A DNA stretch of 64,000 nucleotides from Larkinella terrae (GTDB lineage Bacteria; Bacteroidota; Bacteroidia; Cytophagales; Spirosomataceae), in contig NZ_WJXZ01000013.1 of the NCBI RefSeq assembly GCF_009668025.1, positions 248,001 through 312,000 on the forward strand, read 5' to 3'. Below, piece by piece: positions 1-64,000 of the stretch; the first letter of the stretch is position 1, and each line of letters starts with the position of its first letter. Position numbers and translations under genes: made by a program. The notes beneath the pieces were generated by a model. The model had not been told where the DNA came from. It saw only the letters and a program-made list of their open reading frames with translations, and made no database searches.

Positions 1-2
1 AC

Positions 3-359
3 CAGGCTCCGACGGATACCGTTCAGAATCAGGCCGGTTTTTTACTGGATGAATGGAATGAGCTGATTCCGACCGACAAGGAAACGACGGGCGTTACCTT
101 CCACTTCAATCGGCCGAATGCCACTCCCCCGCAAGCCATCCTGATTGCCGTAGCACCGGTTTTAAACGGAAAATGGACCTGGCTTGAACTGGAGAACATT
201 CTGACTGACACACTCAACCGCTCCAAACTCCGCGCCATCGAACCCGATATGCTGACCGATACCGACTATTTTCAGGTCCTTCCGGCGGTTCTCAATGATT
301 TTTCAACCGGCGGTATTTCGACGGTTTTTACGAATGGCAGTACGCTGGCAACCAGTTAA
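3..359 (+). CDS. C-terminal part of an unrecognised protein (5' end outside window)
   Basis: An open frame enters from the left edge and stops with TAA at 357-359, giving 118 residues of the C-terminus; the start is outside the window. The visible part holds an acidic segment around LLDEWNELIP, then 'GVTFHFNRPNATPPQ' and a helix-rich stretch 'LRAIEPDML'. No membrane segment or export signal is visible in this part. The next gene begins 14 bp downstream in the same direction, so the two are probably co-transcribed. I cannot name the family. From memory, unverified, I have seen similar text in proteins of Actinobacteria next to relatives of the following gene, which would make this a two-gene module spread across phyla. 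Coding status is well supported by codon pattern; function is unknown. Confidence 0.7.
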   Translation, partial: QAPTDTVQNQAGFLLDEWNELIPTDKETTGVTFHFNRPNATPPQAILIAVAPVLNGKWTWLELENILTDTLNRSKLRAIEPDMLTDTDYFQVLPAVLNDFSTGGISTVFTNGSTLATS

Positions 360-373
360 ACCCCTGACTTCCA

Positions 374-2116
374 ATGCCTGAATTTGATAAACTGAAATCG
401 TTGTTCCTCCAGTTACCACTATTCCAACCCACTATCAAAGGCTGGAACCGGCTGGAAGGTCGCCCGCGCAACCGGGATTTTGAACGGAGTTTACGCGCCG
501 AAGTTCGAGACCCGCTCTGGATGCTGACCCGGCAGTGGCAGTTTGGCGAGTTTCAAGGCGAAGACGCCGGTTCGCCGGTCGACGCCCGCATGCTGACGTA
601 CCAGACGTATCTGAATCGCTACGCCGTTGGCAGTCAACCTGCCCAGAAATTCGAGACGAACATTCCGCTCGAAGCCCGGGTGGAACGCGAATTCTGGCCG
701 GAAGATTTGGGTAGCCAGGTACGCATCGGGCGGTATTTTGAAAAGCTGCTGCGAATTCATGCCCTGCCGTATAAAGACAACTACCTCACTCAGTACGTCA
801 TCGACGCCAGCGCGCCCAATCCGGTTTACGATAAGGACACGGATCAAACGCGGGCAGCGGTTGCCGGAAAAGTCATCAACGGTGTACTGTTGCAAAAAGC
901 CATCGCCGACGGTTCGCACGCAATTTGGGTGGATGCGCTTCCCCAGCTTGCCGATTCGGACCGGACGAAACTGAAAACGACCGCGTCGGAACTCGTTCTC
1001 TGGGCCGGAGCATTCGCAACCCAGCCGACTTCCACAGCCGATAATGCGTGGTCGGGAACACACCTGGAATTTCAGTTTGCCTGCGCGACGGACGATGCCG
1101 ACGGCACCCAAATCGTTCTGCGCGCCGATCAGTATGACTCGGGCCATCTGGATTGGTATTCATTCGACGTAGACGCAAATGGCAAACTCGAAGGGGCGGT
1201 TTCGGAGCCTGAACAACCGCTGGAAGAATGCCTTTCGTTTATCCCGGCACCGGTTTCGTTCAACGGCATGCCGCAGCCCCGGTTCTGGCAAATGGAAAAC
1301 GGACGCATCGAATTTTCGAATATCGACGCCAATACGACCGACCTCATTAAACTGATTATGACCGAGTTCATGCTGCTGTACGGCAACGATTGGTGCGTTT
1401 TTCCCTACGAGCGAAAAACCGGTTCACTCTGCGAAATCCGCGGACTGGTCATTACCGACGTGTTCGGCCAGCGAACGTTCGTAAAACCGGCGGGTTCCGG
1501 CATCGACGACGACTGGACGCGCTGGAGTTTCTTTTCCCTCAGCACCAACGCCCCAACCGCCAACACGGCTTCCTTTTTACCGCCCGCACTGGGCAAAACC
1601 CTTGAAAGTCAGCCGCTTGAGAAAGTAAATTTCATCCGCGACGAAATGTCCAATATGGTCTGGGGAATCGAATCCATCGTACCAACAGAACTGGGTCGGG
1701 GCGTGAATGGGTACGAATCGGCGCTGGCGGCCGAAAACGCAACCCGTCCTCCGGAACCGGAGCTGCAACCAACCGAAGCCAAAATCCGGTATGTGCTGGG
1801 TACCACCGTTCCTTACAACTGGATCCCGTTCCTTCCTGCGCAGTTGCCGGGCAGTAACCGCGACATCCGGTTGCAGCGCGCCCGTATGCCCGACCTGGCC
1901 GCGTCGTTCAAAGGCAGGATTCTCGACGAGCCCGCGCCCTATTTCGTGAATGAAGAGGAAGTTCCGCGTTCGGGGAAAAGCGTCATCCGAACGTATCAAC
2001 TCACCCGAACGAAGGACGGAAAACCGGTGCTCTGGATTGGCCGGCAAGCCCTGATCAGCAAAGGCGAAGGCCGTAGCTGGCTAGCGTTTGATCAGATTGT
2101 GGACAATGCCATCTAA
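374..2116 (+). CDS. Unrecognised 580-residue protein, partner of the preceding gene
   Basis: Full-length frame with ATG 14 bp after the preceding stop. It has no signal peptide and no hydrophobic helix, so a cytoplasmic or assembly-associated protein is likely. Conspicuous motifs are a Trp/Gln-rich block near residues 47-66 ('DPLWMLTRQWQFGEFQGEDA'), a Cys/Trp segment near 340 ('GNDWCVFPYER'), and a C-terminal part with 'PYNWIPFLPAQLP' and 'EEEVPRSG'. The density of Trp, Pro and charged residues suggests a multidomain beta-rich protein. I do not recognise the function and assign none. It is followed directly by a 37-bp-stem inverted repeat that begins at the last base of the stop codon, so the operon probably ends here. 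Confidence 0.8.
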   Translation: MPEFDKLKSLFLQLPLFQPTIKGWNRLEGRPRNRDFERSLRAEVRDPLWMLTRQWQFGEFQGEDAGSPVDARMLTYQTYLNRYAVGSQPAQKFETNIPLEARVEREFWPEDLGSQVRIGRYFEKLLRIHALPYKDNYLTQYVIDASAPNPVYDKDTDQTRAAVAGKVINGVLLQKAIADGSHAIWVDALPQLADSDRTKLKTTASELVLWAGAFATQPTSTADNAWSGTHLEFQFACATDDADGTQIVLRADQYDSGHLDWYSFDVDANGKLEGAVSEPEQPLEECLSFIPAPVSFNGMPQPRFWQMENGRIEFSNIDANTTDLIKLIMTEFMLLYGNDWCVFPYERKTGSLCEIRGLVITDVFGQRTFVKPAGSGIDDDWTRWSFFSLSTNAPTANTASFLPPALGKTLESQPLEKVNFIRDEMSNMVWGIESIVPTELGRGVNGYESALAAENATRPPEPELQPTEAKIRYVLGTTVPYNWIPFLPAQLPGSNRDIRLQRARMPDLAASFKGRILDEPAPYFVNEEEVPRSGKSVIRTYQLTRTKDGKPVLWIGRQALISKGEGRSWLAFDQIVDNAI

Positions 2117-2204
2117 TGATAAATGTAAAATGTTGAATGTCTAATGGAAAAGTGTTTTCCAATCCGGCACTTTTCCATTTGACATTCAACATTTTACATT
2201 TATC
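2116..2204. terminator. Long inverted repeat after the unknown two-gene module
   Basis: Arms at 2118-2154 and 2168-2204 are 37 nt long and match except at one position (CTA against CAA); the loop is 13 nt. The arms are A/T rich and built from 'AAATGTAAAATGTTGAATG'. The structure starts at the stop codon and could terminate or stabilise the upstream transcript, and also that of the convergent susD gene. Confidence 0.6.
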
Positions 2205-2225
2205 GTTATCATCCTTTAATTTAAC

Positions 2226-2274
2226 CGCTGATTGGGATTTCCACCGCTGACAGGGCCGTTGGCCGCTGTCAGGG
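2226..2274. repeat. CCGCTGnCAGGG repeat abutting the susD stop codon
   Basis: Contains CCGCTGATTGGG, CCGCTGACAGGG and CCGCTGTCAGGG spaced 15-26 bp apart, with a small GGCCGTTGGCC hairpin. The last CAGGG ends at 2274, one base before the susD stop (2275-2277). The same motif recurs after araD (27438-27523) and after the flavin oxidoreductase gene (39273-39359). Confidence 0.6.
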
Positions 2275-3729
2275 TTATAAATTCGAATTGATATTGGCGT
2301 CGCTGATGGGGATGGGATACCAGTAGTCGGTTTTGGAAATGGCGCCGGTCGGTTTCAGGTCGTCCGGGGCTTTGCTGGCATTGGCTTCTTCGACTTTTTC
2401 CAGCCGGATGAGATCAAACCAGCGGGTCCACTCCCCGGCAAATTCCCACGCCCGCTCGTCCACAACCGCATTGGCAAAATTCGGTCCCGTCATTCCGGCT
2501 GCCAAAACCTGTAAGCCTGCACGAGTGCGAATGGCATTAATTGCTTCGTAAGCCTGGGCATTCGGGGTTCCATCAGCGCGGGCCTGGGCTTCGGCATAGA
2601 CCAGCAAAACGTGGGCGTAGCGAATCATGTGAACCGGTTGCGACGACGAGAACTGGGTGTTATCAGCCAGCCGGAATTTGGCGTAATACGGATGTTTCGA
2701 CAAACTATTCTGCCAGGTAATTTTGGTGCCGTCCGGTTTTGTGAAAACCGTATGGAAGGTAACATCCTTGCGTTTTCCGGCGGGAAACCGGTTGAAAAAG
2801 TTGATCTCGGCCAAATAATCATCCCAGCCATTTTCATCGCCGGGTGTTGCTGGCAAACCGTAAAATGAATTGGTTGAGCCGCCGAAATTAGCCGAGGTCT
2901 GGAACGCAAACACTTCTTCTTTGGTCCCGACCGCCGAAGCCGTTCCCGACCACAACGTGGCCAGATCCGGCACCAGATCAAAACCGTACGTAGTCTTTCC
3001 GTCAATGACTTCCTTCGCTTTTGCTGCCGCTTTCGCATAGTTCGCCGTTACTTTCAACGGCCAGCCCGCTTCGGTCAGGTACACGTCCGCCATCAGGGCT
3101 TTCACCGAACCTTTGTTCGGCCGGCCCGGAGCGCGTTTGACATTCGGAACCCGTTTTTCGGCTTCCAGCAAATCCGCTTCAATCAGTTTGTACACCTCCG
3201 TCGGCGGACTTTTCTGAATACTAAGCTGATCGTTAGAGAATTGCGCGGTGGTAATCAGCGGAATATTTCCGTATCCGCGAACGAGCCAGTAATAACTCAG
3301 GGCGCGCAGGAAATAGGCTTCGCCCACAATCGCGTCGATGGTAGCCTGATCACCGGTGACGGATTTGTAATTCTCGATGATGTTGTTGGCGCCCTGAATG
3401 GTTTTGTACGTACCGCTCCAGATCTGCACCATCCGCGGATTGGCCGGGGTTACATCGAACTGATCGAACTCGCGAAAATCCCATTTATTGCCGCCCGCAA
3501 TGGTCGAAACGTCGTCGCCCCCCATGACGTAAGCCTGAATGGCCGAAGTCAGAAAACCGCGCGCCCAAGTGCGCAGCAAGCCTTTATAAGTGCCGGTCAG
3601 CGCAGACTCCAGCCCGGCCACATCGGCAATGGCGTTGGTTCCAACCACCTGCCCTTTCGGTTCTTCTTCCAGAAAATTGGAGCAGCCCGTCAGCACTGCC
3701 ACGAGAAAAAGTATAGTTAATTTTTTCAT
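2275..3729 (-). CDS. SusD/RagB-family outer-membrane nutrient-binding lipoprotein
   Basis: 484 residues. The N-terminus MKKLTILFLVAVLTGC is a lipoprotein signal with the lipidated cysteine at residue 16, placing it on the outer membrane surface. It shows the SusD fold layout: N-terminal 'NFLEEEPKG', TPR-like helices around 100-220 ('GEAYFLRALSYYWLVRGYGNIPL'-type segment) and the C-terminal RagB/SusD region with 'ERAWEFAGEWTRWFDLIRL'. SusD proteins cap a SusC channel and hand it a glycan or other ligand. The susC gene ends 18 bp upstream in the same direction, so the pair is one transcription unit. The substrate cannot be read from the sequence, and no glycosidase is in the immediate cluster. 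Confidence 0.95.
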   Translation of the reverse strand: MKKLTILFLVAVLTGCSNFLEEEPKGQVVGTNAIADVAGLESALTGTYKGLLRTWARGFLTSAIQAYVMGGDDVSTIAGGNKWDFREFDQFDVTPANPRMVQIWSGTYKTIQGANNIIENYKSVTGDQATIDAIVGEAYFLRALSYYWLVRGYGNIPLITTAQFSNDQLSIQKSPPTEVYKLIEADLLEAEKRVPNVKRAPGRPNKGSVKALMADVYLTEAGWPLKVTANYAKAAAKAKEVIDGKTTYGFDLVPDLATLWSGTASAVGTKEEVFAFQTSANFGGSTNSFYGLPATPGDENGWDDYLAEINFFNRFPAGKRKDVTFHTVFTKPDGTKITWQNSLSKHPYYAKFRLADNTQFSSSQPVHMIRYAHVLLVYAEAQARADGTPNAQAYEAINAIRTRAGLQVLAAGMTGPNFANAVVDERAWEFAGEWTRWFDLIRLEKVEEANASKAPDDLKPTGAISKTDYWYPIPISDANINSNL

Positions 3730-3747
3730 GATCGTATCGTCAAGGGG

Positions 3748-6700
3748 TTAAAAGGTCACATTTAAACCGGCGGTAATCGTCTTGGCGTTAGGGTAGGAAC
3801 CGTGGTCGATGTTCTGCGCGACGTCACCTACCGAATTAGAGGTCGATTCCGGATCGATACCTTTGTATTTTGTGAAAGTCAGCAGGTTCGTACCGCTGAC
3901 GAAAACCCGGACCGTCCCGATGTTCTTGAGCACCGACTTCGGGATCGAATAGGCCAGACTGATGTTTTTCAGCCGAACGAAATCGCCTTTTTCCAAAAAC
4001 CGGCTCGTCTGGGTCAGGAAATTCTCTTTGGCGTTGCTGAACGCCGGAATGTCCGACGTTTCGTTCACGCCCGGAATGTAGCGGTCTTTGATGGCGGCAT
4101 AGGTTGGCTGCCGAACGTCGGTACTTCCCACAATTCCGGCGGCATACGTGTAGTTCAATTTGTCGAACCCAAACACGCCCTGGAAGAAGATATTCAGCGA
4201 TAAGCCCTTGTAATTGAACGTATTGTTCCAGCCCAGTGTGGTTTTCGGCATTCCATTTCCGATGATCTGGTAATCCTTCGGACCAATCACGCCGTCGTTG
4301 TTCAGATCCTGGTAGTGGGCATCGCCCGGTTTGTTGCCGTAGCGCGCGGCCTGGTCGGCCTCACCCGGTTTCCAGGTTCCGAGGTAATTCAGTCCCCAAA
4401 AAGCCGCCATCGTTTGTCCGGGAATCAGCACAAATTCGGTAGCCGCAAAAATGGTGTCCTTCGCCGAACCGAGCCGAACCACTTTGTTGTTGACCAGAGC
4501 CGCGTTAATCGACGTATTCCAGCTGAAGTTTTTTCTGGTCACCGGCGTCGCTTCCACCGCAATTTCCCAGCCTTTGTTCTGCACTTCGCCCACGTTCCGC
4601 AGAATGCTGTTGCCGCCGATGTAGGCCGGTAGCGGTTGGCTCAACAGCAGATCGCGGGTGTTTTTCACAAAATAATCGGCCGACAACGAGATCTTGCCGT
4701 TCAGAAATTCCATGTCCGTACCGAGATTGAGTTGCTCGGTGGTTTCCCATTTCAGGTTCGGATTGCCCGGATTGCCCAGAATGATGCCGTTCGTGATTCC
4801 GTTGGTAAAATAACCGGACGTAAAAGCAACAGCCGCGTCGTCGACGTTCGTGATGTAAGTCGACAGCGTTCCGTACGGATTAATGGCCTGATTGCCCGTC
4901 AAACCCCAGCTTCCCCGCAGTTTCAGGTTGCTGAAAATCCGCTGACTTTTCATGAATGTTTCCTCCGTCAGCCGCCAGCCCAGCGCCACTGACGGAAAAA
5001 CACTGAACTTGTTGTCGCCCTGGAATTTGGACGAGCCGTCGCGCCGAACCGTAGCCGACAGCAGGTAACGATCTTTCAAGGCGTAGTTGACCCTCCCCAG
5101 ATACGACATCAGACTCCAGCGCGAATAGCCCGAACCGATCAGGTTGGAAGCCGCCAGCGCGAGGTTGTTGTACGATTGGGCCGGATACGTCAGGTTGGTC
5201 GCGTTGGCATAAAACGACTCCCCGGTTTGTTTCTGGGTTTCAAAAACGCCGGTGATTTCCAGGCTATGGATCTTGTTGAATAACCGCTTGTAATTCAGCG
5301 CATTCGTACTCTGCAATGTTATTTGCTCGCCCGAACTCCGGCCCGCCCGCGGCAACATGCTGGAAATGATCGGCCCGGAAAACGTTTTGTCCTGCTGATT
5401 GATGTAATTGACGCCGTACTGCACGTCGAGCGAAAGGCCCGGAATGAACTCGTACCGCAGGCCACCGATCAGGTTCACGCTGGTGCGGTTGGTGCGGTTA
5501 TCGGCGTCGGTCGTGAGCGCAACCGGGTTTTCGAAAATCGAGCCGACCGGATCGCGGTAGGTATACTGGCCTTTGGCGTCACGAATGGGCGTCGTCGGTG
5601 CCCAGGCAAACGCCTGCCCCAGCGCACTTCCGCGCGCGCCCGTGCCGCTGGTGTTGTGGTTTTCGCGACGGGTTCCCAGAAAATTCAGTCGAACCGAAAA
5701 CTTATCGGAAACCTGCGAAGCAATGTTCGACCGGATCGTGTAGCGCTTGAAATCCGAATTATTCACAATCCCGTTCTGATTCAGGTAATTGGACGAAATC
5801 AGATACGTCGTTTTGTCGTTTCCGCCCGAAATACCCAGCTGATATTCCTGCCCTCCGGCTTTGCGAAGCACTTCATTTTGCCAGTCGGTGCCGCCATTCT
5901 GCCGAAAACCGTCGATCTGAGCCTGCGTAAAAACCGGGTTTGAATTTCCCACCACAGCCCGCGCATTGACTACCTCGGCATAATCGACCGCACTCAGCAT
6001 GTCCATTTTCTTGAGCACCTGTGACGAAGAAAACCGGGTGCCGAAGTTCACCTGCATGCTCCCTTTCTTACCGGTTTTAGTGGTAATGATGATGACCCCA
6101 TTGGCGCCCCGGCTTCCGTAAATCGCCGTGGCCGAAGCGTCTTTCAGGACTTCCAGCGAAGCAATGTCGTCCGGGTTGATGTTGTTGAAATCCGCCCCCA
6201 CAAAACCGTCCACGACGTAGAGCGGGCTGTTATCCCCGTTGATCGAGTTGGCGCCCCGGATGCGAATGCGGACGTCGCCCCCCGGCGAACCGGAAGCGTT
6301 CGTCACCTGCACCCCGGCAGCCCGGCCCTGCAGAATCTGATCCAGACGAGTAACGGGTTGTTCTTTGAAATCATCGACGGCAATCGACGACAGCGAACCG
6401 GTCACGTCGCTCTTTTTCTGGGTTCCGTAACCGACCACCACCACTTCATTCAATGATTTAATATCGGCTTGCAGACTGATTTCCAGCGAAGTAGTGTTGT
6501 TCGAGATGGAAACTTCTCTGGAAATAAAGCCAATGGAGGAAATCACCAGCGTGTGGTTTCCGTCGGGCACGTTGAGCGTAAAGCGGCCGTTGCCGTCCGT
6601 CGCCGTGCCGGTATTAGTGCTTCCTTTCAGCAAAACCGTTGCACCGGCAATGACGCCCCCAACGTTGTCAGTCACCCTGCCGGTCACGTTATACGCCAGC

Positions 6701-7113
6701 ACGGCGGTTTCGACAGTGATGCCGGTTTCGTCCAGTCGTTGTCCGGTAGTGATCATCCGTTTCAGCAGAATCTGGTTTCCGGCGATTTCGTAGCTGATTT
6801 TCAACGGTGTCAGCAAATCACTGAGAATCAGTTCCAGCTTGCGGTTTCTGGCCATAATCGAAACCGTCCGTTCCGACTGGATCAGTTCCGGACTGTACAT
6901 AAACCGCACGTCCGATAACTTACCGATTTTTTCGAGCACCGTCCCGATTTTCTGATCCTGAACCTGGACCGAAATCCGACGACTGAGTACGTCCTGCGCG
7001 TGACCGTGGTAGGCCACCGCCAGGTCCGTAAACGCCACCAGGACGACGAGTTGTATGAGGCTTATTCTCATAATTATTCGCAGGGCTTCATGCGAGGGTA
7101 CGTATTTTTTCAT
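3748..7113 (-). CDS. SusC/RagA-family TonB-dependent outer-membrane transporter with STN signalling domain
   Basis: 1121 residues from the chosen ATG at 7113 (MKKYVPSHEALRIIMRISL); the frame is open to 7242, but the added 43 residues look non-coding and precede a normal signal peptide. Domain order: signal peptide to about 40; STN domain 41-118 (secretin/TonB short N-terminal), which marks transporters that signal to a FecR anti-sigma factor; carboxypeptidase-regulatory-like beta-sandwich 142-215; EVVVVGYG box 223-230; TonB plug about 230-340; then the beta-barrel to a C-terminal Phe. It imports a ligand delivered by the adjacent SusD using TonB energy. The fecR-like gene lies 223 bp upstream in the same direction, matching the STN domain, but no ECF sigma gene is next to it. 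Confidence 0.95.
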   Translation of the reverse strand: MKKYVPSHEALRIIMRISLIQLVVLVAFTDLAVAYHGHAQDVLSRRISVQVQDQKIGTVLEKIGKLSDVRFMYSPELIQSERTVSIMARNRKLELILSDLLTPLKISYEIAGNQILLKRMITTGQRLDETGITVETAVLAYNVTGRVTDNVGGVIAGATVLLKGSTNTGTATDGNGRFTLNVPDGNHTLVISSIGFISREVSISNNTTSLEISLQADIKSLNEVVVVGYGTQKKSDVTGSLSSIAVDDFKEQPVTRLDQILQGRAAGVQVTNASGSPGGDVRIRIRGANSINGDNSPLYVVDGFVGADFNNINPDDIASLEVLKDASATAIYGSRGANGVIIITTKTGKKGSMQVNFGTRFSSSQVLKKMDMLSAVDYAEVVNARAVVGNSNPVFTQAQIDGFRQNGGTDWQNEVLRKAGGQEYQLGISGGNDKTTYLISSNYLNQNGIVNNSDFKRYTIRSNIASQVSDKFSVRLNFLGTRRENHNTSGTGARGSALGQAFAWAPTTPIRDAKGQYTYRDPVGSIFENPVALTTDADNRTNRTSVNLIGGLRYEFIPGLSLDVQYGVNYINQQDKTFSGPIISSMLPRAGRSSGEQITLQSTNALNYKRLFNKIHSLEITGVFETQKQTGESFYANATNLTYPAQSYNNLALAASNLIGSGYSRWSLMSYLGRVNYALKDRYLLSATVRRDGSSKFQGDNKFSVFPSVALGWRLTEETFMKSQRIFSNLKLRGSWGLTGNQAINPYGTLSTYITNVDDAAVAFTSGYFTNGITNGIILGNPGNPNLKWETTEQLNLGTDMEFLNGKISLSADYFVKNTRDLLLSQPLPAYIGGNSILRNVGEVQNKGWEIAVEATPVTRKNFSWNTSINAALVNNKVVRLGSAKDTIFAATEFVLIPGQTMAAFWGLNYLGTWKPGEADQAARYGNKPGDAHYQDLNNDGVIGPKDYQIIGNGMPKTTLGWNNTFNYKGLSLNIFFQGVFGFDKLNYTYAAGIVGSTDVRQPTYAAIKDRYIPGVNETSDIPAFSNAKENFLTQTSRFLEKGDFVRLKNISLAYSIPKSVLKNIGTVRVFVSGTNLLTFTKYKGIDPESTSNSVGDVAQNIDHGSYPNAKTITAGLNVTF

Positions 7114-7336
7114 ACTTTTGACCGTTTTGCTGGTTGTGAAAAATTGGCAAAATCTCTCCCGTATCCTCCTCAGGATAAGTTGTTTGAACGCCAACTGCAT
7201 CGGGATTGTAATTCGGGTGAATGATGCTGGAACATCGTTCACCTTTTTTTGTACTCGGAGTTATCGCATAGAAATTGGATAGGGTTAAAGTGTTAAGGGT
7301 TAGGAATATGTTGTTGGTTTTCGGTATACTTTTTTA

Positions 7337-8449
7337 TTAGCATGACTTACCGGTAATAATGATCTGCTGGCCATTGACCTGATAAGTAGCTTCCAGAATC
7401 GTACAGATCCATTGCAGTTTTTTCAGGAGCGGTTCGTCGCCCAGCGTGGCCGTAATGGTGCACCGCGCCATCACGTCTTCATCGAACACAATATCAACGC
7501 CGTACGACTTTTCCAGACTGGCGAACACCTTCGAAACCGGGGTCGCGTTGTAATCAAATGACTGGCTTTCAATCGGCATATCCAGGGAAACCGGGTTACC
7601 AACCTGAGATTTCACCAATCGGGTTTCGCTGCGCTCAAACGTTGCCTGCTGATTGGGCGACAGCACCATGCCCGACAGTTCGCGGTTGTTCAGCAAGGAT
7701 TCAGCCTGTTGATCTTCCTGCGTAAAAACGGAGACTTTCCCGGTCTTGACCACTACTATAACTTTTGCCTCATTGCCATAGGCCTTCACACTAAAACTGG
7801 TCCCCAACACTTTGGTAATCAGACCATTTGCAACGACAAAAAACGGTTTTTGCGGATTTTTAGAAACCTCAAAGAATGCTTCGCCCGACAGATACACCTC
7901 CCGTTTGTCGCCCTCAAAAACCGTTGAATAATGTAACTGACTGTGCTTCCGCAAAACCACGGAACTGCCGTCCGGCAACAGCACGTGTTTGGAAGTTTGA
8001 TTGGTGTTAACGGCCACCAGCAAAGGCGTTTTCGTGGTTGGCAGGGCCGCCATCGGTGCCGGTTTTTGCGGTGTCGGATCTTCGTTAAGTAAACTATAAA
8101 ATGCCCAGCCCAGCCCTACCAGCAGGGCAATGGAAGCCGCCAGATTCCACCAGCTTCGGCCAAGCGGTCGAACGGTTTCAAATGGCTCCGAAACCTGGTT
8201 TTCCTGCCGCCGGGCTTCGGCCAGCGCCTGCCGGATTCTAGCCGTTACGTGATCGTCTGATAACGCAACCGGCTTTCCTTCAATGGCTTTGATGGTTAAC
8301 CGGGCATGTTCCAGAATCTCCACTCGCGCGGTATCTTCCTCCTGCCATTCCTGCCAAAAAACATTGTCTTCCGGTGCATCACCCACCGCCCAGGCCACAA
8401 ACCGGGGGTTTTCCAATAGCCACTGATAAATTGTATTTCTTTCTTCCAT
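7337..8449 (-). CDS. FecR-family anti-sigma factor with C-terminal DUF4974
   Basis: 370 residues from ATG at 8449 (MEERNTIYQW); an upstream in-frame ATG at 8473 is possible. The cytoplasmic N-terminal part (1-95) should bind a sigma factor. One membrane helix lies near 105-130 (WWNLAASIALLVGLGWAFY). The periplasmic FecR domain is about 155-255 ('LLPDGSSVVLRKHSQLHY', 'GEAFFEV', 'GTSFSVKAY') and the DUF4974 domain is at the end ('VFASLEKSYGVDIVFDE'). In Bacteroidota these proteins receive a signal from the STN domain of a SusC and release an ECF sigma factor. The partner susC follows directly. The usual upstream sigma gene is missing: the neighbour on that side is a divergent oxidoreductase gene. 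Confidence 0.92.
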   Translation of the reverse strand: MEERNTIYQWLLENPRFVAWAVGDAPEDNVFWQEWQEEDTARVEILEHARLTIKAIEGKPVALSDDHVTARIRQALAEARRQENQVSEPFETVRPLGRSWWNLAASIALLVGLGWAFYSLLNEDPTPQKPAPMAALPTTKTPLLVAVNTNQTSKHVLLPDGSSVVLRKHSQLHYSTVFEGDKREVYLSGEAFFEVSKNPQKPFFVVANGLITKVLGTSFSVKAYGNEAKVIVVVKTGKVSVFTQEDQQAESLLNNRELSGMVLSPNQQATFERSETRLVKSQVGNPVSLDMPIESQSFDYNATPVSKVFASLEKSYGVDIVFDEDVMARCTITATLGDEPLLKKLQWICTILEATYQVNGQQIIITGKSC

Positions 8450-8653
8450 AAATAATCCGAATCCATCTTGCATGGGTCCATTGCTATTATCTCCCGGCGG
8501 AATACCAGATACTCACTTCTACCTGATTTTTTTTAAACCGCTGATTCCGTGCCGGAATAGGTTTGAATGAGTAAACCGCACCGGATCGTGGCTTTACGAA
8601 TTAATTTGCTTCGTCTTGCTTTTTGGCAACTAATTCTAAAACCGATCCTATCG

Positions 8654-9196
8654 ATGCCAACTTCATTTATTCCCCGCCGGGAAGCTTTGCAACGACTGGC
8701 CCTCCTGGTTGGTGCTACGCTGTCGCTGCCGGTGCAGGCAGCTCTGCGGGGCGAAACCAGTGGCGCTGAACCGCTGGTTTTTTCGGCCGATCAGCAAAAA
8801 CTGATCGCGGATCTGGCGGAAATCATCTTTCCGTCCACCGACACGCCCGGGGCCAAAGCCGCCGGTGTCGATCGGTTCATCGGGTATGTCGTTGGGCATT
8901 GTACAGTTCCGGCGCAACAGGAAACGTTTCAGAAAGGATTGCAGCAAACCGATGCATTTAGTCAGGCTGCTTTTGGAAAACCGTTTTCGGAATTAGACCC
9001 TACGCAGCAAACGGAGATTGTCCGGCAATTGACCCAGCGGGAAAAGCCATTTTTCCTGAATATGCGCGAACTGACAATTGTTGGCTTCTTCACCTCGGAA
9101 CTCGGAGCTACCAAAGTGGCGGAATACCTTCCCGTTCCCGGTCGTTTTCAGGGCGATATTCCGCTTAAACCGGGGCAGAAAGTCTGGGCAATTTAA
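8654..9196 (+). CDS. Gluconate 2-dehydrogenase subunit 3-like protein (Tat-exported)
   Basis: 180 residues from ATG 8654; the frame is open from 8567 but the N-terminus MPTSFIPRREALQRLALLVG has the twin-arginine plus hydrophobic pattern of this family, so the internal start is preferred. The mature part has the typical 'LIADLAEIIFPSTDTPGAKAAGV' type opening (two shorter pieces visible: LAEIIFPSTDTPGA and AAGVDRFIGYVV) and ends 'PGQKVWAI'. In characterised enzymes subunit 3 is a small periplasmic partner of a flavin GMC subunit. The GMC gene follows on the same strand at 9538, but 340 bp away with a repeat element between. No cytochrome c subunit is present. Confidence 0.88.
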   Translation: MPTSFIPRREALQRLALLVGATLSLPVQAALRGETSGAEPLVFSADQQKLIADLAEIIFPSTDTPGAKAAGVDRFIGYVVGHCTVPAQQETFQKGLQQTDAFSQAAFGKPFSELDPTQQTEIVRQLTQREKPFFLNMRELTIVGFFTSELGATKVAEYLPVPGRFQGDIPLKPGQKVWAI

Positions 9197-9221
9197 ACGT
9201 TTGTAATTTCTGATTTAGCGT

Positions 9222-9448
9222 TTAGAAATTGTCCCAAATAATAAATCATGTTTGCTATGTTGCCCCCAACCCCCTGAAGGGCAGGGCCGTTAAGTGCTCG
9301 AGTGGTTATCATACAAAGTGTATAATTTCCGGGCCCTTGTTGCCCCCAACCCCCTGAAGGGGGCTATTAAATCCGGATATTTAAGCCCCCTTTAGGGGTT
9401 GGGGGCAACGCAAAAGAAGGGAAAATATAAAATTTAGACAAGCCCTTA
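9222..9448. repeat. MITE-like palindromic element, copy 1 (expanded to 227 bp)
   Basis: Terminal motifs 'AGAAATTGTCCCAAA' (left) and 'TTTAGACAAGCCCTTA' (right) resemble the 'GACTGTCTAAAA/TTTTAGACAGTC' ends of four other copies in the window. The interior carries CCCCCAACCCCCTGAAGGG at 9262-9280 and again at 9342-9360, then AAGCCCCCTTTAGGGGTTGG, so this copy has an internal duplication/insertion of about 80 bp relative to the standard 145 bp form. It separates the two subunit genes of the presumed dehydrogenase. Confidence 0.75.
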
Positions 9449-9537
9449 TAGTTCTAATTAACTGATTACATCCCAATGAGTTAACTATAAATGCTAAACC
9501 AAAAACCGGTTTTTCTAACAATCCGAACGGAACAACT

Positions 9538-11241
9538 ATGAATCTGAATATCGATGCCGTGAAAGACATGACCTACGACGCCATTGTGATTGGGTCGGGG
9601 GTTAGTGGCGGATGGGCGGCTAAAGAACTGACAGAAAAGGGCTTGCGGGTATTGATGCTCGAACGGGGCCGGCCGCTGGAGCATGTGACGGGATACACCG
9701 AAGCAATGAAAGCGCCCTGGGAAATGCCGGAAAATGTAAGGTTGGGCGATCTGGCCGCCAAATATTCCCAAACCCCGCTGGGTTCCGCCTTAACCGTTCC
9801 GACCTATTGGATGCCCGGACAGGAGACTTCCTACCGGCAGGACAAACCGTTTCGGTGGCTGCGGCCGTCGATTGTGGGCGGTAAATCCATCATGTGGGGA
9901 AGGCAGTCGTACCGGTTTAGCGACATTGATTTTGAAGCCAACGCCAAAGAGGGCATCGGTGTCGACTGGCCCATTCGTTACAAAGACATCGCTCCCTGGT
10001 ATTCATACGTCGAAAAAATTGCGGGCGTTTCGGGCGAAAAGCTGGGTTTACCGCAGCTTCCCGACAGCGAATTTCTTCCACCGATGGATATGTACCTGGT
10101 AGAAAAAGAAGTTCGGAAGCGAATTGAGAAAAATTTTCCGGGTCGCATCATGACCATCGGCCGGACCGCCAATTTGTCGGTTGCGCAAAAAGTGCATGTC
10201 GAATCGGGTCGCACAGCTTGCCAGTACCGGAATCAGTGCATTCGGGGATGTCCGTACGGAGGGTATTTCAGTACGCAATCCTGCACGTTGCCGCCCGCCG
10301 TCAAAACCGGTCGGCTGACGCTCCGGCCCCATTCCGTGGTGACGGAAATCATTTACGACGCTCAAAAACAGCGGGCATCCGGCGTCCGGATCATCGATGC
10401 GGAGACGCTGGAAAACCGGGAATACTTTGCCAAAATTGTTTTTGTCTGCGCCAGCGCGATGGCCTCTACGGCCCTGCTCATGAATTCGGTATCCGACCGG
10501 TTTCCGAATGGCATGGGCAACGATTCGGGTCAGTTGGGGCATAACCTGATGGATCACCACTTCCGGATCGGTGCCACGGGCCAGTGGGAAGGCGGGCAGG
10601 ATCGGTATTACTACGGGCGTCGGGCCAACGGTATTTACATTCCGAGGTACCGCAACATTGGAGTCGACAAGCGGGAATATTTACGCGGTTTTGGGTACCA
10701 GGGCGGAGGTGGCCGGCAGGGCTGGCAGCATCAGGTAGCCGAACTGTCTTTTGGCCCTTCGCTGAAAGAAGAACTGACCAAACCGGGACTCTGGCACATG
10801 GGCCTGACCGGTTTTGGCGAGCAACTGCCCGAATTTAAAAACCGCATGTATCTGGACAAAAGTAAACCGGATAAATGGGGCATGCCAATGCTGGCCTTTG
10901 ATGCCGAAATCGGCGAGAACGAGAAGAAAATGCGGGTCGATATGATGAACGACGCGCAGGAAATGCTCGAGAAAGCCGGTTTGATCAATGTCAAACCCTA
11001 CGATCAGGGCTCGGTTCTGGGTCAGGCGGTCCACGAAATGGGAACCGCCCGCATGGGCCGCGACCCGAAAACGTCCGTTCTCAACGGCAACAACCAGATT
11101 CACGCGGTCAAAAACGTGTTCGTGACCGACGGTGCCTGCATGACCTCCTCGGCCTGCGTCAACCCGTCGCTGACCTACATGGCCCTCTCCGCCCGAGCCG
11201 CCGATTTCGCCGTCCGGGAATTGAAAGCCCGGCGGGTGTGA
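9538..11241 (+). CDS. GMC-family FAD oxidoreductase (gluconate 2-dehydrogenase alpha-like)
   Basis: 567 residues. The N-terminal Rossmann motif for FAD is at about 13-45 (YDAIVIGSGVSGGWAAKEL). A Cys-rich segment near 225-245 ('CQYRNQCIRGCPYGG') resembles the iron-sulfur or structural cysteine patch of gluconate and fructose dehydrogenase alpha subunits. The C-terminal GMC domain has 'HEMGTARMG' and a 'CVNPSLTYMALSARAADFA' end typical of the family. It probably oxidises a sugar, polyol or sugar acid in the periplasm and passes electrons onward. There is no classical Sec signal; export with the Tat-tagged small subunit is the usual arrangement. The preceding subunit-3-like gene supports the assignment. 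Exact substrate unknown. Confidence 0.93.
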   Translation: MNLNIDAVKDMTYDAIVIGSGVSGGWAAKELTEKGLRVLMLERGRPLEHVTGYTEAMKAPWEMPENVRLGDLAAKYSQTPLGSALTVPTYWMPGQETSYRQDKPFRWLRPSIVGGKSIMWGRQSYRFSDIDFEANAKEGIGVDWPIRYKDIAPWYSYVEKIAGVSGEKLGLPQLPDSEFLPPMDMYLVEKEVRKRIEKNFPGRIMTIGRTANLSVAQKVHVESGRTACQYRNQCIRGCPYGGYFSTQSCTLPPAVKTGRLTLRPHSVVTEIIYDAQKQRASGVRIIDAETLENREYFAKIVFVCASAMASTALLMNSVSDRFPNGMGNDSGQLGHNLMDHHFRIGATGQWEGGQDRYYYGRRANGIYIPRYRNIGVDKREYLRGFGYQGGGGRQGWQHQVAELSFGPSLKEELTKPGLWHMGLTGFGEQLPEFKNRMYLDKSKPDKWGMPMLAFDAEIGENEKKMRVDMMNDAQEMLEKAGLINVKPYDQGSVLGQAVHEMGTARMGRDPKTSVLNGNNQIHAVKNVFVTDGACMTSSACVNPSLTYMALSARAADFAVRELKARRV

Positions 11242-11364
11242 TGGTTTTTATCTGATTGTTGAACTGTGGGTGCTCAGCTTGTTTCACAGCTATATCCACG
11301 TAGGTATGCCGTGAAATGCGGTTTCGGCGGTTTGGAATGTAGGACAATCGATGCTGATTCTCAA

Positions 11365-11568
11365 TCACGAATCTGTATCATCCAATTGAAATAAAACTTC
11401 GACGGTAGTATTGAAAACTTTGGCCATCCGCAAGGCTAGTACGGTGGATGGAATAAACTTCCCGGTTTCAATCGAATTTAATCCCTGTCGGGATATCCCA
11501 ATATGTTTTGCAAGGTCGGCCTGAGTCCAGTTTTTCTTTGCCCGTTCCACCTTAATTGTGTTTTTCAT
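11365..11568 (-). CDS. Small XRE-family HTH transcriptional regulator
   Basis: 67 residues starting MKNTIKVERAKKNWTQ at ATG 11568; the frame is open to 11673, but the extension overlaps and duplicates the preceding gene's coding DNA. The protein is almost only a Cro/CI helix-turn-helix: 'TQADLAKHIGISRQGLNSIE' then 'GKFIPSTVLALRMAKVFNTTVEVLFQ'. Its ATG overlaps the stop of the upstream membrane-protein gene by four bases (ATGA), which means translational coupling. Such one-domain regulators paired with a small membrane protein usually repress their own operon. A perfect 16-bp inverted repeat in the operon leader is the obvious operator candidate. Confidence 0.92.
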   Translation of the reverse strand: MKNTIKVERAKKNWTQADLAKHIGISRQGLNSIETGKFIPSTVLALRMAKVFNTTVEVLFQLDDTDS

Positions 11569-11960
11569 ACGCCATACTTTTTTCTCGAAATGAACCAGCC
11601 AATAAAATAAAAGATCCAGCAATACCCCAACAGATACCCATAGCCAAACCAGGTGGAATTCGAAATACCACACAGGCTAAGCAAAAACAATAGCGTGATC
11701 AGCATGGCGGTCAACGAAAAACCGATCACGACGGCTTCCAGTTGCACCCGTTGCTTCACTTCGTCCATTACCGAGAAGGCTTTGATTAACTTGTAAATAA
11801 AAATGGCGAACGTAATAATTGGGATGACCGTAATCATTACCGAAACCGGCTGGCTGAGTACCCGGTGTTTTAATAGCCATACGGTCGGCAAATAAGTGGC
11901 TCCATATAGGAGGGCGAAGGTTATGGAGTGTTGGTTTACCGTTTTAGCAGATTGTTCCAT
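11565..11960 (-). CDS. Small integral membrane protein, coupled to the XRE regulator
   Basis: 131 residues with about four membrane helices (near 12-30, 38-58, 72-95 and 100-122: e.g. SVMITVIPIITFAIFIYKL, VVIGFSLTAMLITLLFLLSL) and a basic end 'ISRKKYGV'. No enzyme motif is visible. It overlaps the next gene by ATGA, so the two proteins are made together. This operon type, small membrane protein plus XRE repressor, is common in Bacteroidota and Firmicutes; the membrane protein's role is not known to me. Confidence 0.85.
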   Translation of the reverse strand: MEQSAKTVNQHSITFALLYGATYLPTVWLLKHRVLSQPVSVMITVIPIITFAIFIYKLIKAFSVMDEVKQRVQLEAVVIGFSLTAMLITLLFLLSLCGISNSTWFGYGYLLGYCWIFYFIGWFISRKKYGV

Positions 11961-11997
11961 CTTTTTAGTTATCTAGCACGCTACAAAGATAAGCAAG

Positions 11998-12035
11998 CCT
12001 TTCTTTTTGTCAAGTTTTGTTGACAAAAAGAAAGG
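11998..12035. promoter_or_regulatory. Perfect 16-bp inverted repeat, likely operator of the membrane protein/XRE operon
   Basis: Arms CCTTTCTTTTTGTCAA (11998-12013) and TTGACAAAAAGAAAGG (12020-12035) are exactly complementary around GTTTTG. A further half-site, GTCAACCTTTCTG, follows at 12043-12055. The site lies 37 bp upstream of the membrane-protein ATG (11960, minus strand). A palindrome of this size at a promoter fits a dimeric HTH protein such as the XRE regulator it would control. Confidence 0.7.
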
Positions 12036-12234
12036 AATATTAGTCAACCTTTCTGAATAATCAATCAATTCGGATTTACGTATTGGTCAGTAAAGGTGTG
12101 TTCTCAACCGACTTCGGGCATCCCACCGGTTGTGTATGAAAATCGAAGGGAAGGTGTTTTCGCCCCGGGCTGACGGTTTACTTTTCGGCCTGGTAGTTTA
12201 TCCATTTTGAGCGCTTTTGGTATAAAAATATCAT

Positions 12235-13623
12235 GTGATGATAAGCTACAAAGCAGTCCTGATTAGTGTGGGAATGGGCCTTTCGTTGCCGGTTCTGGGC
12301 CAAACGGCCGAGGTCATGGTCGACTTTGCGGCCCGGCAAGGCCCCATGCGCATGGAGAAAATGGCTCTGGGACAGGGCGGGCTTTCGGAGGAACCCATGC
12401 TGGCTAACCGGGTGACGGAAATTCGCGCCCTTCACCCCGGCATGATCCGGTTGTTCGTCAGCGAATACTACGATCTTCTCCCCAAGGCAGGAACCTATCA
12501 TTTCAAAACGCTGGACAGCATGGTTTCGTCCATTCTCCAAACCGGGGCCAAACCGCTGATGGCTCTGTGCATGAAACCCAAGGTTCTTTTTCCCAAAATT
12601 GATCAGGATATCGTTGAGCCGACCGATTACAAACAATGGGAACAACTCGTTTACACTGTGGTCAAACATTACCGGGACCGGAAAGCGGGCATTCGTTATT
12701 GGGAGGTCGGCAACGAGGTCGATATCGGCGAAGATGGTGGAACACCGTACCGGTTTAAACCGGAAAGCTACGCCCGGTACTACAAACACACGGTAGCGGC
12801 CATCCTGCGGGCCGATCCAACGGCGCGGGTGGGTGGCCCAGCGCTGGCAGCTTACAACTCCCCCATTCTACCCGGTTTGCTCGAGGCTTGCTCTGCTCAA
12901 AAAATACCCCTGCATTTTGTTTCGTGGCACCATTATAATAATAGTCCGCTGGTTATCCGGAAGCAGATTGAGTATGTTCAAAATCTGGTCAAAAAACACC
13001 CGGATCTGAAACCTGAAACAATCATGGATGAATGGAATGTCGATCTGTTCAATCCAATCCTGGACCCTCGCTATCAACCCTGTTACGTCGCAGAAACCAT
13101 CTGGCAGATGAAAGACGCTGGCCTGGACTGGTCCTGTTATTACCACATCCGCGACTGGTACGTTTCTTACGAAACATTTGCCAAAGTCTTTTCTCCGTCC
13201 GGGACGGCTTTCATGACGCGCTGGTGGAATCGGCAGGCACAGTTCAGCGGGTTGATTGACTACCAAAACCAGCTTCGTCCGGCTTATTTTACGTTTAAAC
13301 TGCTTTCCCGGCTGGCGGGCGAGCGGCTGCAGGTCAGCTCAACCCATGCAAGTGTGCACGGTTTTGCCAGCCAGGATGACAAGCTGCAGATGCACAATAT
13401 GATGCTCTGGAATTTTTCCGATCAACCGGTGGAAGTCAACATTACGTTAACGAATCTTCCCAAGTCCATGCGTACCCGCCACATCGTTCTGGATGCCACC
13501 GGACCGGGTAACGACGAAAATCACCGCCTTCGTCCGGAGCCTTTCAGCCAGCTAAAACCGGGCAATCAAAAACTGACGGTGAGACTTGAACCATGGGCCG
13601 TTCATTACTGGTCGCTGGAATAA
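12235..13623 (+). CDS. Secreted glycoside hydrolase, GH39-like
   Basis: 462 residues with a signal peptide to about residue 22 (cut after LPVLG-QT). The TIM-barrel catalytic layout of clan A glycosidases is visible: 'RYWEVGNEVD' puts the acid/base Glu at 161 after Asn160, and 'ETIMDEWNVD' puts a nucleophile Glu at 266. A His-rich strand 'VSWHHYNN' precedes it, and a beta-sandwich follows (about 375-462). This matches GH39 (beta-xylosidase/iduronidase) best; a related clan-A family is possible. The target is probably a plant polysaccharide side chain. It stands alone in its operon; the first two codons are both ATG, so the start may be 12238. Confidence 0.85.
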   Translation: MMISYKAVLISVGMGLSLPVLGQTAEVMVDFAARQGPMRMEKMALGQGGLSEEPMLANRVTEIRALHPGMIRLFVSEYYDLLPKAGTYHFKTLDSMVSSILQTGAKPLMALCMKPKVLFPKIDQDIVEPTDYKQWEQLVYTVVKHYRDRKAGIRYWEVGNEVDIGEDGGTPYRFKPESYARYYKHTVAAILRADPTARVGGPALAAYNSPILPGLLEACSAQKIPLHFVSWHHYNNSPLVIRKQIEYVQNLVKKHPDLKPETIMDEWNVDLFNPILDPRYQPCYVAETIWQMKDAGLDWSCYYHIRDWYVSYETFAKVFSPSGTAFMTRWWNRQAQFSGLIDYQNQLRPAYFTFKLLSRLAGERLQVSSTHASVHGFASQDDKLQMHNMMLWNFSDQPVEVNITLTNLPKSMRTRHIVLDATGPGNDENHRLRPEPFSQLKPGNQKLTVRLEPWAVHYWSLE

Positions 13624-13842
13624 GATGCTGCGTTTCACAAACCCTGAAAAAGATCAGATTCCTGTCGTTAAACCCGTTACAAAAACAATTTACCATATAC
13701 AGGCTAACGAGGTCAGTATCAATAAACTAATATAAACTTTCGGTACATTTTTCCCGGCCTGGGCTTATATTCTTCGAATGGTTGGTTCCCTTCAGAGCCA
13801 TAGGGAACCTCTCAATTTAGTAAAACAATCGACTTTCGCTCG

Positions 13843-14050
13843 ATCAATCAGGTCGGGTCCAAGTTGACTATTAAAGCTGTTTCAGGGCAGATGCCAATGC
13901 TTTATGAATAAATTACACGGCTTCAGGTGACGGTTTTAAGCAATCCGGTTTCCGATCAGCGTCAGGTCGAGATTCGTGTGGCAAAGGCGTAGATCGATGA
14001 TCTGCGGCTTTCGGGTATAAAGTCGAAACTAATCCGTTTCAGCCGGTTGT
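13843..14050 (+). pseudogene. Decayed remnant of a T9SS-sorted protein tail
   Basis: One frame reads 'GSKLTIKAVSG', then after a TAA 'LQVTVLSNPVSDQRQVEIR' from 13921, then a TAG at 13990 and 'IDDLRLSG'. The 'VLSNPVSD..QVEIR' text is the start of the type IX secretion sorting domain of Spirosomaceae proteins. Two in-frame stops within 70 codons, no start and no upstream frame show it is a relic. The surrounding gap 13624-14104 holds nothing else I can support. Confidence 0.55.
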
Positions 14051-14104
14051 AATTAAGTAACATTCCGCCAAAAAAGACTTTATACTACGAATCAGAACGA
14101 AGCG

Positions 14105-15241
14105 ATGAAGTCATTTTTCCTTTTAATTACCTGTCTGTTTGGCAGTGCTGTTCCCACGATGGGGCAATGTACCGTTTCCAAAGATGCTTACGGTCAGGTA
14201 ATCACGACCTGTCAGGTAGCCAATTTCCCCGCGGAAAACGCACCGCTCAACAAACAGCTCATCTTTTTGGGAAGCGAATTTGCCAGTTTTCCGGTATGGC
14301 AGAGAGGCCGGATTCGCCTGGATCAATCGGGACAGGACCAGGCTTGCCTGATTGCCTATAACCTGGTAAGTAACGAAGTACGGTGCCGGTTTGAAGGTGA
14401 CCCCACCGAAAAGACTGTCTCGCCGTATTCATTCGTAATCAACGGTGTCGAATACGTTCGTCAATTAAAAAAGGTGCTGGGAGTTAATTACACCTTGTAT
14501 ACCACAGTCCTTAACAGTGGGGAAACAAAGCTCTTAAAGAGTTTGAAAGGCCGGTTCGTTAAAATGCCGGTTCGGAACGGTTATGATAAAGACAACCCCT
14601 TCGCTGGCTATTTTCAGGTTGATCAGCAGTATTTTATTCAAAAAGGCGATTCCGCTCCACAACCGATTAGCCTGACCAAAAACGCCCTGTTGACTGCACT
14701 GGAAGAGGAAAGGGAAATTCTTGATGCCAAACTGTCAAAGCGGCAGCTCACTCCCGAAGAAGTGATCGAGGTGGCTGGCCTTTACGATTCGCTGCGGGTA
14801 TTGACGCTGCGTAACTCGACTTCCCTGGCGACTGATGCCGGGTTGAAAGACCTGCTTCGGGCTCACATCAAGTATCCCGTTCAGGCCTGGAATGCCCAGG
14901 TATTTGCTCGCGTATATGTCGGTTTTGACATCACGAAAGCGGGTCAAATAAGCAATATCAAGCTATTAAGCCCGGAAAACGTGGGGTTTGGTTTCGGACA
15001 GGAGGTTACCACGGCCCTGAGCAAATTGCAAGGCACCAAACCGGCGTATGAAGGTCGATATGCTTTACCCGTGAGTTTCATGTATACTGCGGCACGGGAT
15101 AAAGGCCGGGTTTTCATTCCGGTGAATACGCTGCCTGATGACCTTTTACAAGGACGTGTGGTTCTCAACGAGGTTGTGGTTAATCAGGTTATGGGAAAAG
15201 ACCTGGCCAAAAATCGGGAAGTTTGGGGATACTACAAATGA
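14105..15241 (+). CDS. Exported protein with C-terminal TonB_C-like domain
   Basis: 378 residues with a signal peptide (cleaved near MGQ-CTV, residue 20). The first 240 residues match nothing I know. Residues about 258-330 have the TonB C-terminal fold signature: 'FARVYVGFDITKAGQISNIK' then 'GFGFGQEVTTALSKL' and a closing 'YALPVSFMYT' strand. After it comes 'LNEVVVNQVMGK', a stretch reminiscent of TonB-box or plug openings. With a cleavable signal and no membrane anchor this is not a normal TonB; it may be a periplasmic partner. It stands alone; the decayed T9SS tail lies just upstream. Confidence 0.75.
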   Translation: MKSFFLLITCLFGSAVPTMGQCTVSKDAYGQVITTCQVANFPAENAPLNKQLIFLGSEFASFPVWQRGRIRLDQSGQDQACLIAYNLVSNEVRCRFEGDPTEKTVSPYSFVINGVEYVRQLKKVLGVNYTLYTTVLNSGETKLLKSLKGRFVKMPVRNGYDKDNPFAGYFQVDQQYFIQKGDSAPQPISLTKNALLTALEEEREILDAKLSKRQLTPEEVIEVAGLYDSLRVLTLRNSTSLATDAGLKDLLRAHIKYPVQAWNAQVFARVYVGFDITKAGQISNIKLLSPENVGFGFGQEVTTALSKLQGTKPAYEGRYALPVSFMYTAARDKGRVFIPVNTLPDDLLQGRVVLNEVVVNQVMGKDLAKNREVWGYYK

Positions 15242-15399
15242 TACTTCGGGCTGCCAGATCCGACAAACTATCTCGATCGTCTCGACCGGTAAGTCCCGCT
15301 CCAGTCTGATACAATCAATCCGAGTGGGAGCTTTGACGTTGACAAGGTAGACCTTAAAAGCGCTACCGGTCCGGCGAAAAGAGCAACGGCGCGGATAAT

Positions 15400-15654
15400 T
15401 TACCGAACCGAATCCCTGCGGTTTATTTCCGCTTGAATGTCCTTCAGATTTTTAGAATAGCTGGAGCCGATATAAAAAGAAACAATTAGCAAGATTACGG
15501 GAAGGACGAACCCGGTATGCGTGGCCGCATAAACCGCTATGCCAACTAAAAAACCGATGAACAAAACCGTTATAAGTTTTTGTGATTTCATTTTTTTCTC
15601 TTTTGACACTAATTCGTCAAGTGTCATTTGAGAGTAATCTTTATTTGAAAACAT
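15400..15654 (-). CDS. Small two-helix membrane protein
   Basis: 84 residues: an acidic/basic N-terminal helix ('LDELVSKEKKMKSQK'), two membrane helices near 27-44 and 48-66 and a polar coiled end ('KNLKDIQAEINRR'). The pattern recurs in Cytophagales genomes as a short conserved membrane protein. Function unknown to me. It is monocistronic and lies on the opposite strand to both neighbours. Confidence 0.7.
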   Translation of the reverse strand: MFSNKDYSQMTLDELVSKEKKMKSQKLITVLFIGFLVGIAVYAATHTGFVLPVILLIVSFYIGSSYSKNLKDIQAEINRRDSVR

Positions 15655-15823
15655 ACAGATGCCTGTGTTATGAAAATTGGAAGCTCATTTTAGGATTTTG
15701 ATATTCAAAGATATGAAGCCTCAAGCCTAATCGGTAATCAATTATGATTCCGTGATTTTATGTCTCGTTAAACAAGTCTGACACGTACAAAGAAATTTCA
15801 TTTGCAATAAAATGGCAAGTCAT

Positions 15824-15984
15824 AAAGACTGTCTATTAATTTATAATTTTCCTTTTCTACTTTGACCTCAACCCCCTAAAGGCCGGGCGGCCGGTGCCGG
15901 GCTTTAATCGGCATGTAAAAGCTCCCTGCGGGGGTTGGGGGCGGACCGAAGAAAGGGAAAATCTGAATTTTAGACAGTCGCTTA
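15824..15984. repeat. MITE-like palindromic element, copy 2
   Basis: Left end 'AAGACTGTCTATTAATTTAT', right end 'TTTTAGACAGTCGCTTA'. The interior begins 'CAACCCCCTAAAGGC' and ends 'GGGGGTTGGGGGC', with a GGCCGGGCGGCCGGTGCC insertion in the middle. It is the most diverged copy and lies 95 bp upstream of the next gene. The rest of the 15655-16078 gap is A/T rich and holds nothing else I can name. Confidence 0.75.
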
Positions 15985-16078
15985 CTACTATTTCCTTTCC
16001 CCAACCTTGTAAAGCCGTTTCTAGCTATAAGTATAATTGTGAGACATAGTACTTTTTAAAGAATACTTTTCCCTACCA

Positions 16079-19000
16079 ATGCGTTGTTCATTCTTTATCG
16101 GCTGGCTCACTGCCGTTCTCCTTCTTAGCTCAACCCTCCTGACTCATGGACAAACGACAGCCGTACTGACCGGCTATGTAACGGATGCCGTTACGGGAAA
16201 ACCCATGCCGTTTGCCAACGTCTACGTAAATGGATCAACGCGGGGGGCAACCACCGACGAAAAAGGCTTTTATACCTTGGCCGGAGTGCCACTGGGCACG
16301 GTCGAAATAGCCGTTTCCTTCGTTGGCTATCAGCCTATTGCGCAAAAAATTCGATTTGAGAACGCGTCTCCGCAGAAAGTCAATTTTCAGTTGAAAGAAA
16401 GTGAACAGATGCTGGATGCGGTAACCGTGCGGGGCAACCCGAAGGGCTGGGAACGGCACCTGCGCCAGTTTAAAAAAGAAATCCTCGGCGAGCCGTTTGG
16501 CGGACAGTGTGTGTTGGTCAACAGCGAAGTTCTCCATTTCAAAGAGGATAAAGATCATCTGTATGCGACGGCAAACGAACCATTGATAATTGATAACCAG
16601 GCACTTGGCTATCGGCTCATTTACGCGTTACAACATTTTGATGCTTCACCGTCCGGCAATGTTTTTTCGGCAGGAACGGCCCGTTTTGAAGAATTAAAAC
16701 CAGAGAACGAAAGGCAGGCCAACCGGTTTCGGCGTAACCGGCTGCTTGCCTACCAGGGTTCCATCCGACACTTGATGGCCAGTCTGATTGACAATACGTT
16801 CGGGCAGGCCGGTTTTCTGGTTTATCAGGAAGATGCCACGAAGCCGATCTCTCCCGATCGTCGGTCCATTACACTGGCCGCTGCCATTGGTGACTACAAA
16901 CGTCTCATACCTATTCAGGCTGCTAAATTGATTCAACCTGGTCGGTTAGCAACCGAACGCCGATTGGTTTCTCCCTTGAAACTAATTGTATTTTACACGC
17001 ATGGGGTTTCGAATTTCTCACCCTATCCCGATGCCCGTTACGCCTATACGGAAATGAAACTGCCCAGCGGCCAGATGCAACTGTCCGTCAATGGGGTTAT
17101 TACGATGCCGGAAGGGATGGAAGCAAAAGGCTCGATGGGAAATGACCGGCTCTCGACCATGCTGCCCGCCGACTGGAAACCGGAAGGAAACGAGAAAGAA
17201 TCATTGACAACCGGCCTACTGGCTACTCAGGGAAAACTCCTGCCGCCCGACTCCAGCCTGGGCCGGATCACGGCGACTTTCAACGAACGATTCAAGTTGC
17301 AGGCTCCCACCATATTTGTGCACATCGATAAGTCCTTTTACGCTACCGGCGATCGGCTCTGGATGAGTACGTACTTGCTCGACGCGGCTAGTCACCAGCG
17401 CGCCGGTGGCGAAACAGCGCTGCATGTCGACCTGCTCACGACCGCCGGGAAGCTCGTGCAGCACCAGTGGGTACGGATCGTGGACGGACGGGGCCAGGGC
17501 AATTTCCGCCTGTCGGATACGCTCACGACGGGAACGTACCGACTGCGCGCTTATACCGATGAAGATGAGGCCCAGCGACGCCCGGCTTTCGAGCGGTCGG
17601 TGGCTATTTATAATCTGGTTCGGAACGACGTATCAAGCCGTATTGATTCGGTACCTCAGCAGCCGGACATTCAGATTTTGCCGGAAGGCGGTCGCTGGAT
17701 TGCCGGATTGCCAGCGCGTCTGGGCGTCAAAATTGTGCAACCCAATGGGCACAGTTTATCCACCACGGGACGGATTGTGGATGATTCAGGAACGGAAGTA
17801 GTGCGTTTCAAAACCAATCAGCGGGGAATGACCAGCGTGCCGATGGAACCAAAGACACAACGGATGTACTTCGCCGAAGTTATGTATAACAACCAACCCC
17901 AACGCATTCCACTGCCCAAAATCGAAACGGAAGGACTGTTGCTTTCGGCCGACGCGATCAGTGATACAACCCAGTTGGCGTTGACCATCCGAAATGCGAA
18001 CCGGGCCGCTTCCGACTCCGCATATATTCTGATTCTACAACGCGGCCGGGTGGTCGATCAGCGAAAAATTCTTTTACAGAATGGGGTGGCGAAGGTAAGC
18101 CTGCCCATGACGAACTGGTTGCCGGGCCTGGCGCAAATCACTCTTTTTGATGCCACCGCCAGGCCCCAGGCCGAGCGATTAATTTTTGTACCCCAGCTCG
18201 TTGCCCCGGTGCGGGTACGGATTGGACTCAATAAAAACCGGTATCAGCCCCGCGAGCAGGTCCTACTTGGCGTCAATCTGAGCGATAACGGGGCACCGGC
18301 GGTAGGTGCTTTATCGGCCTCGATTACCGACGCAGGACAGGTGCCTGAGGATTCCGCCGACGCTACTTTGCAGGCCCACTTGCTGTTAACGGGTGAGCTA
18401 CGGGGACATGTCGAAAACCCTAACCAATACGTAGTGAATCCGTCCGCCGAAACCCGCCAGGCTTTGGATGACCTGCTCCTGACCCAGGGCTGGCGAAGGG
18501 TCAGTGGCACGCCCGCTACGGATTCGCTCGGTGGTGTATCGATCAGAGGCCGAATTATGGATGTAAAAAATCAACCCATACCCGGCGCGCAGATTACCGT
18601 GATGTCGACAGGCGTTGGACGGTCGTTTGTAAAATCGGCCGGTACGGATGAACAGGGGCGGTTTCGATTGGCGGGACTGGCCATTTCGGACACCATTCAG
18701 TTAGTAACACAACTCACTGATCGTCAAAGGAAAAACATTTCCTCGAGAGAAGCTTATCTGGTTCAGGAAGGTCCGGGCAGCCAGTGGGAACCGATCAAAA
18801 CGGTCAGTGCGCCAAACTGGTCTACGTTCCGCGCTCAACTGGAAGCGGTCCGAACCCGGCAGGAAGCCAACGCCGATTTCTACCGGGATAAAAAGACGGA
18901 AGTGTTGAACGAAGTAACGGTGCGGGCGCGAAAAACCGAGGGAAGGCCCGAAGATATTCAACAACGTAGTTTGCACAATGAGGCTGATGCCGTTCTGGTG

Positions 19001-19630
19001 TTCAATGAAAAATCACCGGTTTATCCGAATCTTTACGAAATGATTCAGGGACGCTTGGCGGGCGTCACGGTCACGCGGGAAGGGGCCATGCAAGCGCGTA
19101 GCTATAAGGTATTTTTGCGGGGTGTGAACAGTTTCAAAAGTGGTATGCAGCCTCTGTATTTAATGGATGGCCTACCTATTCAGGACCCGGATGGAAACGC
19201 TCTGATGCAATTCAATTCGAGCGATATCGAACGGGTTGAACTGTTGAAAAATGGGGGTAAGACGGGTATGTACGGAGCCCGGGGTGGGAATGGTGTCGTT
19301 GCTTTTTACACCAAAAGATCACGCTCCATGCAGGGCAGCGCAAAACCGGTATTGGGATTGACTCCCATCCAATTCATCGGTTATCCTTCGGTGCATCGCG
19401 AATTTTACGTGCCTCGCTATGATTCCGAAGCACCGACCGGCAGTCCTTCCGGCCCCGTCGATAACCGGGACGTATTGTACTGGAAACCGCTGATGCAAAC
19501 CGACGGTCAGGGGCAAAGCCAGGTTCGTTTTCCGCTATCGGATGTCGTCCGAACAATACGCGTGGTGATACAAGGCATTACGGCCAATGGTCGTCCGGTG
19601 ATGGGCGTTCAGTTGGTTCGGGTTCAATAA
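16079..19630 (+). CDS. Macroglobulin-like/TonB-plug hybrid surface protein
   Basis: 1183 residues with a signal peptide to about 24. Order of domains: carboxypeptidase-regulatory-like sandwich 27-105; a region with DUF5686-like text 'SEVLHFKEDKD' to about 350; an MG2-like macroglobulin domain about 400-495 ('PTIFVHIDKSFYATGDRLWM', 'GTYRLRAYTDED'); further beta domains; a second regulatory-like sandwich about 820-890; a TonB-plug-like domain 967-1080 ('MIQGRLAGVTV', 'PLYLMDGLPIQ', 'DIERVELLKNG'); and a macroglobulin-like end (about 1127-1183, 'VLYWKPLMQTDGQGQSQVRF'). There is no beta-barrel, so this is not a transporter despite the plug. The family is widespread in Bacteroidota and uncharacterised; an envelope docking role is inference. 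Confidence 0.85.
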   Translation: MRCSFFIGWLTAVLLLSSTLLTHGQTTAVLTGYVTDAVTGKPMPFANVYVNGSTRGATTDEKGFYTLAGVPLGTVEIAVSFVGYQPIAQKIRFENASPQKVNFQLKESEQMLDAVTVRGNPKGWERHLRQFKKEILGEPFGGQCVLVNSEVLHFKEDKDHLYATANEPLIIDNQALGYRLIYALQHFDASPSGNVFSAGTARFEELKPENERQANRFRRNRLLAYQGSIRHLMASLIDNTFGQAGFLVYQEDATKPISPDRRSITLAAAIGDYKRLIPIQAAKLIQPGRLATERRLVSPLKLIVFYTHGVSNFSPYPDARYAYTEMKLPSGQMQLSVNGVITMPEGMEAKGSMGNDRLSTMLPADWKPEGNEKESLTTGLLATQGKLLPPDSSLGRITATFNERFKLQAPTIFVHIDKSFYATGDRLWMSTYLLDAASHQRAGGETALHVDLLTTAGKLVQHQWVRIVDGRGQGNFRLSDTLTTGTYRLRAYTDEDEAQRRPAFERSVAIYNLVRNDVSSRIDSVPQQPDIQILPEGGRWIAGLPARLGVKIVQPNGHSLSTTGRIVDDSGTEVVRFKTNQRGMTSVPMEPKTQRMYFAEVMYNNQPQRIPLPKIETEGLLLSADAISDTTQLALTIRNANRAASDSAYILILQRGRVVDQRKILLQNGVAKVSLPMTNWLPGLAQITLFDATARPQAERLIFVPQLVAPVRVRIGLNKNRYQPREQVLLGVNLSDNGAPAVGALSASITDAGQVPEDSADATLQAHLLLTGELRGHVENPNQYVVNPSAETRQALDDLLLTQGWRRVSGTPATDSLGGVSIRGRIMDVKNQPIPGAQITVMSTGVGRSFVKSAGTDEQGRFRLAGLAISDTIQLVTQLTDRQRKNISSREAYLVQEGPGSQWEPIKTVSAPNWSTFRAQLEAVRTRQEANADFYRDKKTEVLNEVTVRARKTEGRPEDIQQRSLHNEADAVLVFNEKSPVYPNLYEMIQGRLAGVTVTREGAMQARSYKVFLRGVNSFKSGMQPLYLMDGLPIQDPDGNALMQFNSSDIERVELLKNGGKTGMYGARGGNGVVAFYTKRSRSMQGSAKPVLGLTPIQFIGYPSVHREFYVPRYDSEAPTGSPSGPVDNRDVLYWKPLMQTDGQGQSQVRFPLSDVVRTIRVVIQGITANGRPVMGVQLVRVQ

Positions 19631-19729
19631 CGTTAGCCTGAAGCTAATTACGACGAATCGGGATGGGGTTGTATCATTCATCCGCTTAGCCATGCTCAAC
19701 AAATGCTCTGAAGATGGCAGAGTTGCTGG

Positions 19730-21841
19730 TTATGGCAGCGCAAACGCCACGTACCGATCCCCCGACTTCGTTTTGAGTTTGCCGCCCCCGCAGGCAATCA
19801 CGACGTACTGTTTACCATTGACAGCGTAAGTACTCGGCGAAGCGTACCCGGCAGCAGGTAATTTGGCGCGCCAGAGTTCCCGACCGGTTTTACGATCAAA
19901 AGCCCGAATCAGTTCGTCGCGGGAAGAAGCGATGAATAGCAAACCGCCCGCCGTGACAGCCGGGGCACCGTAGTTGTCGGTACCCGTCGGGGGAATGCCC
20001 TTCGCCACCAGTTCGGGGTACTCGCCCAGCGGGACTTGCCAGCGGTGTTCACCCGTATTCATGTCAATCGCCGTTAGGGTGCCCCAGGGTGGGCGACTCA
20101 CGGGATACCCGGCCCGGTCGTACCAGCGGGTAAAACCGGTATGGTGGTAGGGTGACGTATTAAGGCCCGGTTTCCCGGCGCTGGCGACGGTCGTCGTTTT
20201 ACCAAAGAGAAAATCCACGATCGCCTTGCGCTCCGCGTCCTTCAGGTGGGTGAATGCCGGCATCATGCCCTGGCCTTTGGCCAGAACCTGGGCCACGGAT
20301 TTCTCGTTGCGTTTTTGGGCAATGCCGGTCAGGGCCGGATAAGTACCATCGTGACTGCCTTCGCGATTTTGGCCGTGGCAGGTGGCGCAGTGGGTCTGGT
20401 AGAGTTGGTTTCCGTTGCGATTAACGGCACCGGCTGTCAACGAACCGGTTTTGGTAGGAACCAGCCCCATCGTGACCGGTATTTGTTTGGACGGTACGTA
20501 CATAATACCGGCTTCGTCCACCGCAGCCCCACCCCACTGCGCGCCCCCGTCGGTGCCGGGGAAAAACACGGTACGATTTGGGCTCAGGGGAAGAGGAATG
20601 AACTCCTTGCCCTTTTGCCAGCGCCGGAGCTGGGCCACAATCGTGTCGCGGTCGGTTACAAAGTCGTTGATATCGTTTTCTGAAAACGATTGCCGGGTAA
20701 AAGGGGCGGGTTTCAGGGGAATGGGCTGCGTTGGCCAGGCTTTCTCTCCCGGAACGGTGGAAGCGGGCATGGGTCGTTCCTCAATCGGAAACAGCGGTTT
20801 TCCAGTGACCCGGTCGAAGACAAACAGAAAACCCTGTTTGGACAATACCGAAACCGCATCGACCTTTTTTCCGTCATGAACGACGGTGAATAAATTGGGA
20901 GGAGCCGGAATATCGCGGTCCCAGATGTCGTGGTGGATGGTCTGAAAATGCCAGAGTCGCTTGCCGGTGGCTGCATCGAGAGCAATGAGGCTGTTGCCGA
21001 ACAGATTCTGGCCGGGCCGGGTGCTGCCGTATAGATCAAAGGCGGCCGTTCCTGTAGGAACGTACACGATGCCGCGCTGCCGGTCGATGGCCATACCCAT
21101 CCAGTTGTTGGCTCCTCCGAAGTTGCGGTAGCCGTCTTCCGGCCAGGTGTCCGCCCCATACTCGCCAGGGTGTGGAATGGTGTGAAACGTCCAGACGATC
21201 CGCCCCGTACGCAGGTCGTAGGCGCGGACATCGCCGGGCAAAGCCGGTGCAATCTCCGACACCCGGTGGCCCATGATGAGCAGATTTTTATAGACTATGC
21301 CCGGCGTGTTGCTCACGACGTACTCGTCGGCTCCGGGGCGGTTTAGGCCCTCTTTTAAGTTGATTTTTCCGCCTTTTCCAAAATTCAGCACCGGTTTTCC
21401 CGTTCGGGCGTCAAGGGCGTAGAGCAGCGAGCCATAGGCAAAGAAAATCCGGGCTTCTTTCCCATCGGTCCAGTAGGTAACGCCCCGGCTGTTCATGGAA
21501 AATGTATCATCGGTGAATGCCGTTTTCCAAATCTCCCTGCCCGTGGCGGCATCGACCGCAAAGGCCTGCGACCCCGCCGAAACACCGTACAACACCCCGT
21601 TGATAATGAGCGGATTGCACTGAATCTGGGTGTTATTTTTAACTGTATCAACCCCGCCCGAAGCATATTCCCAGGCGACCTTTAAGCCTGCAACGTTGCC
21701 GGGATTTAGCTGGGTGAGCGTCGAAAAATGGTTCCGATCCGGCCCTCCGTTGTATTCGGGCCAGTCAGTGTTGACGGGTTTTTCGGTCAGGCTGAGCAGA
21801 CCAACGGTCAGGAGTATGGCCGGGTAAGTGAAACGTTTCAT
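19730..21841 (-). CDS. PQQ-dependent dehydrogenase with inserted cytochrome c domain
   Basis: 703 residues from ATG 21841 (MKRFTYPAILL, signal peptide); the frame extends 8 codons further. It has repeated beta-propeller blades ending in 'ALDAATGKRLWHF', 'VFDRVTGKPLF' and 'AIDMNTGEHRW', the quinoprotein W-motif pattern. A haem c site CATCHG (485-490) with a later Met ('GMMPAF') lies between propeller blades, not at the C-terminus. These enzymes oxidise sugars or alcohols in the periplasm and feed electrons through the haem. No PQQ biosynthesis genes are in the window, so cofactor must come from elsewhere in the genome or the medium. It stands alone. Confidence 0.93.
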   Translation of the reverse strand: MKRFTYPAILLTVGLLSLTEKPVNTDWPEYNGGPDRNHFSTLTQLNPGNVAGLKVAWEYASGGVDTVKNNTQIQCNPLIINGVLYGVSAGSQAFAVDAATGREIWKTAFTDDTFSMNSRGVTYWTDGKEARIFFAYGSLLYALDARTGKPVLNFGKGGKINLKEGLNRPGADEYVVSNTPGIVYKNLLIMGHRVSEIAPALPGDVRAYDLRTGRIVWTFHTIPHPGEYGADTWPEDGYRNFGGANNWMGMAIDRQRGIVYVPTGTAAFDLYGSTRPGQNLFGNSLIALDAATGKRLWHFQTIHHDIWDRDIPAPPNLFTVVHDGKKVDAVSVLSKQGFLFVFDRVTGKPLFPIEERPMPASTVPGEKAWPTQPIPLKPAPFTRQSFSENDINDFVTDRDTIVAQLRRWQKGKEFIPLPLSPNRTVFFPGTDGGAQWGGAAVDEAGIMYVPSKQIPVTMGLVPTKTGSLTAGAVNRNGNQLYQTHCATCHGQNREGSHDGTYPALTGIAQKRNEKSVAQVLAKGQGMMPAFTHLKDAERKAIVDFLFGKTTTVASAGKPGLNTSPYHHTGFTRWYDRAGYPVSRPPWGTLTAIDMNTGEHRWQVPLGEYPELVAKGIPPTGTDNYGAPAVTAGGLLFIASSRDELIRAFDRKTGRELWRAKLPAAGYASPSTYAVNGKQYVVIACGGGKLKTKSGDRYVAFALP

Positions 21842-22121
21842 GAAAGGGTTTAGAGGGAAGTACAAATAAACACAAAGTTGCCGAAAGTTACAGTGGCAAT
21901 TCGGCAGTAAAACGTTCCTTTCACTGAGGAACCGGTGCGCTCCGTGGGGTATTTTACCGCTGCACGCCCCGAAATTGGTATTTAGGCCAGGCGCAAGCGG
22001 AGAGAAAGAAAATTTTCAATTATTTCTGTCTATTTTCATTCACCTTTTGATAGGTAACTCCATATACCACTGGCAGTTACTTTCCTATCTTCACATCTAT
22101 CCTTCTACCCAACTTTTGGCC

Positions 22122-23804
22122 ATGAAAACACGATTACTATTCTGCACAATTTTATTTTGCCTCCCGTTGCTAAGCCGGGCACAGAACACTCCAGATAAGG
22201 TCTGTTCGGGCAATCCATACGAAGTAAGTGAACAAACCGTTACGGTATCCGCTGCGGGGACCTACCAACTGACGATCAGCTATCGTTCCCCCGAAAAAAA
22301 CGTTCATGGAATCGTACGCATCAATGGTGTGTCACAAGAGATGACATTTCCCCAAACGGCAGATTTCCAGCAGGTAACGACAAAACCGGTCGTACTGCAC
22401 GCCGGTGTCAATGCGATTAACCTGAGCAGCGGCAGCGATGGCGGTTATGTCTGTTTCAACAACCTGTCGACCACGCTTGTTGGCCCTCCCCCAAATCCGG
22501 ATAATACCGGCGCCTTCGACGAGTTATGTTCTGGCAATCGGTATGAGTTTCGTCAGCGAACCATCACAGTCCCAAACGCAGGTACGTATCAACTGACGAT
22601 CAACTACCGGGCTCCCGAAAAGGAAGTTGAAGGTGTTTTGAGTATCAATGGCGCAACTCAGGCGGTCGTTTTCCCCCAGACCGCTGATTTTAAACCGACA
22701 ACCATTGGATCGGTTACGCTACAGGCCGGTGTCAACGTGATTGGTCTGAGCACTGGAAGCGAAGGGGGATATTTGTGTTTCAACAATCTGACCACGACTG
22801 CCGGTAGCGCACCCCCGATTCCGGAACAAGTGGTGAATAGAGTCTCTTTCCCGGAGGTCTGTTCGGGTAATCAGTCGGAAATACGCGGTCGCACTATCAA
22901 AGCGCCCGGCCGGGGCCTGTATCAGGTCGTAATCAGCTATCGTTCGCCTGAGAAAACCGTACAGGGCACCGTTTACGTCCTGGCGACGCCGGTAACACTT
23001 ACCTTCCCCCAGACCAGTGAGTACCAGGATATAAACGTCGGCGTTCTGGAGTTATACGAGGATAGCTACATCGGACTGGCCAGCGGCCCAGACGGAGGCA
23101 ACCTCTGTTTCAATCGCGTTTCGTTTACGAAATACGTCTTCCAATGTCATGAAGCAGAAGATGCCAGTGGCACGGGAACCGTTCTTTCCGAAGCCAATGC
23201 CTCCGGTGGCAAAGGCCGGGGAGATTACCGCACACCATCCGATTACCTGGAATACACGGTCACCGATATACCGGTCGCCGGTCAATATGTGCTGGCACTC
23301 ACCTACAAGACTGCGGAATACCCAAAAGCCAGGATTATTGTCAACGGGAGCGAGTCACAAGAACTTTTGCTGTTCCCAAGCGGTGGTAACTACGTCGCCC
23401 AAACCCCCTATGTGACGTTGAAGGCCGGGACCAATGTCATCCGGATTGAGGGGATCTCAGACGGGTCATTCCGGATGGATCGGATCTGTATTTTCAGTGT
23501 TTCACCCGCAGCCCGACTGACGGCCGATGCCCCACAGGCGGAAGAATCCGGCCTGCGCCTGAGCGTTTCACCCAATCCATCAGATGGCCCGGTTATGGTT
23601 CATTTTTACGCCCTTAAAGACGAAATCGTTCAATTGCAGGTAACTAATACCCAGGGAATACGCCAGTTCAGCCGGCAGATCAAGGCGGAAGGTGGCTACC
23701 AGAGCGTACCCGTTACAATCCCCGCCGGAACCGGCTCACTGTTTTTTGTGCAGTTGCAAAGTGGCCCCAGATCGGCGGTCCAAAAGGTATTAATAAACCG
23801 GTAG
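22122..23804 (+). CDS. T9SS-secreted protein with three Cys-paired repeats and a CBM6/35-like domain
   Basis: 560 residues from ATG 22122 (MKTRLLFCTILFCLPLLSRA, signal peptide); the frame is open from 21975 but the upstream codons read as leader. Three homologous beta-sandwich repeats lie at 28-115, 136-223 and 247-333 (period about 110). Each opens with CSGN and closes with CFNN or CFNR, so each probably holds one disulfide (28/111, 136/219, 247/329). A carbohydrate-binding-like domain follows at 342-460 ('CHEAEDASGTG', 'DYLEYTV', Cys342/Cys456). The last 80 residues ('LRLSVSPNPSDGPV...KVLINR') are a type A sorting domain for type IX secretion. Likely a cell-surface polysaccharide-binding protein. 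Confidence 0.88.
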   Translation: MKTRLLFCTILFCLPLLSRAQNTPDKVCSGNPYEVSEQTVTVSAAGTYQLTISYRSPEKNVHGIVRINGVSQEMTFPQTADFQQVTTKPVVLHAGVNAINLSSGSDGGYVCFNNLSTTLVGPPPNPDNTGAFDELCSGNRYEFRQRTITVPNAGTYQLTINYRAPEKEVEGVLSINGATQAVVFPQTADFKPTTIGSVTLQAGVNVIGLSTGSEGGYLCFNNLTTTAGSAPPIPEQVVNRVSFPEVCSGNQSEIRGRTIKAPGRGLYQVVISYRSPEKTVQGTVYVLATPVTLTFPQTSEYQDINVGVLELYEDSYIGLASGPDGGNLCFNRVSFTKYVFQCHEAEDASGTGTVLSEANASGGKGRGDYRTPSDYLEYTVTDIPVAGQYVLALTYKTAEYPKARIIVNGSESQELLLFPSGGNYVAQTPYVTLKAGTNVIRIEGISDGSFRMDRICIFSVSPAARLTADAPQAEESGLRLSVSPNPSDGPVMVHFYALKDEIVQLQVTNTQGIRQFSRQIKAEGGYQSVPVTIPAGTGSLFFVQLQSGPRSAVQKVLINR

Positions 23805-23882
23805 TTGCAATCGCTTCGGTGAATTAAATACAGAATGGGTCGTCTGGATACTGAATTATTTCGCGTTTGGCTCAAAATGGAA

Positions 23883-23922
23883 AATTGGATATTAATGCCA
23901 GCAAATGCATTCATATCCAATT
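23883..23922. terminator. Hairpin between convergent genes
   Basis: Perfect arms AATTGGATAT (23883-23892) and ATATCCAATT (23913-23922) around 20 nt, between the stops of the T9SS protein (+) and the hydrolase (-). Probably a bidirectional terminator; no strong T-tract is seen. Confidence 0.45.
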
Positions 23923-23974
23923 CATCCGAATCGTAAAACGGAAACTGAAACGTTAAAGCCTGATTCTACTTTTC

Positions 23975-24832
23975 CTACGCCAGCTTCTCCTTGAACAATG
24001 CAATCGTGCGATCCCAGGCTAGTTTGGCTGCGGCTTCGTTGTAGCGCGGACCGGCGGTGTCGTTGTGGAAAGCGTGTTGCGCCCCCTCGTAGACGTACAG
24101 TTTGTAAGGCACATTCGCTTTTTTGAGGGCTTCTTCGTAAGCCGGAATTCCCGCGTTAATCCGCTCGTCCATTCCGCCGTAATGCAGTAACATCGTGGCT
24201 TTGATTTTCGGAACATCGGCGGCTTCGGGCTGCCGACCGTAAAATGGAACAGCTGCTTTCAGATCCGGGTAATTGACCGCCAGTTGATTTGCCATCGCTC
24301 CTCCCCAGCAAAAACCGACGCACCCCAGCTTACCGTTGCTATCGGGGCGGTTTTTGAGGTAATCCAGCCCTTTCAGAAAATTCTGTTTGGTTTTTTCCGC
24401 ATCCAGTTTCCCAAACAATTCCCGAATTTGGGTTTCGTCGGTTGGCGTCCCACCGGCGGCCGACAGGGCGTCGGGAGCCATTGCCAGAAAACCGGCGAGG
24501 GCCAGTCGGCGGGTAACGTCCTCGATGTGCGGATTCAGGCCCCGGTTTTCGTGAATCACCACGACCGAGCCGTATTTCCCGTTGGCTTTCGGACGGGCCA
24601 GGTAGCCTTTCATCGTCGTGTCGGCGCCAGGGTAAGTAATCCGTTCGGTCAGAATCCGGTCATCCTGGCCGGATACGGTTTGGGCCTGGGCGTAATTCAG
24701 TTCCAGCGTCGATAAAACCGCCAGGGCTGCGGTCATGCTACCGGTCAGCTTAGCCAGCCGTTGCAGAAAAACATCCCGCTTCAGCGGAACGTGCGTGTAC
24801 TCATCGAATAGGTTGATAATGCGCTGATCCAT
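23975..24832 (-). CDS. Dienelactone hydrolase-family protein
   Basis: 285 residues from ATG 24832 (MDQRIINLFDEYTHVPLKRD); the open frame starts earlier, but this start gives the usual N-terminus of the family's long form. Residues 28-50 form a hydrophobic export segment. The alpha/beta hydrolase triad of dienelactone hydrolases is complete: Cys175 in GFCWGG, Asp222 in GGMDERI, His253 in QHAFHN. Such enzymes hydrolyse small lactones or esters; the true substrate here is unknown. It lies 128 bp after AraR on the same strand behind a hairpin, with a TACCTTTC promoter-like box of its own, so it is probably not part of the ara operon. Confidence 0.88.
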   Translation of the reverse strand: MDQRIINLFDEYTHVPLKRDVFLQRLAKLTGSMTAALAVLSTLELNYAQAQTVSGQDDRILTERITYPGADTTMKGYLARPKANGKYGSVVVIHENRGLNPHIEDVTRRLALAGFLAMAPDALSAAGGTPTDETQIRELFGKLDAEKTKQNFLKGLDYLKNRPDSNGKLGCVGFCWGGAMANQLAVNYPDLKAAVPFYGRQPEAADVPKIKATMLLHYGGMDERINAGIPAYEEALKKANVPYKLYVYEGAQHAFHNDTAGPRYNEAAAKLAWDRTIALFKEKLA

Positions 24833-24873
24833 GGGTCGAAGGTTTAGGTTGAAAGGTACAAAAATGTTGTCGG

Positions 24874-24933
24874 TTTTCGGTGGCTGATGCATTCTTACCA
24901 ACGTTTTTATTACCATGCGTCAGCATCCGAAAA
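24874..24933. terminator. Imperfect hairpin at the end of the ara operon
   Basis: Arms 24874-24892 (TTTTCGGTGGCTGATGCAT) and 24915-24933 (ATGCGTCAGCATCCGAAAA) pair with three mismatches. It begins 28 nt after the AraR stop and ends before the hydrolase start, where an operon terminator is expected. Confidence 0.45.
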
Positions 24934-24960
24934 CTGAAAACCGTATCCCGAAAACCGCTA

Positions 24961-25653
24961 TCATTTCAAATCAAAACTGCTCCCCTCCTGCACCAATTTC
25001 TGGTAGATATTCGGGTCAAACTGGTAGTAGAACGCTCCTTTTCGGGAGGTAGTTTTGTCTTTTTCATTCAGTTTCACCAGCCATTCCATTGAGTTGAGTC
25101 GTTTGCTGAAATTCCGGTGGTCGAGCGGCTGGTTGTTGATCGCTTCGTACAAACTACGGAGTTGGGGAATCGTGAATTTTTCAGGTAACAGCTCAAAACC
25201 AATCGGTTGCGTCCGCGCCCGTCGCCGGAGCCGTACCAGCGCTTTCTCCACCATGTCGTTGTGATCGAAAATCAGATCCGGTTTTTGGGAAACCGGAAAC
25301 CACTTCGCGTTGTGGGAATCAGCGAGGTCCTTATTGTACTGGTCGGTGCGAATGAGGGCGTAATAGGCAATCGACAGGGTGCGGGCTACCGGATCACGAC
25401 GAACTTTGCCGTAGGCATACAATTGTTCCATGTAAACGCCCGTCAAACCGGTCAGCGTTTCCAGAATGCGTTCGGCCCCTTCATCGACGCTTTCGTCGTT
25501 TTTCAGAAAACCGCCCATAAGCGACCATTTTCCTCTTTCGGGCTCAAATCCCCGTTTAATCAGCAGCAGTTGAAGTTCCTGCTGGTCAAATCCAAAAATA
25601 ATGCAGTCCAGCGCCACGAAGTGCTTTTCGTGCTGATCGTATACAATTTCCAT
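24961..25653 (-). CDS. araR: AraR-type transcriptional regulator, Nudix-derived (NrtR family)
   Basis: 230 residues from ATG 25653 (MEIVYDQHEKHFVALDC). N-terminal Nudix-like domain 12-145, C-terminal winged helix 150-225 ('FTIPQLRSLYEAINNQPLDH', 'NFSKRLNSMEWL'). The Nudix box is broken: where a hydrolase has RExxEExG, this protein has 'RILETLTG' (63-69 region), so the catalytic acidic residues are missing and the domain should only bind a ligand. Known Bacteroidota AraR proteins of this family repress arabinose genes and are released by L-arabinose. Position as last gene of araA-araB-araD-symporter supports that role. A TTAATTTG box near 25723-25730 may give it a separate promoter. Confidence 0.9.
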   Translation of the reverse strand: MEIVYDQHEKHFVALDCIIFGFDQQELQLLLIKRGFEPERGKWSLMGGFLKNDESVDEGAERILETLTGLTGVYMEQLYAYGKVRRDPVARTLSIAYYALIRTDQYNKDLADSHNAKWFPVSQKPDLIFDHNDMVEKALVRLRRRARTQPIGFELLPEKFTIPQLRSLYEAINNQPLDHRNFSKRLNSMEWLVKLNEKDKTTSRKGAFYYQFDPNIYQKLVQEGSSFDLK

Positions 25654-25759
25654 TTTATGCATCCACGGATCGCAGGGGCGGCCCCGTCTGGTCCGTGACA
25701 TTCTCGATTGATTGGTACCTTCAAATTAAAAGAATCATGGAATCAACTCCGCAGATCCG

Positions 25760-27415
25760 CTAATAAAATACCGAAAATACCAATATAACGAGGCTGGTAA
25801 TGACGATTGCGCCAATCAGGAACGGTTTTGAAACCTGAAACCAACTGGCCTCCACCGCGAACGCTTTCGGGGAGTCCTTTCCTTTCGATTCGGCCAGACT
25901 AATCACGACCTGCAAAACGACGCACGCCCAGAATACCAGTCCCATGCGGTTCAGGAACGGAATATCCGGCGCATTGAATTTCAGGAAAGTCGACAGCGGA
26001 ATACTCAGCAACGCAGCCGCCAGCGCCCCGTTGGCCGTGGCTTTTTTCCAGAAAAAACCGAGCAGAAAAATAGCGAGAATACCCGGCGAAATAAAACCGG
26101 TATACTCCTGAATGTATTCGAACCCTTGTCCCAGATTCTTCAGAAATGGACTGATCGCCAATGCAATAATGAATGACACCACAATGGCAATTCGCCCGCG
26201 CCAGACGGTTTGCTTTTCGGTCAGATTTTTATTGAAAAATTTCTGGTGAATGTCGAGCATGTAAATCGTCGAAATGCTGTTGGCTTTCCCGGCCAGCGAG
26301 GCCACAATGGCCGCCGTCAGCGCGGCAAACGCCATTCCTTTCAAACCGGTCGGCAGCAGATTGAGCAAAACCGGGTACGAATTATCGGGCTTGATCACGC
26401 CCCCTTCCGTAATGCCGCGAACAATCGCCGGATCGGCGTTTTCCTGAAACAGCACATAAGCCGCCAGCCCGGGCAGCACGACGATGAACGGCATCATGAT
26501 TTTCAGGAACGAGGCAAACAACAAACCGTTGCGGGCCGTACTTAAATTAGCTCCGAGGGCCCGCTGGGTGATGTACTGGTTGCACCCAAAATAATTGAAA
26601 TTCACGATCCACTGCCCGCCAATCACGAACATCATGAATCCGGGCAATTGGTTGTAGGCATCCGTAAAACCGCCTTTTCCGTCGTACACCTGGTATTGCC
26701 CCTTGCTGAAAATCATGTGCAGGTGGCTGTCGGCTTTTTGCCGAATCAGTCCCAATCCTTCAAAAATACCCGCGCCCGTCCCGACTTTATCAGACAGTAA
26801 ATCAAGCGCCAAATACGTGGTCGCCAAACCGCCGACGACTAGACACACGACCTGAATGACGTCCGTATACCCGATCACTTTCATGCCGCCCAGCGTAATA
26901 AAAACCGCAAAAACCGTCAGAAAAATGGCACAGGACATGAAGCCAAAACCGGTCATTTTTTCCAGACTCAGCGCGCCCAGGTAAATAATGGACGTCAGAT
27001 TGACGAGGATGTAGAGGAAAAGCCAAAAAACCGCCATGATGGTTGCCAGACGTCCATCGTAGCGATTTTGCAGGAACTGCGGCATGGTATAGATCCGGTT
27101 TTTGATGTACATCGGCAGAAAATAAACCGCAATGATGATGAGCGAAAAACTGCCCACCAGTTCGTACACCGAAATCGCCAGACCGAGCTGAAATGCCTGC
27201 CCGCTCATGCCGATGAACTGTTCCGCCGAAATGTTGGAAGCAATGATCGACGCGCCGATGGCCCACCACGTCAGCGAACCTTCGGCCAGAAAAAAGTCCT
27301 TCGAGTCGGCGGTTTGCTTCCCTTTGTGCGTGTAAACCCAATAGCCGTAGACGGCAACGATCACGAAGTAGATCAGGAAAATAATGTAATCGATCGATTC
27401 AAGTCCGAGCGTCAT
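25760..27415 (-). CDS. Sodium/solute symporter (SSS family), probable L-arabinose transporter
   Basis: 551 residues from ATG 27415 (MTLGLESIDYIIFLIYF); the longer frame runs back through an inverted repeat and is not credible. It has about 14 membrane helices and the SSS signature region 'FFLAEGSLTWWAIGASIIASN' (shown in part: SLTWWAIGASIIASNISAEQ) and 'GMSGQAFQLG', as in vSGLT-type sugar transporters. Its place between araD and araR makes it the inner-membrane arabinose uptake protein, driven by sodium. It is separated from araD by a 35-bp-stem hairpin that could lower its expression relative to the enzymes. Confidence 0.93.
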   Translation of the reverse strand: MTLGLESIDYIIFLIYFVIVAVYGYWVYTHKGKQTADSKDFFLAEGSLTWWAIGASIIASNISAEQFIGMSGQAFQLGLAISVYELVGSFSLIIIAVYFLPMYIKNRIYTMPQFLQNRYDGRLATIMAVFWLFLYILVNLTSIIYLGALSLEKMTGFGFMSCAIFLTVFAVFITLGGMKVIGYTDVIQVVCLVVGGLATTYLALDLLSDKVGTGAGIFEGLGLIRQKADSHLHMIFSKGQYQVYDGKGGFTDAYNQLPGFMMFVIGGQWIVNFNYFGCNQYITQRALGANLSTARNGLLFASFLKIMMPFIVVLPGLAAYVLFQENADPAIVRGITEGGVIKPDNSYPVLLNLLPTGLKGMAFAALTAAIVASLAGKANSISTIYMLDIHQKFFNKNLTEKQTVWRGRIAIVVSFIIALAISPFLKNLGQGFEYIQEYTGFISPGILAIFLLGFFWKKATANGALAAALLSIPLSTFLKFNAPDIPFLNRMGLVFWACVVLQVVISLAESKGKDSPKAFAVEASWFQVSKPFLIGAIVITSLVILVFSVFY

Positions 27416-27437
27416 ACGAGATGGAAGGTTTAGGAGG

Positions 27438-27523
27438 AACCCAGTCAGCGGTCGAAGACCCTGACTGCGGTTATTGGGACTGAATTTCAACCGCAGTCAG
27501 GGCCTTCGGCCGCTGACTGGGTT
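27438..27523. repeat. 35-bp-stem inverted repeat inside the ara operon
   Basis: Arms 27438-27472 and 27489-27523 match at 33 of 35 positions around a 16-nt loop; they are built from CCCAGTCAGCGG and CCCTGACTGCGG. It ends 2 nt before the araD stop (27526) and precedes the symporter start by 22 bp. Related to the CCGCTGnCAGGG repeats after susD and after the flavin oxidoreductase gene. Confidence 0.75.
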
Positions 27524-27525
27524 GG

Positions 27526-28230
27526 TTAATAATCCTGTCCGTAGTAGGCATCCTTTCCGTGTTTCCGGAAATAATGCTTATCGATCAGGCTTTGCTTGAT
27601 GGCAGGTGTGTTGGGATTGATCGTCAGCGTGAGGTACGCCATTTTGGCGAGTTCCTCCAGCACCGTGGCGTTGTAAACCGCCTTGGCCGGATTTTTCCCC
27701 CAGGCAAACGGACCGTGACAGGCCACCAGAACCATCTCCACTTCCTCGGCGGAAAGGTTTTGTTCCCGGAACACATTTACGATCTGATTGCCGGTTTCGT
27801 GTTCGTAGTCGCCCTGAATCATCTCATCCGACATCACGTCCGTCACCGGAATCGTGGCCACCAGGTGATCGGCGTGGGTGGTTCCCAAATTCGGAATGCC
27901 GCGTCCGGCCTGCGCCCAGGCAACGGCATAGGTAGAATGGGTATGGCAAATACCGCCGATGTGTTCAAAATTCCGGTAGAGCAAGGTATGGGTTTTGGTG
28001 TCCGACGAAGGCCGCATCGTCCCTTCGACCACCCGGTTTTCCAGATCGACGATGACGATATCCGCCGGTTTTAGTTCGTCGTAAGGAATACCGCTCGGTT
28101 TGATGCCGACCACCCCCGCGTTCCGGTCGATTCCGCTCACGTTTCCGAATGTATAAATCGCCAGCTTCTGCCGGGGAATCTCCATATTGGCTTCGTACAC
28201 CTGCTCTTTCAGCACCTGGTAATTACTCAT
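27526..28230 (-). CDS. araD: L-ribulose-5-phosphate 4-epimerase
   Basis: 234 residues from ATG 28230 (MSNYQVLKEQVYEANMEI), 13 nt after the araB stop. Class II aldolase fold with the zinc site 'GGICHTHSTYAVAWAQAG' (HTH) and 'GTTHADH', plus the phosphate-binding 'GNVSG' and 'RPSSDT' loops. It converts L-ribulose 5-phosphate to D-xylulose 5-phosphate, the last step of the isomerase pathway to the pentose phosphate pathway. All landmarks of the family are present and the length is normal. Confidence 0.96.
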   Translation of the reverse strand: MSNYQVLKEQVYEANMEIPRQKLAIYTFGNVSGIDRNAGVVGIKPSGIPYDELKPADIVIVDLENRVVEGTMRPSSDTKTHTLLYRNFEHIGGICHTHSTYAVAWAQAGRGIPNLGTTHADHLVATIPVTDVMSDEMIQGDYEHETGNQIVNVFREQNLSAEEVEMVLVACHGPFAWGKNPAKAVYNATVLEELAKMAYLTLTINPNTPAIKQSLIDKHYFRKHGKDAYYGQDY

Positions 28231-28243
28231 ATCAACTTGATTA

Positions 28244-29887
28244 TCAATTATTTTTCTCAATAAAATCGCCCAAACTCAAATACCGCTGGTAGAGGACATC
28301 GTATACACTGGCTCGGTCGGAACGAGGGGTAAAAACCGCATCGAAGGCGGAGGCCATCGACCGTTGGGCTTCGGCAAAAGTCGGGTAAATACCGGCCGCC
28401 ACGGCCGCACAAACGGCGGCTCCCCGGGCGCAGCACTGATCGGACTCGGCCACTTTGATCGGGACATTCATGACGTCAGCCAGCGTTTGCATCACAAAGG
28501 CCGACTTCCTCGCCACTCCGCCAATCGCAATCACCTGACGAATGGGAACGCCTTCCTCCACAAACCGTTCGGCAATCCGGCGCGCACCATATGCGGTTGC
28601 CTCCACCAGAGCCTTGAAAACGTGGGCGGAACTGCTGCCCAGATTCAGCCCGGAAAGTGCCCCTTTCAACGTGTGGTTAGCGTCCGGCGTCCGCCGACCG
28701 TTCAGCCAGTCGATGGCAATCACATCCGTTTCGCTCACCGGGAGTTGACTCGCCTGTTCGGATAAATAAGGAATCAGAGCGGTTTGCAATGCCGCAATTT
28801 CATCGGCCTTCCCCTGTTTTTTTAACAAACCGGTGATCGGTTCCAGAATGAGTCGACCAAACCAGGCGTAGAGATCGCCAAAGGCGGATTGGCCCGCTTC
28901 CATGCCGAGCATCCCCGGCACAATGGAGCCGTCGACCTGACCGCAAATCCCGCGAATCAGCAAATGGCCCACATCCACGGAAGGCGCCATGAGCATGTCG
29001 CAGGTAGAGGTGCCAATCACTTTCACCAGCGCGTACGGCTCAATGTTGGCCCCCACGGCTCCCATGTGCGCGTCGAAACTCCCTACGCCGATAACCACAT
29101 CGGTCGGGACGCCGAGCTTTGCGGCCCATTCCGCCGAAATCGCGCCCATTGGCTCATCGGAGGTGTACGTCCGGGAAAATAACCGGTCGCGCAAACCCGA
29201 CAGCAGCGGGTCGAGGGTCGTTAGAAATTCTTCCGAAGGCAGGCCCTGAAATTCTTCGTGCCAGAGGGCTTTGTGACCAGCCGCAGTCCGGCTGCGTTTC
29301 AAGGTCAGCGGATTGGTGTTTCCGGTTAAAACCGCCGACACCCAGTCGCAGTGCTCGATCCACGAAAAAGCCGCCTTCCGAACGGCCTCATCCGTCCGTA
29401 GCGTCCGCAGAATCTTGGCCCAAAACCATTCCGATGAGTAAATACCGCCGACGTATTTGGTAAAATCCGTATCCCAGCGGTGCGCCAGTTGATTGATTTC
29501 TTCGGCTTCCTGATTGCCCGTGTGGTCTTTCCAGAGAATAAACATGCCGTTCGGATTGTCGGCAAACTCAGGCAGCAGCGCCAATGGTGTGCCATTTTCG
29601 TCGACCGGACCGGGCGTTGAACCTGTTGTATCGACCGAAATCCCCTTAATGCTGGCAACAACTTCGGGCGAAACCTGGCTCAAAGTTTCCTGAATTGATT
29701 TTTCGAGTCCTTCCAGATAATCCAGCGGGTGCTGCCGGAACTGGGAGCGAGCCGGATTGCAATAGGCACCGGTTTTCCATCGCGGGTATTCATGAACCCC
29801 CGAAGCCACTTCTTCACCCGTCCGGGCATCGACCAAAACCGCCCGAACCGAATCTGTCCCAAAATCTACACCAATCACAAACGGCAT
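28244..29887 (-). CDS. araB: Ribulokinase
   Basis: 547 residues. FGGY sugar-kinase fold: N-terminal phosphate loop 'VIGVDFGTDSVRAVLVDA', middle 'KDHTGNQEAEEIN' and 'GVGSFDAHMGAVG' of the ribulokinase branch, and the C-terminal 'VIAIGGVARKSAFVMQTLAD' and 'ARGAAVCAAVAAG' segments that bind ATP. It phosphorylates L-ribulose. It follows araA after 108 bp and is followed closely by araD, as second gene of the operon. Full length for the family. Confidence 0.97.
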   Translation of the reverse strand: MPFVIGVDFGTDSVRAVLVDARTGEEVASGVHEYPRWKTGAYCNPARSQFRQHPLDYLEGLEKSIQETLSQVSPEVVASIKGISVDTTGSTPGPVDENGTPLALLPEFADNPNGMFILWKDHTGNQEAEEINQLAHRWDTDFTKYVGGIYSSEWFWAKILRTLRTDEAVRKAAFSWIEHCDWVSAVLTGNTNPLTLKRSRTAAGHKALWHEEFQGLPSEEFLTTLDPLLSGLRDRLFSRTYTSDEPMGAISAEWAAKLGVPTDVVIGVGSFDAHMGAVGANIEPYALVKVIGTSTCDMLMAPSVDVGHLLIRGICGQVDGSIVPGMLGMEAGQSAFGDLYAWFGRLILEPITGLLKKQGKADEIAALQTALIPYLSEQASQLPVSETDVIAIDWLNGRRTPDANHTLKGALSGLNLGSSSAHVFKALVEATAYGARRIAERFVEEGVPIRQVIAIGGVARKSAFVMQTLADVMNVPIKVAESDQCCARGAAVCAAVAAGIYPTFAEAQRSMASAFDAVFTPRSDRASVYDVLYQRYLSLGDFIEKNN

Positions 29888-29995
29888 TTTCTTGAAGGAG
29901 TTATGAGTTATGAATTAAAAGTGAAAAGTGATGAGTTAAATGAAGATGGAGCCGCCCCAGCGGTTAGCTGACACAAGCCGAAAAACTCATAGCTC

Positions 29996-31495
29996 TTAAC
30001 TCTTTAAGTGGTAAAAGGCTTCGTTCCAGCGTAGTTCCTGTTTGAACGCGTGGATGCGGGTTTCTTCGTTGATCAGGACATATTCGACGCCCGCCATTTC
30101 GGCAAAATCTTCCATGTATTCGGACGTAATGGCCTTGCTGAAAACCGTATGGTGCGCGCCACCGGCCAGAATCCAGGCGGCAGCGGCCGTTTTCAGGTTG
30201 GGTTTGGCGTCCCACAACACGCGGGCTACGGGCAGTTTGGGCAGCGGTTTTTCAGTCGGCACCACATCTACCTCATTGACTAACAGCCGAAACCGGTTTC
30301 CCATATCTACCACCGAGGCATTGATGGCGGCTCCGGGCGCGACGTTGAACACCAGCCGTACCGGGTCCGATTTGCCGCCGATCGACAACGGATGAATTTC
30401 GCAGGACGGTTTTCCGTCGGCAATCGACTCGTCGATTTCGAGCATGTGGGCGCCCAAAACCCGCTGGCCGCCCGGCGATAGGTGATACGTATAATCTTCC
30501 ATGAACGAACTGCCGCCCGGCAGTCCTACGCCCATTACTTTAATGGCCCGGCCCAGCGCTGCGGTTTTCCAGTCGCCTTCGCCCCCGAAACTATAGCCGT
30601 CGGCCATTAGTCGTTGTACGGCAATTCCGGGAAGTTGGTTCAGGCCGTGCAGGTCTTCGAACGTATCGGTAAATCCTTTGATTTTGTGATCTTCCAGAAA
30701 ACCGCGTAACCCGATTTCAATTTTTGCGGCATCCCGGAGCGATTCATGACGGAGTCCGGCGCTTCGCAGTTCGGCAACGATTTGATAACGTTGTTCATAT
30801 TCTGACACTAATGTATTGATTTCCTGATCACTTACCTGGTTAACATAGGCCACCAGATCGCCGACACCGTAGCCGTAAACGGAATAACCAAACTTAATCT
30901 GGGCTTCCACCTTATCCCCTTCCGTAACGGCGACTTCCCGCATGTTGTCACCAAAGCGCGCAAACCGGGCACCCTGTAAATCATGCCAGCCCGCAGCTAC
31001 GCGCACCCAAACGTTCAGCCGGTCATGGACTTCCGGGTCCTCCCAATGTCCGACAACTACCTTCCGTTCCAGCCGCAAACGGGAGTTGATAAACCCGAAT
31101 TCCCGGTCGCCGTGCGCCGACTGATTGAGGTTCATGAAATCCATATCGATGTTTTCCCACGGAATGTCGCGGTTAAATTGGGTGTGCAGGTGCAGCAGCG
31201 GTTTGTGCAGAATTTTCAGGCCGTTGATCCACATTTTGGCCGGCGAAAACGTGTGCATCCAGGTCACCAGACCGATGCAGTTGGGTGCGCTGTTCGCTTC
31301 CAGACACAAGCGGTAAATTTCGTCGGGGCCGGTCAGCACGGTTTTGAACACAATCTTTACCGGTATATGGGACGACTCGTTGAGCGCATCCACGATTGTG
31401 CGGGAATGTTCCGCGACCTGCTGGAGGGTTTCTTCGCCGTATAAATGCTGGCTGCCGGTTACAAACCAGGCTTCAAGATGATCAATAAAAATCAT
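29996..31495 (-). CDS. araA: L-arabinose isomerase
   Basis: 499 residues with the family opening '[15 protein letters not shown]' and the regions '[14 protein letters not shown]', '[13 protein letters not shown]' and '[20 protein letters not shown]', which carry the manganese and substrate ligands (Glu, Glu, His, His in characterised enzymes). It converts L-arabinose to L-ribulose in the cytoplasm and is the first gene of the operon. The leader contains a TATATTTG box 54 nt upstream and an A/T palindrome, the likely promoter and operator. Confidence 0.97.
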
Positions 31496-31548
31496 TGTGG
31501 GATTGTTAGGTTGCGTTCGCTCTTCAACGAACGATCAGGCATCGAGGG

Positions 31549-31575
31549 CAAATATATAAATAAATGTATTTTATA
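31549..31575 (-). promoter_or_regulatory. araA promoter -7 box and candidate AraR operator
   Basis: On the minus strand TATATTTG (31549-31556) fits the Bacteroidota -7 consensus TAnnTTTG, 54 nt before the araA ATG. It overlaps an A/T-rich imperfect palindrome at 31555-31575 (TATAAATA and ATTTTATA arms, 6 of 8 matching), placed where a repressor would block the promoter. The operator assignment is inference; no second copy of this exact site was found in the window. Confidence 0.5.
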
Positions 31576-31679
31576 CGCTTATGAAAACGCAAAATAATTA
31601 CTGGAAATAATCCAGTACCAAAAGCGGTTTTGGAGGGAGCCCATAGGTCAAAAAAAAACAGGAACGATCGTCCCTGTCT

Positions 31680-31768
31680 GTACCCAAGGACGGCTCGTCC
31701 GTGAGATCTGGGTAATTCATACTGGCAATCAAAAGCTGGAACCTCACGGACTACCAGTCCGTGGGTAC
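31680..31768. repeat. Inverted repeat abutting the RNA helicase stop codon
   Basis: Arms 31680-31705 (GTACCCAAGGAC...GTCCGTGAG) and 31743-31768 (CTCACGGAC...GTGGGTAC) match except for a short central block; each arm is itself a small GGAC...GTCC palindrome. A CAGGAACGATCGTCCCTG near-palindrome precedes it. The right arm ends 1 nt before the helicase stop (31770-31772). Confidence 0.65.
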
Positions 31769-31769
31769 A

Positions 31770-33011
31770 TCAGGACGGTTTTCCGCTGCTTTTCGGGCGT
31801 CGGGAAGAACCTTTCTTCCCACCGGCCCGTCGTTTTCGCTGCGGGAACGAACCACTTTTCCCCGGATTATATTCCAGTGTTTCGCCCAGGTGGGCTGGCA
31901 GCGGTACTTTGGTGACGGGGGCACCGATCAGCCGTTCGATGGCCGAGAATTTCCGTTGTTCGGTTTCACTGATGAAGGTGTAGGCAATGCCGGTGGTTTC
32001 GGCGCGGGCCGTGCGGCCAATCCGGTGGACGTAATCCTCGCCATCGTGCGGCACGTCGTAGTTGATGACCAGGTCGATGTTGTCGATATCGATACCCCGG
32101 GAGAGAATATCGGTGGCGACCAGAATCTTTAGTTTCCGGCTTCGGAACGCCAGCAACACCTGCTCCCGCTCGGTCTGTTCAAGGTCGGAATGAATGGCTT
32201 CGGCGGCAAAACCGGCCTGTTTCAGTTCACGGGCGAGTTGCTTGACATTCTCTTTTCGGGAACAGAAAATCAGTACGGATGGGAAATTATGCTCTTTCAG
32301 CAGGAATTTGACCAGCGCAATTTTTTGATTCTGGTAAACCACAAAAGCTTCCTGAACAATCTTGGCGGGCGGTTTTGACAACGAAAGTGTAATCTCTTCC
32401 GGCGTGTGCAGAATTTTCCGGGCCAGTTCCCGGATTTTGGGCGGCATCGTGGCCGACAAGAGCAAACTCTGGCGTTTGGTCGGGAGAAACGAAATGATTT
32501 TCACGATGTCGCCGTAAAAGCCCATGTCCAGCATTCGGTCGGCTTCGTCGAGAATCAAATACTGAAGTTTGTCGATTTTGGCGTACCCCATGTTCAGGTG
32601 ACTGATCATGCGGCCCGGCGTACAAATCACGATGTCGGCACCACCTGACAGGGCCTGACGCTCCGTACTGTACGAAGCGCCATCGCCCCCGCCGTAGACG
32701 GCAATCGAGCTGACGGAGGTAAAATAGGAAAATCCCTCCAGGTTTTGGGAAATCTGGATGGCCAGCTCGCGGGTTGGCACAATGACCAGCGCCTTGATGT
32801 TGTCGTCGGGACCGGCCGCAGTGATTTTATGAAGGATGGGCAGCAGATAGGAAGCGGTTTTTCCCGTTCCGGTCTGGGCCGAAACGATGAGATCTTTACC
32901 CGCTAATATCAGTGGAATAACTTGTTCCTGTACAAGAGTCGGTGTGTCGTAATTCATGGCGTCGATGCCTTCCATCAACCGATCATCGAAGCCAAAGTCT
33001 GAGAATTTCAA
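31770..33011 (-). CDS. DEAD-box ATP-dependent RNA helicase (RhlE-like)
   Basis: 413 residues. All helicase motifs are visible: Q-motif region 'FSDFGFDDRLMEGIDAMNYD', Walker A AQTGTGKT, PTRELA, TPGR, DEAD (LILDEADRMLDMGF), SAT, and HRIGRTAR in the second RecA domain. A short basic, Gly/Ser-rich tail (RKRRAGGKKGSSRRPKSSGK) should bind RNA. The RhlE group unwinds RNA in ribosome assembly, mRNA decay and cold adaptation. It is monocistronic; its 3' end runs directly into a palindromic repeat. Confidence 0.95.
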   Translation of the reverse strand: MKFSDFGFDDRLMEGIDAMNYDTPTLVQEQVIPLILAGKDLIVSAQTGTGKTASYLLPILHKITAAGPDDNIKALVIVPTRELAIQISQNLEGFSYFTSVSSIAVYGGGDGASYSTERQALSGGADIVICTPGRMISHLNMGYAKIDKLQYLILDEADRMLDMGFYGDIVKIISFLPTKRQSLLLSATMPPKIRELARKILHTPEEITLSLSKPPAKIVQEAFVVYQNQKIALVKFLLKEHNFPSVLIFCSRKENVKQLARELKQAGFAAEAIHSDLEQTEREQVLLAFRSRKLKILVATDILSRGIDIDNIDLVINYDVPHDGEDYVHRIGRTARAETTGIAYTFISETEQRKFSAIERLIGAPVTKVPLPAHLGETLEYNPGKSGSFPQRKRRAGGKKGSSRRPKSSGKPS

Positions 33012-33149
33012 GCTAAAAAACTAAAGGTTAAGTGTAGAATTTGGTGAATATAACACTATTTCGGGCATTAAAACAAATGCCGTTCAGTAAGTTATCCAAA
33101 CGCGATCCCTCCACGCTCGGGGAAATTAGTCCGGGATTTTAACGTGAAA

Positions 33150-33194
33150 CCTTTTGAAAACAAAAGCGCATCGCGTGCCCAACGCGATGCGCTT
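33150..33194 (-). terminator. Rho-independent terminator of the ABC permease gene
   Basis: Perfect 13-bp stem: 33164-33176 (AAGCGCATCGCGT) with 33182-33194 (ACGCGATGCGCTT), loop of 5 nt. On the minus strand it is followed by TTTTGTTTTC. It sits 20 bp after the stop at 33215. Confidence 0.85.
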
Positions 33195-33214
33195 GTTACT
33201 AAAAACTCTTCGGC

Positions 33215-35920
33215 TTATTCGCTTCGCAAACTTTTCACCGGATTGAGCAAAGCTGCTTTAATGCTCTGAAAACTAACCGTTAGCAGAGCAATGGCAACGA
33301 TGAGCAGTGCAGCCAGCGCGAACATCCACCACTCGATCGCGATCTTGTAGGCAAATCCCTGCAACCAGCGGTTCATGGCATACCCCGCCAGCGGGGAAGC
33401 AATCACCAGGGCAATCACGATCAGTTTGATAAAGTCTTTGGAAAGCAGACCGACAATGCTGCCGACCGACGCGCCCAGCACCTTCCGAACGCCGATTTCC
33501 TTTGTTCGCTGCTGAGCCGCAAAAGCCGCCAGACCAAACAAGCCGAGGCAGGAAATCAGGATGGCGATCCCGGTAAAATAGCCCACAATGGCGGACGTCC
33601 GGGCGTCGGTCTGGTAATTCCGCTGAAAATCCTCGTCGATGAACGAATATTCGAACGGTTCGTCGGGAACCAGCGCTTTCCATTTTTGCTCCGCAAACGC
33701 CAGCACGTTGTCGACCTGCGCCGTGTTAACGTGAACAACCAGATAATTATAGCTGTTCGCATCGTTCAACAGCAGAAATGCATACGGCTGGATCGGCTGG
33801 TGGAGATCTTCAAAGTGAAAATCTTTTACGACGCCCACGATTTCCAGCGAAGCATCGCCTTTGTCGCCAAATTTCAGTTTATACCCAACGGCTTTTTCCA
33901 GCGGAACGCCCATCTTGCGCAGGACGGTTTCGTTGACCACCATTCGCAAATTGGTATCGCCAGGAAATTCCGTTGAAAAAATCCGTCCTTTGAGCAGTTG
34001 AAAACCCATCAATTTCATAAAATCCGGTCCCACAAAATTGGTTTTGACGTACTGCGCCTGGCCCACATTCTGGTCGGGACGATACAAGCCAACATCACTT
34101 GGACTTCGGATGCCGGGGTAATATTTGGTACCTGATGCGCCGGTTACCTGATTGTTTTGCCGGATTTCATTCTGCAAACCCGCATACGCTTTATGGGCCG
34201 CTTCGCTGCGGAGCGGAATCACCAGTTGCTGCTCTTTGGTAAAACCCAGCGGCTGATTCTGCAAAAACCGCATCTGCTGCTGAATCACCAGCGTGGCAAA
34301 TACCAATCCGATGGAAATCACAAACTGAAAAACCACCAGCCCCCGGCGCAGCGCAATGGCGGAAATGCTGTTGGCAAACCGCCCTTTAAGCACCTGAACC
34401 GGATTGAATACGGAAAGATAAAAAGCCGGATAACTCCCTGCCAGCAAACCGGTTAAGAGCGTAAGAGCCACAAATGACCCAATAATTTCCGGTTCAATCA
34501 GTTCCCGGAAATTCAGTTGTTTATCGGTCAGTTGGTTAAAAACCGGTAAGAGAACTGCTACCAGCCCGAAAGCAATCACCAGCCCGATTGCCGACAAAAA
34601 CATCGATTCACCCAGAAACTGCCGGACCAGCAGCCCACGCCCCGCGCCCATCACTTTCCGGATGCCGACCTCGGCCGCCCGTTTCGCTGACCGCGCCGTA
34701 GCCAGATTCATGAAGTTGATGCAGGCAATCAGGAGTGTAAAAATCGCAATGGAAGCCAGAATATAGAGGTAGGTCATGCTGCTGGTTGGCGTGATAATCT
34801 CCCGCATCTGGCCGTATAAATGCAGATCAGATACCGGCAAGAGGGAAATTTTCTTATCAAAACCCGATCCTTTAAGTCCTTCGCGGGCGTATTTTTCGAT
34901 GAAAGCAGGCAGTTTCCGGTTTAATTGCTGCGCGTCACTCCCCGGCCGAAGGCGCAGGTAAGTATGGAACATATTGTTGTAGTAGAAATTCTGCGGTTGT
35001 TCCCGTAAAAAACTACCAACCCAGCCCGCCGTCATCGGAACCAGAAACCGGGCGTCGATGTGCGAACGGGTGCTTTCATCGCGGTACACGCCCGTCACCT
35101 GGAAGTTTTCGCCGTTGCCGGTTTGTCCGTTAATCTTGATGATTCGGTTCAAGGCCGGTTTTTCGCCAAACAGTTTATGTGCGACCTCCTCCGACAACAC
35201 CACCGAATGGACATCATTCAGGGCGGTTTTGGGGTCACCTTCCGTAAATTGGTAGGTAAAAAGGTCAAAAAACGTTGAATCGGCCTGATAACCGTTCGTT
35301 TCGTAAAACGATTGCAACCGCTGGTTGTCCTCGTGCACCTGAAGCAGTACTTTGCTTTCGCTGAAATTGGTTTTTAAACGCGTGACCTGCTCGATTTCCG
35401 GGAATTCGGCTTTCAACGCAGCCGCATACGGCGACGACTGCCGGGGGTTTTCTTCCTGCGCACCCGTTGGATAAATCACATCACTCTTCACTAGAAACAG
35501 GTCACTGGCATTGCGATGGTGTTTATCGAACGACAGTTCGCTGCGGATATACAGCAACAATAACATGCAGCAGGTCATGCCAATGGACAGCCCCAGAATG
35601 TTGATGGCCGAAAAGGATTTGCTGCGAATCAGGTTGCGCCAGGCAACCAACAGATAATTACGAATCATGTCGGGGTGAAGGGTTGAAAGTTGAGGATATT
35701 CCGTCGGTTTTCGCTTGTAAAAAAAGGGCGACAGGTAGTGCAAAACCGCTCGCCCGTATTCCCGCCCGGCCTGCGCGGAACCCACCTGCTCCAGCCGCTT
35801 GCGGTAAACTTCGTAGAGGTCGCCCTGCAAATCTTCCAGCAGGTGCGGAGCCACAAACCATTCCAGCAGCCGGTCGGCCCAACGCGGTGGTTGGGGCGTC
35901 GGGTTTTCAGGATTGTCCAT
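33215..35920 (-). CDS. MacB/FtsX-type ABC permease with permease-prefix domain
   Basis: 901 residues. Residues 1-75 form the 'permease prefix' helical domain ('WADRLLEWFVAPHLLEDLQG', 'YEVYRKRLEQVG') found before FtsX permeases in Cytophagales. Then a first membrane helix about 95-118, a long periplasmic MacB domain to about 380, three helices forming the first FtsX unit ('IACINFMNLATARSAKRAAE'), a second periplasmic domain and a final FtsX unit ('AAFAAQQRTKEIGVRKVLGA'). It is a duplicated permease in one chain, used for export or mechanotransmission. No ATPase gene is next to it, so the nucleotide-binding partner is encoded elsewhere. It is divergent from an ECF sigma gene. Confidence 0.93.
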   Translation of the reverse strand: MDNPENPTPQPPRWADRLLEWFVAPHLLEDLQGDLYEVYRKRLEQVGSAQAGREYGRAVLHYLSPFFYKRKPTEYPQLSTLHPDMIRNYLLVAWRNLIRSKSFSAINILGLSIGMTCCMLLLLYIRSELSFDKHHRNASDLFLVKSDVIYPTGAQEENPRQSSPYAAALKAEFPEIEQVTRLKTNFSESKVLLQVHEDNQRLQSFYETNGYQADSTFFDLFTYQFTEGDPKTALNDVHSVVLSEEVAHKLFGEKPALNRIIKINGQTGNGENFQVTGVYRDESTRSHIDARFLVPMTAGWVGSFLREQPQNFYYNNMFHTYLRLRPGSDAQQLNRKLPAFIEKYAREGLKGSGFDKKISLLPVSDLHLYGQMREIITPTSSMTYLYILASIAIFTLLIACINFMNLATARSAKRAAEVGIRKVMGAGRGLLVRQFLGESMFLSAIGLVIAFGLVAVLLPVFNQLTDKQLNFRELIEPEIIGSFVALTLLTGLLAGSYPAFYLSVFNPVQVLKGRFANSISAIALRRGLVVFQFVISIGLVFATLVIQQQMRFLQNQPLGFTKEQQLVIPLRSEAAHKAYAGLQNEIRQNNQVTGASGTKYYPGIRSPSDVGLYRPDQNVGQAQYVKTNFVGPDFMKLMGFQLLKGRIFSTEFPGDTNLRMVVNETVLRKMGVPLEKAVGYKLKFGDKGDASLEIVGVVKDFHFEDLHQPIQPYAFLLLNDANSYNYLVVHVNTAQVDNVLAFAEQKWKALVPDEPFEYSFIDEDFQRNYQTDARTSAIVGYFTGIAILISCLGLFGLAAFAAQQRTKEIGVRKVLGASVGSIVGLLSKDFIKLIVIALVIASPLAGYAMNRWLQGFAYKIAIEWWMFALAALLIVAIALLTVSFQSIKAALLNPVKSLRSE

Positions 35921-36062
35921 GTGCGACAGATTCAGTTGGTTCAGGCATCAACCGGTCAGAATTGATTAGTTATAATTATGCAAATCAAATCTCCTGCCAA
36001 TCTGGACGAATGACGGTTTTAACTAAATATGACGTATTTCAGCCGGCCAGGTCCGGCGGGAT

Positions 36063-36099
36063 TGTCCAGAAACGGACAGCAGATGTACTATTCTGGACA
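36063..36099. promoter_or_regulatory. Inverted repeat between the permease and the ECF sigma gene
   Basis: Perfect arms TGTCCAGAA (36063-36071) and TTCTGGACA (36091-36099), with an extra GGACA at 36074-36078 between them and TCTGGAC again at 36001-36007. It lies in the divergent promoter region. A shared regulator binding site is plausible; the factor is unknown. Confidence 0.45.
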
Positions 36100-36176
36100 G
36101 CCGAATGGTGGAACCAATTAAAATTTTGTCGATAAATGTTAATTTTACGGTTATCGCGTTTTTATTATCTCCTTCA

Positions 36177-36806
36177 ATGATTTTTTTGCATCTTTGGTGG
36201 TATAAACAGCAGGTTCTTTTGGCGCAATTCTCCTCACATACAGACGATTCGATTCTGTGGCAACACTTTCGGGTGGGTAATGAAGCAGCGTATACCGAGC
36301 TGACCCGGCGCTACTACCGGAAGCTTATCCACTACGGACGGAAGTTCACGCCCAATGTTCAATTGGTGGAAGACTCTCTGCAGGATGTACTGGTGCATTT
36401 GTGGCTGCATCGCCGGACGCTGAACGACACCCCCTCCGTGAAGTTTTATCTGCTCAAATCGTTCCGGAATCAGTTGTTTAAAACCCTGAAAACCAACCTG
36501 GATCGCATCGAACTAGACAGCCGGTTTGATGAATTACAACCCGAATTTTCCAGCGAAGAAGTTTATATTCAGCAGGAAACCGATCAGAGTTTCCGGACGA
36601 AGGTTGGCGAATTGCTGGCCCAGTTGCCGGAACGCCAGCGGGAAGTGATCTACCTGCGATTTTTTCAGGGATTGCGACCGGAAGAAATTGCCGAACTGCT
36701 GACGATCAAACCGCAGTCGGTCAGCAATATTTTGCAGCGGGCATTGGCCAATTTGCGCGAAAACTGGCCCATTTCTTTATTTATCGCCCTTCTTCTTTTG
36801 TTCTGA
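36177..36806 (+). CDS. ECF-family RNA polymerase sigma factor
   Basis: 209 residues if started at ATG 36177; the frame opens at 36105 and the true start is uncertain, because a CATCTTTG promoter-like box lies at 36188-36195. Sigma region 2 is 'EAAYTELTRRYYRKLIHYGR' to 'DSLQDVLVHLWLHR'; region 4 is 'LPERQREVIYLRFFQGLRPE' with the helix-turn-helix 'EIAELLTIKPQSVSNILQRA'. A hydrophobic end (PISLFIALLLLF) is typical of the Bacteroidota sigma-70 group. No FecR-type anti-sigma gene is adjacent, unlike the usual arrangement; the only fecR in the window is 28 kb away and has no sigma partner. Confidence 0.9.
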   Translation: MIFLHLWWYKQQVLLAQFSSHTDDSILWQHFRVGNEAAYTELTRRYYRKLIHYGRKFTPNVQLVEDSLQDVLVHLWLHRRTLNDTPSVKFYLLKSFRNQLFKTLKTNLDRIELDSRFDELQPEFSSEEVYIQQETDQSFRTKVGELLAQLPERQREVIYLRFFQGLRPEEIAELLTIKPQSVSNILQRALANLRENWPISLFIALLLLF

Positions 36807-36873
36807 TTGGTTTACTTTGCAATCAATCCAGCTTCATTATTTTAACTCGCCCGGACTTTCTGGTCCAACCCGC

Positions 36874-38031
36874 ATGATTCGTTTCAAATTCGTTTCGTTT
36901 GCCGTCTTTCTGGTCTTTTCAGCGTGCCAGCGTCCCGCTCAGCAATCGCCCAATCAAACATCGGTCTATTATCCGGCTCCCGGCAATGCCTGGGAACGCC
37001 GAAAACCGGAGCAGGTCGGTATGGACGGTGCCATATTGCAGCAGGCGGTTGCGTTTGCCAAACAGCAGGAAACGAAGCAGATGCCACGCGACTTCTCGAC
37101 GCAGGAAGAAATTTTCGGAACCCTGCTGGGCCCCATTCCCTCCGACCGCGCTCAAACCAACGGCTTGATTCTCAAACACGGTTACATTGTGGCGGAGTGG
37201 GGCGAAACCGATCGCCCGGACCCAACGTACAGTGCCGCCAAAAGCGTTCTTTCTGCAATTGTCGGCCTAACCATCGACCGTGGATTGATCCGCAATGTCC
37301 ATGATCCGGTGGCGAATTACATTAAGGACGGCGGTTACGATTCGGAGCAAAACCGCAAAGTAACCTGGGAGCACCACCTTCGGCAAACAAGTGAATGGGA
37401 AGGCGAGTTATGGGGTAAAAAACACGATTTCGTGGGCAAAACGGCGTACGGTCGCGGGGAACGAAAACCGCGCGCATTGCAACTTCCCGGCACTTTTTAC
37501 GAGTACAACGACGTTCGGGTGAATCGCCTGGCTTTATCGTTGCTGCAGCTCTGGAAAAAACCGCTCCCCAATGTGCTGAAAGACGAAATCATGGACCCCA
37601 TCGGCGCGTCGAACACCTGGCAGTATGTCGGCTATCCGAACGCCCGGGTGCCGATCGACGGAAAAATGATGTCGTCCGTCAGTGGCGGAACCCGCTGGGG
37701 GGGTGGTCTCTGGATCAGCACCCGCGACGAAGCCCGGTTTGGTTATCTGGCGTTGCGCAACGGTCGCTGGCGGGACAGGAAACTCATTTCGGCCAACTGG
37801 TTCAGGGAGTCGGTTCAGCGCGGCCCGACGGGCCAGGATTACGGTTATCTGTGGTGGCTTAATACCGAAAAGAAAGCCTGGCCCAATTCACCCGCCACCA
37901 GTTTCGCGGCCATCGGCGCGGGCTCCAACATCATCTGGATCGATCCCGAACACGATCTGGTCATTGTCTGGCGCTGGCACGACGGCAATCCCGATGAATT
38001 TTTCAAACGCGTTCTGGCCGCGATCAAATAA
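36874..38031 (+). CDS. Serine hydrolase, beta-lactamase/penicillin-binding-like lipoprotein
   Basis: 385 residues from ATG 36874 (MIRFKFVSFAVFLVFSAC); the longer frame is rejected because this start gives a lipoprotein signal with lipobox FSAC, cysteine at 18. The class C beta-lactamase fold motifs are SAAK (SxxK, catalytic Ser) near 125 and the YEYNDVRVN segment with the YxN tyrosine. The C-terminal 'VIVWRWHDGN' closes the fold. Members are esterases, peptidases or unknown hydrolases rather than resistance enzymes. The DinB-like gene follows 43 bp downstream in the same direction. Confidence 0.9.
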   Translation: MIRFKFVSFAVFLVFSACQRPAQQSPNQTSVYYPAPGNAWERRKPEQVGMDGAILQQAVAFAKQQETKQMPRDFSTQEEIFGTLLGPIPSDRAQTNGLILKHGYIVAEWGETDRPDPTYSAAKSVLSAIVGLTIDRGLIRNVHDPVANYIKDGGYDSEQNRKVTWEHHLRQTSEWEGELWGKKHDFVGKTAYGRGERKPRALQLPGTFYEYNDVRVNRLALSLLQLWKKPLPNVLKDEIMDPIGASNTWQYVGYPNARVPIDGKMMSSVSGGTRWGGGLWISTRDEARFGYLALRNGRWRDRKLISANWFRESVQRGPTGQDYGYLWWLNTEKKAWPNSPATSFAAIGAGSNIIWIDPEHDLVIVWRWHDGNPDEFFKRVLAAIK

Positions 38032-38074
38032 CCCTTTTGCCCCAATTTTAACCCAATCCATCCACAACTATACC

Positions 38075-38596
38075 ATGTCAACCACTCCCAAAACTGAAGT
38101 CTGGCAGCGCGGCCCCATTCCGGAAATCCCTCCTCTTTTACAACCCGTAGCCCACGCGATTCTGCAGGCCCGGGAAGAAGTTGAGTCCCTCATGAGCGGT
38201 TTCCCGGCCAATTACCTCTGGCAAAAACCGGCGGGCGTTGCGTCGGTCGGCTTTCATTTACAGCACCTTACCGGCGTTTTAGACCGGCTTTTCACTTACG
38301 CTAAAAACGAATCGTTGACAGATGTCCAACGCGACTGGCTGACTTCGGAAGGGAAATCGTTTCCGTCGGAAAAGCCGGTTCAGGAATTGTTAGGCCGGTT
38401 TCACCAGCAAGTGGATCTGGCGCTCGACCAACTGAAAAATACCGATGAGCAAACGCTGACCGATTTCCGGGGCATTGGCCGGGCGCAACTCCCCTCGACC
38501 GTTCTTGGCCTGCTTTTCCATGCCGCCGAACACACCCAGCGCCACGTCGGCCAGCTTTTTGTAACGGTTCAGGTCCTACAAACCTATCCGAAATAA
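38075..38596 (+). CDS. DinB-family four-helix-bundle protein
   Basis: 173 residues from ATG 38075 (MSTTPKTEVWQRGPIPE); the frame continues upstream through the previous gene in another register, which is a shadow. The bundle carries the metal-binding histidine pattern: 'GFHLQHLTGVLDRL' and 'FHAAEHTQRHVGQLFV'. DinB/YfiT proteins are thiol-dependent transferases or DNA-damage-induced proteins of unclear reaction. It is probably co-transcribed with the serine hydrolase; the family often appears alone in Bacteroidota. Confidence 0.88.
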   Translation: MSTTPKTEVWQRGPIPEIPPLLQPVAHAILQAREEVESLMSGFPANYLWQKPAGVASVGFHLQHLTGVLDRLFTYAKNESLTDVQRDWLTSEGKSFPSEKPVQELLGRFHQQVDLALDQLKNTDEQTLTDFRGIGRAQLPSTVLGLLFHAAEHTQRHVGQLFVTVQVLQTYPK

Positions 38597-38739
38597 ATGA
38601 TCGGTTTTCAGTGTTCGGGTTTTAGTTTACAGTATATAGTTTTCAGTAGATTACACATTAATTTGAAGGCATCACACCAAGTACGAATACTGCCGGAAAC
38701 CTCAACCTGGAAAACCGAATACCATAAAACTGTTTCCCC

Positions 38740-39225
38740 ATGTCCTACACGATTCCAGACCAAACCCGCATCGGTCATGTGCATCTGAAAGTGGCCAACC
38801 TGGAGCGATCGCTGGCTTTTTACTGCGACCTGCTGGGCTTTTCGCTCGTCATGACCTACGGGAAAGATGCGGCTTTTCTTTCGGCGGGCGGTTATCACCA
38901 CCACATTGGTTTGAATACCTGGTACAGCAAAGATGCACCCCCGGCCCCCGTCCGCAGTCCGGGACTGTTTCACACCGCCATCCTTTACCCCACCCGCAAA
39001 GATTTGTCGGTTGCCTTTCGGCGTCTGGTGGATGCCAAATACGCCATCACCGGCGCTTCGGATCATGGCGTTTCTGAAGCTATTTACCTGAACGACCCTG
39101 ACCAGAACGGGGTGGAATTGTATTGGGATCGACCGCGCGAAGACTGGCCCCTTAAACCCGATGGTTCGCTGGAAATGTACACCCGGCCGTTGAATCTGGA
39201 AGGGCTTTTACGGGAATCGTTGTAG
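38740..39225 (+). CDS. Glyoxalase/VOC-family protein (catechol dioxygenase-like)
   Basis: 161 residues with two beta-alpha-beta-beta-beta modules. Metal ligands fit His at 'IGHVHLKVANLERSLAFY', His in 'GLFHTAILYP' and Glu in 'NGVELYWDRP'. The 'DPDQNGVELYWDRP' end is typical of the CatE/extradiol-like VOC branch. The reaction is unknown; possible roles are ring cleavage, isomerisation or thiol transfer. It is a separate unit 143 bp after the DinB gene; the gap holds 'GGTTTTCAGTGTTCGG'-type T-rich repeats only. Confidence 0.87.
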   Translation: MSYTIPDQTRIGHVHLKVANLERSLAFYCDLLGFSLVMTYGKDAAFLSAGGYHHHIGLNTWYSKDAPPAPVRSPGLFHTAILYPTRKDLSVAFRRLVDAKYAITGASDHGVSEAIYLNDPDQNGVELYWDRPREDWPLKPDGSLEMYTRPLNLEGLLRESL

Positions 39226-39272
39226 GCTTTTCGGACGGATCAGTCAACCGCTTGAGGGAGTTTTACTGGCGT

Positions 39273-39359
39273 CAGGGACTTGGCCACCGCTGCTAGGGAA
39301 TTGGTCACCGCTGTCAGGGACTTGGCCACCGCTGTCAGGGTCTGCGACCGCTGACAGGG
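39273..39359. repeat. 21-nt tandem repeat CAGGGACTTGGCCACCGCTGT next to a stop codon
   Basis: Three 21-nt units (39273, 39294, 39315), one 19-nt unit (39336) and a closing CAGGG, all built on CCGCTGnCAGGG. The array ends 2 nt before the stop of the flavin oxidoreductase (39362-39364). The reverse strand is open here in another frame (7-residue period), but this is a consequence of the 21-nt unit. Confidence 0.75.
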
Positions 39360-39361
39360 TG

Positions 39362-40450
<1,089 letters not shown>

Positions 40451-40486
40451 TTAACCAAAGGGTCCACAAAGGAGTTCGCTCAGGAA

Positions 40487-40822
40487 TCAATCGTGCATCA
40501 AAAAAAACGGGCGCTGCATCACATCGGGCTGCCATTGCGCATCATTCGGTCGCCATTGATCGTCGCGGTGACGCAGTTTCTGTGCAATGGTAATCATCTC
40601 ATTACCAAGCCTTCCCTGCTCCTGAACCGGCAAACGATCAAATTTTTGCCTGCGAATTGGCTCCCAATAAAAAAGCTCGGTTTTGTTATCGTAAATACCA
40701 ATGGGTGTTTTCTTTTTCTTCGTATAAAGTTTCCGCAAAACGATATCGGCTTCGGTGTGGGTTTCGCAGAGAATATGGAAGTACTGTTTTTTAAAGAGGT
40801 ATATAACTGAAAATCGGTTCAT
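40487..40822 (-). CDS. Small unrecognised protein
   Basis: 111 residues: an ordered N-terminal part (FSVIYLFKKQYFHILCETH, basic loop KKKK, strand 'GIYDNKTELFYWEP') and a low-complexity tail with a duplicated QWRPNDA/QWQPDVM unit. No membrane segment. A reverse-strand frame of similar length exists (40493-40810) but lacks sensible composition. I cannot name a family. Coding status is moderate. Confidence 0.5.
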   Translation of the reverse strand: MNRFSVIYLFKKQYFHILCETHTEADIVLRKLYTKKKKTPIGIYDNKTELFYWEPIRRQKFDRLPVQEQGRLGNEMITIAQKLRHRDDQWRPNDAQWQPDVMQRPFFLMHD

Positions 40823-41402
40823 GTCGATGAAAATTTATGCAAACCTGGAACTCGCCGGGAATCGGATTCGGGTCCGAATCAGAAACCGCTCTATTGGAGA
40901 CCAACTGCGAAAAAACAAGTTTGTTTGGTGAAGTGAGTCAGCCAATGACTGTTCAGGCTGCTGAGGGGAGGCAAAATTTGGATAAATAAGACAAGGCAGC
41001 CTCGTTGCCGATGTAGTTTACGCTGTAAACTTATCAGTCAAGTAACAGAAAAACAATGAGTTCCTGAAAAGTTTACACAGAAAATTAAAATAGTTAATGC
41101 AAAAAAAATAGGACTATTCTACGTTGCAAAACTTAATTTAACCCACCTTAATGCCGTTCATTCGCGCTATGATTCGAAAACGAGTGGTATTATTTAAAGG
41201 TCATCGGCCTCCATTTTCAAAATTCCGGCCCGAATCCGATGTTCGGTGTGAACTATCAATTTTCGCAAATTTGTTAACAAGGCACCGAACGAACCGGGAA
41301 AGATGATTTACCTTTATTCATTCAATCTCTTCATCTTTTCGGCATAACGGGTAAGAATTCCTGATGAAAGCCGGTTTACGTAAGACACAAAATCGATACC
41401 TC
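40823..41402. other. 580-bp gap with a small palindrome, no gene supported
   Basis: The only structure I see is AGTTTACGCTGTAAACT at 41015-41031 (7-bp arms around GCT), with a half site AAGTTTACA about 45 bp further. A 36-codon frame from 40821 exists but has no support. The stretch is A/T rich towards the thioredoxin gene and should contain its promoter. Confidence 0.4.
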
Positions 41403-42548
41403 ATGAAATTGCTGTGTACCGTTTCACTACTCCTGCTGTTTTTTTACGATGGATTTTCGCAGTCGAAACCCGTTGCCAAACCGGTGAAGCAACCTATTCA
41501 GGGTGGGTATAAAATCACCGGTTTTCTAAAAAATGCGGCCAACCGGAAGATTTATCTGACGGAAAGTGCCTTCTACAAATCGCGTCAGCAGTCCGACACG
41601 ACGATTGCAAACGCAAAAGGCCAGTTTAGCTTCAATGGAAAACTGGACGAGGCTTCTTTTTTCAGCATCCGGGTCGAAGGCAAAAACAGTCCGCAATATT
41701 TCTTTCTCGAAAATTCGCCCATTACCATCACGGGAAACGCCGATTCGCTTTGGGCCATGAAAGTGACTGGGTCAAAAGAAGAAAACATCCGGCAAAAAGT
41801 GCAGCAAATGATGCTCGATACGGCCATTGGCAACCAGTATAAGCGGGCCGAACTGAAATACACCAACGCGCGGGCTACGAATGATGTCAATGCCATGCAG
41901 GCCGCGGTGAAAGATCGTCAGGAAGTTCTGAATCAGGAGGTTAAGCGGGTTAAAAAAATCATTGGGACGTATTCTACCTCCGCCGTGGGCGTCAATGTGC
42001 TGAGTGTTTTGATTAACATGGGAGACGTTGCCGGAGCCGACAGCCTGTTGACGATCATGGAAGCGAACGAGATCGGAAAAACCCTGCAGGCGAAATTTTT
42101 CCGGCAGCAGATCGACGTAATGAGTCGCCTGAATGTGGGCAAACTCGCCCCGGAATTTGCGCAAACCGATACGCTGGGAAACGTCATCAAACTGTCTTCT
42201 TTCAAAGGGAAATACGTTCTGGTCGATTTCTGGGCCAGCTGGTGCGGGCCGTGCCGGGAGGAGAACCCGAATCTGGTCCAGACTTACAAAACATTCAAGG
42301 ATAAAAATTTTACCATCTTTTCCGTTTCCCTCGACAATAACCGCCAAAACTGGTTAAATGCCATCCGAAAAGACCATTTAACCTGGTCGCACGTGAGTGA
42401 TTTGAAAGGCTGGAAAAACGACGTGGCCCAGCAATACGGCATCAACAGTGTCCCCGCGAATTTGTTGCTGGACCCGACCGGCAAAATCATTGCGCGGAAC
42501 TTACGGGGTGAAGACCTGAGTAAAAAAATTCAGGAGTTGGTTCAGTAA
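41403..42548 (+). CDS. TlpA-like thioredoxin with N-terminal DUF4369
   Basis: 381 residues from ATG 41403 (MKLLCTVSLLLLFFYDGFSQ, signal peptide); the frame begins 13 codons earlier. DUF4369 beta domain about 35-135 ('GYKITGFLKNAANRKIYLTE', 'PITITGNADSLWA'), a helical linker, then the thioredoxin fold with WASWCGPCREE near 285, 'NNRQNWLNAIRKDHLTW' and the cis-Pro 'GINSVPANLLLDP'. It is a periplasmic thiol-disulfide reductase of the ResA/TlpA group. DUF4369 is limited mainly to Bacteroidota and of unknown use. Monocistronic. Confidence 0.93.
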   Translation: MKLLCTVSLLLLFFYDGFSQSKPVAKPVKQPIQGGYKITGFLKNAANRKIYLTESAFYKSRQQSDTTIANAKGQFSFNGKLDEASFFSIRVEGKNSPQYFFLENSPITITGNADSLWAMKVTGSKEENIRQKVQQMMLDTAIGNQYKRAELKYTNARATNDVNAMQAAVKDRQEVLNQEVKRVKKIIGTYSTSAVGVNVLSVLINMGDVAGADSLLTIMEANEIGKTLQAKFFRQQIDVMSRLNVGKLAPEFAQTDTLGNVIKLSSFKGKYVLVDFWASWCGPCREENPNLVQTYKTFKDKNFTIFSVSLDNNRQNWLNAIRKDHLTWSHVSDLKGWKNDVAQQYGINSVPANLLLDPTGKIIARNLRGEDLSKKIQELVQ

Positions 42549-42584
42549 ACCGGGGTACGGTTTTCGGTGTACGGTTTTCGCAGG

Positions 42585-44684
42585 CTACCTCGAAACCGGC
42601 AGGTAAATGTGAAAGGTAGCGCCCTGATCCAATTGGCTTTCGGCCGTAATCTGCCCCTGGTGATTTTCCACAATTTTCCGGCAGAGCGCCAATCCAATAC
42701 CGGTTCCGCTGAACGATTTGCGGTGGTTCAATCGTTGAAAAATAGTAAAAACCCGCTCGGCATACGCTTGTTCAAAACCGATTCCGTTGTCTTTAATCCG
42801 GATGTGAACGTACGGAAATCTGGGGTTCAAACCGGGCAAAAGAGCCTTTTCGGCCGGGGACACCGGTTCCGACACAATTTCAATAACCGGTTTTTCAACC
42901 GAAAATTTGAGCGAATTACTGATTAGATTGGAAAAGAGCTGGCCCAATTGCAGGGGAATTCCTTCAACGATCGGTAAATCCGCCCTTTGAATGCGGGCCT
43001 CTTTTTGCCCGATCAGCAGTTCAAAATCCAGTTCGACACTTTCCAGAATCTGATTCAGGTCCGTTTTCACAAACCGCTCCTCGGTGTTCGACAACCGTGA
43101 ATAATTGAGCACCGACTTGATCAGCTCTGCCATCCGCTGCGCCGACGTACTGATTTTATTCAAATATTGCGCCTTCGTTGCGTCGTCGTCCTGATGGAGC
43201 TGGAGCAATTCCGAAAACGCCTGAATCTTGCGGAGTGGCTCCTGCAGATCGTGGCTGGCGATGTAGGCAAACTGTTCAAGTTCGTGGTTGGTTTTGATTA
43301 GTTCCTGATTGCTGCTGTGCAATTCCTGCGTTCGTTGCTCCACCTTCTGCTCCAGTTCATCGGCCAGCAATCGAAACCGCTCCCGGCTTTCTTCCAGGGC
43401 TTTTTGTGCCGCAATTTCGGGGCGCAAATCCCGCATGACGGCGCCAACGGCCAGCGGCAAGCCCGTGGCCGGGTCGTCGATGCGAAGGCAATTGTTGTAG
43501 AGCGGAATCGTTTCACCGGTTTTTACATTCTGAGCATGGAATCGGCCCGACCACCGGCCGATTTGCATGACCGACGGAATAATTTCGGCACTGACAAAGG
43601 CAAACTGTTCGGGTGTGTGCAGGTCCGAAATCGGAATCTGCGAAACGTCCTGACTGTCGTCGATGCCCAGCAACTCCTTACCGGCTTTATTGATGTACGA
43701 ATTGCGGCCATCCAGTTCGAGCACCGACATCAGATCGACGCTGTTTTCGACCAGTGTCAACAGCTTCTGCTGGGCCACGCGGGCGCGTACTTCCTCGGTA
43801 ATATCCTGAAGCGTCCCATTAAACCGGTAAGCCGTGCCGTTTTCGTTAAAAAACGCTTTCCCTTTCGCTTTAACAACCCGCTCCCGGTTTTCTTTTGGGT
43901 TGATAATCGTATACTCGACGTCATAAAAACCGCCGGAAGCGATTTGCAGGGCGGTTTGAATGGCTTCCGTCACGCGCTGGCGGTCTTTGGCGGCAATGGC
44001 TGAAATGGCCAGTGGCAGATCGATTTCCTCGTCCGGAGCCAATCCAAACCACGATTTAAGCCGGTCGTTTCCGGTAAACCGATTGGTTACCGGATTCAGG
44101 TCCCAGGTTCCCAGTTCGGCAGCATCGATGGCGAACTGGAATTGGTCCTTGCTTTCGGCAATGGTTTTCAGGGTAACCACTTTCTCCGTAGTTTCCGAAC
44201 AGGTCACAAACACCCCTCCGACGTCGCCAGATTCATCGTGCGCCGGACTATAACTGAACGTCCAATACACATCCTCGAGCTTACCATTGCGGTAAATCGG
44301 CAGCAATTGGTCTTCGCTCCACGAAGCTTCTCCCCCGCTCATTACCTGATCGATCAGCGGTTTTATATCCGGCCAGATTTCCGGCCAGAGCTCCTCTCCC
44401 CGCTGGCCCAAAGCCGTGGGGTGTTTGCCGTTGTTGCCCAGGCTTGGGCGATAGGCGTCGTTGTAAAAACAAATCAGTTCGGGTCCCCAGAACAGAAACA
44501 TGGGGAATTTGGAATGCAGAATGATGCTGAGTGTCGTCCGCAGGCTTTGCGGCCAGTTTTCGATGGGTCCCAACGGGTTTTTCGACCAGTCGACCGAACC
44601 GATCAACTGACCCATTTCGCCCCCACCCGCGAGAAACCGATATTCAGAATTTACCACTTGCTGTTTCATGAAGATCGTTCTCAT
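42585..44684 (-). CDS. PAS-domain sensor histidine kinase
   Basis: 699 residues, soluble, no membrane helix. Three to four PAS/PAC modules fill 25-450 ('MFLFWGPELICFYNDAYRPS', 'SYSPAHDESGDVGG', 'YRFNGTLQDITEEV', 'SVDLMSVLELDGRNSYINKA'), followed by a coiled linker. HisKA has 'FAYIASHDLQEPLRKIQAFS' (phospho-acceptor His near 478) and the ATPase domain has 'NLISNSLKFS', 'IKDNGIGFEQ' and 'GTGIGLALCRKIVENH'. Its ATG overlaps the stop of the response-regulator gene by ATGA, so this start is accepted. This is the phytochrome-like/hybrid-free kinase family common in Cytophagales; signal unknown. Confidence 0.94.
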   Translation of the reverse strand: MRTIFMKQQVVNSEYRFLAGGGEMGQLIGSVDWSKNPLGPIENWPQSLRTTLSIILHSKFPMFLFWGPELICFYNDAYRPSLGNNGKHPTALGQRGEELWPEIWPDIKPLIDQVMSGGEASWSEDQLLPIYRNGKLEDVYWTFSYSPAHDESGDVGGVFVTCSETTEKVVTLKTIAESKDQFQFAIDAAELGTWDLNPVTNRFTGNDRLKSWFGLAPDEEIDLPLAISAIAAKDRQRVTEAIQTALQIASGGFYDVEYTIINPKENRERVVKAKGKAFFNENGTAYRFNGTLQDITEEVRARVAQQKLLTLVENSVDLMSVLELDGRNSYINKAGKELLGIDDSQDVSQIPISDLHTPEQFAFVSAEIIPSVMQIGRWSGRFHAQNVKTGETIPLYNNCLRIDDPATGLPLAVGAVMRDLRPEIAAQKALEESRERFRLLADELEQKVEQRTQELHSSNQELIKTNHELEQFAYIASHDLQEPLRKIQAFSELLQLHQDDDATKAQYLNKISTSAQRMAELIKSVLNYSRLSNTEERFVKTDLNQILESVELDFELLIGQKEARIQRADLPIVEGIPLQLGQLFSNLISNSLKFSVEKPVIEIVSEPVSPAEKALLPGLNPRFPYVHIRIKDNGIGFEQAYAERVFTIFQRLNHRKSFSGTGIGLALCRKIVENHQGQITAESQLDQGATFHIYLPVSR

Positions 44685-45082
44685 GCCGCTGGCCGATCAT
44701 AAAACAGTTTTGCCAGACGGTTCGTTAGTGTGGAGATGAGCGGAGGCTTGGTCAGGAAATCAGAAGCGCCCAGGGCTTTGGTTTCCTGAATATCTTTGGG
44801 TTCGGCCGAAGTAGAATAGATAATGATGGGAATGTGTTCAATGCGGGCTATTTTCTTCAGCTCCATCAGACACTGTTTGCCGTGCATTCGGGGCATATTC
44901 AGGTCCAGAAAAATATAGCGGGGCATAAACGTTTCTTCCTTCCGAAGTTTTTCCAGCGCTTCTCCGCAATCGTCAGCCACTACACAAGTCAGTGTCGGGT
45001 CCACTTTTTTCAAGGCCAGCGTAAACAGCTCCTGATCGTCTTCGTCGTCGTCGATCAGAAAACAAGTGAAGGGTGAGTTCAT
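44681..45082 (-). CDS. Single-domain response regulator
   Basis: 133 residues from ATG 45082 (MNSPFTCFLIDDDEDDQELF). Receiver domain only: acidic pocket Asp11-13, phosphorylation site Asp60 in 'RYIFLDLNMP', Ser/Thr at 'IIIYSTSAEP', and Lys in 'ASDFLTKPP'. Without an output domain it should act by protein contact or phosphotransfer. It is translated just before the PAS kinase with a 4-base overlap, so the two form a two-component pair of the Rcp1-type arrangement. Confidence 0.94.
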   Translation of the reverse strand: MNSPFTCFLIDDDEDDQELFTLALKKVDPTLTCVVADDCGEALEKLRKEETFMPRYIFLDLNMPRMHGKQCLMELKKIARIEHIPIIIYSTSAEPKDIQETKALGASDFLTKPPLISTLTNRLAKLFYDRPAA

Positions 45083-45257
45083 GCAATCATACAGGTGAGT
45101 AATCGTTGCGAAGATATTAAACATAGTTGATGAAATAACGACCGGTACTCATTTACCAAAAACTTTCTAACTTACCGTCTAAAATGGGTCGGCTGATTTT
45201 TATGCTGACCGTCTCAAATCAGCTTTTCTCATAACTCACTAATCCTCAATCTTTAAA

Positions 45258-46964
45258 ATGTACCTACGTTCCCAAGAGTGGTTTGGCCGCACCGGCAAGG
45301 ACGGTTTTATATACCGTGCCTGGATGAAAAATCAGGGCTTTCCACACCATTTATTTGAAGGTAAACCGGTCATCGGTATCTGCAATACATTTTCTGAATT
45401 AACGCCCTGCAACGCCCACTTCCGCGACCTGGCCGAAGCCGTCAAGCGGGGCGTGTGGGAAGCGGGCGGGTTTCCGCTCGAATTTCCGGTGATGTCGCTG
45501 GGCGAATGCCAGATGAAACCGACTACGATGCTGTTCCGCAATCTCGCCAGTATGGACGTGGAAGAGTCGATTCGGGGCAATTCGATGGATGCCGTCGTGC
45601 TGCTCTGCGGCTGCGACAAAACCACGCCCTCGCTCGTGATGGGTGCCTGTAGCGTCGACTTGCCGACCACCGTGGTTTCGGGCGGCCCGATGCTCGCGGG
45701 CAAATACAAAGGCCGGAACATCGGCACCTCCGACCTCTGGCGGTTTGCCGAAGCCAACAAGAAAGGCGAAATGTCACAGGAGGAATTCGTAGCCGCCGAA
45801 GCCTGCATGGCGCGGAGCCAGGGCCACTGCGCCGTGATGGGAACCGCGTCGACGATGGCCGCGATGGTCGAATCCCTGGGGCTTGCCCTGCCCGACAACG
45901 CCACCATTCCGGCCGCTGATTCGCGCCGGAAAGTGCTGGCCCACATGGCGGGTATGCAGGCCGTTGAGCTGGCGAAGAACAACATCCGCCCCTCCCAGAT
46001 TCTGACCCGCCAGGCGTTTGAAAATGCGATTATGGTGAACGCGGCTTTGGGCGGTTCTACCAACTTTATCATCCACCTGACGGCCATTGCGGGCCGGATG
46101 GGCGTACAGTTGTCGATTGATGATTTCGATAAACTTTCCGCTCAAATCCCGCTGCTGGCCAATTTACAACCGTCGGGCGAGCATTTTGTGGAGGATTTGT
46201 TCTACGCCGGTGGCCTGCCCGCCATCATCAAGGAATTGAGCCAGTTTCTGCACAACGACGCCATGACGATCAACGGCCGGACGCTGGGCGAAAACTGCCA
46301 GACGGCCGAATGCTACAACCGCGAGGTGATAGCGTCGGTGGCCGAACCGTTCAAATCGGAGTCGGGCGTGGCAATTCTGAAAGGGAATCTGTGTCCGAAC
46401 GGAGCGGTATTAAAACCGTCGGCGGCCACGCCCGAGCTGATGCAGCACACGGGCCGGGCAGTGGTGTTCGAGAACATCGACGATTACAAGAAGCGCATCG
46501 ACGATCCCGAACTGGACGTTGATCCGACCTGCGTGCTGGTGCTGAAAAACGTGGGACCGAAAGGATATCCCGGCATGCCTGAAGTGGGCAACATGCAGCT
46601 CCCGGCCAAAGTGTTGGCGCAGGGCGTTCACGACATGGTTCGGATTTCGGACGGCCGCATGAGCGGCACCGGTTTTGGGACGGTAGTTTTACATGTTTCG
46701 CCGGAAGCGGCCGTTGGCGGGAATCTGGCGCTGGTGCAGAACGGCGACCTGATTACGTTGGACGTGGAAAAACGCCTGCTGCACCTGCACGTCGAACCGG
46801 AAGAACTCGCCCAACGGCTGACGCATTTTCAGCCAATCGACCTGGGGTATGAACGGGGCTATACCCGGATGTACATCCACCACGTCCTGCAAGCCCACGA
46901 AGGCGCCGACTTTGACTTCCTGCAGGGCAGTTCCGGGCCGGTCGTGAAGCGGGATTCACATTGA
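45258..46964 (+). CDS. IlvD/Edd-family sugar-acid dehydratase (L-arabonate dehydratase-like)
   Basis: 568 residues. Iron-sulfur ligands fit Cys51 ('ELTPCNAHF'), Cys119 ('LLCGCDKTTPS') and Cys191 ('GHCAVMGTASTM'), the same spacing within one residue as in characterised arabinonate dehydratases. The catalytic serine region 'SDGRMSGTGFGT' is also present. This branch dehydrates aldonic acids such as L-arabonate or D-xylonate to 2-keto-3-deoxy acids, rather than dihydroxy-isovalerate. The true substrate is not settled by sequence. It is not in the ara operon and has no aldolase or dehydrogenase next to it. Confidence 0.88.
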   Translation: MYLRSQEWFGRTGKDGFIYRAWMKNQGFPHHLFEGKPVIGICNTFSELTPCNAHFRDLAEAVKRGVWEAGGFPLEFPVMSLGECQMKPTTMLFRNLASMDVEESIRGNSMDAVVLLCGCDKTTPSLVMGACSVDLPTTVVSGGPMLAGKYKGRNIGTSDLWRFAEANKKGEMSQEEFVAAEACMARSQGHCAVMGTASTMAAMVESLGLALPDNATIPAADSRRKVLAHMAGMQAVELAKNNIRPSQILTRQAFENAIMVNAALGGSTNFIIHLTAIAGRMGVQLSIDDFDKLSAQIPLLANLQPSGEHFVEDLFYAGGLPAIIKELSQFLHNDAMTINGRTLGENCQTAECYNREVIASVAEPFKSESGVAILKGNLCPNGAVLKPSAATPELMQHTGRAVVFENIDDYKKRIDDPELDVDPTCVLVLKNVGPKGYPGMPEVGNMQLPAKVLAQGVHDMVRISDGRMSGTGFGTVVLHVSPEAAVGGNLALVQNGDLITLDVEKRLLHLHVEPEELAQRLTHFQPIDLGYERGYTRMYIHHVLQAHEGADFDFLQGSSGPVVKRDSH

Positions 46965-46977
46965 TCAAGATAAGTTA

Positions 46978-47071
46978 TTTCGCAGAGTTGAGCGGAGAAA
47001 AAAGGAATTAAGCGGAGTTAATAAATAAAATCTCTGCTTAACTCCTTTTTTCTCCGCTCAACTCTGCGAAA
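46978..47071. terminator. 40-bp-stem palindrome between convergent genes
   Basis: Arms 46978-47017 and 47032-47071 match at 38 of 40 positions around a 14-nt A/T loop; the arms read TTTCGCAGAGTTGAGCGGAG, then AAAAAAGGA. Pairing continues outward with bulges (AAGATAA/TTATCTT). It lies between the stops of the dehydratase (+) and the isomerase-like gene (-), so it can serve both as terminator. Confidence 0.7.
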
Positions 47072-47079
47072 CTTTTATC

Positions 47080-48015
47080 TTAAACTCCCTCCGCCACTTT
47101 CTTCATTTTCTCCAGACCGGTTTTGGCCACGGTCAGCGCGTCCTGCGCGTAGTAGGTTTTATTGAAGAGCTCCAGGGAAAGAACAATCGTTTTGCCGGGT
47201 GTTTTGAGTTGCTTGAGCGTCTCGCGAACCGGGCCAATACCATCGCCGGGATACACGCGGTCGGCGTCGACGATGGTTTCGCGGGGCGGATTGGTCGGGT
47301 AATCGTTCAGGTGAAAAACTTCGATGCCCGGTTTCCCCACCAGCGGCAGGCTGGCCGGGCTGGTGCCGCCTTTGTATAAGTGATAAATATCGAGGAGCAG
47401 GCGTGCCGACGGATGCCCGGCCTGAATGGCGACGTACATCACTTCACTCAGTTTATTCAGATTTTTAGAACCGCCCCAAAGTTCGAGTTGCGGAACTACA
47501 CCGGTTTTATCGCCCAGTTCCAGAATGGTCCGGTAGCGCTCGGCGGCTTTGTTCAGGTCCAGACCGGGTTGATTGGTGGCTCCCATCGGCGGAGCTGCGG
47601 TGCGTTTGCAGCCAATCTGCGCCAGCAATTCCATTTCCTGCTTGAGCTGTTCAACGCCTTTGGAGCGAGTCGTTTCATCGTCGACAATCCATTGGGCAAA
47701 ACCGATGGCATTCTCCACTTTCAGCCCCAGATCACCCAGCAGCTTGCGAACGTCGGCGACGGTATGGGTTTTCAGGTAATCCTGGAACGAGTTCATCCAG
47801 ATTTCGACGTGCTGAAAACCGGCTTTTGAGGCCACTTCCAGTTCCTTCACAAACCCGAGATTCTGGCCCCGGATGGTGCTGACATTCAGCGAAAAAGCAA
47901 ATGGCGGGGGATCTTTTACCACTTCCGGAGCGGCATTGGCTAACAACGTTGAAGGCGACATAACGGCTCCGCCAGTCGTGGCGGCTAAAGCGGCAAGGGT
48001 CTGACGACGGTTCAT
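47080..48015 (-). CDS. Exported sugar phosphate isomerase/epimerase-like protein (TIM barrel)
   Basis: 311 residues with a Tat-like signal 'MNRRQTLAALAATTGGAVM'. The xylose-isomerase-like barrel has strand ends 'FQHVEIWMNSFQDY', 'VVPQLELWGGSKN', 'LLLDIYHLYKGG' and 'VFHLNDYP', which carry the Glu/Asp/His metal site of this superfamily. Secreted members in Bacteroidota act on sugars or inositol-like compounds in the periplasm; the reaction is unknown. It shares direction with the DMT transporter but is separated from it by a 176-bp repeat-filled gap. Confidence 0.9.
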   Translation of the reverse strand: MNRRQTLAALAATTGGAVMSPSTLLANAAPEVVKDPPPFAFSLNVSTIRGQNLGFVKELEVASKAGFQHVEIWMNSFQDYLKTHTVADVRKLLGDLGLKVENAIGFAQWIVDDETTRSKGVEQLKQEMELLAQIGCKRTAAPPMGATNQPGLDLNKAAERYRTILELGDKTGVVPQLELWGGSKNLNKLSEVMYVAIQAGHPSARLLLDIYHLYKGGTSPASLPLVGKPGIEVFHLNDYPTNPPRETIVDADRVYPGDGIGPVRETLKQLKTPGKTIVLSLELFNKTYYAQDALTVAKTGLEKMKKVAEGV

Positions 48016-48093
48016 GAAAGGTTTTGGAATAAGAACGTTTAAGGTCGAAAAGTACGGAATAATGGGGTAAAATAGACAAGAGAGGATTTTTTA

Positions 48094-48184
48094 TTGACGA
48101 TTGACCATTGACGATCGACCATCGTCTATTGCCGATTCATGGTTGTCTCTTGTCAATCGTCAATGGTCAATGGTCAATCGTCAA
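48094..48184. repeat. Inverted repeat built from TTGACGATTGACCATTGAC
   Basis: Perfect 19-nt arms at 48094-48112 and 48166-48184. The loop itself holds further CGATCGACCATCG and TTGTCAATCG fragments of the same motif, so the unit is repeated in both orientations at least five times. It ends 7 nt before the stop of the DMT transporter (48192). Confidence 0.7.
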
Positions 48185-48191
48185 ATCTCCC

Positions 48192-49088
48192 TCACCCCAC
48201 CAACTCCTGCCACGAAATCAGGCCAATGGCCAGAATGGCCAGACCCAATCCGATGCGATTGATGACCAGCAATTTCTCTTTTAAAAACAGAATGGCCGAC
48301 ACGGCTGCGACCAGAATGACGCCGATGTTGTAAAGGGGGTAAACAAACGCGCCGTTGCCGCCAAATTGCGAAAGCGCCAGAATCAGCGTATAAAAACTCA
48401 GGAAATTGGGGACGCCAAGCGTGATGGCCCCGATCAGATTCTGACGTTCGATTTTCTCTTTTCCCTGAATCAACCGGATTGCCAGCATCAGCAAACCGGC
48501 GAAAATGGCGCCCAGTACCATCGTCAGCGTTACCTGCAAGGTCTTGTCCGCTGAAGGAATGTACTTGATGTTCATGTAGTTAATCATTGTGTTAGTCGCG
48601 CCGTACATTAGAAAAACCGCTACCGGCAGCAGCGTATTCCAGCCCAGCGCCTTAGCAGTTTGCCCTTCCTCTTTTTTGAAGGTGCTCAGTGCGACGGCTA
48701 CCACGGCCAGAACTAAACCGATGTAATTCAGGGCATCGAAGGTTTTTCCGCCGGAGCCAAAAACGAACAGGCTGAAACAAACCGGAATCACCAGCGACAT
48801 GTTGTTCGCCAGCGACGTCGCCGTAATCCCCATCCGCTGCGTCGAAATTCCGGACAGCATAAAGGTAATAATGAACCCGACGCCCAGACCAAATGCCAGC
48901 CAGGTCCAGGTTTGGGAAAAATCGACCGAAAAAGGCTGGTCGCGCGGCAGGAGCAAAAAACCGGTCAGAAAACAAACCGGGTAGTTGAACACGATGGCCT
49001 GAAAGGTATTGACGTTAAACCGGGGAAAAATGCGAAAGTTGAGCAGCAGAACAACCGAAAGCAGAATGCTCAGGCAAAGAAACAGCAT
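48192..49088 (-). CDS. DMT-superfamily transporter (EamA-like)
   Basis: 298 residues with about ten membrane helices in two similar halves, as in EamA proteins: for example 'FIITFMLSGISTQRMGITAT', 'SLVIPVCFSLFVFG' and, in the second half, 'VYPLYNIGVILVAAVSAILF'. Substrates of the family are small metabolites, amino acids or sugars; none can be read here. A TACCTTTG box (49116-49123 on the minus strand) lies 27 nt before the ATG and matches the TAnnTTTG consensus fully. Confidence 0.88.
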   Translation of the reverse strand: MLFLCLSILLSVVLLLNFRIFPRFNVNTFQAIVFNYPVCFLTGFLLLPRDQPFSVDFSQTWTWLAFGLGVGFIITFMLSGISTQRMGITATSLANNMSLVIPVCFSLFVFGSGGKTFDALNYIGLVLAVVAVALSTFKKEEGQTAKALGWNTLLPVAVFLMYGATNTMINYMNIKYIPSADKTLQVTLTMVLGAIFAGLLMLAIRLIQGKEKIERQNLIGAITLGVPNFLSFYTLILALSQFGGNGAFVYPLYNIGVILVAAVSAILFLKEKLLVINRIGLGLAILAIGLISWQELVG

Positions 49089-49115
49089 AGAAAAAGGTGT
49101 AGGAGTAGTTCAAAC

Positions 49116-49123
49116 CAAAGGTA
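49116..49123 (-). promoter_or_regulatory. Promoter -7 box of the DMT transporter gene
   Basis: TACCTTTG on the minus strand, a full match to TAnnTTTG, 27 nt upstream of the ATG at 49088. I see no clear -33 TTG at the usual spacing. Confidence 0.5.
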
Positions 49124-49189
49124 AAAGTCTTTTTCCGCTTGTCGGCCTACTTCTGTCGCAACTATTTCATTTTCTGAAACAAATCGCCT

Positions 49190-49335
49190 TAATGCCTGTC
49201 TAAACTTTATAATTTCCCTTCTTTCGCATTGCCCCCACCCCCCTAAAGGGTGCTTTAATCGGTGTGCAAAAGCCCCCTTTAGGGGGGTGGGGGCAAAATA
49301 GAAAACATGATTTACTATTTTTGGACAATCTCTTA
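49190..49335. repeat. MITE-like palindromic element, copy 3 (inverted orientation)
   Basis: Left end 'TAATGCCTGTCTAAACTTTA', right end 'TTTTTGGACAATCTCTTA'; interior CCCCCACCCCCCTAAAGGG ... CCCCCTTTAGGGGGGTGGGGG. Compared with the other four copies it is reversed: its right end pairs with their left ends. It sits between the divergent DMT and AraC-type genes. Confidence 0.8.
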
Positions 49336-49466
49336 AATCGCTCGTAAAAGGCCGAAACCGGGTCAACCATTTGAAAACCTCAGGTTTCCGCACGCCGATC
49401 ATCCGGTTTTGGCTTGTTCGGATGTCGTCCCGAGCTTACATTTAGGTTTCGAAGTCTGGACGAACG

Positions 49467-50567
49467 ATGGATAACTGGAAGGCGGTTTTGTATTTGTTGG
49501 CATCCGGTCAGGGGTTGCTGCTGAGTTTTGCCCTGATAATCAAAGGACTCCGGAGCCAGCGTGCCAATCTTTTCCTCGGCCTGATTCTCTACACGATTTC
49601 GCTGGAACTGCTGAATGCCTGGGGGATGCAGGTTCAGTACCACCGATCGCCCGATGTATTTCCGTTCTGGGTCTTTCAGTCATATCTAATCCTGCCTCCG
49701 GCCATCTGGTTTTTTGCTCACTACAGCACCGTTTCCGACTATACGTTTCGACGCCGGTACATCTGGGCATTCGCGCCCGCCCTGATCGATATCTTCATTC
49801 AACTGAGTTGGACGCTCTCCCGTCGAATGACGGGCCACCAGCTACCACCCTTGCTTGACAATTCAATCTGGTTCTTCTGCACCGAAATTCTTCCTATTCT
49901 GGGTACCGCTGCGGCCGTCGGCTGGTTTGGCCACCAATTGACCAAGCTATTTCCGATCCGTTCCGGGCGGTTTTTGCCTTTGGGAGAGTTTGTGAAGCGA
50001 TACAGTCTTTTCGTTTTTCTGGCGGCTTTAACGGTATTGTGGGCGGCTGGCGTGTTGTTCAAACGACCGATTTTTTCAGAAATCGAGCTGCTGTTGACTC
50101 TCTTTCTATTCGTTTACGCGTATCTGGGTTACGCCAATTCGTCTTACTTTGACCTGCGCGTTGCTGCCAAACCGAAGCCGGTCGAGAAAGCAGCGTTTCC
50201 GCAATTCGACGATGCGAAGCAGTGGAACCGACTGGAGACGGTTTTTCAGCAGGAAGCCCTTCATACCCAATCCCGGCTGACGCTGGAAGATGTAGCCGAG
50301 CGCTTGCGATTGCCCGCCCGGTACGTCTCCTACCTGATCAATAAACAGCACGGCGCCAATTTCAATCAGTTTGTAAATACGCTTCGCGTGGAAGCCGTGA
50401 TTCGGAAACTCAACGACCCCGCCGAGCAGCACAAAACCTTGCTTGCCCTGGCCCTCGAAGCCGGTTTCAATTCCAAATCAACCTTCAATCAGGTGTTCCG
50501 AACGCATACCGGACAATCTCCCTCCCACTACCTGACTCGGGTCACGAGAACCACCAATCCCGCCTGA
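49467..50567 (+). CDS. Membrane-anchored AraC-family transcriptional regulator
   Basis: 366 residues. Residues 1-235 form about seven membrane helices ('LLLSFALIIKGLRSQRANLF', 'LFVFLAALTVLWAAGVLF', 'IELLLTLFLFVYAYLGY'). A linker leads to an AraC HTH pair at about 270-360 ('LTLEDVAERLRLPARYVSYL', 'LALEAGFNSKSTFNQVFRTH', 'TGQSPSHYLTR'). The class senses an envelope or membrane signal and binds DNA near the membrane. A 22-bp-spaced direct repeat GTCCGAAAT follows at 50582 and 50604, upstream of the next gene, and is a good candidate binding site. Confidence 0.93.
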   Translation: MDNWKAVLYLLASGQGLLLSFALIIKGLRSQRANLFLGLILYTISLELLNAWGMQVQYHRSPDVFPFWVFQSYLILPPAIWFFAHYSTVSDYTFRRRYIWAFAPALIDIFIQLSWTLSRRMTGHQLPPLLDNSIWFFCTEILPILGTAAAVGWFGHQLTKLFPIRSGRFLPLGEFVKRYSLFVFLAALTVLWAAGVLFKRPIFSEIELLLTLFLFVYAYLGYANSSYFDLRVAAKPKPVEKAAFPQFDDAKQWNRLETVFQQEALHTQSRLTLEDVAERLRLPARYVSYLINKQHGANFNQFVNTLRVEAVIRKLNDPAEQHKTLLALALEAGFNSKSTFNQVFRTHTGQSPSHYLTRVTRTTNPA

Positions 50568-50581
50568 TTTTGGGATTACTG

Positions 50582-50612
50582 GTCCGAAATCGTGATTCCG
50601 GACGTCCGAAAT
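50582..50612. promoter_or_regulatory. Direct repeat GTCCGAAAT, candidate AraC-type operator
   Basis: GTCCGAAAT at 50582-50590 and 50604-50612, start-to-start 22 bp, i.e. two helical turns. AraC-type proteins bind direct repeats at such spacing. It lies 15 bp after the regulator gene and 70 bp before the metalloprotease-like gene. Confidence 0.5.
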
Positions 50613-50681
50613 GGTGTTTTTGAGCGCACGACAACCGCTCCGACACTTGGTTTGCAGCACTAACCAAGCGAGTCAACTCTC

Positions 50682-51845
50682 ATGCAAATTCGACGCTCTT
50701 TTCTGTCAATCATTCTTTTTTTACTTTTTATTTTCCCGGCGATCAGCCAGCCTGCCAGCCCAGGCGACACCTCCGCCAATCGAAGCGTTCAGGTGCGGTT
50801 TTATAAAAATGTGGAGTTGCTGGGTTTCGTTTATTTTGTGGGATTTGAAGGCAGGCAACTGGAAAACGATGAGAGCTTTTTAAAAAGCAAACCGATCCGA
50901 ATGAAGGACTGGTACGGCTACGGTTTTAGTTTGTACCAGCAGTATAAACCGTTCCACACGAATCAACACGTCGTGAAAGCCCTGCAACTCGTCGACCACC
51001 TCTGGCTGGATTACCTGATTGGCTTGTTGCTTCAACTGGATGATTTTCCGCGAGCGGTCCTCACCGATCAGGTTCCGCAAAGCTCCTACCTGCGGTTTTC
51101 CAAACAGCAAAACCCAGCAGAAGCCCGTCAGAAAGCCGAACAATTCATCGAAGCCCTGAACCGGTTTTACGAGGAAGTCGACTTTGAGGACTACCTGCGC
51201 AAAAACCATAGTAAGTACGACAACGCGCTGGCTCAGGTCCGAAGCGGGTTACCTGATAAGCGGTTTATTCCCGCGATGGAATCGTTCTATGCACAACATT
51301 TTCAGGCGTTTACGCTCGTTCCGAGCCTAACCATTCCCACCAGCATGGGATTTGGGCCCCGGTTTACGCGCGACGGCCAAACGTTCATTTTTAATGTATT
51401 CGGTCCGTTCGATGTGCAATCGTTTGCGGACGAAACGAAGCTCGATATGGGGTTCAGTAACCGGCAGCAGTTGGTGGAGCTGAGCACTCACGAATTTGGC
51501 CACTCGTTTGTTAATCACGTGGTGGAACAGACTCCAGCTGAACTGATTCGCGAAACGGAGAAACTATTTCTGCCCATTCAGGAACGAATGACGGCGCAGG
51601 GCTATCCAGCCTGGAAGGTTTGTCTGTATGAACACTTTGTTCGGGCGGGCGAGATTGTCATTGCCCGGAATCTGGGTAAACAGGCCGATGCCCAGCACCT
51701 GCTGGATCACTATGTTACCAATCGGAAGTTTATTTACATCCCCGTCATTCTCGAAGAACTGGAAGCCTATAACCGAAACCGGACCATTTCGTATCCCGAA
51801 GCCGTCGGGAGAGCGATGCAGCGATTGAAAACGCTTAAACCGTGA
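50682..51845 (+). CDS. Secreted DUF4932-like zinc metalloprotease
   Basis: 387 residues with a signal peptide to about 24 (LLFIFPAISQ). The central motif 'LSTHEFGHSFVNHVVEQ' near 270 is a HExxH zinc site, with Glu downstream in 'EHFVRAGEIVIARN' as possible third ligand. This matches the DUF4932 family. Function is not known to me; a peptidase of the envelope is likely. It follows the AraC-type regulator gene on the same strand and may be its target. A MITE-like element begins 12 bp after the stop. Confidence 0.82.
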   Translation: MQIRRSFLSIILFLLFIFPAISQPASPGDTSANRSVQVRFYKNVELLGFVYFVGFEGRQLENDESFLKSKPIRMKDWYGYGFSLYQQYKPFHTNQHVVKALQLVDHLWLDYLIGLLLQLDDFPRAVLTDQVPQSSYLRFSKQQNPAEARQKAEQFIEALNRFYEEVDFEDYLRKNHSKYDNALAQVRSGLPDKRFIPAMESFYAQHFQAFTLVPSLTIPTSMGFGPRFTRDGQTFIFNVFGPFDVQSFADETKLDMGFSNRQQLVELSTHEFGHSFVNHVVEQTPAELIRETEKLFLPIQERMTAQGYPAWKVCLYEHFVRAGEIVIARNLGKQADAQHLLDHYVTNRKFIYIPVILEELEAYNRNRTISYPEAVGRAMQRLKTLKP

Positions 51846-51856
51846 TGAGGAATGAT

Positions 51857-52001
51857 AAAAGACTGTCTAAAAATAATAAATCTTGTATCCTAGGTAGCCC
51901 CCAACCCCCTAAAGGGGGCTTTAATCGGTGTACTAAAGCCCCCTTTAGGGGGTTGGGGGCAACGCGAAAGAAGGAAAATTGTAATTTTAGACAGTCTCTT
52001 A
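51857..52001. repeat. MITE-like palindromic element, copy 4 (best preserved)
   Basis: 145 bp. Left end 'TAAAAGACTGTCTAAAAAT', right end 'ATTTTAGACAGTCTCTTA'. The core is GCCCCCAACCCCCTAAAGGG (51897 onwards), GGCTTTAATCGGTGTACTAA, then AAGCCCCCTTTAGGGGGTTG, giving a long hairpin. It lies between the stops of the metalloprotease (+) and fasciclin (-) genes, 13 nt from the latter. Confidence 0.85.
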
Positions 52002-52014
52002 AACAATTCCCTTT

Positions 52015-52695
52015 TTATTTCTTCTCCGCTGGCATCAGAACCGCGTCGATTGAATGAATCGTGCCGTTGGTGGCTTCCAGGTCCGCCCGGTTGATGTTGG
52101 CGGTATTCCCTTGTCCGTCGGTAATGGTAATGGCATCGCCCTGTTTACCAACGGTCAACGTCCCGCCCGTGACGGTTTTCAATTTCTGGCCATCCTGCAA
52201 TTGATCCGACGTCAGATTGCCTTTTACTACGTGGTACGACAACAGCTTGACGAGCTTCGATTTAGAGGCCGGTTGCAGCAGAGCGTCGAGCGTTCCGGCA
52301 GGCAGTTTGTCGAAAGCTTCGTTCGTGGGAGCAAAAACCGTGTAAGGCCCTTTTCCTCCAGCCTGTTCATCCAGTCCCGACACCCGCAGTGCCCGGAACA
52401 AAACCGTATGTTCCGACGATTTGGCGGCACTAATCGCCATATCCCGGCCTGTCGAGCCGCCCGGTTTCATACCCCCGCGTGACTCCCGGCCCGACCCCAT
52501 TGGCCCGTAGGCGTTGGTGCTGCTCTGGGTCGAAACCGAGGTGCTGCTGCCCAGCGGATTGGGTTGAGCAGACGTTGAAGATGAAGAATTGCTGCGCGAA
52601 GTTGAATCTTTAACTTCTTGAGCGAGAGCGGCTTTGTTCGCACCAACCAGTAATCCTAGCGCCAGTGCAAGGGAGAAAACTGCTTTTTTCTGCAT
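52015..52695 (-). CDS. Exported fasciclin-domain protein
   Basis: 226 residues: signal peptide to about 25 (AALAQ), a Ser/Thr/Gly-rich linker 27-78, then one FAS1 domain 85-225 with 'GPYTVFAPTNEAFDKLPAG' and 'LLSYHVVKGNLTSDQLQDG', ending 'GTIHSIDAVLMP'. FAS1 proteins are adhesion or matrix components of the envelope; single-domain bacterial forms are often stress- or starvation-linked. It is divergent from the slyD-like gene. Confidence 0.95.
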   Translation of the reverse strand: MQKKAVFSLALALGLLVGANKAALAQEVKDSTSRSNSSSSTSAQPNPLGSSTSVSTQSSTNAYGPMGSGRESRGGMKPGGSTGRDMAISAAKSSEHTVLFRALRVSGLDEQAGGKGPYTVFAPTNEAFDKLPAGTLDALLQPASKSKLVKLLSYHVVKGNLTSDQLQDGQKLKTVTGGTLTVGKQGDAITITDGQGNTANINRADLEATNGTIHSIDAVLMPAEKK

Positions 52696-52918
52696 GATAA
52701 AAAGTGGTTTGGTTTACAAAACGTTGAGAATATACTAACAACTTTTAACACAATAGATCGGCAAATTGTTGTCAGAGTACAGTTGGGTTAACGGGCCAGG
52801 TCCGGCGAATATTTCATTTTCGTCCGCCCAAAACCGGTAATCTTATCGTAGAAAAGGGCGACAAGTTGCGTCCTTTATTAAAAAAGTATAACCTTTGTCG
52901 GAATTCAATTTTTTAAAC

Positions 52919-53389
52919 ATGCAAATTTCCAAACACAAAGTTGCCGGCATTCACTACACCTTGCGCGACAACGACGGCAATATTCTCGACTCCAGCGAAG
53001 GACGGGACCCACTTTATTACCTGCACGGTGAGGGAAACCTCATTCCGGGAATGGAAAACGGGCTGGCGGGTAAATCACCCGGTGATAAATTTCAGATCAA
53101 GGTTCCGGCCGAGGAAGGCTACGGACTGACCGATCCTCAGATGGTGCAATCGGTGCCCAAAAGCGCTTTTGGCGGTCAGCCAGTTGAAGTTGGTATGCAG
53201 TTTCAGACCAACCAGGGCCAGGTTGTAACCGTTACATCGGTGGGTGATAATGAAGTGACGATCGACGCCAATCACCCGCTGGCGGGTCAGGAACTCAATT
53301 TCGATGTCGAAGTGATCGAAGTTCGGGATGCCACCAACGAAGAAGTGACGCATAAGCACGTACACGGTCCGGGTGGACACCACCATTGA
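52919..53389 (+). CDS. slyD: FKBP-type peptidyl-prolyl isomerase, SlyD-like
   Basis: 156 residues from ATG 52919 (MQISKHKVAGIHYTLRDNDG); the frame opens 8 codons earlier inside an AACCTTTG promoter-like box (52890-52897), which rules out the longer start. FKBP core with 'PLYYLHGEGNLIPGMENGL' and the inserted flap 'VGMQFQTNQG' to 'DANHPLAGQELNFDVEV', then a short His-rich tail (KHVHGPGGHHH) that can bind nickel. SlyD proteins fold proteins and handle metals in the cytoplasm. Confidence 0.94.
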   Translation: MQISKHKVAGIHYTLRDNDGNILDSSEGRDPLYYLHGEGNLIPGMENGLAGKSPGDKFQIKVPAEEGYGLTDPQMVQSVPKSAFGGQPVEVGMQFQTNQGQVVTVTSVGDNEVTIDANHPLAGQELNFDVEVIEVRDATNEEVTHKHVHGPGGHHH

Positions 53390-53411
53390 TCAATTCGCGT
53401 AACTAAGCTGA

Positions 53412-53456
53412 CGGTCACCGGTTTTGTTCATACGTTTGGATAACGATCGGTGACCG
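53412..53456. terminator. 9-bp hairpin after slyD, enclosing a promoter-like box
   Basis: Perfect arms CGGTCACCG (53412-53420) and CGGTGACCG (53448-53456). The loop contains TACGTTTG (53431-53438), a full TAnnTTTG match 53 nt before the next ATG. It may end the slyD transcript, carry the promoter of the next gene, or both. Confidence 0.45.
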
Positions 53457-53491
53457 CCAATTTATCCATCATCCTCTATTCCTAAAAACCC

Positions 53492-54079
53492 ATGAAAAAA
53501 TTTACTTTCTTCATTCTCAGCGGTTTTTGTGCCATCAACGTCTTCGCCCAGACGGCTCCAACGCCCGATATTCAAATCAAAACCGCCGTTATGGCTGCTC
53601 CGGCGGATAAGCGCGACGGTGCTATGGTATACGGTTATTCGGGTAAAAATGAGATGGTTGTTTTACGAAAAGGCACCAACGACTACATTTGTCTGGCCGA
53701 TGATCCAACCCAGAAAGGCCTGAGTGTTTCATGCTATTACAAAGGGTTGGAACCGTTCATGGCGCGCGGCCGGGAATTGAAAAAAGAAGGCAAATCGCCC
53801 GCGGAAATCATGAAAATCCGCGAAGACGAGGAAAAAGCCGGAAAGTGGAAAATGCCGAAACAACCGTCGTCGCTTTTCGTCTACTCCGCCCCTGACTCGA
53901 ACTACAATGCCGCAACGGGCGACGTTAAAAACGGCTATTTGCGCTCCGTGGTGTACATTCCCTACGCTACCTCCGAAAGCACCGGCCTGCCCCTGAAGGC
54001 CGAAGCCCCCGGCATGCCCTGGATCATGGACCCCGGCACCCACCGCGCGCACATCATGATCAATCCGGCGCGGAAGTAA
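53492..54079 (+). CDS. Conserved exported protein of unknown function
   Basis: 195 residues with a signal peptide (MKKFTFFILSGFCAINVFAQ). The mature part has 'RDGAMVYGYSGKNEMVVLRK', a pair of cysteines (DYICLADDP and SVSCYYKG) and a Gly/Pro-rich end 'GMPWIMDPGTHRAHIMIN'. There are no membrane helices. I recognise the pattern as an exported family of Bacteroidota and other phyla, without a known role. Monocistronic. Confidence 0.78.
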   Translation: MKKFTFFILSGFCAINVFAQTAPTPDIQIKTAVMAAPADKRDGAMVYGYSGKNEMVVLRKGTNDYICLADDPTQKGLSVSCYYKGLEPFMARGRELKKEGKSPAEIMKIREDEEKAGKWKMPKQPSSLFVYSAPDSNYNAATGDVKNGYLRSVVYIPYATSESTGLPLKAEAPGMPWIMDPGTHRAHIMINPARK

Positions 54080-54114
54080 CCTAATGTTTTTATGGCTGAA
54101 TGGCTCTGATGGTT

Positions 54115-54174
54115 AAATGGTTGGCTGGCGCATGCTTTTTTATTTATTCGAAAGAGTGCGTCAGCCAACCATTT
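54115..54174. terminator. 18-bp-stem hairpin between convergent genes
   Basis: Arms 54115-54132 (AAATGGTTGGCTGGCGCA) and 54157-54174 pair with one mismatch; the loop is A/T rich with a run of T (54136-54141). It lies between the stops at 54079 (+) and 54204 (-). Confidence 0.6.
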
Positions 54175-54203
54175 AGCAATCAATACCATTTTTAACCATA
54201 AAC

Positions 54204-54941
54204 CTATTCAGACAACTCCCGTCCTTCCGCCCACCGCATCCGGTATGCGTTCATGGCGGTTTTTCCGAGTGAATCCAGCAGGCGATAATTGGCGACTAAC
54301 CCGACTGCGGCTCCGATTCCGGGAACCAGTTGGGCCATTTTGACAAGATCGATGTAATCCCGGTATTCCTGCTGGAAAGTTCGCCAATCGAACTGGTTGA
54401 TGTCGTCGGGCAACTGCTGGCTTTTGGCCTGCCAGTTGATCATTTGCTGGTAAACCGCCTGCCGACGCTCCTGACTCGAAAACGCCAGCTGGAAAATGTG
54501 CATGATGTACAAGCGCTCCTTGTATTCGTTGATCGGGTACCCGTATATGGCCGCGATTTCAAATAACAGCTTCATTTTCAGGGCGAGTAACAACGGAAAA
54601 TCCGCCAGCCCCAGCAAAATACCTCCCGCTCCGGTAACGCCCCCCTCGGCCGCTCCGGCGGTTTTATAAAAAGCGATCCGGTCCCGAACCCGCTCTTCGC
54701 GCTCTTCCAGTGACAATGGCTCCAGAATGGGTTGTCGGGTCAGAAACTCGGCACCGAACAATACCGCCCGCGTCATCTGCTTGATCGTGGCGGTAATGGC
54801 CTGATGGACCTTCTCCGGAATGATTTTGTTGATTCGGTTTTGAAGATTTTTCGAAAGCCGGTTAACAGTGGATGGTTTTCGCATCATTTTCTGTCGCCAG
54901 GCATTCAATTCACGCACCACGGCGTCTTCGTAGGGGGACAT
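54204..54941 (-). CDS. EcsC-family protein
   Basis: 245 residues. The EcsC pattern is clear: a basic N-terminal helix, 'EERVRDRIAFYKTAGAAEGG', 'GILLGLADFPLLLALKMKLL' and 'GIGAAVGLVANYRLLDSLG'. The two hydrophobic stretches suggest peripheral membrane association. EcsC in Bacillus lies with an ABC exporter, but distant members such as this occur alone and have no agreed function. The open frame starts at ATG 54941 and this start is accepted. Confidence 0.85.
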   Translation of the reverse strand: MSPYEDAVVRELNAWRQKMMRKPSTVNRLSKNLQNRINKIIPEKVHQAITATIKQMTRAVLFGAEFLTRQPILEPLSLEEREERVRDRIAFYKTAGAAEGGVTGAGGILLGLADFPLLLALKMKLLFEIAAIYGYPINEYKERLYIMHIFQLAFSSQERRQAVYQQMINWQAKSQQLPDDINQFDWRTFQQEYRDYIDLVKMAQLVPGIGAAVGLVANYRLLDSLGKTAMNAYRMRWAEGRELSE

Positions 54942-54962
54942 AATCGGTTGGTTGGTTCGGAA

Positions 54963-56408
54963 TTAGCGCGGGCCCTGTCGGCGGCTGGTTTGCCGGACGC
55001 CAGTTCCCAATTTTGCATTATTGGTTACCTTATTATATCCTTCAAACGTTGAATTTTCGACGGTCGTGTTGTATGAATCCAGACTTAGTTGAATGGCGGT
55101 TCTGGAACTGTCAGTGGTTACAAATCGGGTTCCGTCGGTGATCCGGCTTTGCTTGATGCGGGCGCCAATGATACCGCTGTTGACGAAATGGCTGTTTTTA
55201 ACCAGCAATTCGGTTAACTGTCCGTTGTAATACCGAATGTTACCACCCCGAAAAGTGGTTCCGTTGACGGTAATCCGGCGCGAACCGGAATTCTCGTAAC
55301 TAATGTACGCATCTTTGTCGAACTCGCAACCGGGCCCGATGATGGTTTCTTCGTTGGTGGAACTTCCCCCGCCGTAGTTGGAAAATGAATTGCGGGCTCT
55401 GGTTTTTTCGGTTCGGACGTTGGTCAGCGTAACCGGGCCGCTGAACGTCAGAACGCCGTCAGTATCGGTAGCTTCCAGCCCTGCACCGCAATTCCGCGCC
55501 GTAAAGGTATTGATCAGGATCCGGTACGCGTGGTGCGATCCTTTCACGGCATTCACGCAGTTTTCCGCTTCGCCGGATTGAATTGTCGCTTTTGCCCGTT
55601 CCGAAATCCCAAACCCAACCCGAAAACCGCTGGCTTTGCAATTACTCCAGGTAACCCGGTGGTCCGAATCGGTTTGCTCACCCTCCGACCAGAAACCGGC
55701 GTATGGGCTGGTTCCCTTCGAGTTCCGGGCGACACAATGGGAAAAAACCGTACCGGGGGCGTTGTCACTATCGAAAAAGTCACCAACGCAATCGGTGGCG
55801 GTACAATACTCAAAGCGCGTATTCTTCGCGTAACCTCCGGCAATGAATGGGGATTTTCCACCTGCTTCGTGGTAGCGTTTCTGACCACTTGCCTGACAGT
55901 TTCGAAACACATTGCCATCTGAAACCGCCTTTTCTTCTCCTCGATTAAACAATTGATTCTCAACCACAAAAGAAGAAGCATCCGCATTTCGGATAGAAAT
56001 CCGATCGGCACCGCTGGCCGTACAACCGCCCAGATAGATGCCGCCTTCAATCGGGCTCCGGTCGCAGTCAATCGTTAGATCACGGACAAAAACCCGTTGT
56101 TTTCGGTTGGCAAAAAAGGCGTAACCCCGTTGGTTATTCCGAACAATAACCGTCCGGCCACTGCCCGCGCCCCGAATACTGATCGATGAACCGGTTATTT
56201 CAACGGGGCCCTGAATAAATGTTCCGGCGGGGTATTTAATCGTCCCTCCGCCCCGTTTCGTCAAATCCGCAATGGCCCGGTTAATCGCCGGTGTCAATTC
56301 CGTTTCACCCGGTTTTTTATAAGCCAGGACCGAAATTACCGGTTGTGCCAAACACACTGAAAACCAGCAGTTAATCAACGAAAAGGCCAACCAAATAGAA
56401 CGAATCAT
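54963..56408 (-). CDS. Secreted right-handed beta-helix protein, pectate-lyase-like
   Basis: 481 residues with a signal peptide (cut after SVCLA). It opens with 'NRAIADLTKRGGGTIKYPAG', the start of pectate-lyase_3/polygalacturonase-like beta-helices, then has short repeats of about 22 residues through the whole length (e.g. 'GNVFRNCQASGQ', 'NTRFEYCTATDC', 'GTVFSHCVARNS', 'VTWSNCKASG'), many with an inward Cys or Asn ladder. The catalytic acids are not obvious, so it may be a lyase, hydrolase or adhesin acting on polysaccharide. Monocistronic. Confidence 0.85.
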   Translation of the reverse strand: MIRSIWLAFSLINCWFSVCLAQPVISVLAYKKPGETELTPAINRAIADLTKRGGGTIKYPAGTFIQGPVEITGSSISIRGAGSGRTVIVRNNQRGYAFFANRKQRVFVRDLTIDCDRSPIEGGIYLGGCTASGADRISIRNADASSFVVENQLFNRGEEKAVSDGNVFRNCQASGQKRYHEAGGKSPFIAGGYAKNTRFEYCTATDCVGDFFDSDNAPGTVFSHCVARNSKGTSPYAGFWSEGEQTDSDHRVTWSNCKASGFRVGFGISERAKATIQSGEAENCVNAVKGSHHAYRILINTFTARNCGAGLEATDTDGVLTFSGPVTLTNVRTEKTRARNSFSNYGGGSSTNEETIIGPGCEFDKDAYISYENSGSRRITVNGTTFRGGNIRYYNGQLTELLVKNSHFVNSGIIGARIKQSRITDGTRFVTTDSSRTAIQLSLDSYNTTVENSTFEGYNKVTNNAKLGTGVRQTSRRQGPR

Positions 56409-56501
56409 ACAGAAAATAGTTAGTCCGGCGAATTATTATTATCCAACGGACGTTATTAACTTACATCCCTTTTTACATACGAACCAGTTAATCAACGTTT
56501 T

Positions 56502-57182
56502 ATGAAAAAAGCGCTGCTGATTCTTCTTGCTATTCTTCCGCTGAGCCTTGCCAGCATTGGCACTACGGTTAAACACGCTGCTCCGACAAAAATCGATCAA
56601 GGCAGTCTCTGGTCGGCGGTTTACAACGAATTGAATCTGGAAAGCATCGGTCTTCGGAAAGAGGTTTTTGACTACGCCCTGCGGGGTTTGCAGAAAACCG
56701 ATTTTGCCAAATCCATTCTCAGTATCGTCGATCTAAGTCAGCCGTCGAATCAGAAACGGCTGTATGTGATCGACCTTAATATGCACAAACTGCTGTTCCA
56801 GACCTACGTGGCTCACGGCCGAAATTCGGGCGAATTGATGGCGGCTTCGTTTTCAAATACTTCGTCGTCGTTTCAGTCCAGCCTGGGTTTTTACCAGACC
56901 CTTAATACGTATCAGGGCAAGCACGGTTTGTCGCTGCAATTAAAGGGATTGGAACGCGGTTTCAATGATAACGCGTTGAGTCGGGCGATCGTGATGCACG
57001 GCGCGGATTATGTTTGCGAAGATTTTATCCGCAAAACCGGTCGGCTGGGCCGGAGCCAAGGCTGTCCGGCCATTGCCAACGCCGTCAGCAAGGATATTAT
57101 TCAGGCTATCAAAGGTGGTTCCTGCCTGTTTGTGTATTCCCCCAATTCGGATTACCTGCAAAAATCGACGTTCCTGCTGTAA
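56502..57182 (+). CDS. Murein L,D-transpeptidase catalytic domain protein (YkuD_2 type)
   Basis: 226 residues with a signal peptide (MKKALLILLAILPLSLAS). The catalytic part has 'LYVIDLNMHKLLFQTYVAHG', 'RAIVMHGADYVCED' and 'GRLGRSQGCPAI' with the nucleophile Cys188, the short YkuD_2-like form. It should cross-link or modify peptidoglycan stems or anchor outer-membrane proteins. Its stop (57180-57182) touches the stop of the convergent L,D-transpeptidase gene with no base between. Confidence 0.9.
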   Translation: MKKALLILLAILPLSLASIGTTVKHAAPTKIDQGSLWSAVYNELNLESIGLRKEVFDYALRGLQKTDFAKSILSIVDLSQPSNQKRLYVIDLNMHKLLFQTYVAHGRNSGELMAASFSNTSSSFQSSLGFYQTLNTYQGKHGLSLQLKGLERGFNDNALSRAIVMHGADYVCEDFIRKTGRLGRSQGCPAIANAVSKDIIQAIKGGSCLFVYSPNSDYLQKSTFLL

Positions 57183-58388
57183 TTACATCGGGCGACCGTC
57201 CAGGTCATAGACGTCCTTGTAATACCGCAACTGCCCTTTTTCGTCGATATCAACCCGGTTGTAGACTACAAAAACCGGAAACGGTTTTGGTAATTTAAGC
57301 GTCTGCGGTTTTTGATCGATCATGCAGCGGTTCATAAATCCTTCATCAAGAACCGGCGCATTCATCAGGTAATTGGCCAGCTCGACCGGTTTTTGAACCC
57401 GCATGCAGCCGTGGCTCCGCCAGCGGTCGGAGGTTAAGTCGAACAGATCTCGGGCGTTGGTGTCGTGTAAGTATATAGCTCCCGGCCCAGTCAGATTGAA
57501 CTTAATCAACCCCAGGGAATTGCTGCAACCGGAAGCCTGCCGAAACCGGTACGGAAAATTTTCGGCGGTCATTTCTTCCCAGTCAATTTCGGACGGATCA
57601 ATGACGTTTTCTTTGTCATCCAGCACGTCCATATTCTGGCTTTCCAGGTATTGCGGATTTTCCTGCACCTTCGGAAGAATTTCTTTCAGGCCGATTCCGC
57701 GAGGAACGTTCCAGTAAGGATAGGTCACAATATCAGTCAAATAGGTCGTAAAGAAGGGCGTTTTACTGTCTTTTTTCCCGGCAATTACGTCCATCGGCAA
57801 CAGGCATTTCCCACTTCGGTCGTAAATATTCAACTGTGCGGCTGGAATGTTGACCACCAGAAACCGGTCAAAATCAAAGCGGTTTAGGTACCGGTAAAAA
57901 TTGAGCGTTTGCCGAACGTATTTGGCAGTATCATACACGCCCGCTTTCCGAAGCCGCAAAAAGTGCTTGACCAGCGTCGGGTAATGCCCGAAAACTGCCG
58001 TCTTTTTCAGAGAATCCAGCGCCGATCGGCCCTCGTCTTTCTTGAGCATGGAGATGGCCCAGACGGTGTCCACTTTCTCCGGAATCTTGTTGTACGTAAT
58101 TCGCGACGGTTTCAGCCCGTAGCGGAGTTCGAGCAGTAAACCGGTAAATTTCTCGCCAAATTCTTTTTTGCTGTCACTCTCGACGAACGAATACCGGTTG
58201 GTATCAATGCCCACGGAATCGGCCGCCCGGCACAATTGCCGCATCACCAGCTCGGCCGGTTTTCGGTCCCACCCTTCGGCAGTGACTTCATTTTTGTTGA
58301 ATACACCATAATGCCTCAGCGCGAACCAGGCTACTAATGCGACAACAACGACACTTGATATGACAATAATAAGGTTACGCCGTTCCAT
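57183..58388 (-). CDS. L,D-transpeptidase, YcbB/LdtD-like
   Basis: 401 residues with an N-terminal membrane anchor (LIIVISSVVVVALVAWFAL). The YkuD domain has 'FLVVNIPAAQLNIYDRSGKC', 'FPYRFRQASGCSNSLGLIKF', 'GAIYLHDTNARDLFDL' and the catalytic 'SHGCMRVQ' with Cys328. This arrangement, with a helical region before the catalytic core, is that of YcbB-type enzymes that make 3-3 cross-links in peptidoglycan. The peptidoglycan-binding module common in E. coli LdtD is not recognisable. It is convergent with a second transpeptidase. Confidence 0.92.
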   Translation of the reverse strand: MERRNLIIVISSVVVVALVAWFALRHYGVFNKNEVTAEGWDRKPAELVMRQLCRAADSVGIDTNRYSFVESDSKKEFGEKFTGLLLELRYGLKPSRITYNKIPEKVDTVWAISMLKKDEGRSALDSLKKTAVFGHYPTLVKHFLRLRKAGVYDTAKYVRQTLNFYRYLNRFDFDRFLVVNIPAAQLNIYDRSGKCLLPMDVIAGKKDSKTPFFTTYLTDIVTYPYWNVPRGIGLKEILPKVQENPQYLESQNMDVLDDKENVIDPSEIDWEEMTAENFPYRFRQASGCSNSLGLIKFNLTGPGAIYLHDTNARDLFDLTSDRWRSHGCMRVQKPVELANYLMNAPVLDEGFMNRCMIDQKPQTLKLPKPFPVFVVYNRVDIDEKGQLRYYKDVYDLDGRPM

Positions 58389-58467
58389 AGTTTGTTGAAT
58401 TAATCAATAGCTATAAAACTGCGTTTTGGATGGTGGTGTTTAACTTTTGGCGGAATTCCTTCATAAA

Positions 58468-58506
58468 AAACCCCGGCCAGTTGATTAATTCAACACCTGC
58501 CGGGGC
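58468..58506 (-). terminator. Rho-independent terminator for the metallo-hydrolase gene (minus strand)
   Basis: CCCCGGC arms around TTGATTAATTCAA (itself a palindrome) form a strong hairpin; on the minus strand it is followed by TTTTTTATG. It lies beyond MITE-like copy 5, downstream of the gene ending at 58687, and upstream of the L,D-transpeptidase gene in the same direction. Confidence 0.7.
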
Positions 58507-58542
58507 CTCGGGATTTTGCTAGTTAGTGAAGATCAGCCTTGC

Positions 58543-58685
58543 TAAGAGACAGCTTAAAATTTATAATTTCCATTTTCAACTTTGCCCCCAACCCCCTAAA
58601 GGGGCTTTAACTGGCATTTCGAAGCCCCCTTTAGGGGGTTGGGGGCAAAGTGGAAAGGGAAAATCCGTATTTTTGACAGTCTTTA
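58543..58685. repeat. MITE-like palindromic element, copy 5
   Basis: 143 bp. Left end 'TAAGAGACAGCTTAAAATTT', right end 'ATTTTTGACAGTCTTTAA'. The core is GCCCCCAACCCCCTAAAGGGG then GGCATTTCGAAGCCCCCTTT and GGGGGTTGGGGGC. It ends 1 nt before the stop codon of the metallo-hydrolase gene (58687-58689). Confidence 0.85.
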
Positions 58686-58686
58686 A

Positions 58687-59649
58687 CTACTTTCTAGTTT
58701 TACTGCCAAATAGAAGCATCACCGTTCCCACAATCAGGCCAATGCTGAGCACCCGGGCCACATGATACGATACCGGCGGGGGCATATCTACGATGCCCTC
58801 TTCATTGGTATGGGCCGGTTGTTTGGCATAGCGGCCGTTTTTCGGCACCTCTTCAGCGTCAAAATTATGAATCAGATCTTCCAGCAGTTGGGGCAGGTTG
58901 ATTCCCCGAATGGCTTTCCCGTGACCGGTTCCGGCAGCGGTTGGGTTCAGAGCCGCCAGTTGCTGAATGGAACGTTTGGCGGCTTCCCAATCAATCGTAA
59001 AATAAGCCGGAGGGCCGTGCAGCACTTCTTTCTGAGTCATTACTGAAATGGCCGAATTTTGATTCGTATTGGTAAACGCATCCCCCGCAATCAATGCGCG
59101 GTCGCTTTCTCGGAACAACGAAACGTGGCCGGGCGAATGTCCGGGCGTGTGAATCACCTTCCAGTCGGGCAATCCCGGAACCACACCGTCGGCCGGAAAA
59201 GGATGAACCCGGTCCCCAAAGTTATACGGAGCGGTCGGAAACATCCACGACATGTAGGCCATTGCGCCCCCACCAACGGCGGGGTCCGGCGGTGGATAAT
59301 GCGATTTCCCCTGCAAAAACGGCATTTCCAGCGGATGCGCATAAATGGGCACCTTGCCCCAGTCTTTCAATAATGTTTCGAGCGATCCGGCATGGTCGAA
59401 GTGTCCGTGGGTCAGAATAATGGCCTGGGGCGGGTTGTTTTCCCCGAACAATTCGGCGGCTTTTTTCCGGATCGGGTCCGCTCCGCTCGGCGTTCCGGTA
59501 TCCACCAGCACCCACTTTCCACCGGGCTGCGGTTCACCGACAAAATACACGTTTACAAACACATTTTTCAGTCCTCGGACATCCGTAGCAACGTCATACG
59601 TTCCCAATTCTGCACTGGTTGTCTGGTTTTCAACAGTCTGACTTTCCAT
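58687..59649 (-). CDS. MBL-fold metallo-hydrolase with C-terminal membrane tail
   Basis: 320 residues. Metallo-beta-lactamase fold with 'VLVDTGTPSG', the HxHxDH metal site 'LTHGHFDHAGS', 'HTPGHSPGHVSLF' and 'LIAGDAF'. A hydrophobic helix close to the C-terminus ('VARVLSIGLIVGTVMLLFG') with a KTRK end suggests a tail-anchored protein, unusual for the family. There is no signal peptide, so the catalytic part probably faces the cytoplasm. Substrate unknown: thioesters, lactones or phosphoesters are possible. A MITE-like element touches the stop. Confidence 0.9.
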   Translation of the reverse strand: MESQTVENQTTSAELGTYDVATDVRGLKNVFVNVYFVGEPQPGGKWVLVDTGTPSGADPIRKKAAELFGENNPPQAIILTHGHFDHAGSLETLLKDWGKVPIYAHPLEMPFLQGKSHYPPPDPAVGGGAMAYMSWMFPTAPYNFGDRVHPFPADGVVPGLPDWKVIHTPGHSPGHVSLFRESDRALIAGDAFTNTNQNSAISVMTQKEVLHGPPAYFTIDWEAAKRSIQQLAALNPTAAGTGHGKAIRGINLPQLLEDLIHNFDAEEVPKNGRYAKQPAHTNEEGIVDMPPPVSYHVARVLSIGLIVGTVMLLFGSKTRK

Positions 59650-59839
59650 ACCCCTCGTTTTTATGGTTTAAATTTTTAACCGGAAGAGAGCGGTTTTGTT
59701 GGTATTTATTAGTTACTGCTTCAATCCGCATGGATAAAATCAGCCGGTTCAAACGTCCGCGTCATAGCTGTTGTTCATCAAAACCCCATAATCGTAAACC
59801 TAATTCCTGAACAATACTGGCAGCCGTTCCAAATTTGTA

Positions 59840-59847
59840 TATCTTTG
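59840..59847 (+). promoter_or_regulatory. Promoter -7 box for the small coiled-coil protein
   Basis: TATCTTTG is a full TAnnTTTG match 22 nt before the ATG at 59870. The rest of the gap 59650-59869 shows no other feature. Confidence 0.6.
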
Positions 59848-59869
59848 CGAGCGAAAACCGCCGTCGACG

Positions 59870-60169
59870 ATGCGAGTCCTGAAAGTAACTAAATATAGCC
59901 CTATTTTACACGAATTACGGGCATCGTGGGGTGTGCTTCAGGCCGGGAAGTACTTGCTGTCTGAATCCATGCAAAACCGGACACCAGCCGATGATTTGTT
60001 CGCTTACCAGAGTGCGGTGGCCGAAATTGGTCGGATTGAGCGGAAACTGGAAATTCTCTACGACGAAATTCAGGCCGTCGAATTGCTACACCAGGCCGCT
60101 ATTCTGACGGGTAATTACGAAGACATGTCGAGCCGCAAACGCTCGAACGATAACTCGTCTCTCAATTAA
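59870..60169 (+). CDS. Small helical protein, unrecognised
   Basis: 99 residues, mainly helical with a coiled-coil-like centre ('IGRIERKLEILYDEIQAVEL'). No membrane segment. A good promoter box lies 22 nt upstream, which supports real expression. Its stop overlaps the stop of the convergent DeoR-type gene (60166-60169). I do not know a family for it. Confidence 0.65.
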   Translation: MRVLKVTKYSPILHELRASWGVLQAGKYLLSESMQNRTPADDLFAYQSAVAEIGRIERKLEILYDEIQAVELLHQAAILTGNYEDMSSRKRSNDNSSLN

Positions 60170-60918
60170 TTTACGATCCGAACACCCCGTTCGCGGTATA
60201 ATTCCAGTACATCCGGATTGGCCGCCTGGTCGGTCACGATGACCTGAATCAGACTCAAAGGCGCGAAATGGAAATATTTGTCTTTTTCCAGTTTCGTCGA
60301 ATCACAAAGCATATACACTGCGTCGGCCTGACTAGCCATCGCCAGCGTCATTCCGGCCTCGCTTTCACTATGAGCCGATAAACCGTGCTGCGCCGAAATC
60401 CCATCCACACCCAGAAAAGCCTTATGCGCCCGGTAACGGGCAACGTGCTCGTTGGCAATCAGTCCATGAACCGCCTGCCGCTTTGAATCAACCTCCCCAC
60501 CAACCAGATTCACTTTCACTTCCGAATCCAGCAATTCATTCACAACAGGCAATGAATTGGTAATCAACTGAATACGTTTATTCCGAATAAACTGGCAGAG
60601 CCGAAAAACCGTACTGCCGCAGTCCATGAAAATAATATCTCCCTCGTTGATTTCCTGAGCCGCCAGTCTGCAGATATAGTCTTTGTTCTCGGAATTAACG
60701 GCGGTTTTGTTCGCAAACTGAACCGGGTTGATGGCTAAGCCCACTTTCATAGCCCCGCCGTGGGTTCGGTAAATCAGACCGTCGGCAGCCATCGCCGTTA
60801 AATCCCGGCGAATGGTAATTTCCGACGTTTGAATCAACTCCGCCAGTTCCTTCACCTCGACTGACCCTTTTTCTTCGACCGTTTGTAAAATGATCCGCTT
60901 GCGGTTTGGAAAGTTCAT
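60166..60918 (-). CDS. DeoR/GlpR-family transcriptional regulator
   Basis: 250 residues from ATG 60918 (MNFPNRKRIILQTVEEKGSV); the frame is open to 60948. N-terminal HTH 'VEVKELAELIQTSEITIRRD' and 'LTAMAADGLIYRTHGGAM', then the sugar-phosphate sensor domain with 'IIFMDCGSTVFRLCQFI', 'ITNSLPVV' and 'AFLGVDGISAQHGLSA'. Such proteins repress sugar genes and are released by phosphorylated sugars. It is divergent from nudK across a short region with AATCAAAA direct repeats, which may be its own operator. Confidence 0.93.
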   Translation of the reverse strand: MNFPNRKRIILQTVEEKGSVEVKELAELIQTSEITIRRDLTAMAADGLIYRTHGGAMKVGLAINPVQFANKTAVNSENKDYICRLAAQEINEGDIIFMDCGSTVFRLCQFIRNKRIQLITNSLPVVNELLDSEVKVNLVGGEVDSKRQAVHGLIANEHVARYRAHKAFLGVDGISAQHGLSAHSESEAGMTLAMASQADAVYMLCDSTKLEKDKYFHFAPLSLIQVIVTDQAANPDVLELYRERGVRIVN

Positions 60919-60952
60919 ATAGATGCCATTAATTTGCAATTCGCTCAAGAAT

Positions 60953-60978
60953 AATCAAAATCAATCAAAAACAACCAA
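60953..60978. promoter_or_regulatory. Direct repeat AATCAAAA in the DeoR-nudK intergenic region
   Basis: AATCAAAA at 60953-60960 and 60963-60970, then AACAACCAA: a 10-bp period, one helical turn. It lies between the divergent starts of the DeoR-type gene and nudK, so it can affect both. Confidence 0.5.
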
Positions 60979-60985
60979 TATTAGC

Positions 60986-61567
60986 ATGAATAATTCACGG
61001 GTGCAGTTGCTCAAAGATGAAGTTTTATCCGACAACTGGTACGTTCTTCGCAAGGTAACATTCAAATATTTACGGAAAGATGGCATTTGGGAAACCCAGA
61101 CCCGGGAAGCCTACGATCGCGGAAATGGCGCAACGATTTTACTCCATAATACTGAGAAAAATACCGTCATTCTGACGCGGCAATTCCGGATGCCGACATA
61201 CGTCAACGGAAACGCCAGCGGTTTGCTGATCGAAGCCTGCGCCGGTTTGCTGGATAACGACAATCCGGAAGATGCCATCCGACGGGAAACGGAAGAGGAA
61301 ACCGGTTTTGTGGTGACAAATATTCAGAAAGTGTTCGAAGCCTACATGAGCCCCGGTTCTGTAACGGAGAAACTTTATTTTTTCACAGCCGAATATTCCG
61401 ATACAACGGAGAAACGGGTTGGTGGCGGCATTGACGAGGAAGATATTGATGTGCTGGAATTACCGCTTTCACAGGCCATGCAGATGGTCGGCCAGGGAGA
61501 AATTGTCGATGGCAAAACGATCATGCTGCTTCAGCATCTGTTCATTCAACAACTCCTTTCGGTTTAA
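60986..61567 (+). CDS. nudK: GDP-mannose pyrophosphatase (Nudix)
   Basis: 193 residues from ATG 60986 ([20 protein letters not shown]); the longer frame overlaps the divergent gene. The Nudix box is intact: '[10 protein letters not shown]' (RExxEExG) after '[14 protein letters not shown]'. '[20 protein letters not shown]' is diagnostic for the NudK branch. It hydrolyses GDP-mannose and related sugar nucleotides. It contrasts with the degenerate Nudix domain of AraR in the same window. Divergent from a DeoR-type regulator that may control it. Confidence 0.92.
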
Positions 61568-61699
61568 AGGAAAATCGGGAAGTAATCAGTCAACCAGAGC
61601 GGTTTTTGCAACCAGTTTGTTGATGGAAATAGATCAATGAACCGGCCACTCGGAAGTCGGCCAGCGGAACCGGCAATCCTCCATTGGCGAATAAAAGAT

Positions 61700-61751
61700 A
61701 AAAATAACTCCAACCTCCCACTTCACATCCACTACACACCGGAGGTTGGAG
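61700..61751 (-). terminator. Terminator of the small 66-residue gene (minus strand)
   Basis: Arms CTCCAACCTCC (61708-61718) and GGAGGTTGGAG (61741-61751) are perfect; on the minus strand TTATTTTTATC follows. It lies 44 bp after the stop at 61795. Confidence 0.65.
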
Positions 61752-61794
61752 TCGTCATTCACAAGTTTACGGGGAAAACGGAATCAGGCATCAA

Positions 61795-61995
61795 CTAAAC
61801 AAACTCACGTCTCGCATTCCGGCGAATAACCGGCGGCAAACCACTCAGATAAAAATCATCGATGGGTTGGTTCCAAACTTGCTTAAAACGTTCTTCAAGC
61901 GCCCGGTAATCGAGCGGATTCATATTGGGGGAATTCAATTTATACAATTCGTCTCCCATAATGCAGGAAATCCAGAAAAATGCGTCGTATTTCAT
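61795..61995 (-). CDS. Small unrecognised protein (66 residues)
   Basis: Short frame with a helix-rich sequence ('NPLDYRALEERFKQVWNQPI', 'DDFYLSGLPPVIRRNARREF'). No membrane segment or known motif. A rho-independent terminator in the right place supports it being a real gene. Role unknown. Confidence 0.55.
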   Translation of the reverse strand: MKYDAFFWISCIMGDELYKLNSPNMNPLDYRALEERFKQVWNQPIDDFYLSGLPPVIRRNARREFV

Positions 61996-62245
61996 AGATA
62001 GGATGATTTATGGATACAAAGTAATTGGAAGGGCATTAAAACGAGGTGTAAAGCGAATTAAGTCAGCCTTAAAAATGAACGTAATTAGATATATGAAGAT
62101 TAAAAGCGAATTAAAACGGATTATTTGGCCGGACACTGATCCCGGTAAAGTATAAAAACCGATTTAATCCCGTTTTATTTATTCATCTTTATGGAGCCGG
62201 TTTTATTAAAAATTTGTTCACTATATAGAGCCAAAAGTAATTGCC

Positions 62246-62509
62246 ATGTTAACCCTGGAAGAAGCCTATACTGACATGCTCCGCTCGCTAATCGGGCTGC
62301 GGAAATACGTCAAAATCTTTTATTCGACTGAACTGCACGAGTTGCTGTCACTCACATCGATTATTACGGATTTGGTACCCGGACCTGATGGGGATTCAAT
62401 CGTGCTGGTATCAGGCGAGGTGATCCCGATAGCCCGGCTGGTGAACGTGGACGGCGTTTATGCACCTGGTCAGGAAGATTATACTGATTGTCTGGTCTGC
62501 CGTATTTAA
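62246..62509 (+). CDS. Small beta-strand-rich protein, Rof/Sm-like at best
   Basis: 87 residues: an N-terminal helix ('TLEEAYTDMLRSLIGLRKYV') and then strands 'LSLTSIITDLVPGPDGDSIV', 'LVSGEVIPIARLVNVDGVYA' that could form an Sm-like barrel as in Rho-off proteins. The likeness is weak and the assignment is inference. It stands between a small unknown gene and the cold-shock gene on the + strand. Two cysteines near the end (DCLVCRI). Confidence 0.55.
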   Translation: MLTLEEAYTDMLRSLIGLRKYVKIFYSTELHELLSLTSIITDLVPGPDGDSIVLVSGEVIPIARLVNVDGVYAPGQEDYTDCLVCRI

Positions 62510-62692
62510 TTTGAAATACCACTCCTTCAGACGCGTCAAGGTTCTTTTCTTACCCTTATTCTATTTAATTTCACACTGTATTTTTCGTTCCAGGCTAAAT
62601 AAACCCCGGTTATACGCAAAAAACTAGGATAAAATTTGGATTGGAATTTAAAAATATAGTCTTTTATACAAATTTTTTTCAATCACAATTCA

Positions 62693-62884
62693 ATGCAAAC
62701 AGGAGTAGTAAAATTTTTTAATGAAACCAAAGGATACGGTTTCATTAAACCGGATGCACCAGGTGAGGACATCTTTGTTCATTCAACTGGTCTCGTCGAT
62801 CAAATCCGCGAAAACGACAAAGTTAGATTTGAAGTTGAACGTGGCAAAAAAGGTCTGAACGCTGTAAACGTAGAACTGGTATAA
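62693..62884 (+). CDS. Cold-shock protein (CspA family)
   Basis: 63 residues: single OB fold with RNP1 'KGYGFI' and RNP2 'DIFVH', 'GVVKFFNETKGYGF' start and 'GLNAVNVELV' end. It binds single-stranded RNA/DNA and acts as RNA chaperone. The A/T-rich leader 62510-62692 is 180 bp without any other gene, consistent with the long 5' untranslated regions of csp mRNAs. A strong terminator follows. Monocistronic. Confidence 0.96.
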   Translation: MQTGVVKFFNETKGYGFIKPDAPGEDIFVHSTGLVDQIRENDKVRFEVERGKKGLNAVNVELV

Positions 62885-62916
62885 TCGAAAGATAGAGCCG
62901 TCTTAGTTTCAAGAAG

Positions 62917-62946
62917 AAAACATGCCTCACGGCATGTTTTTTTTTG
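62917..62946 (+). terminator. Rho-independent terminator of the cold-shock gene
   Basis: AAAACATGCC (62917-62926), loop TCAC, GGCATGTTTT (62931-62940) and a run of nine T in total to 62945. It is 33 bp after the stop. Confidence 0.9.
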
Positions 62947-63054
62947 CCCGCTGAATCAGAATCATTTACCGTCGCATTACCGCTTTTCTGGACAGCGTTT
63001 ATTGAAAAACCGGCCTTTCCTGCTTTTTTTGCGGTTTCATTTCGCAAACCAGTC

Positions 63055-64000
63055 ATGAGTTCTTCTTCAGAAACCGGCAGTATTTCTTCGCGTATTGCGG
63101 CCCTGCTTAACCTTTCCGCCCGCCAGGTAGCCAATACCATCAAGCTTCTTGACGAAGGGGCTACTGTTCCTTTTATTGCCCGGTACCGGAAAGAAGCAAC
63201 CGCATCGGCCGACCGCGGTCCACTGGACGAAGTGCAGATTGGTGCAGTCAAAGACACGTACCAAAGACTCCTTGAGCTGGACAAACGCCGGGAAACCATC
63301 CTGAAATCCATTGAGGATCAGGGCAAACTGACTTCCGAGCTTCGGCAAAAAATCGAATCGTCCGACTCCTTAACCGAACTGGAAGACTTATATCTGCCCT
63401 ACAAACCCAAGCGAAAAACCCGCGCAACGATCGCCATCGAAAAAGGGCTGGAACCGCTGGCTAAACTGATCTTTAGTCAACGGGAAAATACCGTCGAGCG
63501 AAAAGCCGCGATTTACCTGAACGACCAGGTTCCGACGGTTTCGGATGCTTTGCAGGGCGCGCGCGACATCATGGCCGAATGGATTAGCGAAGACGCCGAC
63601 GCCCGTCAGCGAATCCGGAATCTCTTTGAACGTGAGGCCATTATCAAGTCGACGGTCAGGAAAGACAAGGAAACGGCGGGCGTTAAGTACAAGGACTATT
63701 TCAGTTTTGCCGAACCGCTCCGCCGGGTTCCCTCCCACCGCCTGCTGGCGATTCGTCGCGGGGAAGCCGAAGGAATTCTTTCGGTCAGTATTTCGCCGGA
63801 TGAAGAAGCGGCCCTGCAACGGCTGGACCGCCAGTTTTTGCGGTACGGTTCGTCGGAAAGTATCGACCAGGTGGCCATTGCGATCAAAGACAGTTACAAA
63901 CGGCTGATCAAACCGTCGATCGAAACCGAGTTTGACAACGCGTCGAAGCAAAAAGCCGATCAGGAAGCCATCAAAATTTTTGCCGACAATCTCCGTCAGT
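63055..64000 (+). CDS. tex: Tex-family transcription accessory protein (3' end outside window)
   Basis: ATG at 63055; 315 codons to the window edge without stop. The translated start 'MSSSSETGSISSRIAALLNL' leads into the Tex N-terminal region: 'TVPFIARYRKEATASADRGP', 'ELDKRRETILKSIEDQGKLT', 'LTELEDLYLPYKPKRKTRAT' and 'AIEKGLEPLAKLIF'. Full Tex proteins are 700-770 residues, with YqgF-like and S1 domains expected beyond the edge. It binds nucleic acids and affects transcription; no specific target is known here. Confidence 0.93.
   Translation, partial: MSSSSETGSISSRIAALLNLSARQVANTIKLLDEGATVPFIARYRKEATASADRGPLDEVQIGAVKDTYQRLLELDKRRETILKSIEDQGKLTSELRQKIESSDSLTELEDLYLPYKPKRKTRATIAIEKGLEPLAKLIFSQRENTVERKAAIYLNDQVPTVSDALQGARDIMAEWISEDADARQRIRNLFEREAIIKSTVRKDKETAGVKYKDYFSFAEPLRRVPSHRLLAIRRGEAEGILSVSISPDEEAALQRLDRQFLRYGSSESIDQVAIAIKDSYKRLIKPSIETEFDNASKQKADQEAIKIFADNLRQ

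What the first reader, a model, noticed from the sequence alone, without database searches (positions are those of the whole stretch)
1..64000. Heptamer AAAACCG/CGGTTTT is massively over-represented
Reading both strands, I counted about 29-30 copies of AAAACCG or CGGTTTT in the first 11 kb, and 8-9 in 41.4-44.7 kb; chance for a 7-mer counted on both strands is about one per 8 kb. It occurs in genes on either strand, in different codon frames, and in gaps (e.g. 9501-9512 AAAACCGG overlapping its complement). This density is above that of known DNA uptake sequences. It could be a Chi-like recombination signal, an uptake or chromosome-organising motif, or an extreme codon-pair bias.
Basis: seen in the sequence. 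Interest (0 to 1): 0.75.

Follow-up and report, generated by a model that had tools for sequence, protein, structure and literature searches.

The report
Genus-specific, massively repeated seven-letter DNA word
Bacteria of the genus Larkinella carry one seven-letter DNA word far more often than chance, in genes and between them, and in this genome it is kept unchanged at silent sites, so something in the cell seems to read or favour it; what does so is unknown.

Summary
The window holds 160 copies of AAAACCG/CGGTTTT. The genome, a Larkinella close to L. rosea, holds 18,454 in 7.85 Mb, against 2,909 for the reversed word. Codon use does not explain it: 134 coding copies in the window against 35.5 in codon-shuffled genes; all six frames are enriched, and intergenic DNA holds 267 against 42. 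Against L. rosea, fourfold-degenerate sites inside the word differ at 46 of 493, where 169 are expected for the same codons. The word is maintained as DNA, by selection or biased gain.

All nine Larkinella genomes held carry it (0.78-2.4/kb); the other 141 family genomes sampled stay at or below about 0.54/kb. Rhabdobacter roseus has a different word, AAGTACC, equally expanded. There is no replication-strand polarity, spacing is near random, and none of three methyltransferase families occurs in all nine. This speaks against Chi and against the methyltransferase model for HIP1. It works most like a HIP1 or DNA-uptake word; its reader was not found. Separately, CGCCKC is almost absent (3 against 1,462 expected).

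The parts
1..64000 (.). 160 dispersed copies of the word AAAACCG (81 on +, 79 on -), mean 2.5/kb
   Evidence: one search lists every position; codon nulls
1415..1421 (+). example copy on the + strand inside ORF 374-2116
9502..9513 (.). AAAACCGGTTTT, two copies overlapping head to head, in the gap between ORF 8567-9196 and ORF 9538-11241
24001..28000 (.). densest stretch by 2-kb bins: 20 copies in 4 kb
   Evidence: bins of 11 and 9
11240..23962 (.). stretch not aligned to the L. rosea DNA held, with fewer copies: 18, 1.41/kb
   Evidence: own C5 run 89239-101962, offset 78000
41400..44700 (.).

Best explanation
AAWACCG (in this species mostly AAAACCG, with a loose tail of C or G and then T or C) is a highly iterated recognition word of the genus Larkinella. 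Shown here: it is enriched as DNA in both strands, all frames and between genes; AAAACCG is kept site by site at synonymous positions between this species and L. rosea; it is enriched in all nine Larkinella genomes held, and more so in relatives closer to the window's species. Inferred: a sequence-specific DNA-handling process favours each copy on its own. The most likely kind is recognition of own DNA in uptake or recombination, so that alleles carrying the word spread by biased gain (molecular drive), as proposed for DNA uptake sequences. The reading protein is not identified.
For: Six-frame and intergenic excess. Fourfold sites stratified by codon: 46 of 493 diverged against 169.1 expected, odds ratio 0.17, z -12.25; ten control words 0.39-1.57, nine of them below 1. 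Whole words kept from own to rosea: 269 of 358 coding against 44% of permuted words, 17 of 37 intergenic against 29%; 70-80% in each of the six frames. Differences from four other Larkinella touch all seven positions and, pooled, include all 21 possible base changes, which no single mutation or repair step would give (not polarised by a tree). Keeping does not depend on distance to the next copy (Spearman p 0.86, 395 sites) and gaps look random (CV 0.98), as expected if each copy counts alone. DNA not aligned to L. rosea has nearly as many copies (2.20 against 2.62/kb, p 0.07). Density follows relatedness to the window's species (Spearman 0.94, 9 genomes, one gene's identity as yardstick). A second form, AATACCG, differs by A/T at one position and is enriched in all nine Larkinella. 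Rhabdobacter roseus has its own word, AAGTACC: 15,982 against 1,323 control, all frames above the null, intergenic 119 against 5.6. The ComEC core domain is present in 19 of 19 genomes examined.
Against: No receptor, pilus or competence phenotype was shown; ComEC is equally present in relatives without the word, so it does not discriminate. A 7-mer is short for self-recognition: family genomes without the expansion carry 0.14-0.53/kb. Over-representation is sharp: exact 6.9x, one mismatch 1.5x, whereas PMC1939737 infers gradual build-up through mismatched forms (passages read). Constraint is clear only against L. rosea: in the smaller window alignment the odds ratio is 0.57 against L. knui (z -2.25) and 0.57 against L. 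soli (z -1.87), and for AATACCG 0.57; these lie inside the range of the control words. Intergenic constraint is weaker (14.9% against 20.6% divergence, p 0.019), and one control word, AAAAGCC, shows more of it (3 of 60, p 0.0018). The parts of my ten literature listings that I saw showed no uptake sequence in Bacteroidota (among them).
Confidence: 0.38

Rival explanations
1. The word is the binding site of an abundant nucleoid or chromosome-organising protein of Larkinella, and selection keeps thousands of sites.
For: Genome-wide and similar in coding and intergenic DNA (2.52/kb against 2.0-3.1/kb); per-site constraint; a lack of neighbours closer than 10 bp (19 against 54), which could reflect a footprint but also simple word overlap; density between 20-kb stretches varies a little more than Poisson (SD 0.55 against 0.38).
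Against: No preferred spacing or helical period; no evident trend along a complete chromosome sampled at 20 places. The word differs between genera of one family, which a conserved architectural protein does not predict.
Confidence: 0.25
2. A DNA methyltransferase reads the word or its core, and methylation-directed repair creates and keeps it, as proposed for HIP1 by Elhai (PMC4390886; abstract, sections 2.2 and 2.6 and part 1 of 3.4 read).
For: The strongest 8-mer centres on CCGG (AAACCGGT 10.8x); the Rhabdobacter word contains GTAC; both are possible methyltransferase cores (recalled).
Against: No PF01555 match in the window's genome or L. knui, and only one below cut-off in L. rosea; no PF00145 match in 5 of 9 Larkinella; no PF07669 match in G490 and a marginal one in the window's genome. 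Copies not followed by G are nearly as enriched (AAAACCGC 7.6x). The model's ratchet stops at about one site per kb; here density is above 2/kb and keeping is independent of neighbours. Other methyltransferase families were not searched, and the enzymes found were not sorted into orthologues.
Confidence: 0.17
3. The word is the Chi site of the Larkinella AddAB or RecBCD enzyme.
For: Size is plausible (7 bases), frequent and over-represented.
Against: No polarity with GC skew: 1,064 against 1,112 and 337 against 315, counted as AAWACCG; in draft contigs the strand was taken from local skew, which is near zero in some stretches. Polarity and core-genome enrichment are the criteria used for Chi in PMC8022716 (passages read); unaligned DNA here has nearly as many copies.
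Confidence: 0.07
4. Codon-pair bias, amino-acid usage or a context-dependent mutation bias.
For: Some dipeptides that the word can encode are raised against Spirosoma (RF 1.28 against 0.98, NR 1.40 against 1.15, KT 1.25 against 0.99); KP is not (1.37 against 1.44). The sense form CGGTTTT is commoner in genes than AAAACCG (857 against 710), and strand counts follow gene direction (r -0.46, p 0.005), so coding context modulates it.
Against: All six frames and intergenic DNA exceed the nulls; constraint beyond the codon; differences of every type.
Confidence: 0.06

Closest known systems
HIP1, the highly iterated palindrome GCGATCGC of cyanobacteria (and alternate HIPs)
   Same: Similar density (HIP1 300-2,700 per Mb in most carriers, PMC4390886), genome-wide, lineage-bound, replaced by other words in some relatives.
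   Different: HIP1 is palindromic and linked to orphan methyltransferases; here the half word AAAACCG suffices and none of three methyltransferase families occurs in all nine Larkinella.
DNA uptake sequences of Neisseriaceae (DUS dialects) and Pasteurellaceae (USS)
   Same: Non-palindromic, also within genes; dialects by lineage; two forms differing by one A/T side by side (simDUS and kingDUS in Simonsiella, PMC3630211; AAAACCG and AATACCG here).
   Different: 7 bases instead of 9-12; another phylum; no receptor or uptake shown.
Chi sites (RecBCD/AddAB)
   Same: Short, frequent, non-palindromic word.
   Different: No strand polarity; far denser than E. coli Chi (one per 5 kb, PMC8022716).

Membership tests
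Highly iterated palindromes (HIP) | Genome-wide over-representation, hundreds to thousands per Mb | tested here: met
   18,454 in 7.85 Mb
Highly iterated palindromes (HIP) | The iterated word is a palindrome | tested here: not met
   AAAACCGC 7.6x and AAAACCGT 6.2x beside AAAACCGG 8.5x
Highly iterated palindromes (HIP) | Orphan methyltransferase for the word or its core in the carriers | tested here: inconclusive
   PF01555, PF00145 and PF07669 each missing from at least one of the nine Larkinella, which speaks against it; other families not searched
DNA uptake sequence (DUS/USS) | Short non-palindromic word on both strands, abundant in genes and gaps | tested here: met
DNA uptake sequence (DUS/USS) | Lineage dialects | tested here: met
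   AAAACCG and AATACCG in Larkinella, AAGTACC in Rhabdobacter; that these are forms of one signal is inferred
DNA uptake sequence (DUS/USS) | Competence machinery present | tested here: inconclusive
   ComEC domain in 19 of 19, also without the word; pilus and other competence genes not searched
DNA uptake sequence (DUS/USS) | Word raises uptake or transformation | not testable with these tools
   needs an experiment
Chi site | Polarity with replication | tested here: not met
   1,064 against 1,112; 337 against 315, as AAWACCG
Chi site | Enriched in conserved DNA over acquired DNA | tested here: inconclusive
   2.62 against 2.20/kb, p 0.07; unaligned DNA stands in for acquired DNA
Codon-pair bias | Limited to some coding frames | tested here: not met
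   six frames and intergenic DNA

The most novel reading that the evidence does not exclude
Members of one family (Spirosomataceae, name recalled) carry a system of lineage-specific iterated words (AAWACCG in Larkinella, AAAGTACCY in Rhabdobacter, perhaps ACGTACC in Fibrella and Fibrivirga), read by a fast-changing DNA-binding protein that marks own DNA: an uptake- or recombination-recognition system with dialects in Bacteroidota.
Probability: 0.27. Interest if true: 0.87.

Novelty: new variant of a known kind. Interest (0 to 1): 0.68.

Why it matters
Iterated genomic words are few and their function is disputed: HIP1 is unexplained, DUS and USS are tied to natural transformation. A further, independent case in another phylum, with a gradient over nine species of one genus and a different expanded word in a related genus, gives a natural series in which the cause can be mapped by comparing genomes, and a clear bench test. 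The constraint at silent sites also warns that synonymous-site analyses in these genomes are not neutral.

Tried and rejected
Codon-pair and codon-usage bias: rejected. Single-base mutation or repair bias (Vsr-like): rejected, since all 21 changes occur when four comparisons are pooled; these were not polarised by a tree. Chi and other polar motifs: rejected on strand counts. Regular spacing or helical phasing: none seen (the two low-density stretches L015 and L033 were left out of that call). A mobile-DNA origin: not supported; unaligned DNA is only slightly poorer. Of ten proteins examined from L015 and L033, none matched a mobile-element family in Pfam. Orphan methyltransferase: three families searched, none in all nine Larkinella. 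Literature for the word itself: four papers held one of six spellings, none relevant by title.

Limits. Genes were called by my own greedy longest-ORF rule, not a trained gene finder. The reversed word is an imperfect control: among the other 393 genomes of the phylum sample some reach ratios up to about 6.6 at low density, and G006 reaches 0.77/kb, close to the poorest Larkinella; none comes near 2.35/kb. In the family, G436 is mildly raised: AAAACCG 0.52/kb, ratio 3.1, AATACCG 0.41/kb, ratio 6.3. G406, raised for AAGTACC by the whole-genome count (3,554 against 1,201), was only 1.5 and 1.9 times the stricter null in 80 kb. GC content differs within the genus (0.51 to 0.58) and may share in the density gradient, although the dinucleotide-corrected ratio falls too (6.3-6.6 to 2.9-3.2). 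The L. soli set counts one 21.7-kb piece twice (L105 lies inside L159-L162). The conservation test conditions on the word being present in the window's species, which by itself pulls words below 1: nine of ten control words are below 1. The words for Fibrella, Fibrivirga, two Spirosoma and Ohtaekwangia were chosen as top words of the same 21.7-kb samples in which they were then tested, so they are leads only.

Full report
WHAT WAS CHECKED. The window is G000:C5:248001-312000 of a 7,846,626-bp genome in 22 contigs. AAAACCG occurs 81 times on the + strand and 79 times on the - strand; a dinucleotide model expects 25.8. In the whole genome there are 18,454 copies against 2,909 of the reversed word.

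IS IT CODON USE? No. In the window's 46 called genes there are 134 copies; 200 shuffles of synonymous codons give 35.5 on average and never more than 50; 100 shuffles that also keep the dinucleotide across codon borders give 46.4 and never more than 60. In 744 kb of this genome each of the six frames is 2.0 to 3.9 times the stricter null, and intergenic DNA holds 267 copies against 41.9 expected. In genes the form CGGTTTT is somewhat commoner than AAAACCG (857 against 710). The logo shows a core of seven bases with a weak tail of C or G and then T or C; T is scarce just before the word. Exact copies are 6.9 times the reversed word, one-mismatch forms 1.5 times.

IS IT KEPT? The sister genome G461, which is L. 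rosea by contig coordinates, aligns to 151,678 positions of the window's contig at 85% identity. At fourfold-degenerate sites, compared codon by codon, sites inside AAAACCG differ at 46 of 493, where 169.1 are expected (odds ratio 0.17, z -12.25); ten other words give 0.39 to 1.57, nine of them below 1, and AATACCG gives 0.57. Whole words are kept in 269 of 358 coding cases against 44% for permuted words, and in 17 of 37 intergenic cases against 29%. The six frames are alike (70-80%), the two strands are alike (72% and 73%), and distance to the next copy does not matter (Spearman p 0.86, 395 sites). Against more distant species the synonymous constraint is weaker: 0.57 for L. knui and 0.57 for L. 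soli in the window alone, where L. rosea gives 0.23. In four other Larkinella the differences from the word fall on all seven positions and include, pooled, all 21 possible changes; words of these four poorer species are found in the window's genome in 50-73% of cases, but the reverse holds for only 14-41%, so the word has become commoner on the lineage leading here, or rarer on the others.

WHERE ELSE? In a family sample of 150 genomes the nine Larkinella (this one included) have 0.78 to 2.38 copies per kb, and the other 141 at most about 0.54. Density follows relatedness to the window's species (Spearman 0.94). A sister form, AATACCG, is raised in all nine Larkinella as well (3,279-5,934 copies against 411-828 of its reversed form). 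Among the other 393 genomes of a phylum sample the highest is 0.77/kb (G006). Spirosoma shows at most a slight excess. But another genus of the family, Rhabdobacter, has its own word: AAGTACC, 15,982 copies against 1,323 of the reversed word in G415, identified as R. roseus by a contig of 977,249 bp; all its frames lie above the null (1.7 to 10 times) and intergenic DNA has 119 against 5.6. G408 has a weaker form, and G406, raised in the whole-genome count, was not clear in 80 kb. Small samples suggest further words in Fibrella and Fibrivirga (ACGTACC), two Spirosoma and Ohtaekwangia; they were picked and tested on the same DNA and are leads only.

HOW MIGHT IT WORK? Shown: a DNA-level, per-site preference for one word on both strands. 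Not shown: the agent. Chi is disfavoured by the missing polarity (AAWACCG 1,064 against 1,112, and 337 against 315 in a complete chromosome). The HIP1 model, in which an orphan methyltransferase and directed repair build the word (PMC4390886; abstract, sections 2.2 and 2.6 and part 1 of 3.4 read), is weakened: PF01555 has no match in the window's genome or in L. knui, PF00145 none in five of nine Larkinella, PF07669 none in G490. Functions that need only even coverage predict that crowded copies are free to decay, and they are not. What remains is a process that favours each copy for itself: a binding site under selection, or biased gain through uptake or recombination of own DNA. I rate the second a little higher because related genera have different words and because forms differing by one A/T coexist, as in the DUS dialects (PMC3630211; one section and passages read). 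The short word and the missing receptor argue against it. ComEC is present in 19 of 19 genomes and so decides nothing.

KNOWN OR NEW? I made ten searches in the open-access library. In the rows listed (several lists were capped, for example 10 of 302 papers and 12 of 31) I saw no paper on an iterated word in Larkinella, Rhabdobacter or their family. I opened four papers, in part only: PMC4390886, PMC3630211, PMC1939737, PMC8022716. I file the finding as a new variant of a known kind, the iterated genomic words (HIP, DUS, USS), without claiming membership in any of them.

A COMPANION SIGNAL. In 900 kb of this genome CGCCGC and CGCCTC (together CGCCKC) occur 3 times, where 1,462 are expected; 0 against 459 in 320 kb of L. 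rosea, 0 against 333 in the Spirosoma pool, normal in Rhabdobacter. Whole-genome counts of CGCCGC: 7-121 copies in nine Larkinella, 5-174 in 17 genomes of g3 (Spirosoma), 1-94 in four of g174 (Rudanella), 11-12 in two of g187; the other 118 genomes of the sample have from 103 to over 11,000. CGCCTC was counted only in the sampled DNA. The avoidance reaches further than the AAAACCG expansion, so the two are probably separate.

Noticed in passing
whole genome; L023:10237 and L032:11453 are the only CGCCGC copies in 900 kb sampled: CGCCKC (GMGGCG) is almost absent: 3 copies against 1,462 expected; for CGCCGC the lack holds in all coding frames; shared with L. rosea and Spirosoma, normal in Rhabdobacter. 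CGCCGC is very rare in whole genomes of four genera, 1 to 174 copies. Stronger than I would expect from ordinary restriction-site avoidance; cause unknown.
   Followed up: partly
G415 (Rhabdobacter roseus), L207-L218: A different word, AAGTACC (consensus AAAGTACCY), is expanded to 15,982 copies, enriched in all frames and 21-fold in intergenic DNA.
   Followed up: partly
L089, L092, L082, L102, L132: Candidate iterated words in other genomes: ACGTACC (Fibrella, Fibrivirga), ACGTAGC and ACGTATC (two Spirosoma), AGGTATA (Ohtaekwangia), each 4 to 6 times the codon-shuffled count in about 21.7 kb; chosen and tested on the same DNA.
   Followed up: partly
window 46967-47072: A 106-bp intergenic sequence with long inverted arms; similar stretches of about 100 bp lie elsewhere in the L. 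knui and L. arboricola DNA held (sequence printed). Looks like a dispersed hairpin repeat.
   Followed up: no
L071 (Larkinella sp. C7): GTATAC is 9.7 times over-represented in the 21.7 kb sampled.
   Followed up: no
L058 (G420): ATCATAG and overlapping words occur 9 to 12 times in 4.7 kb, probably a local repeat.
   Followed up: no
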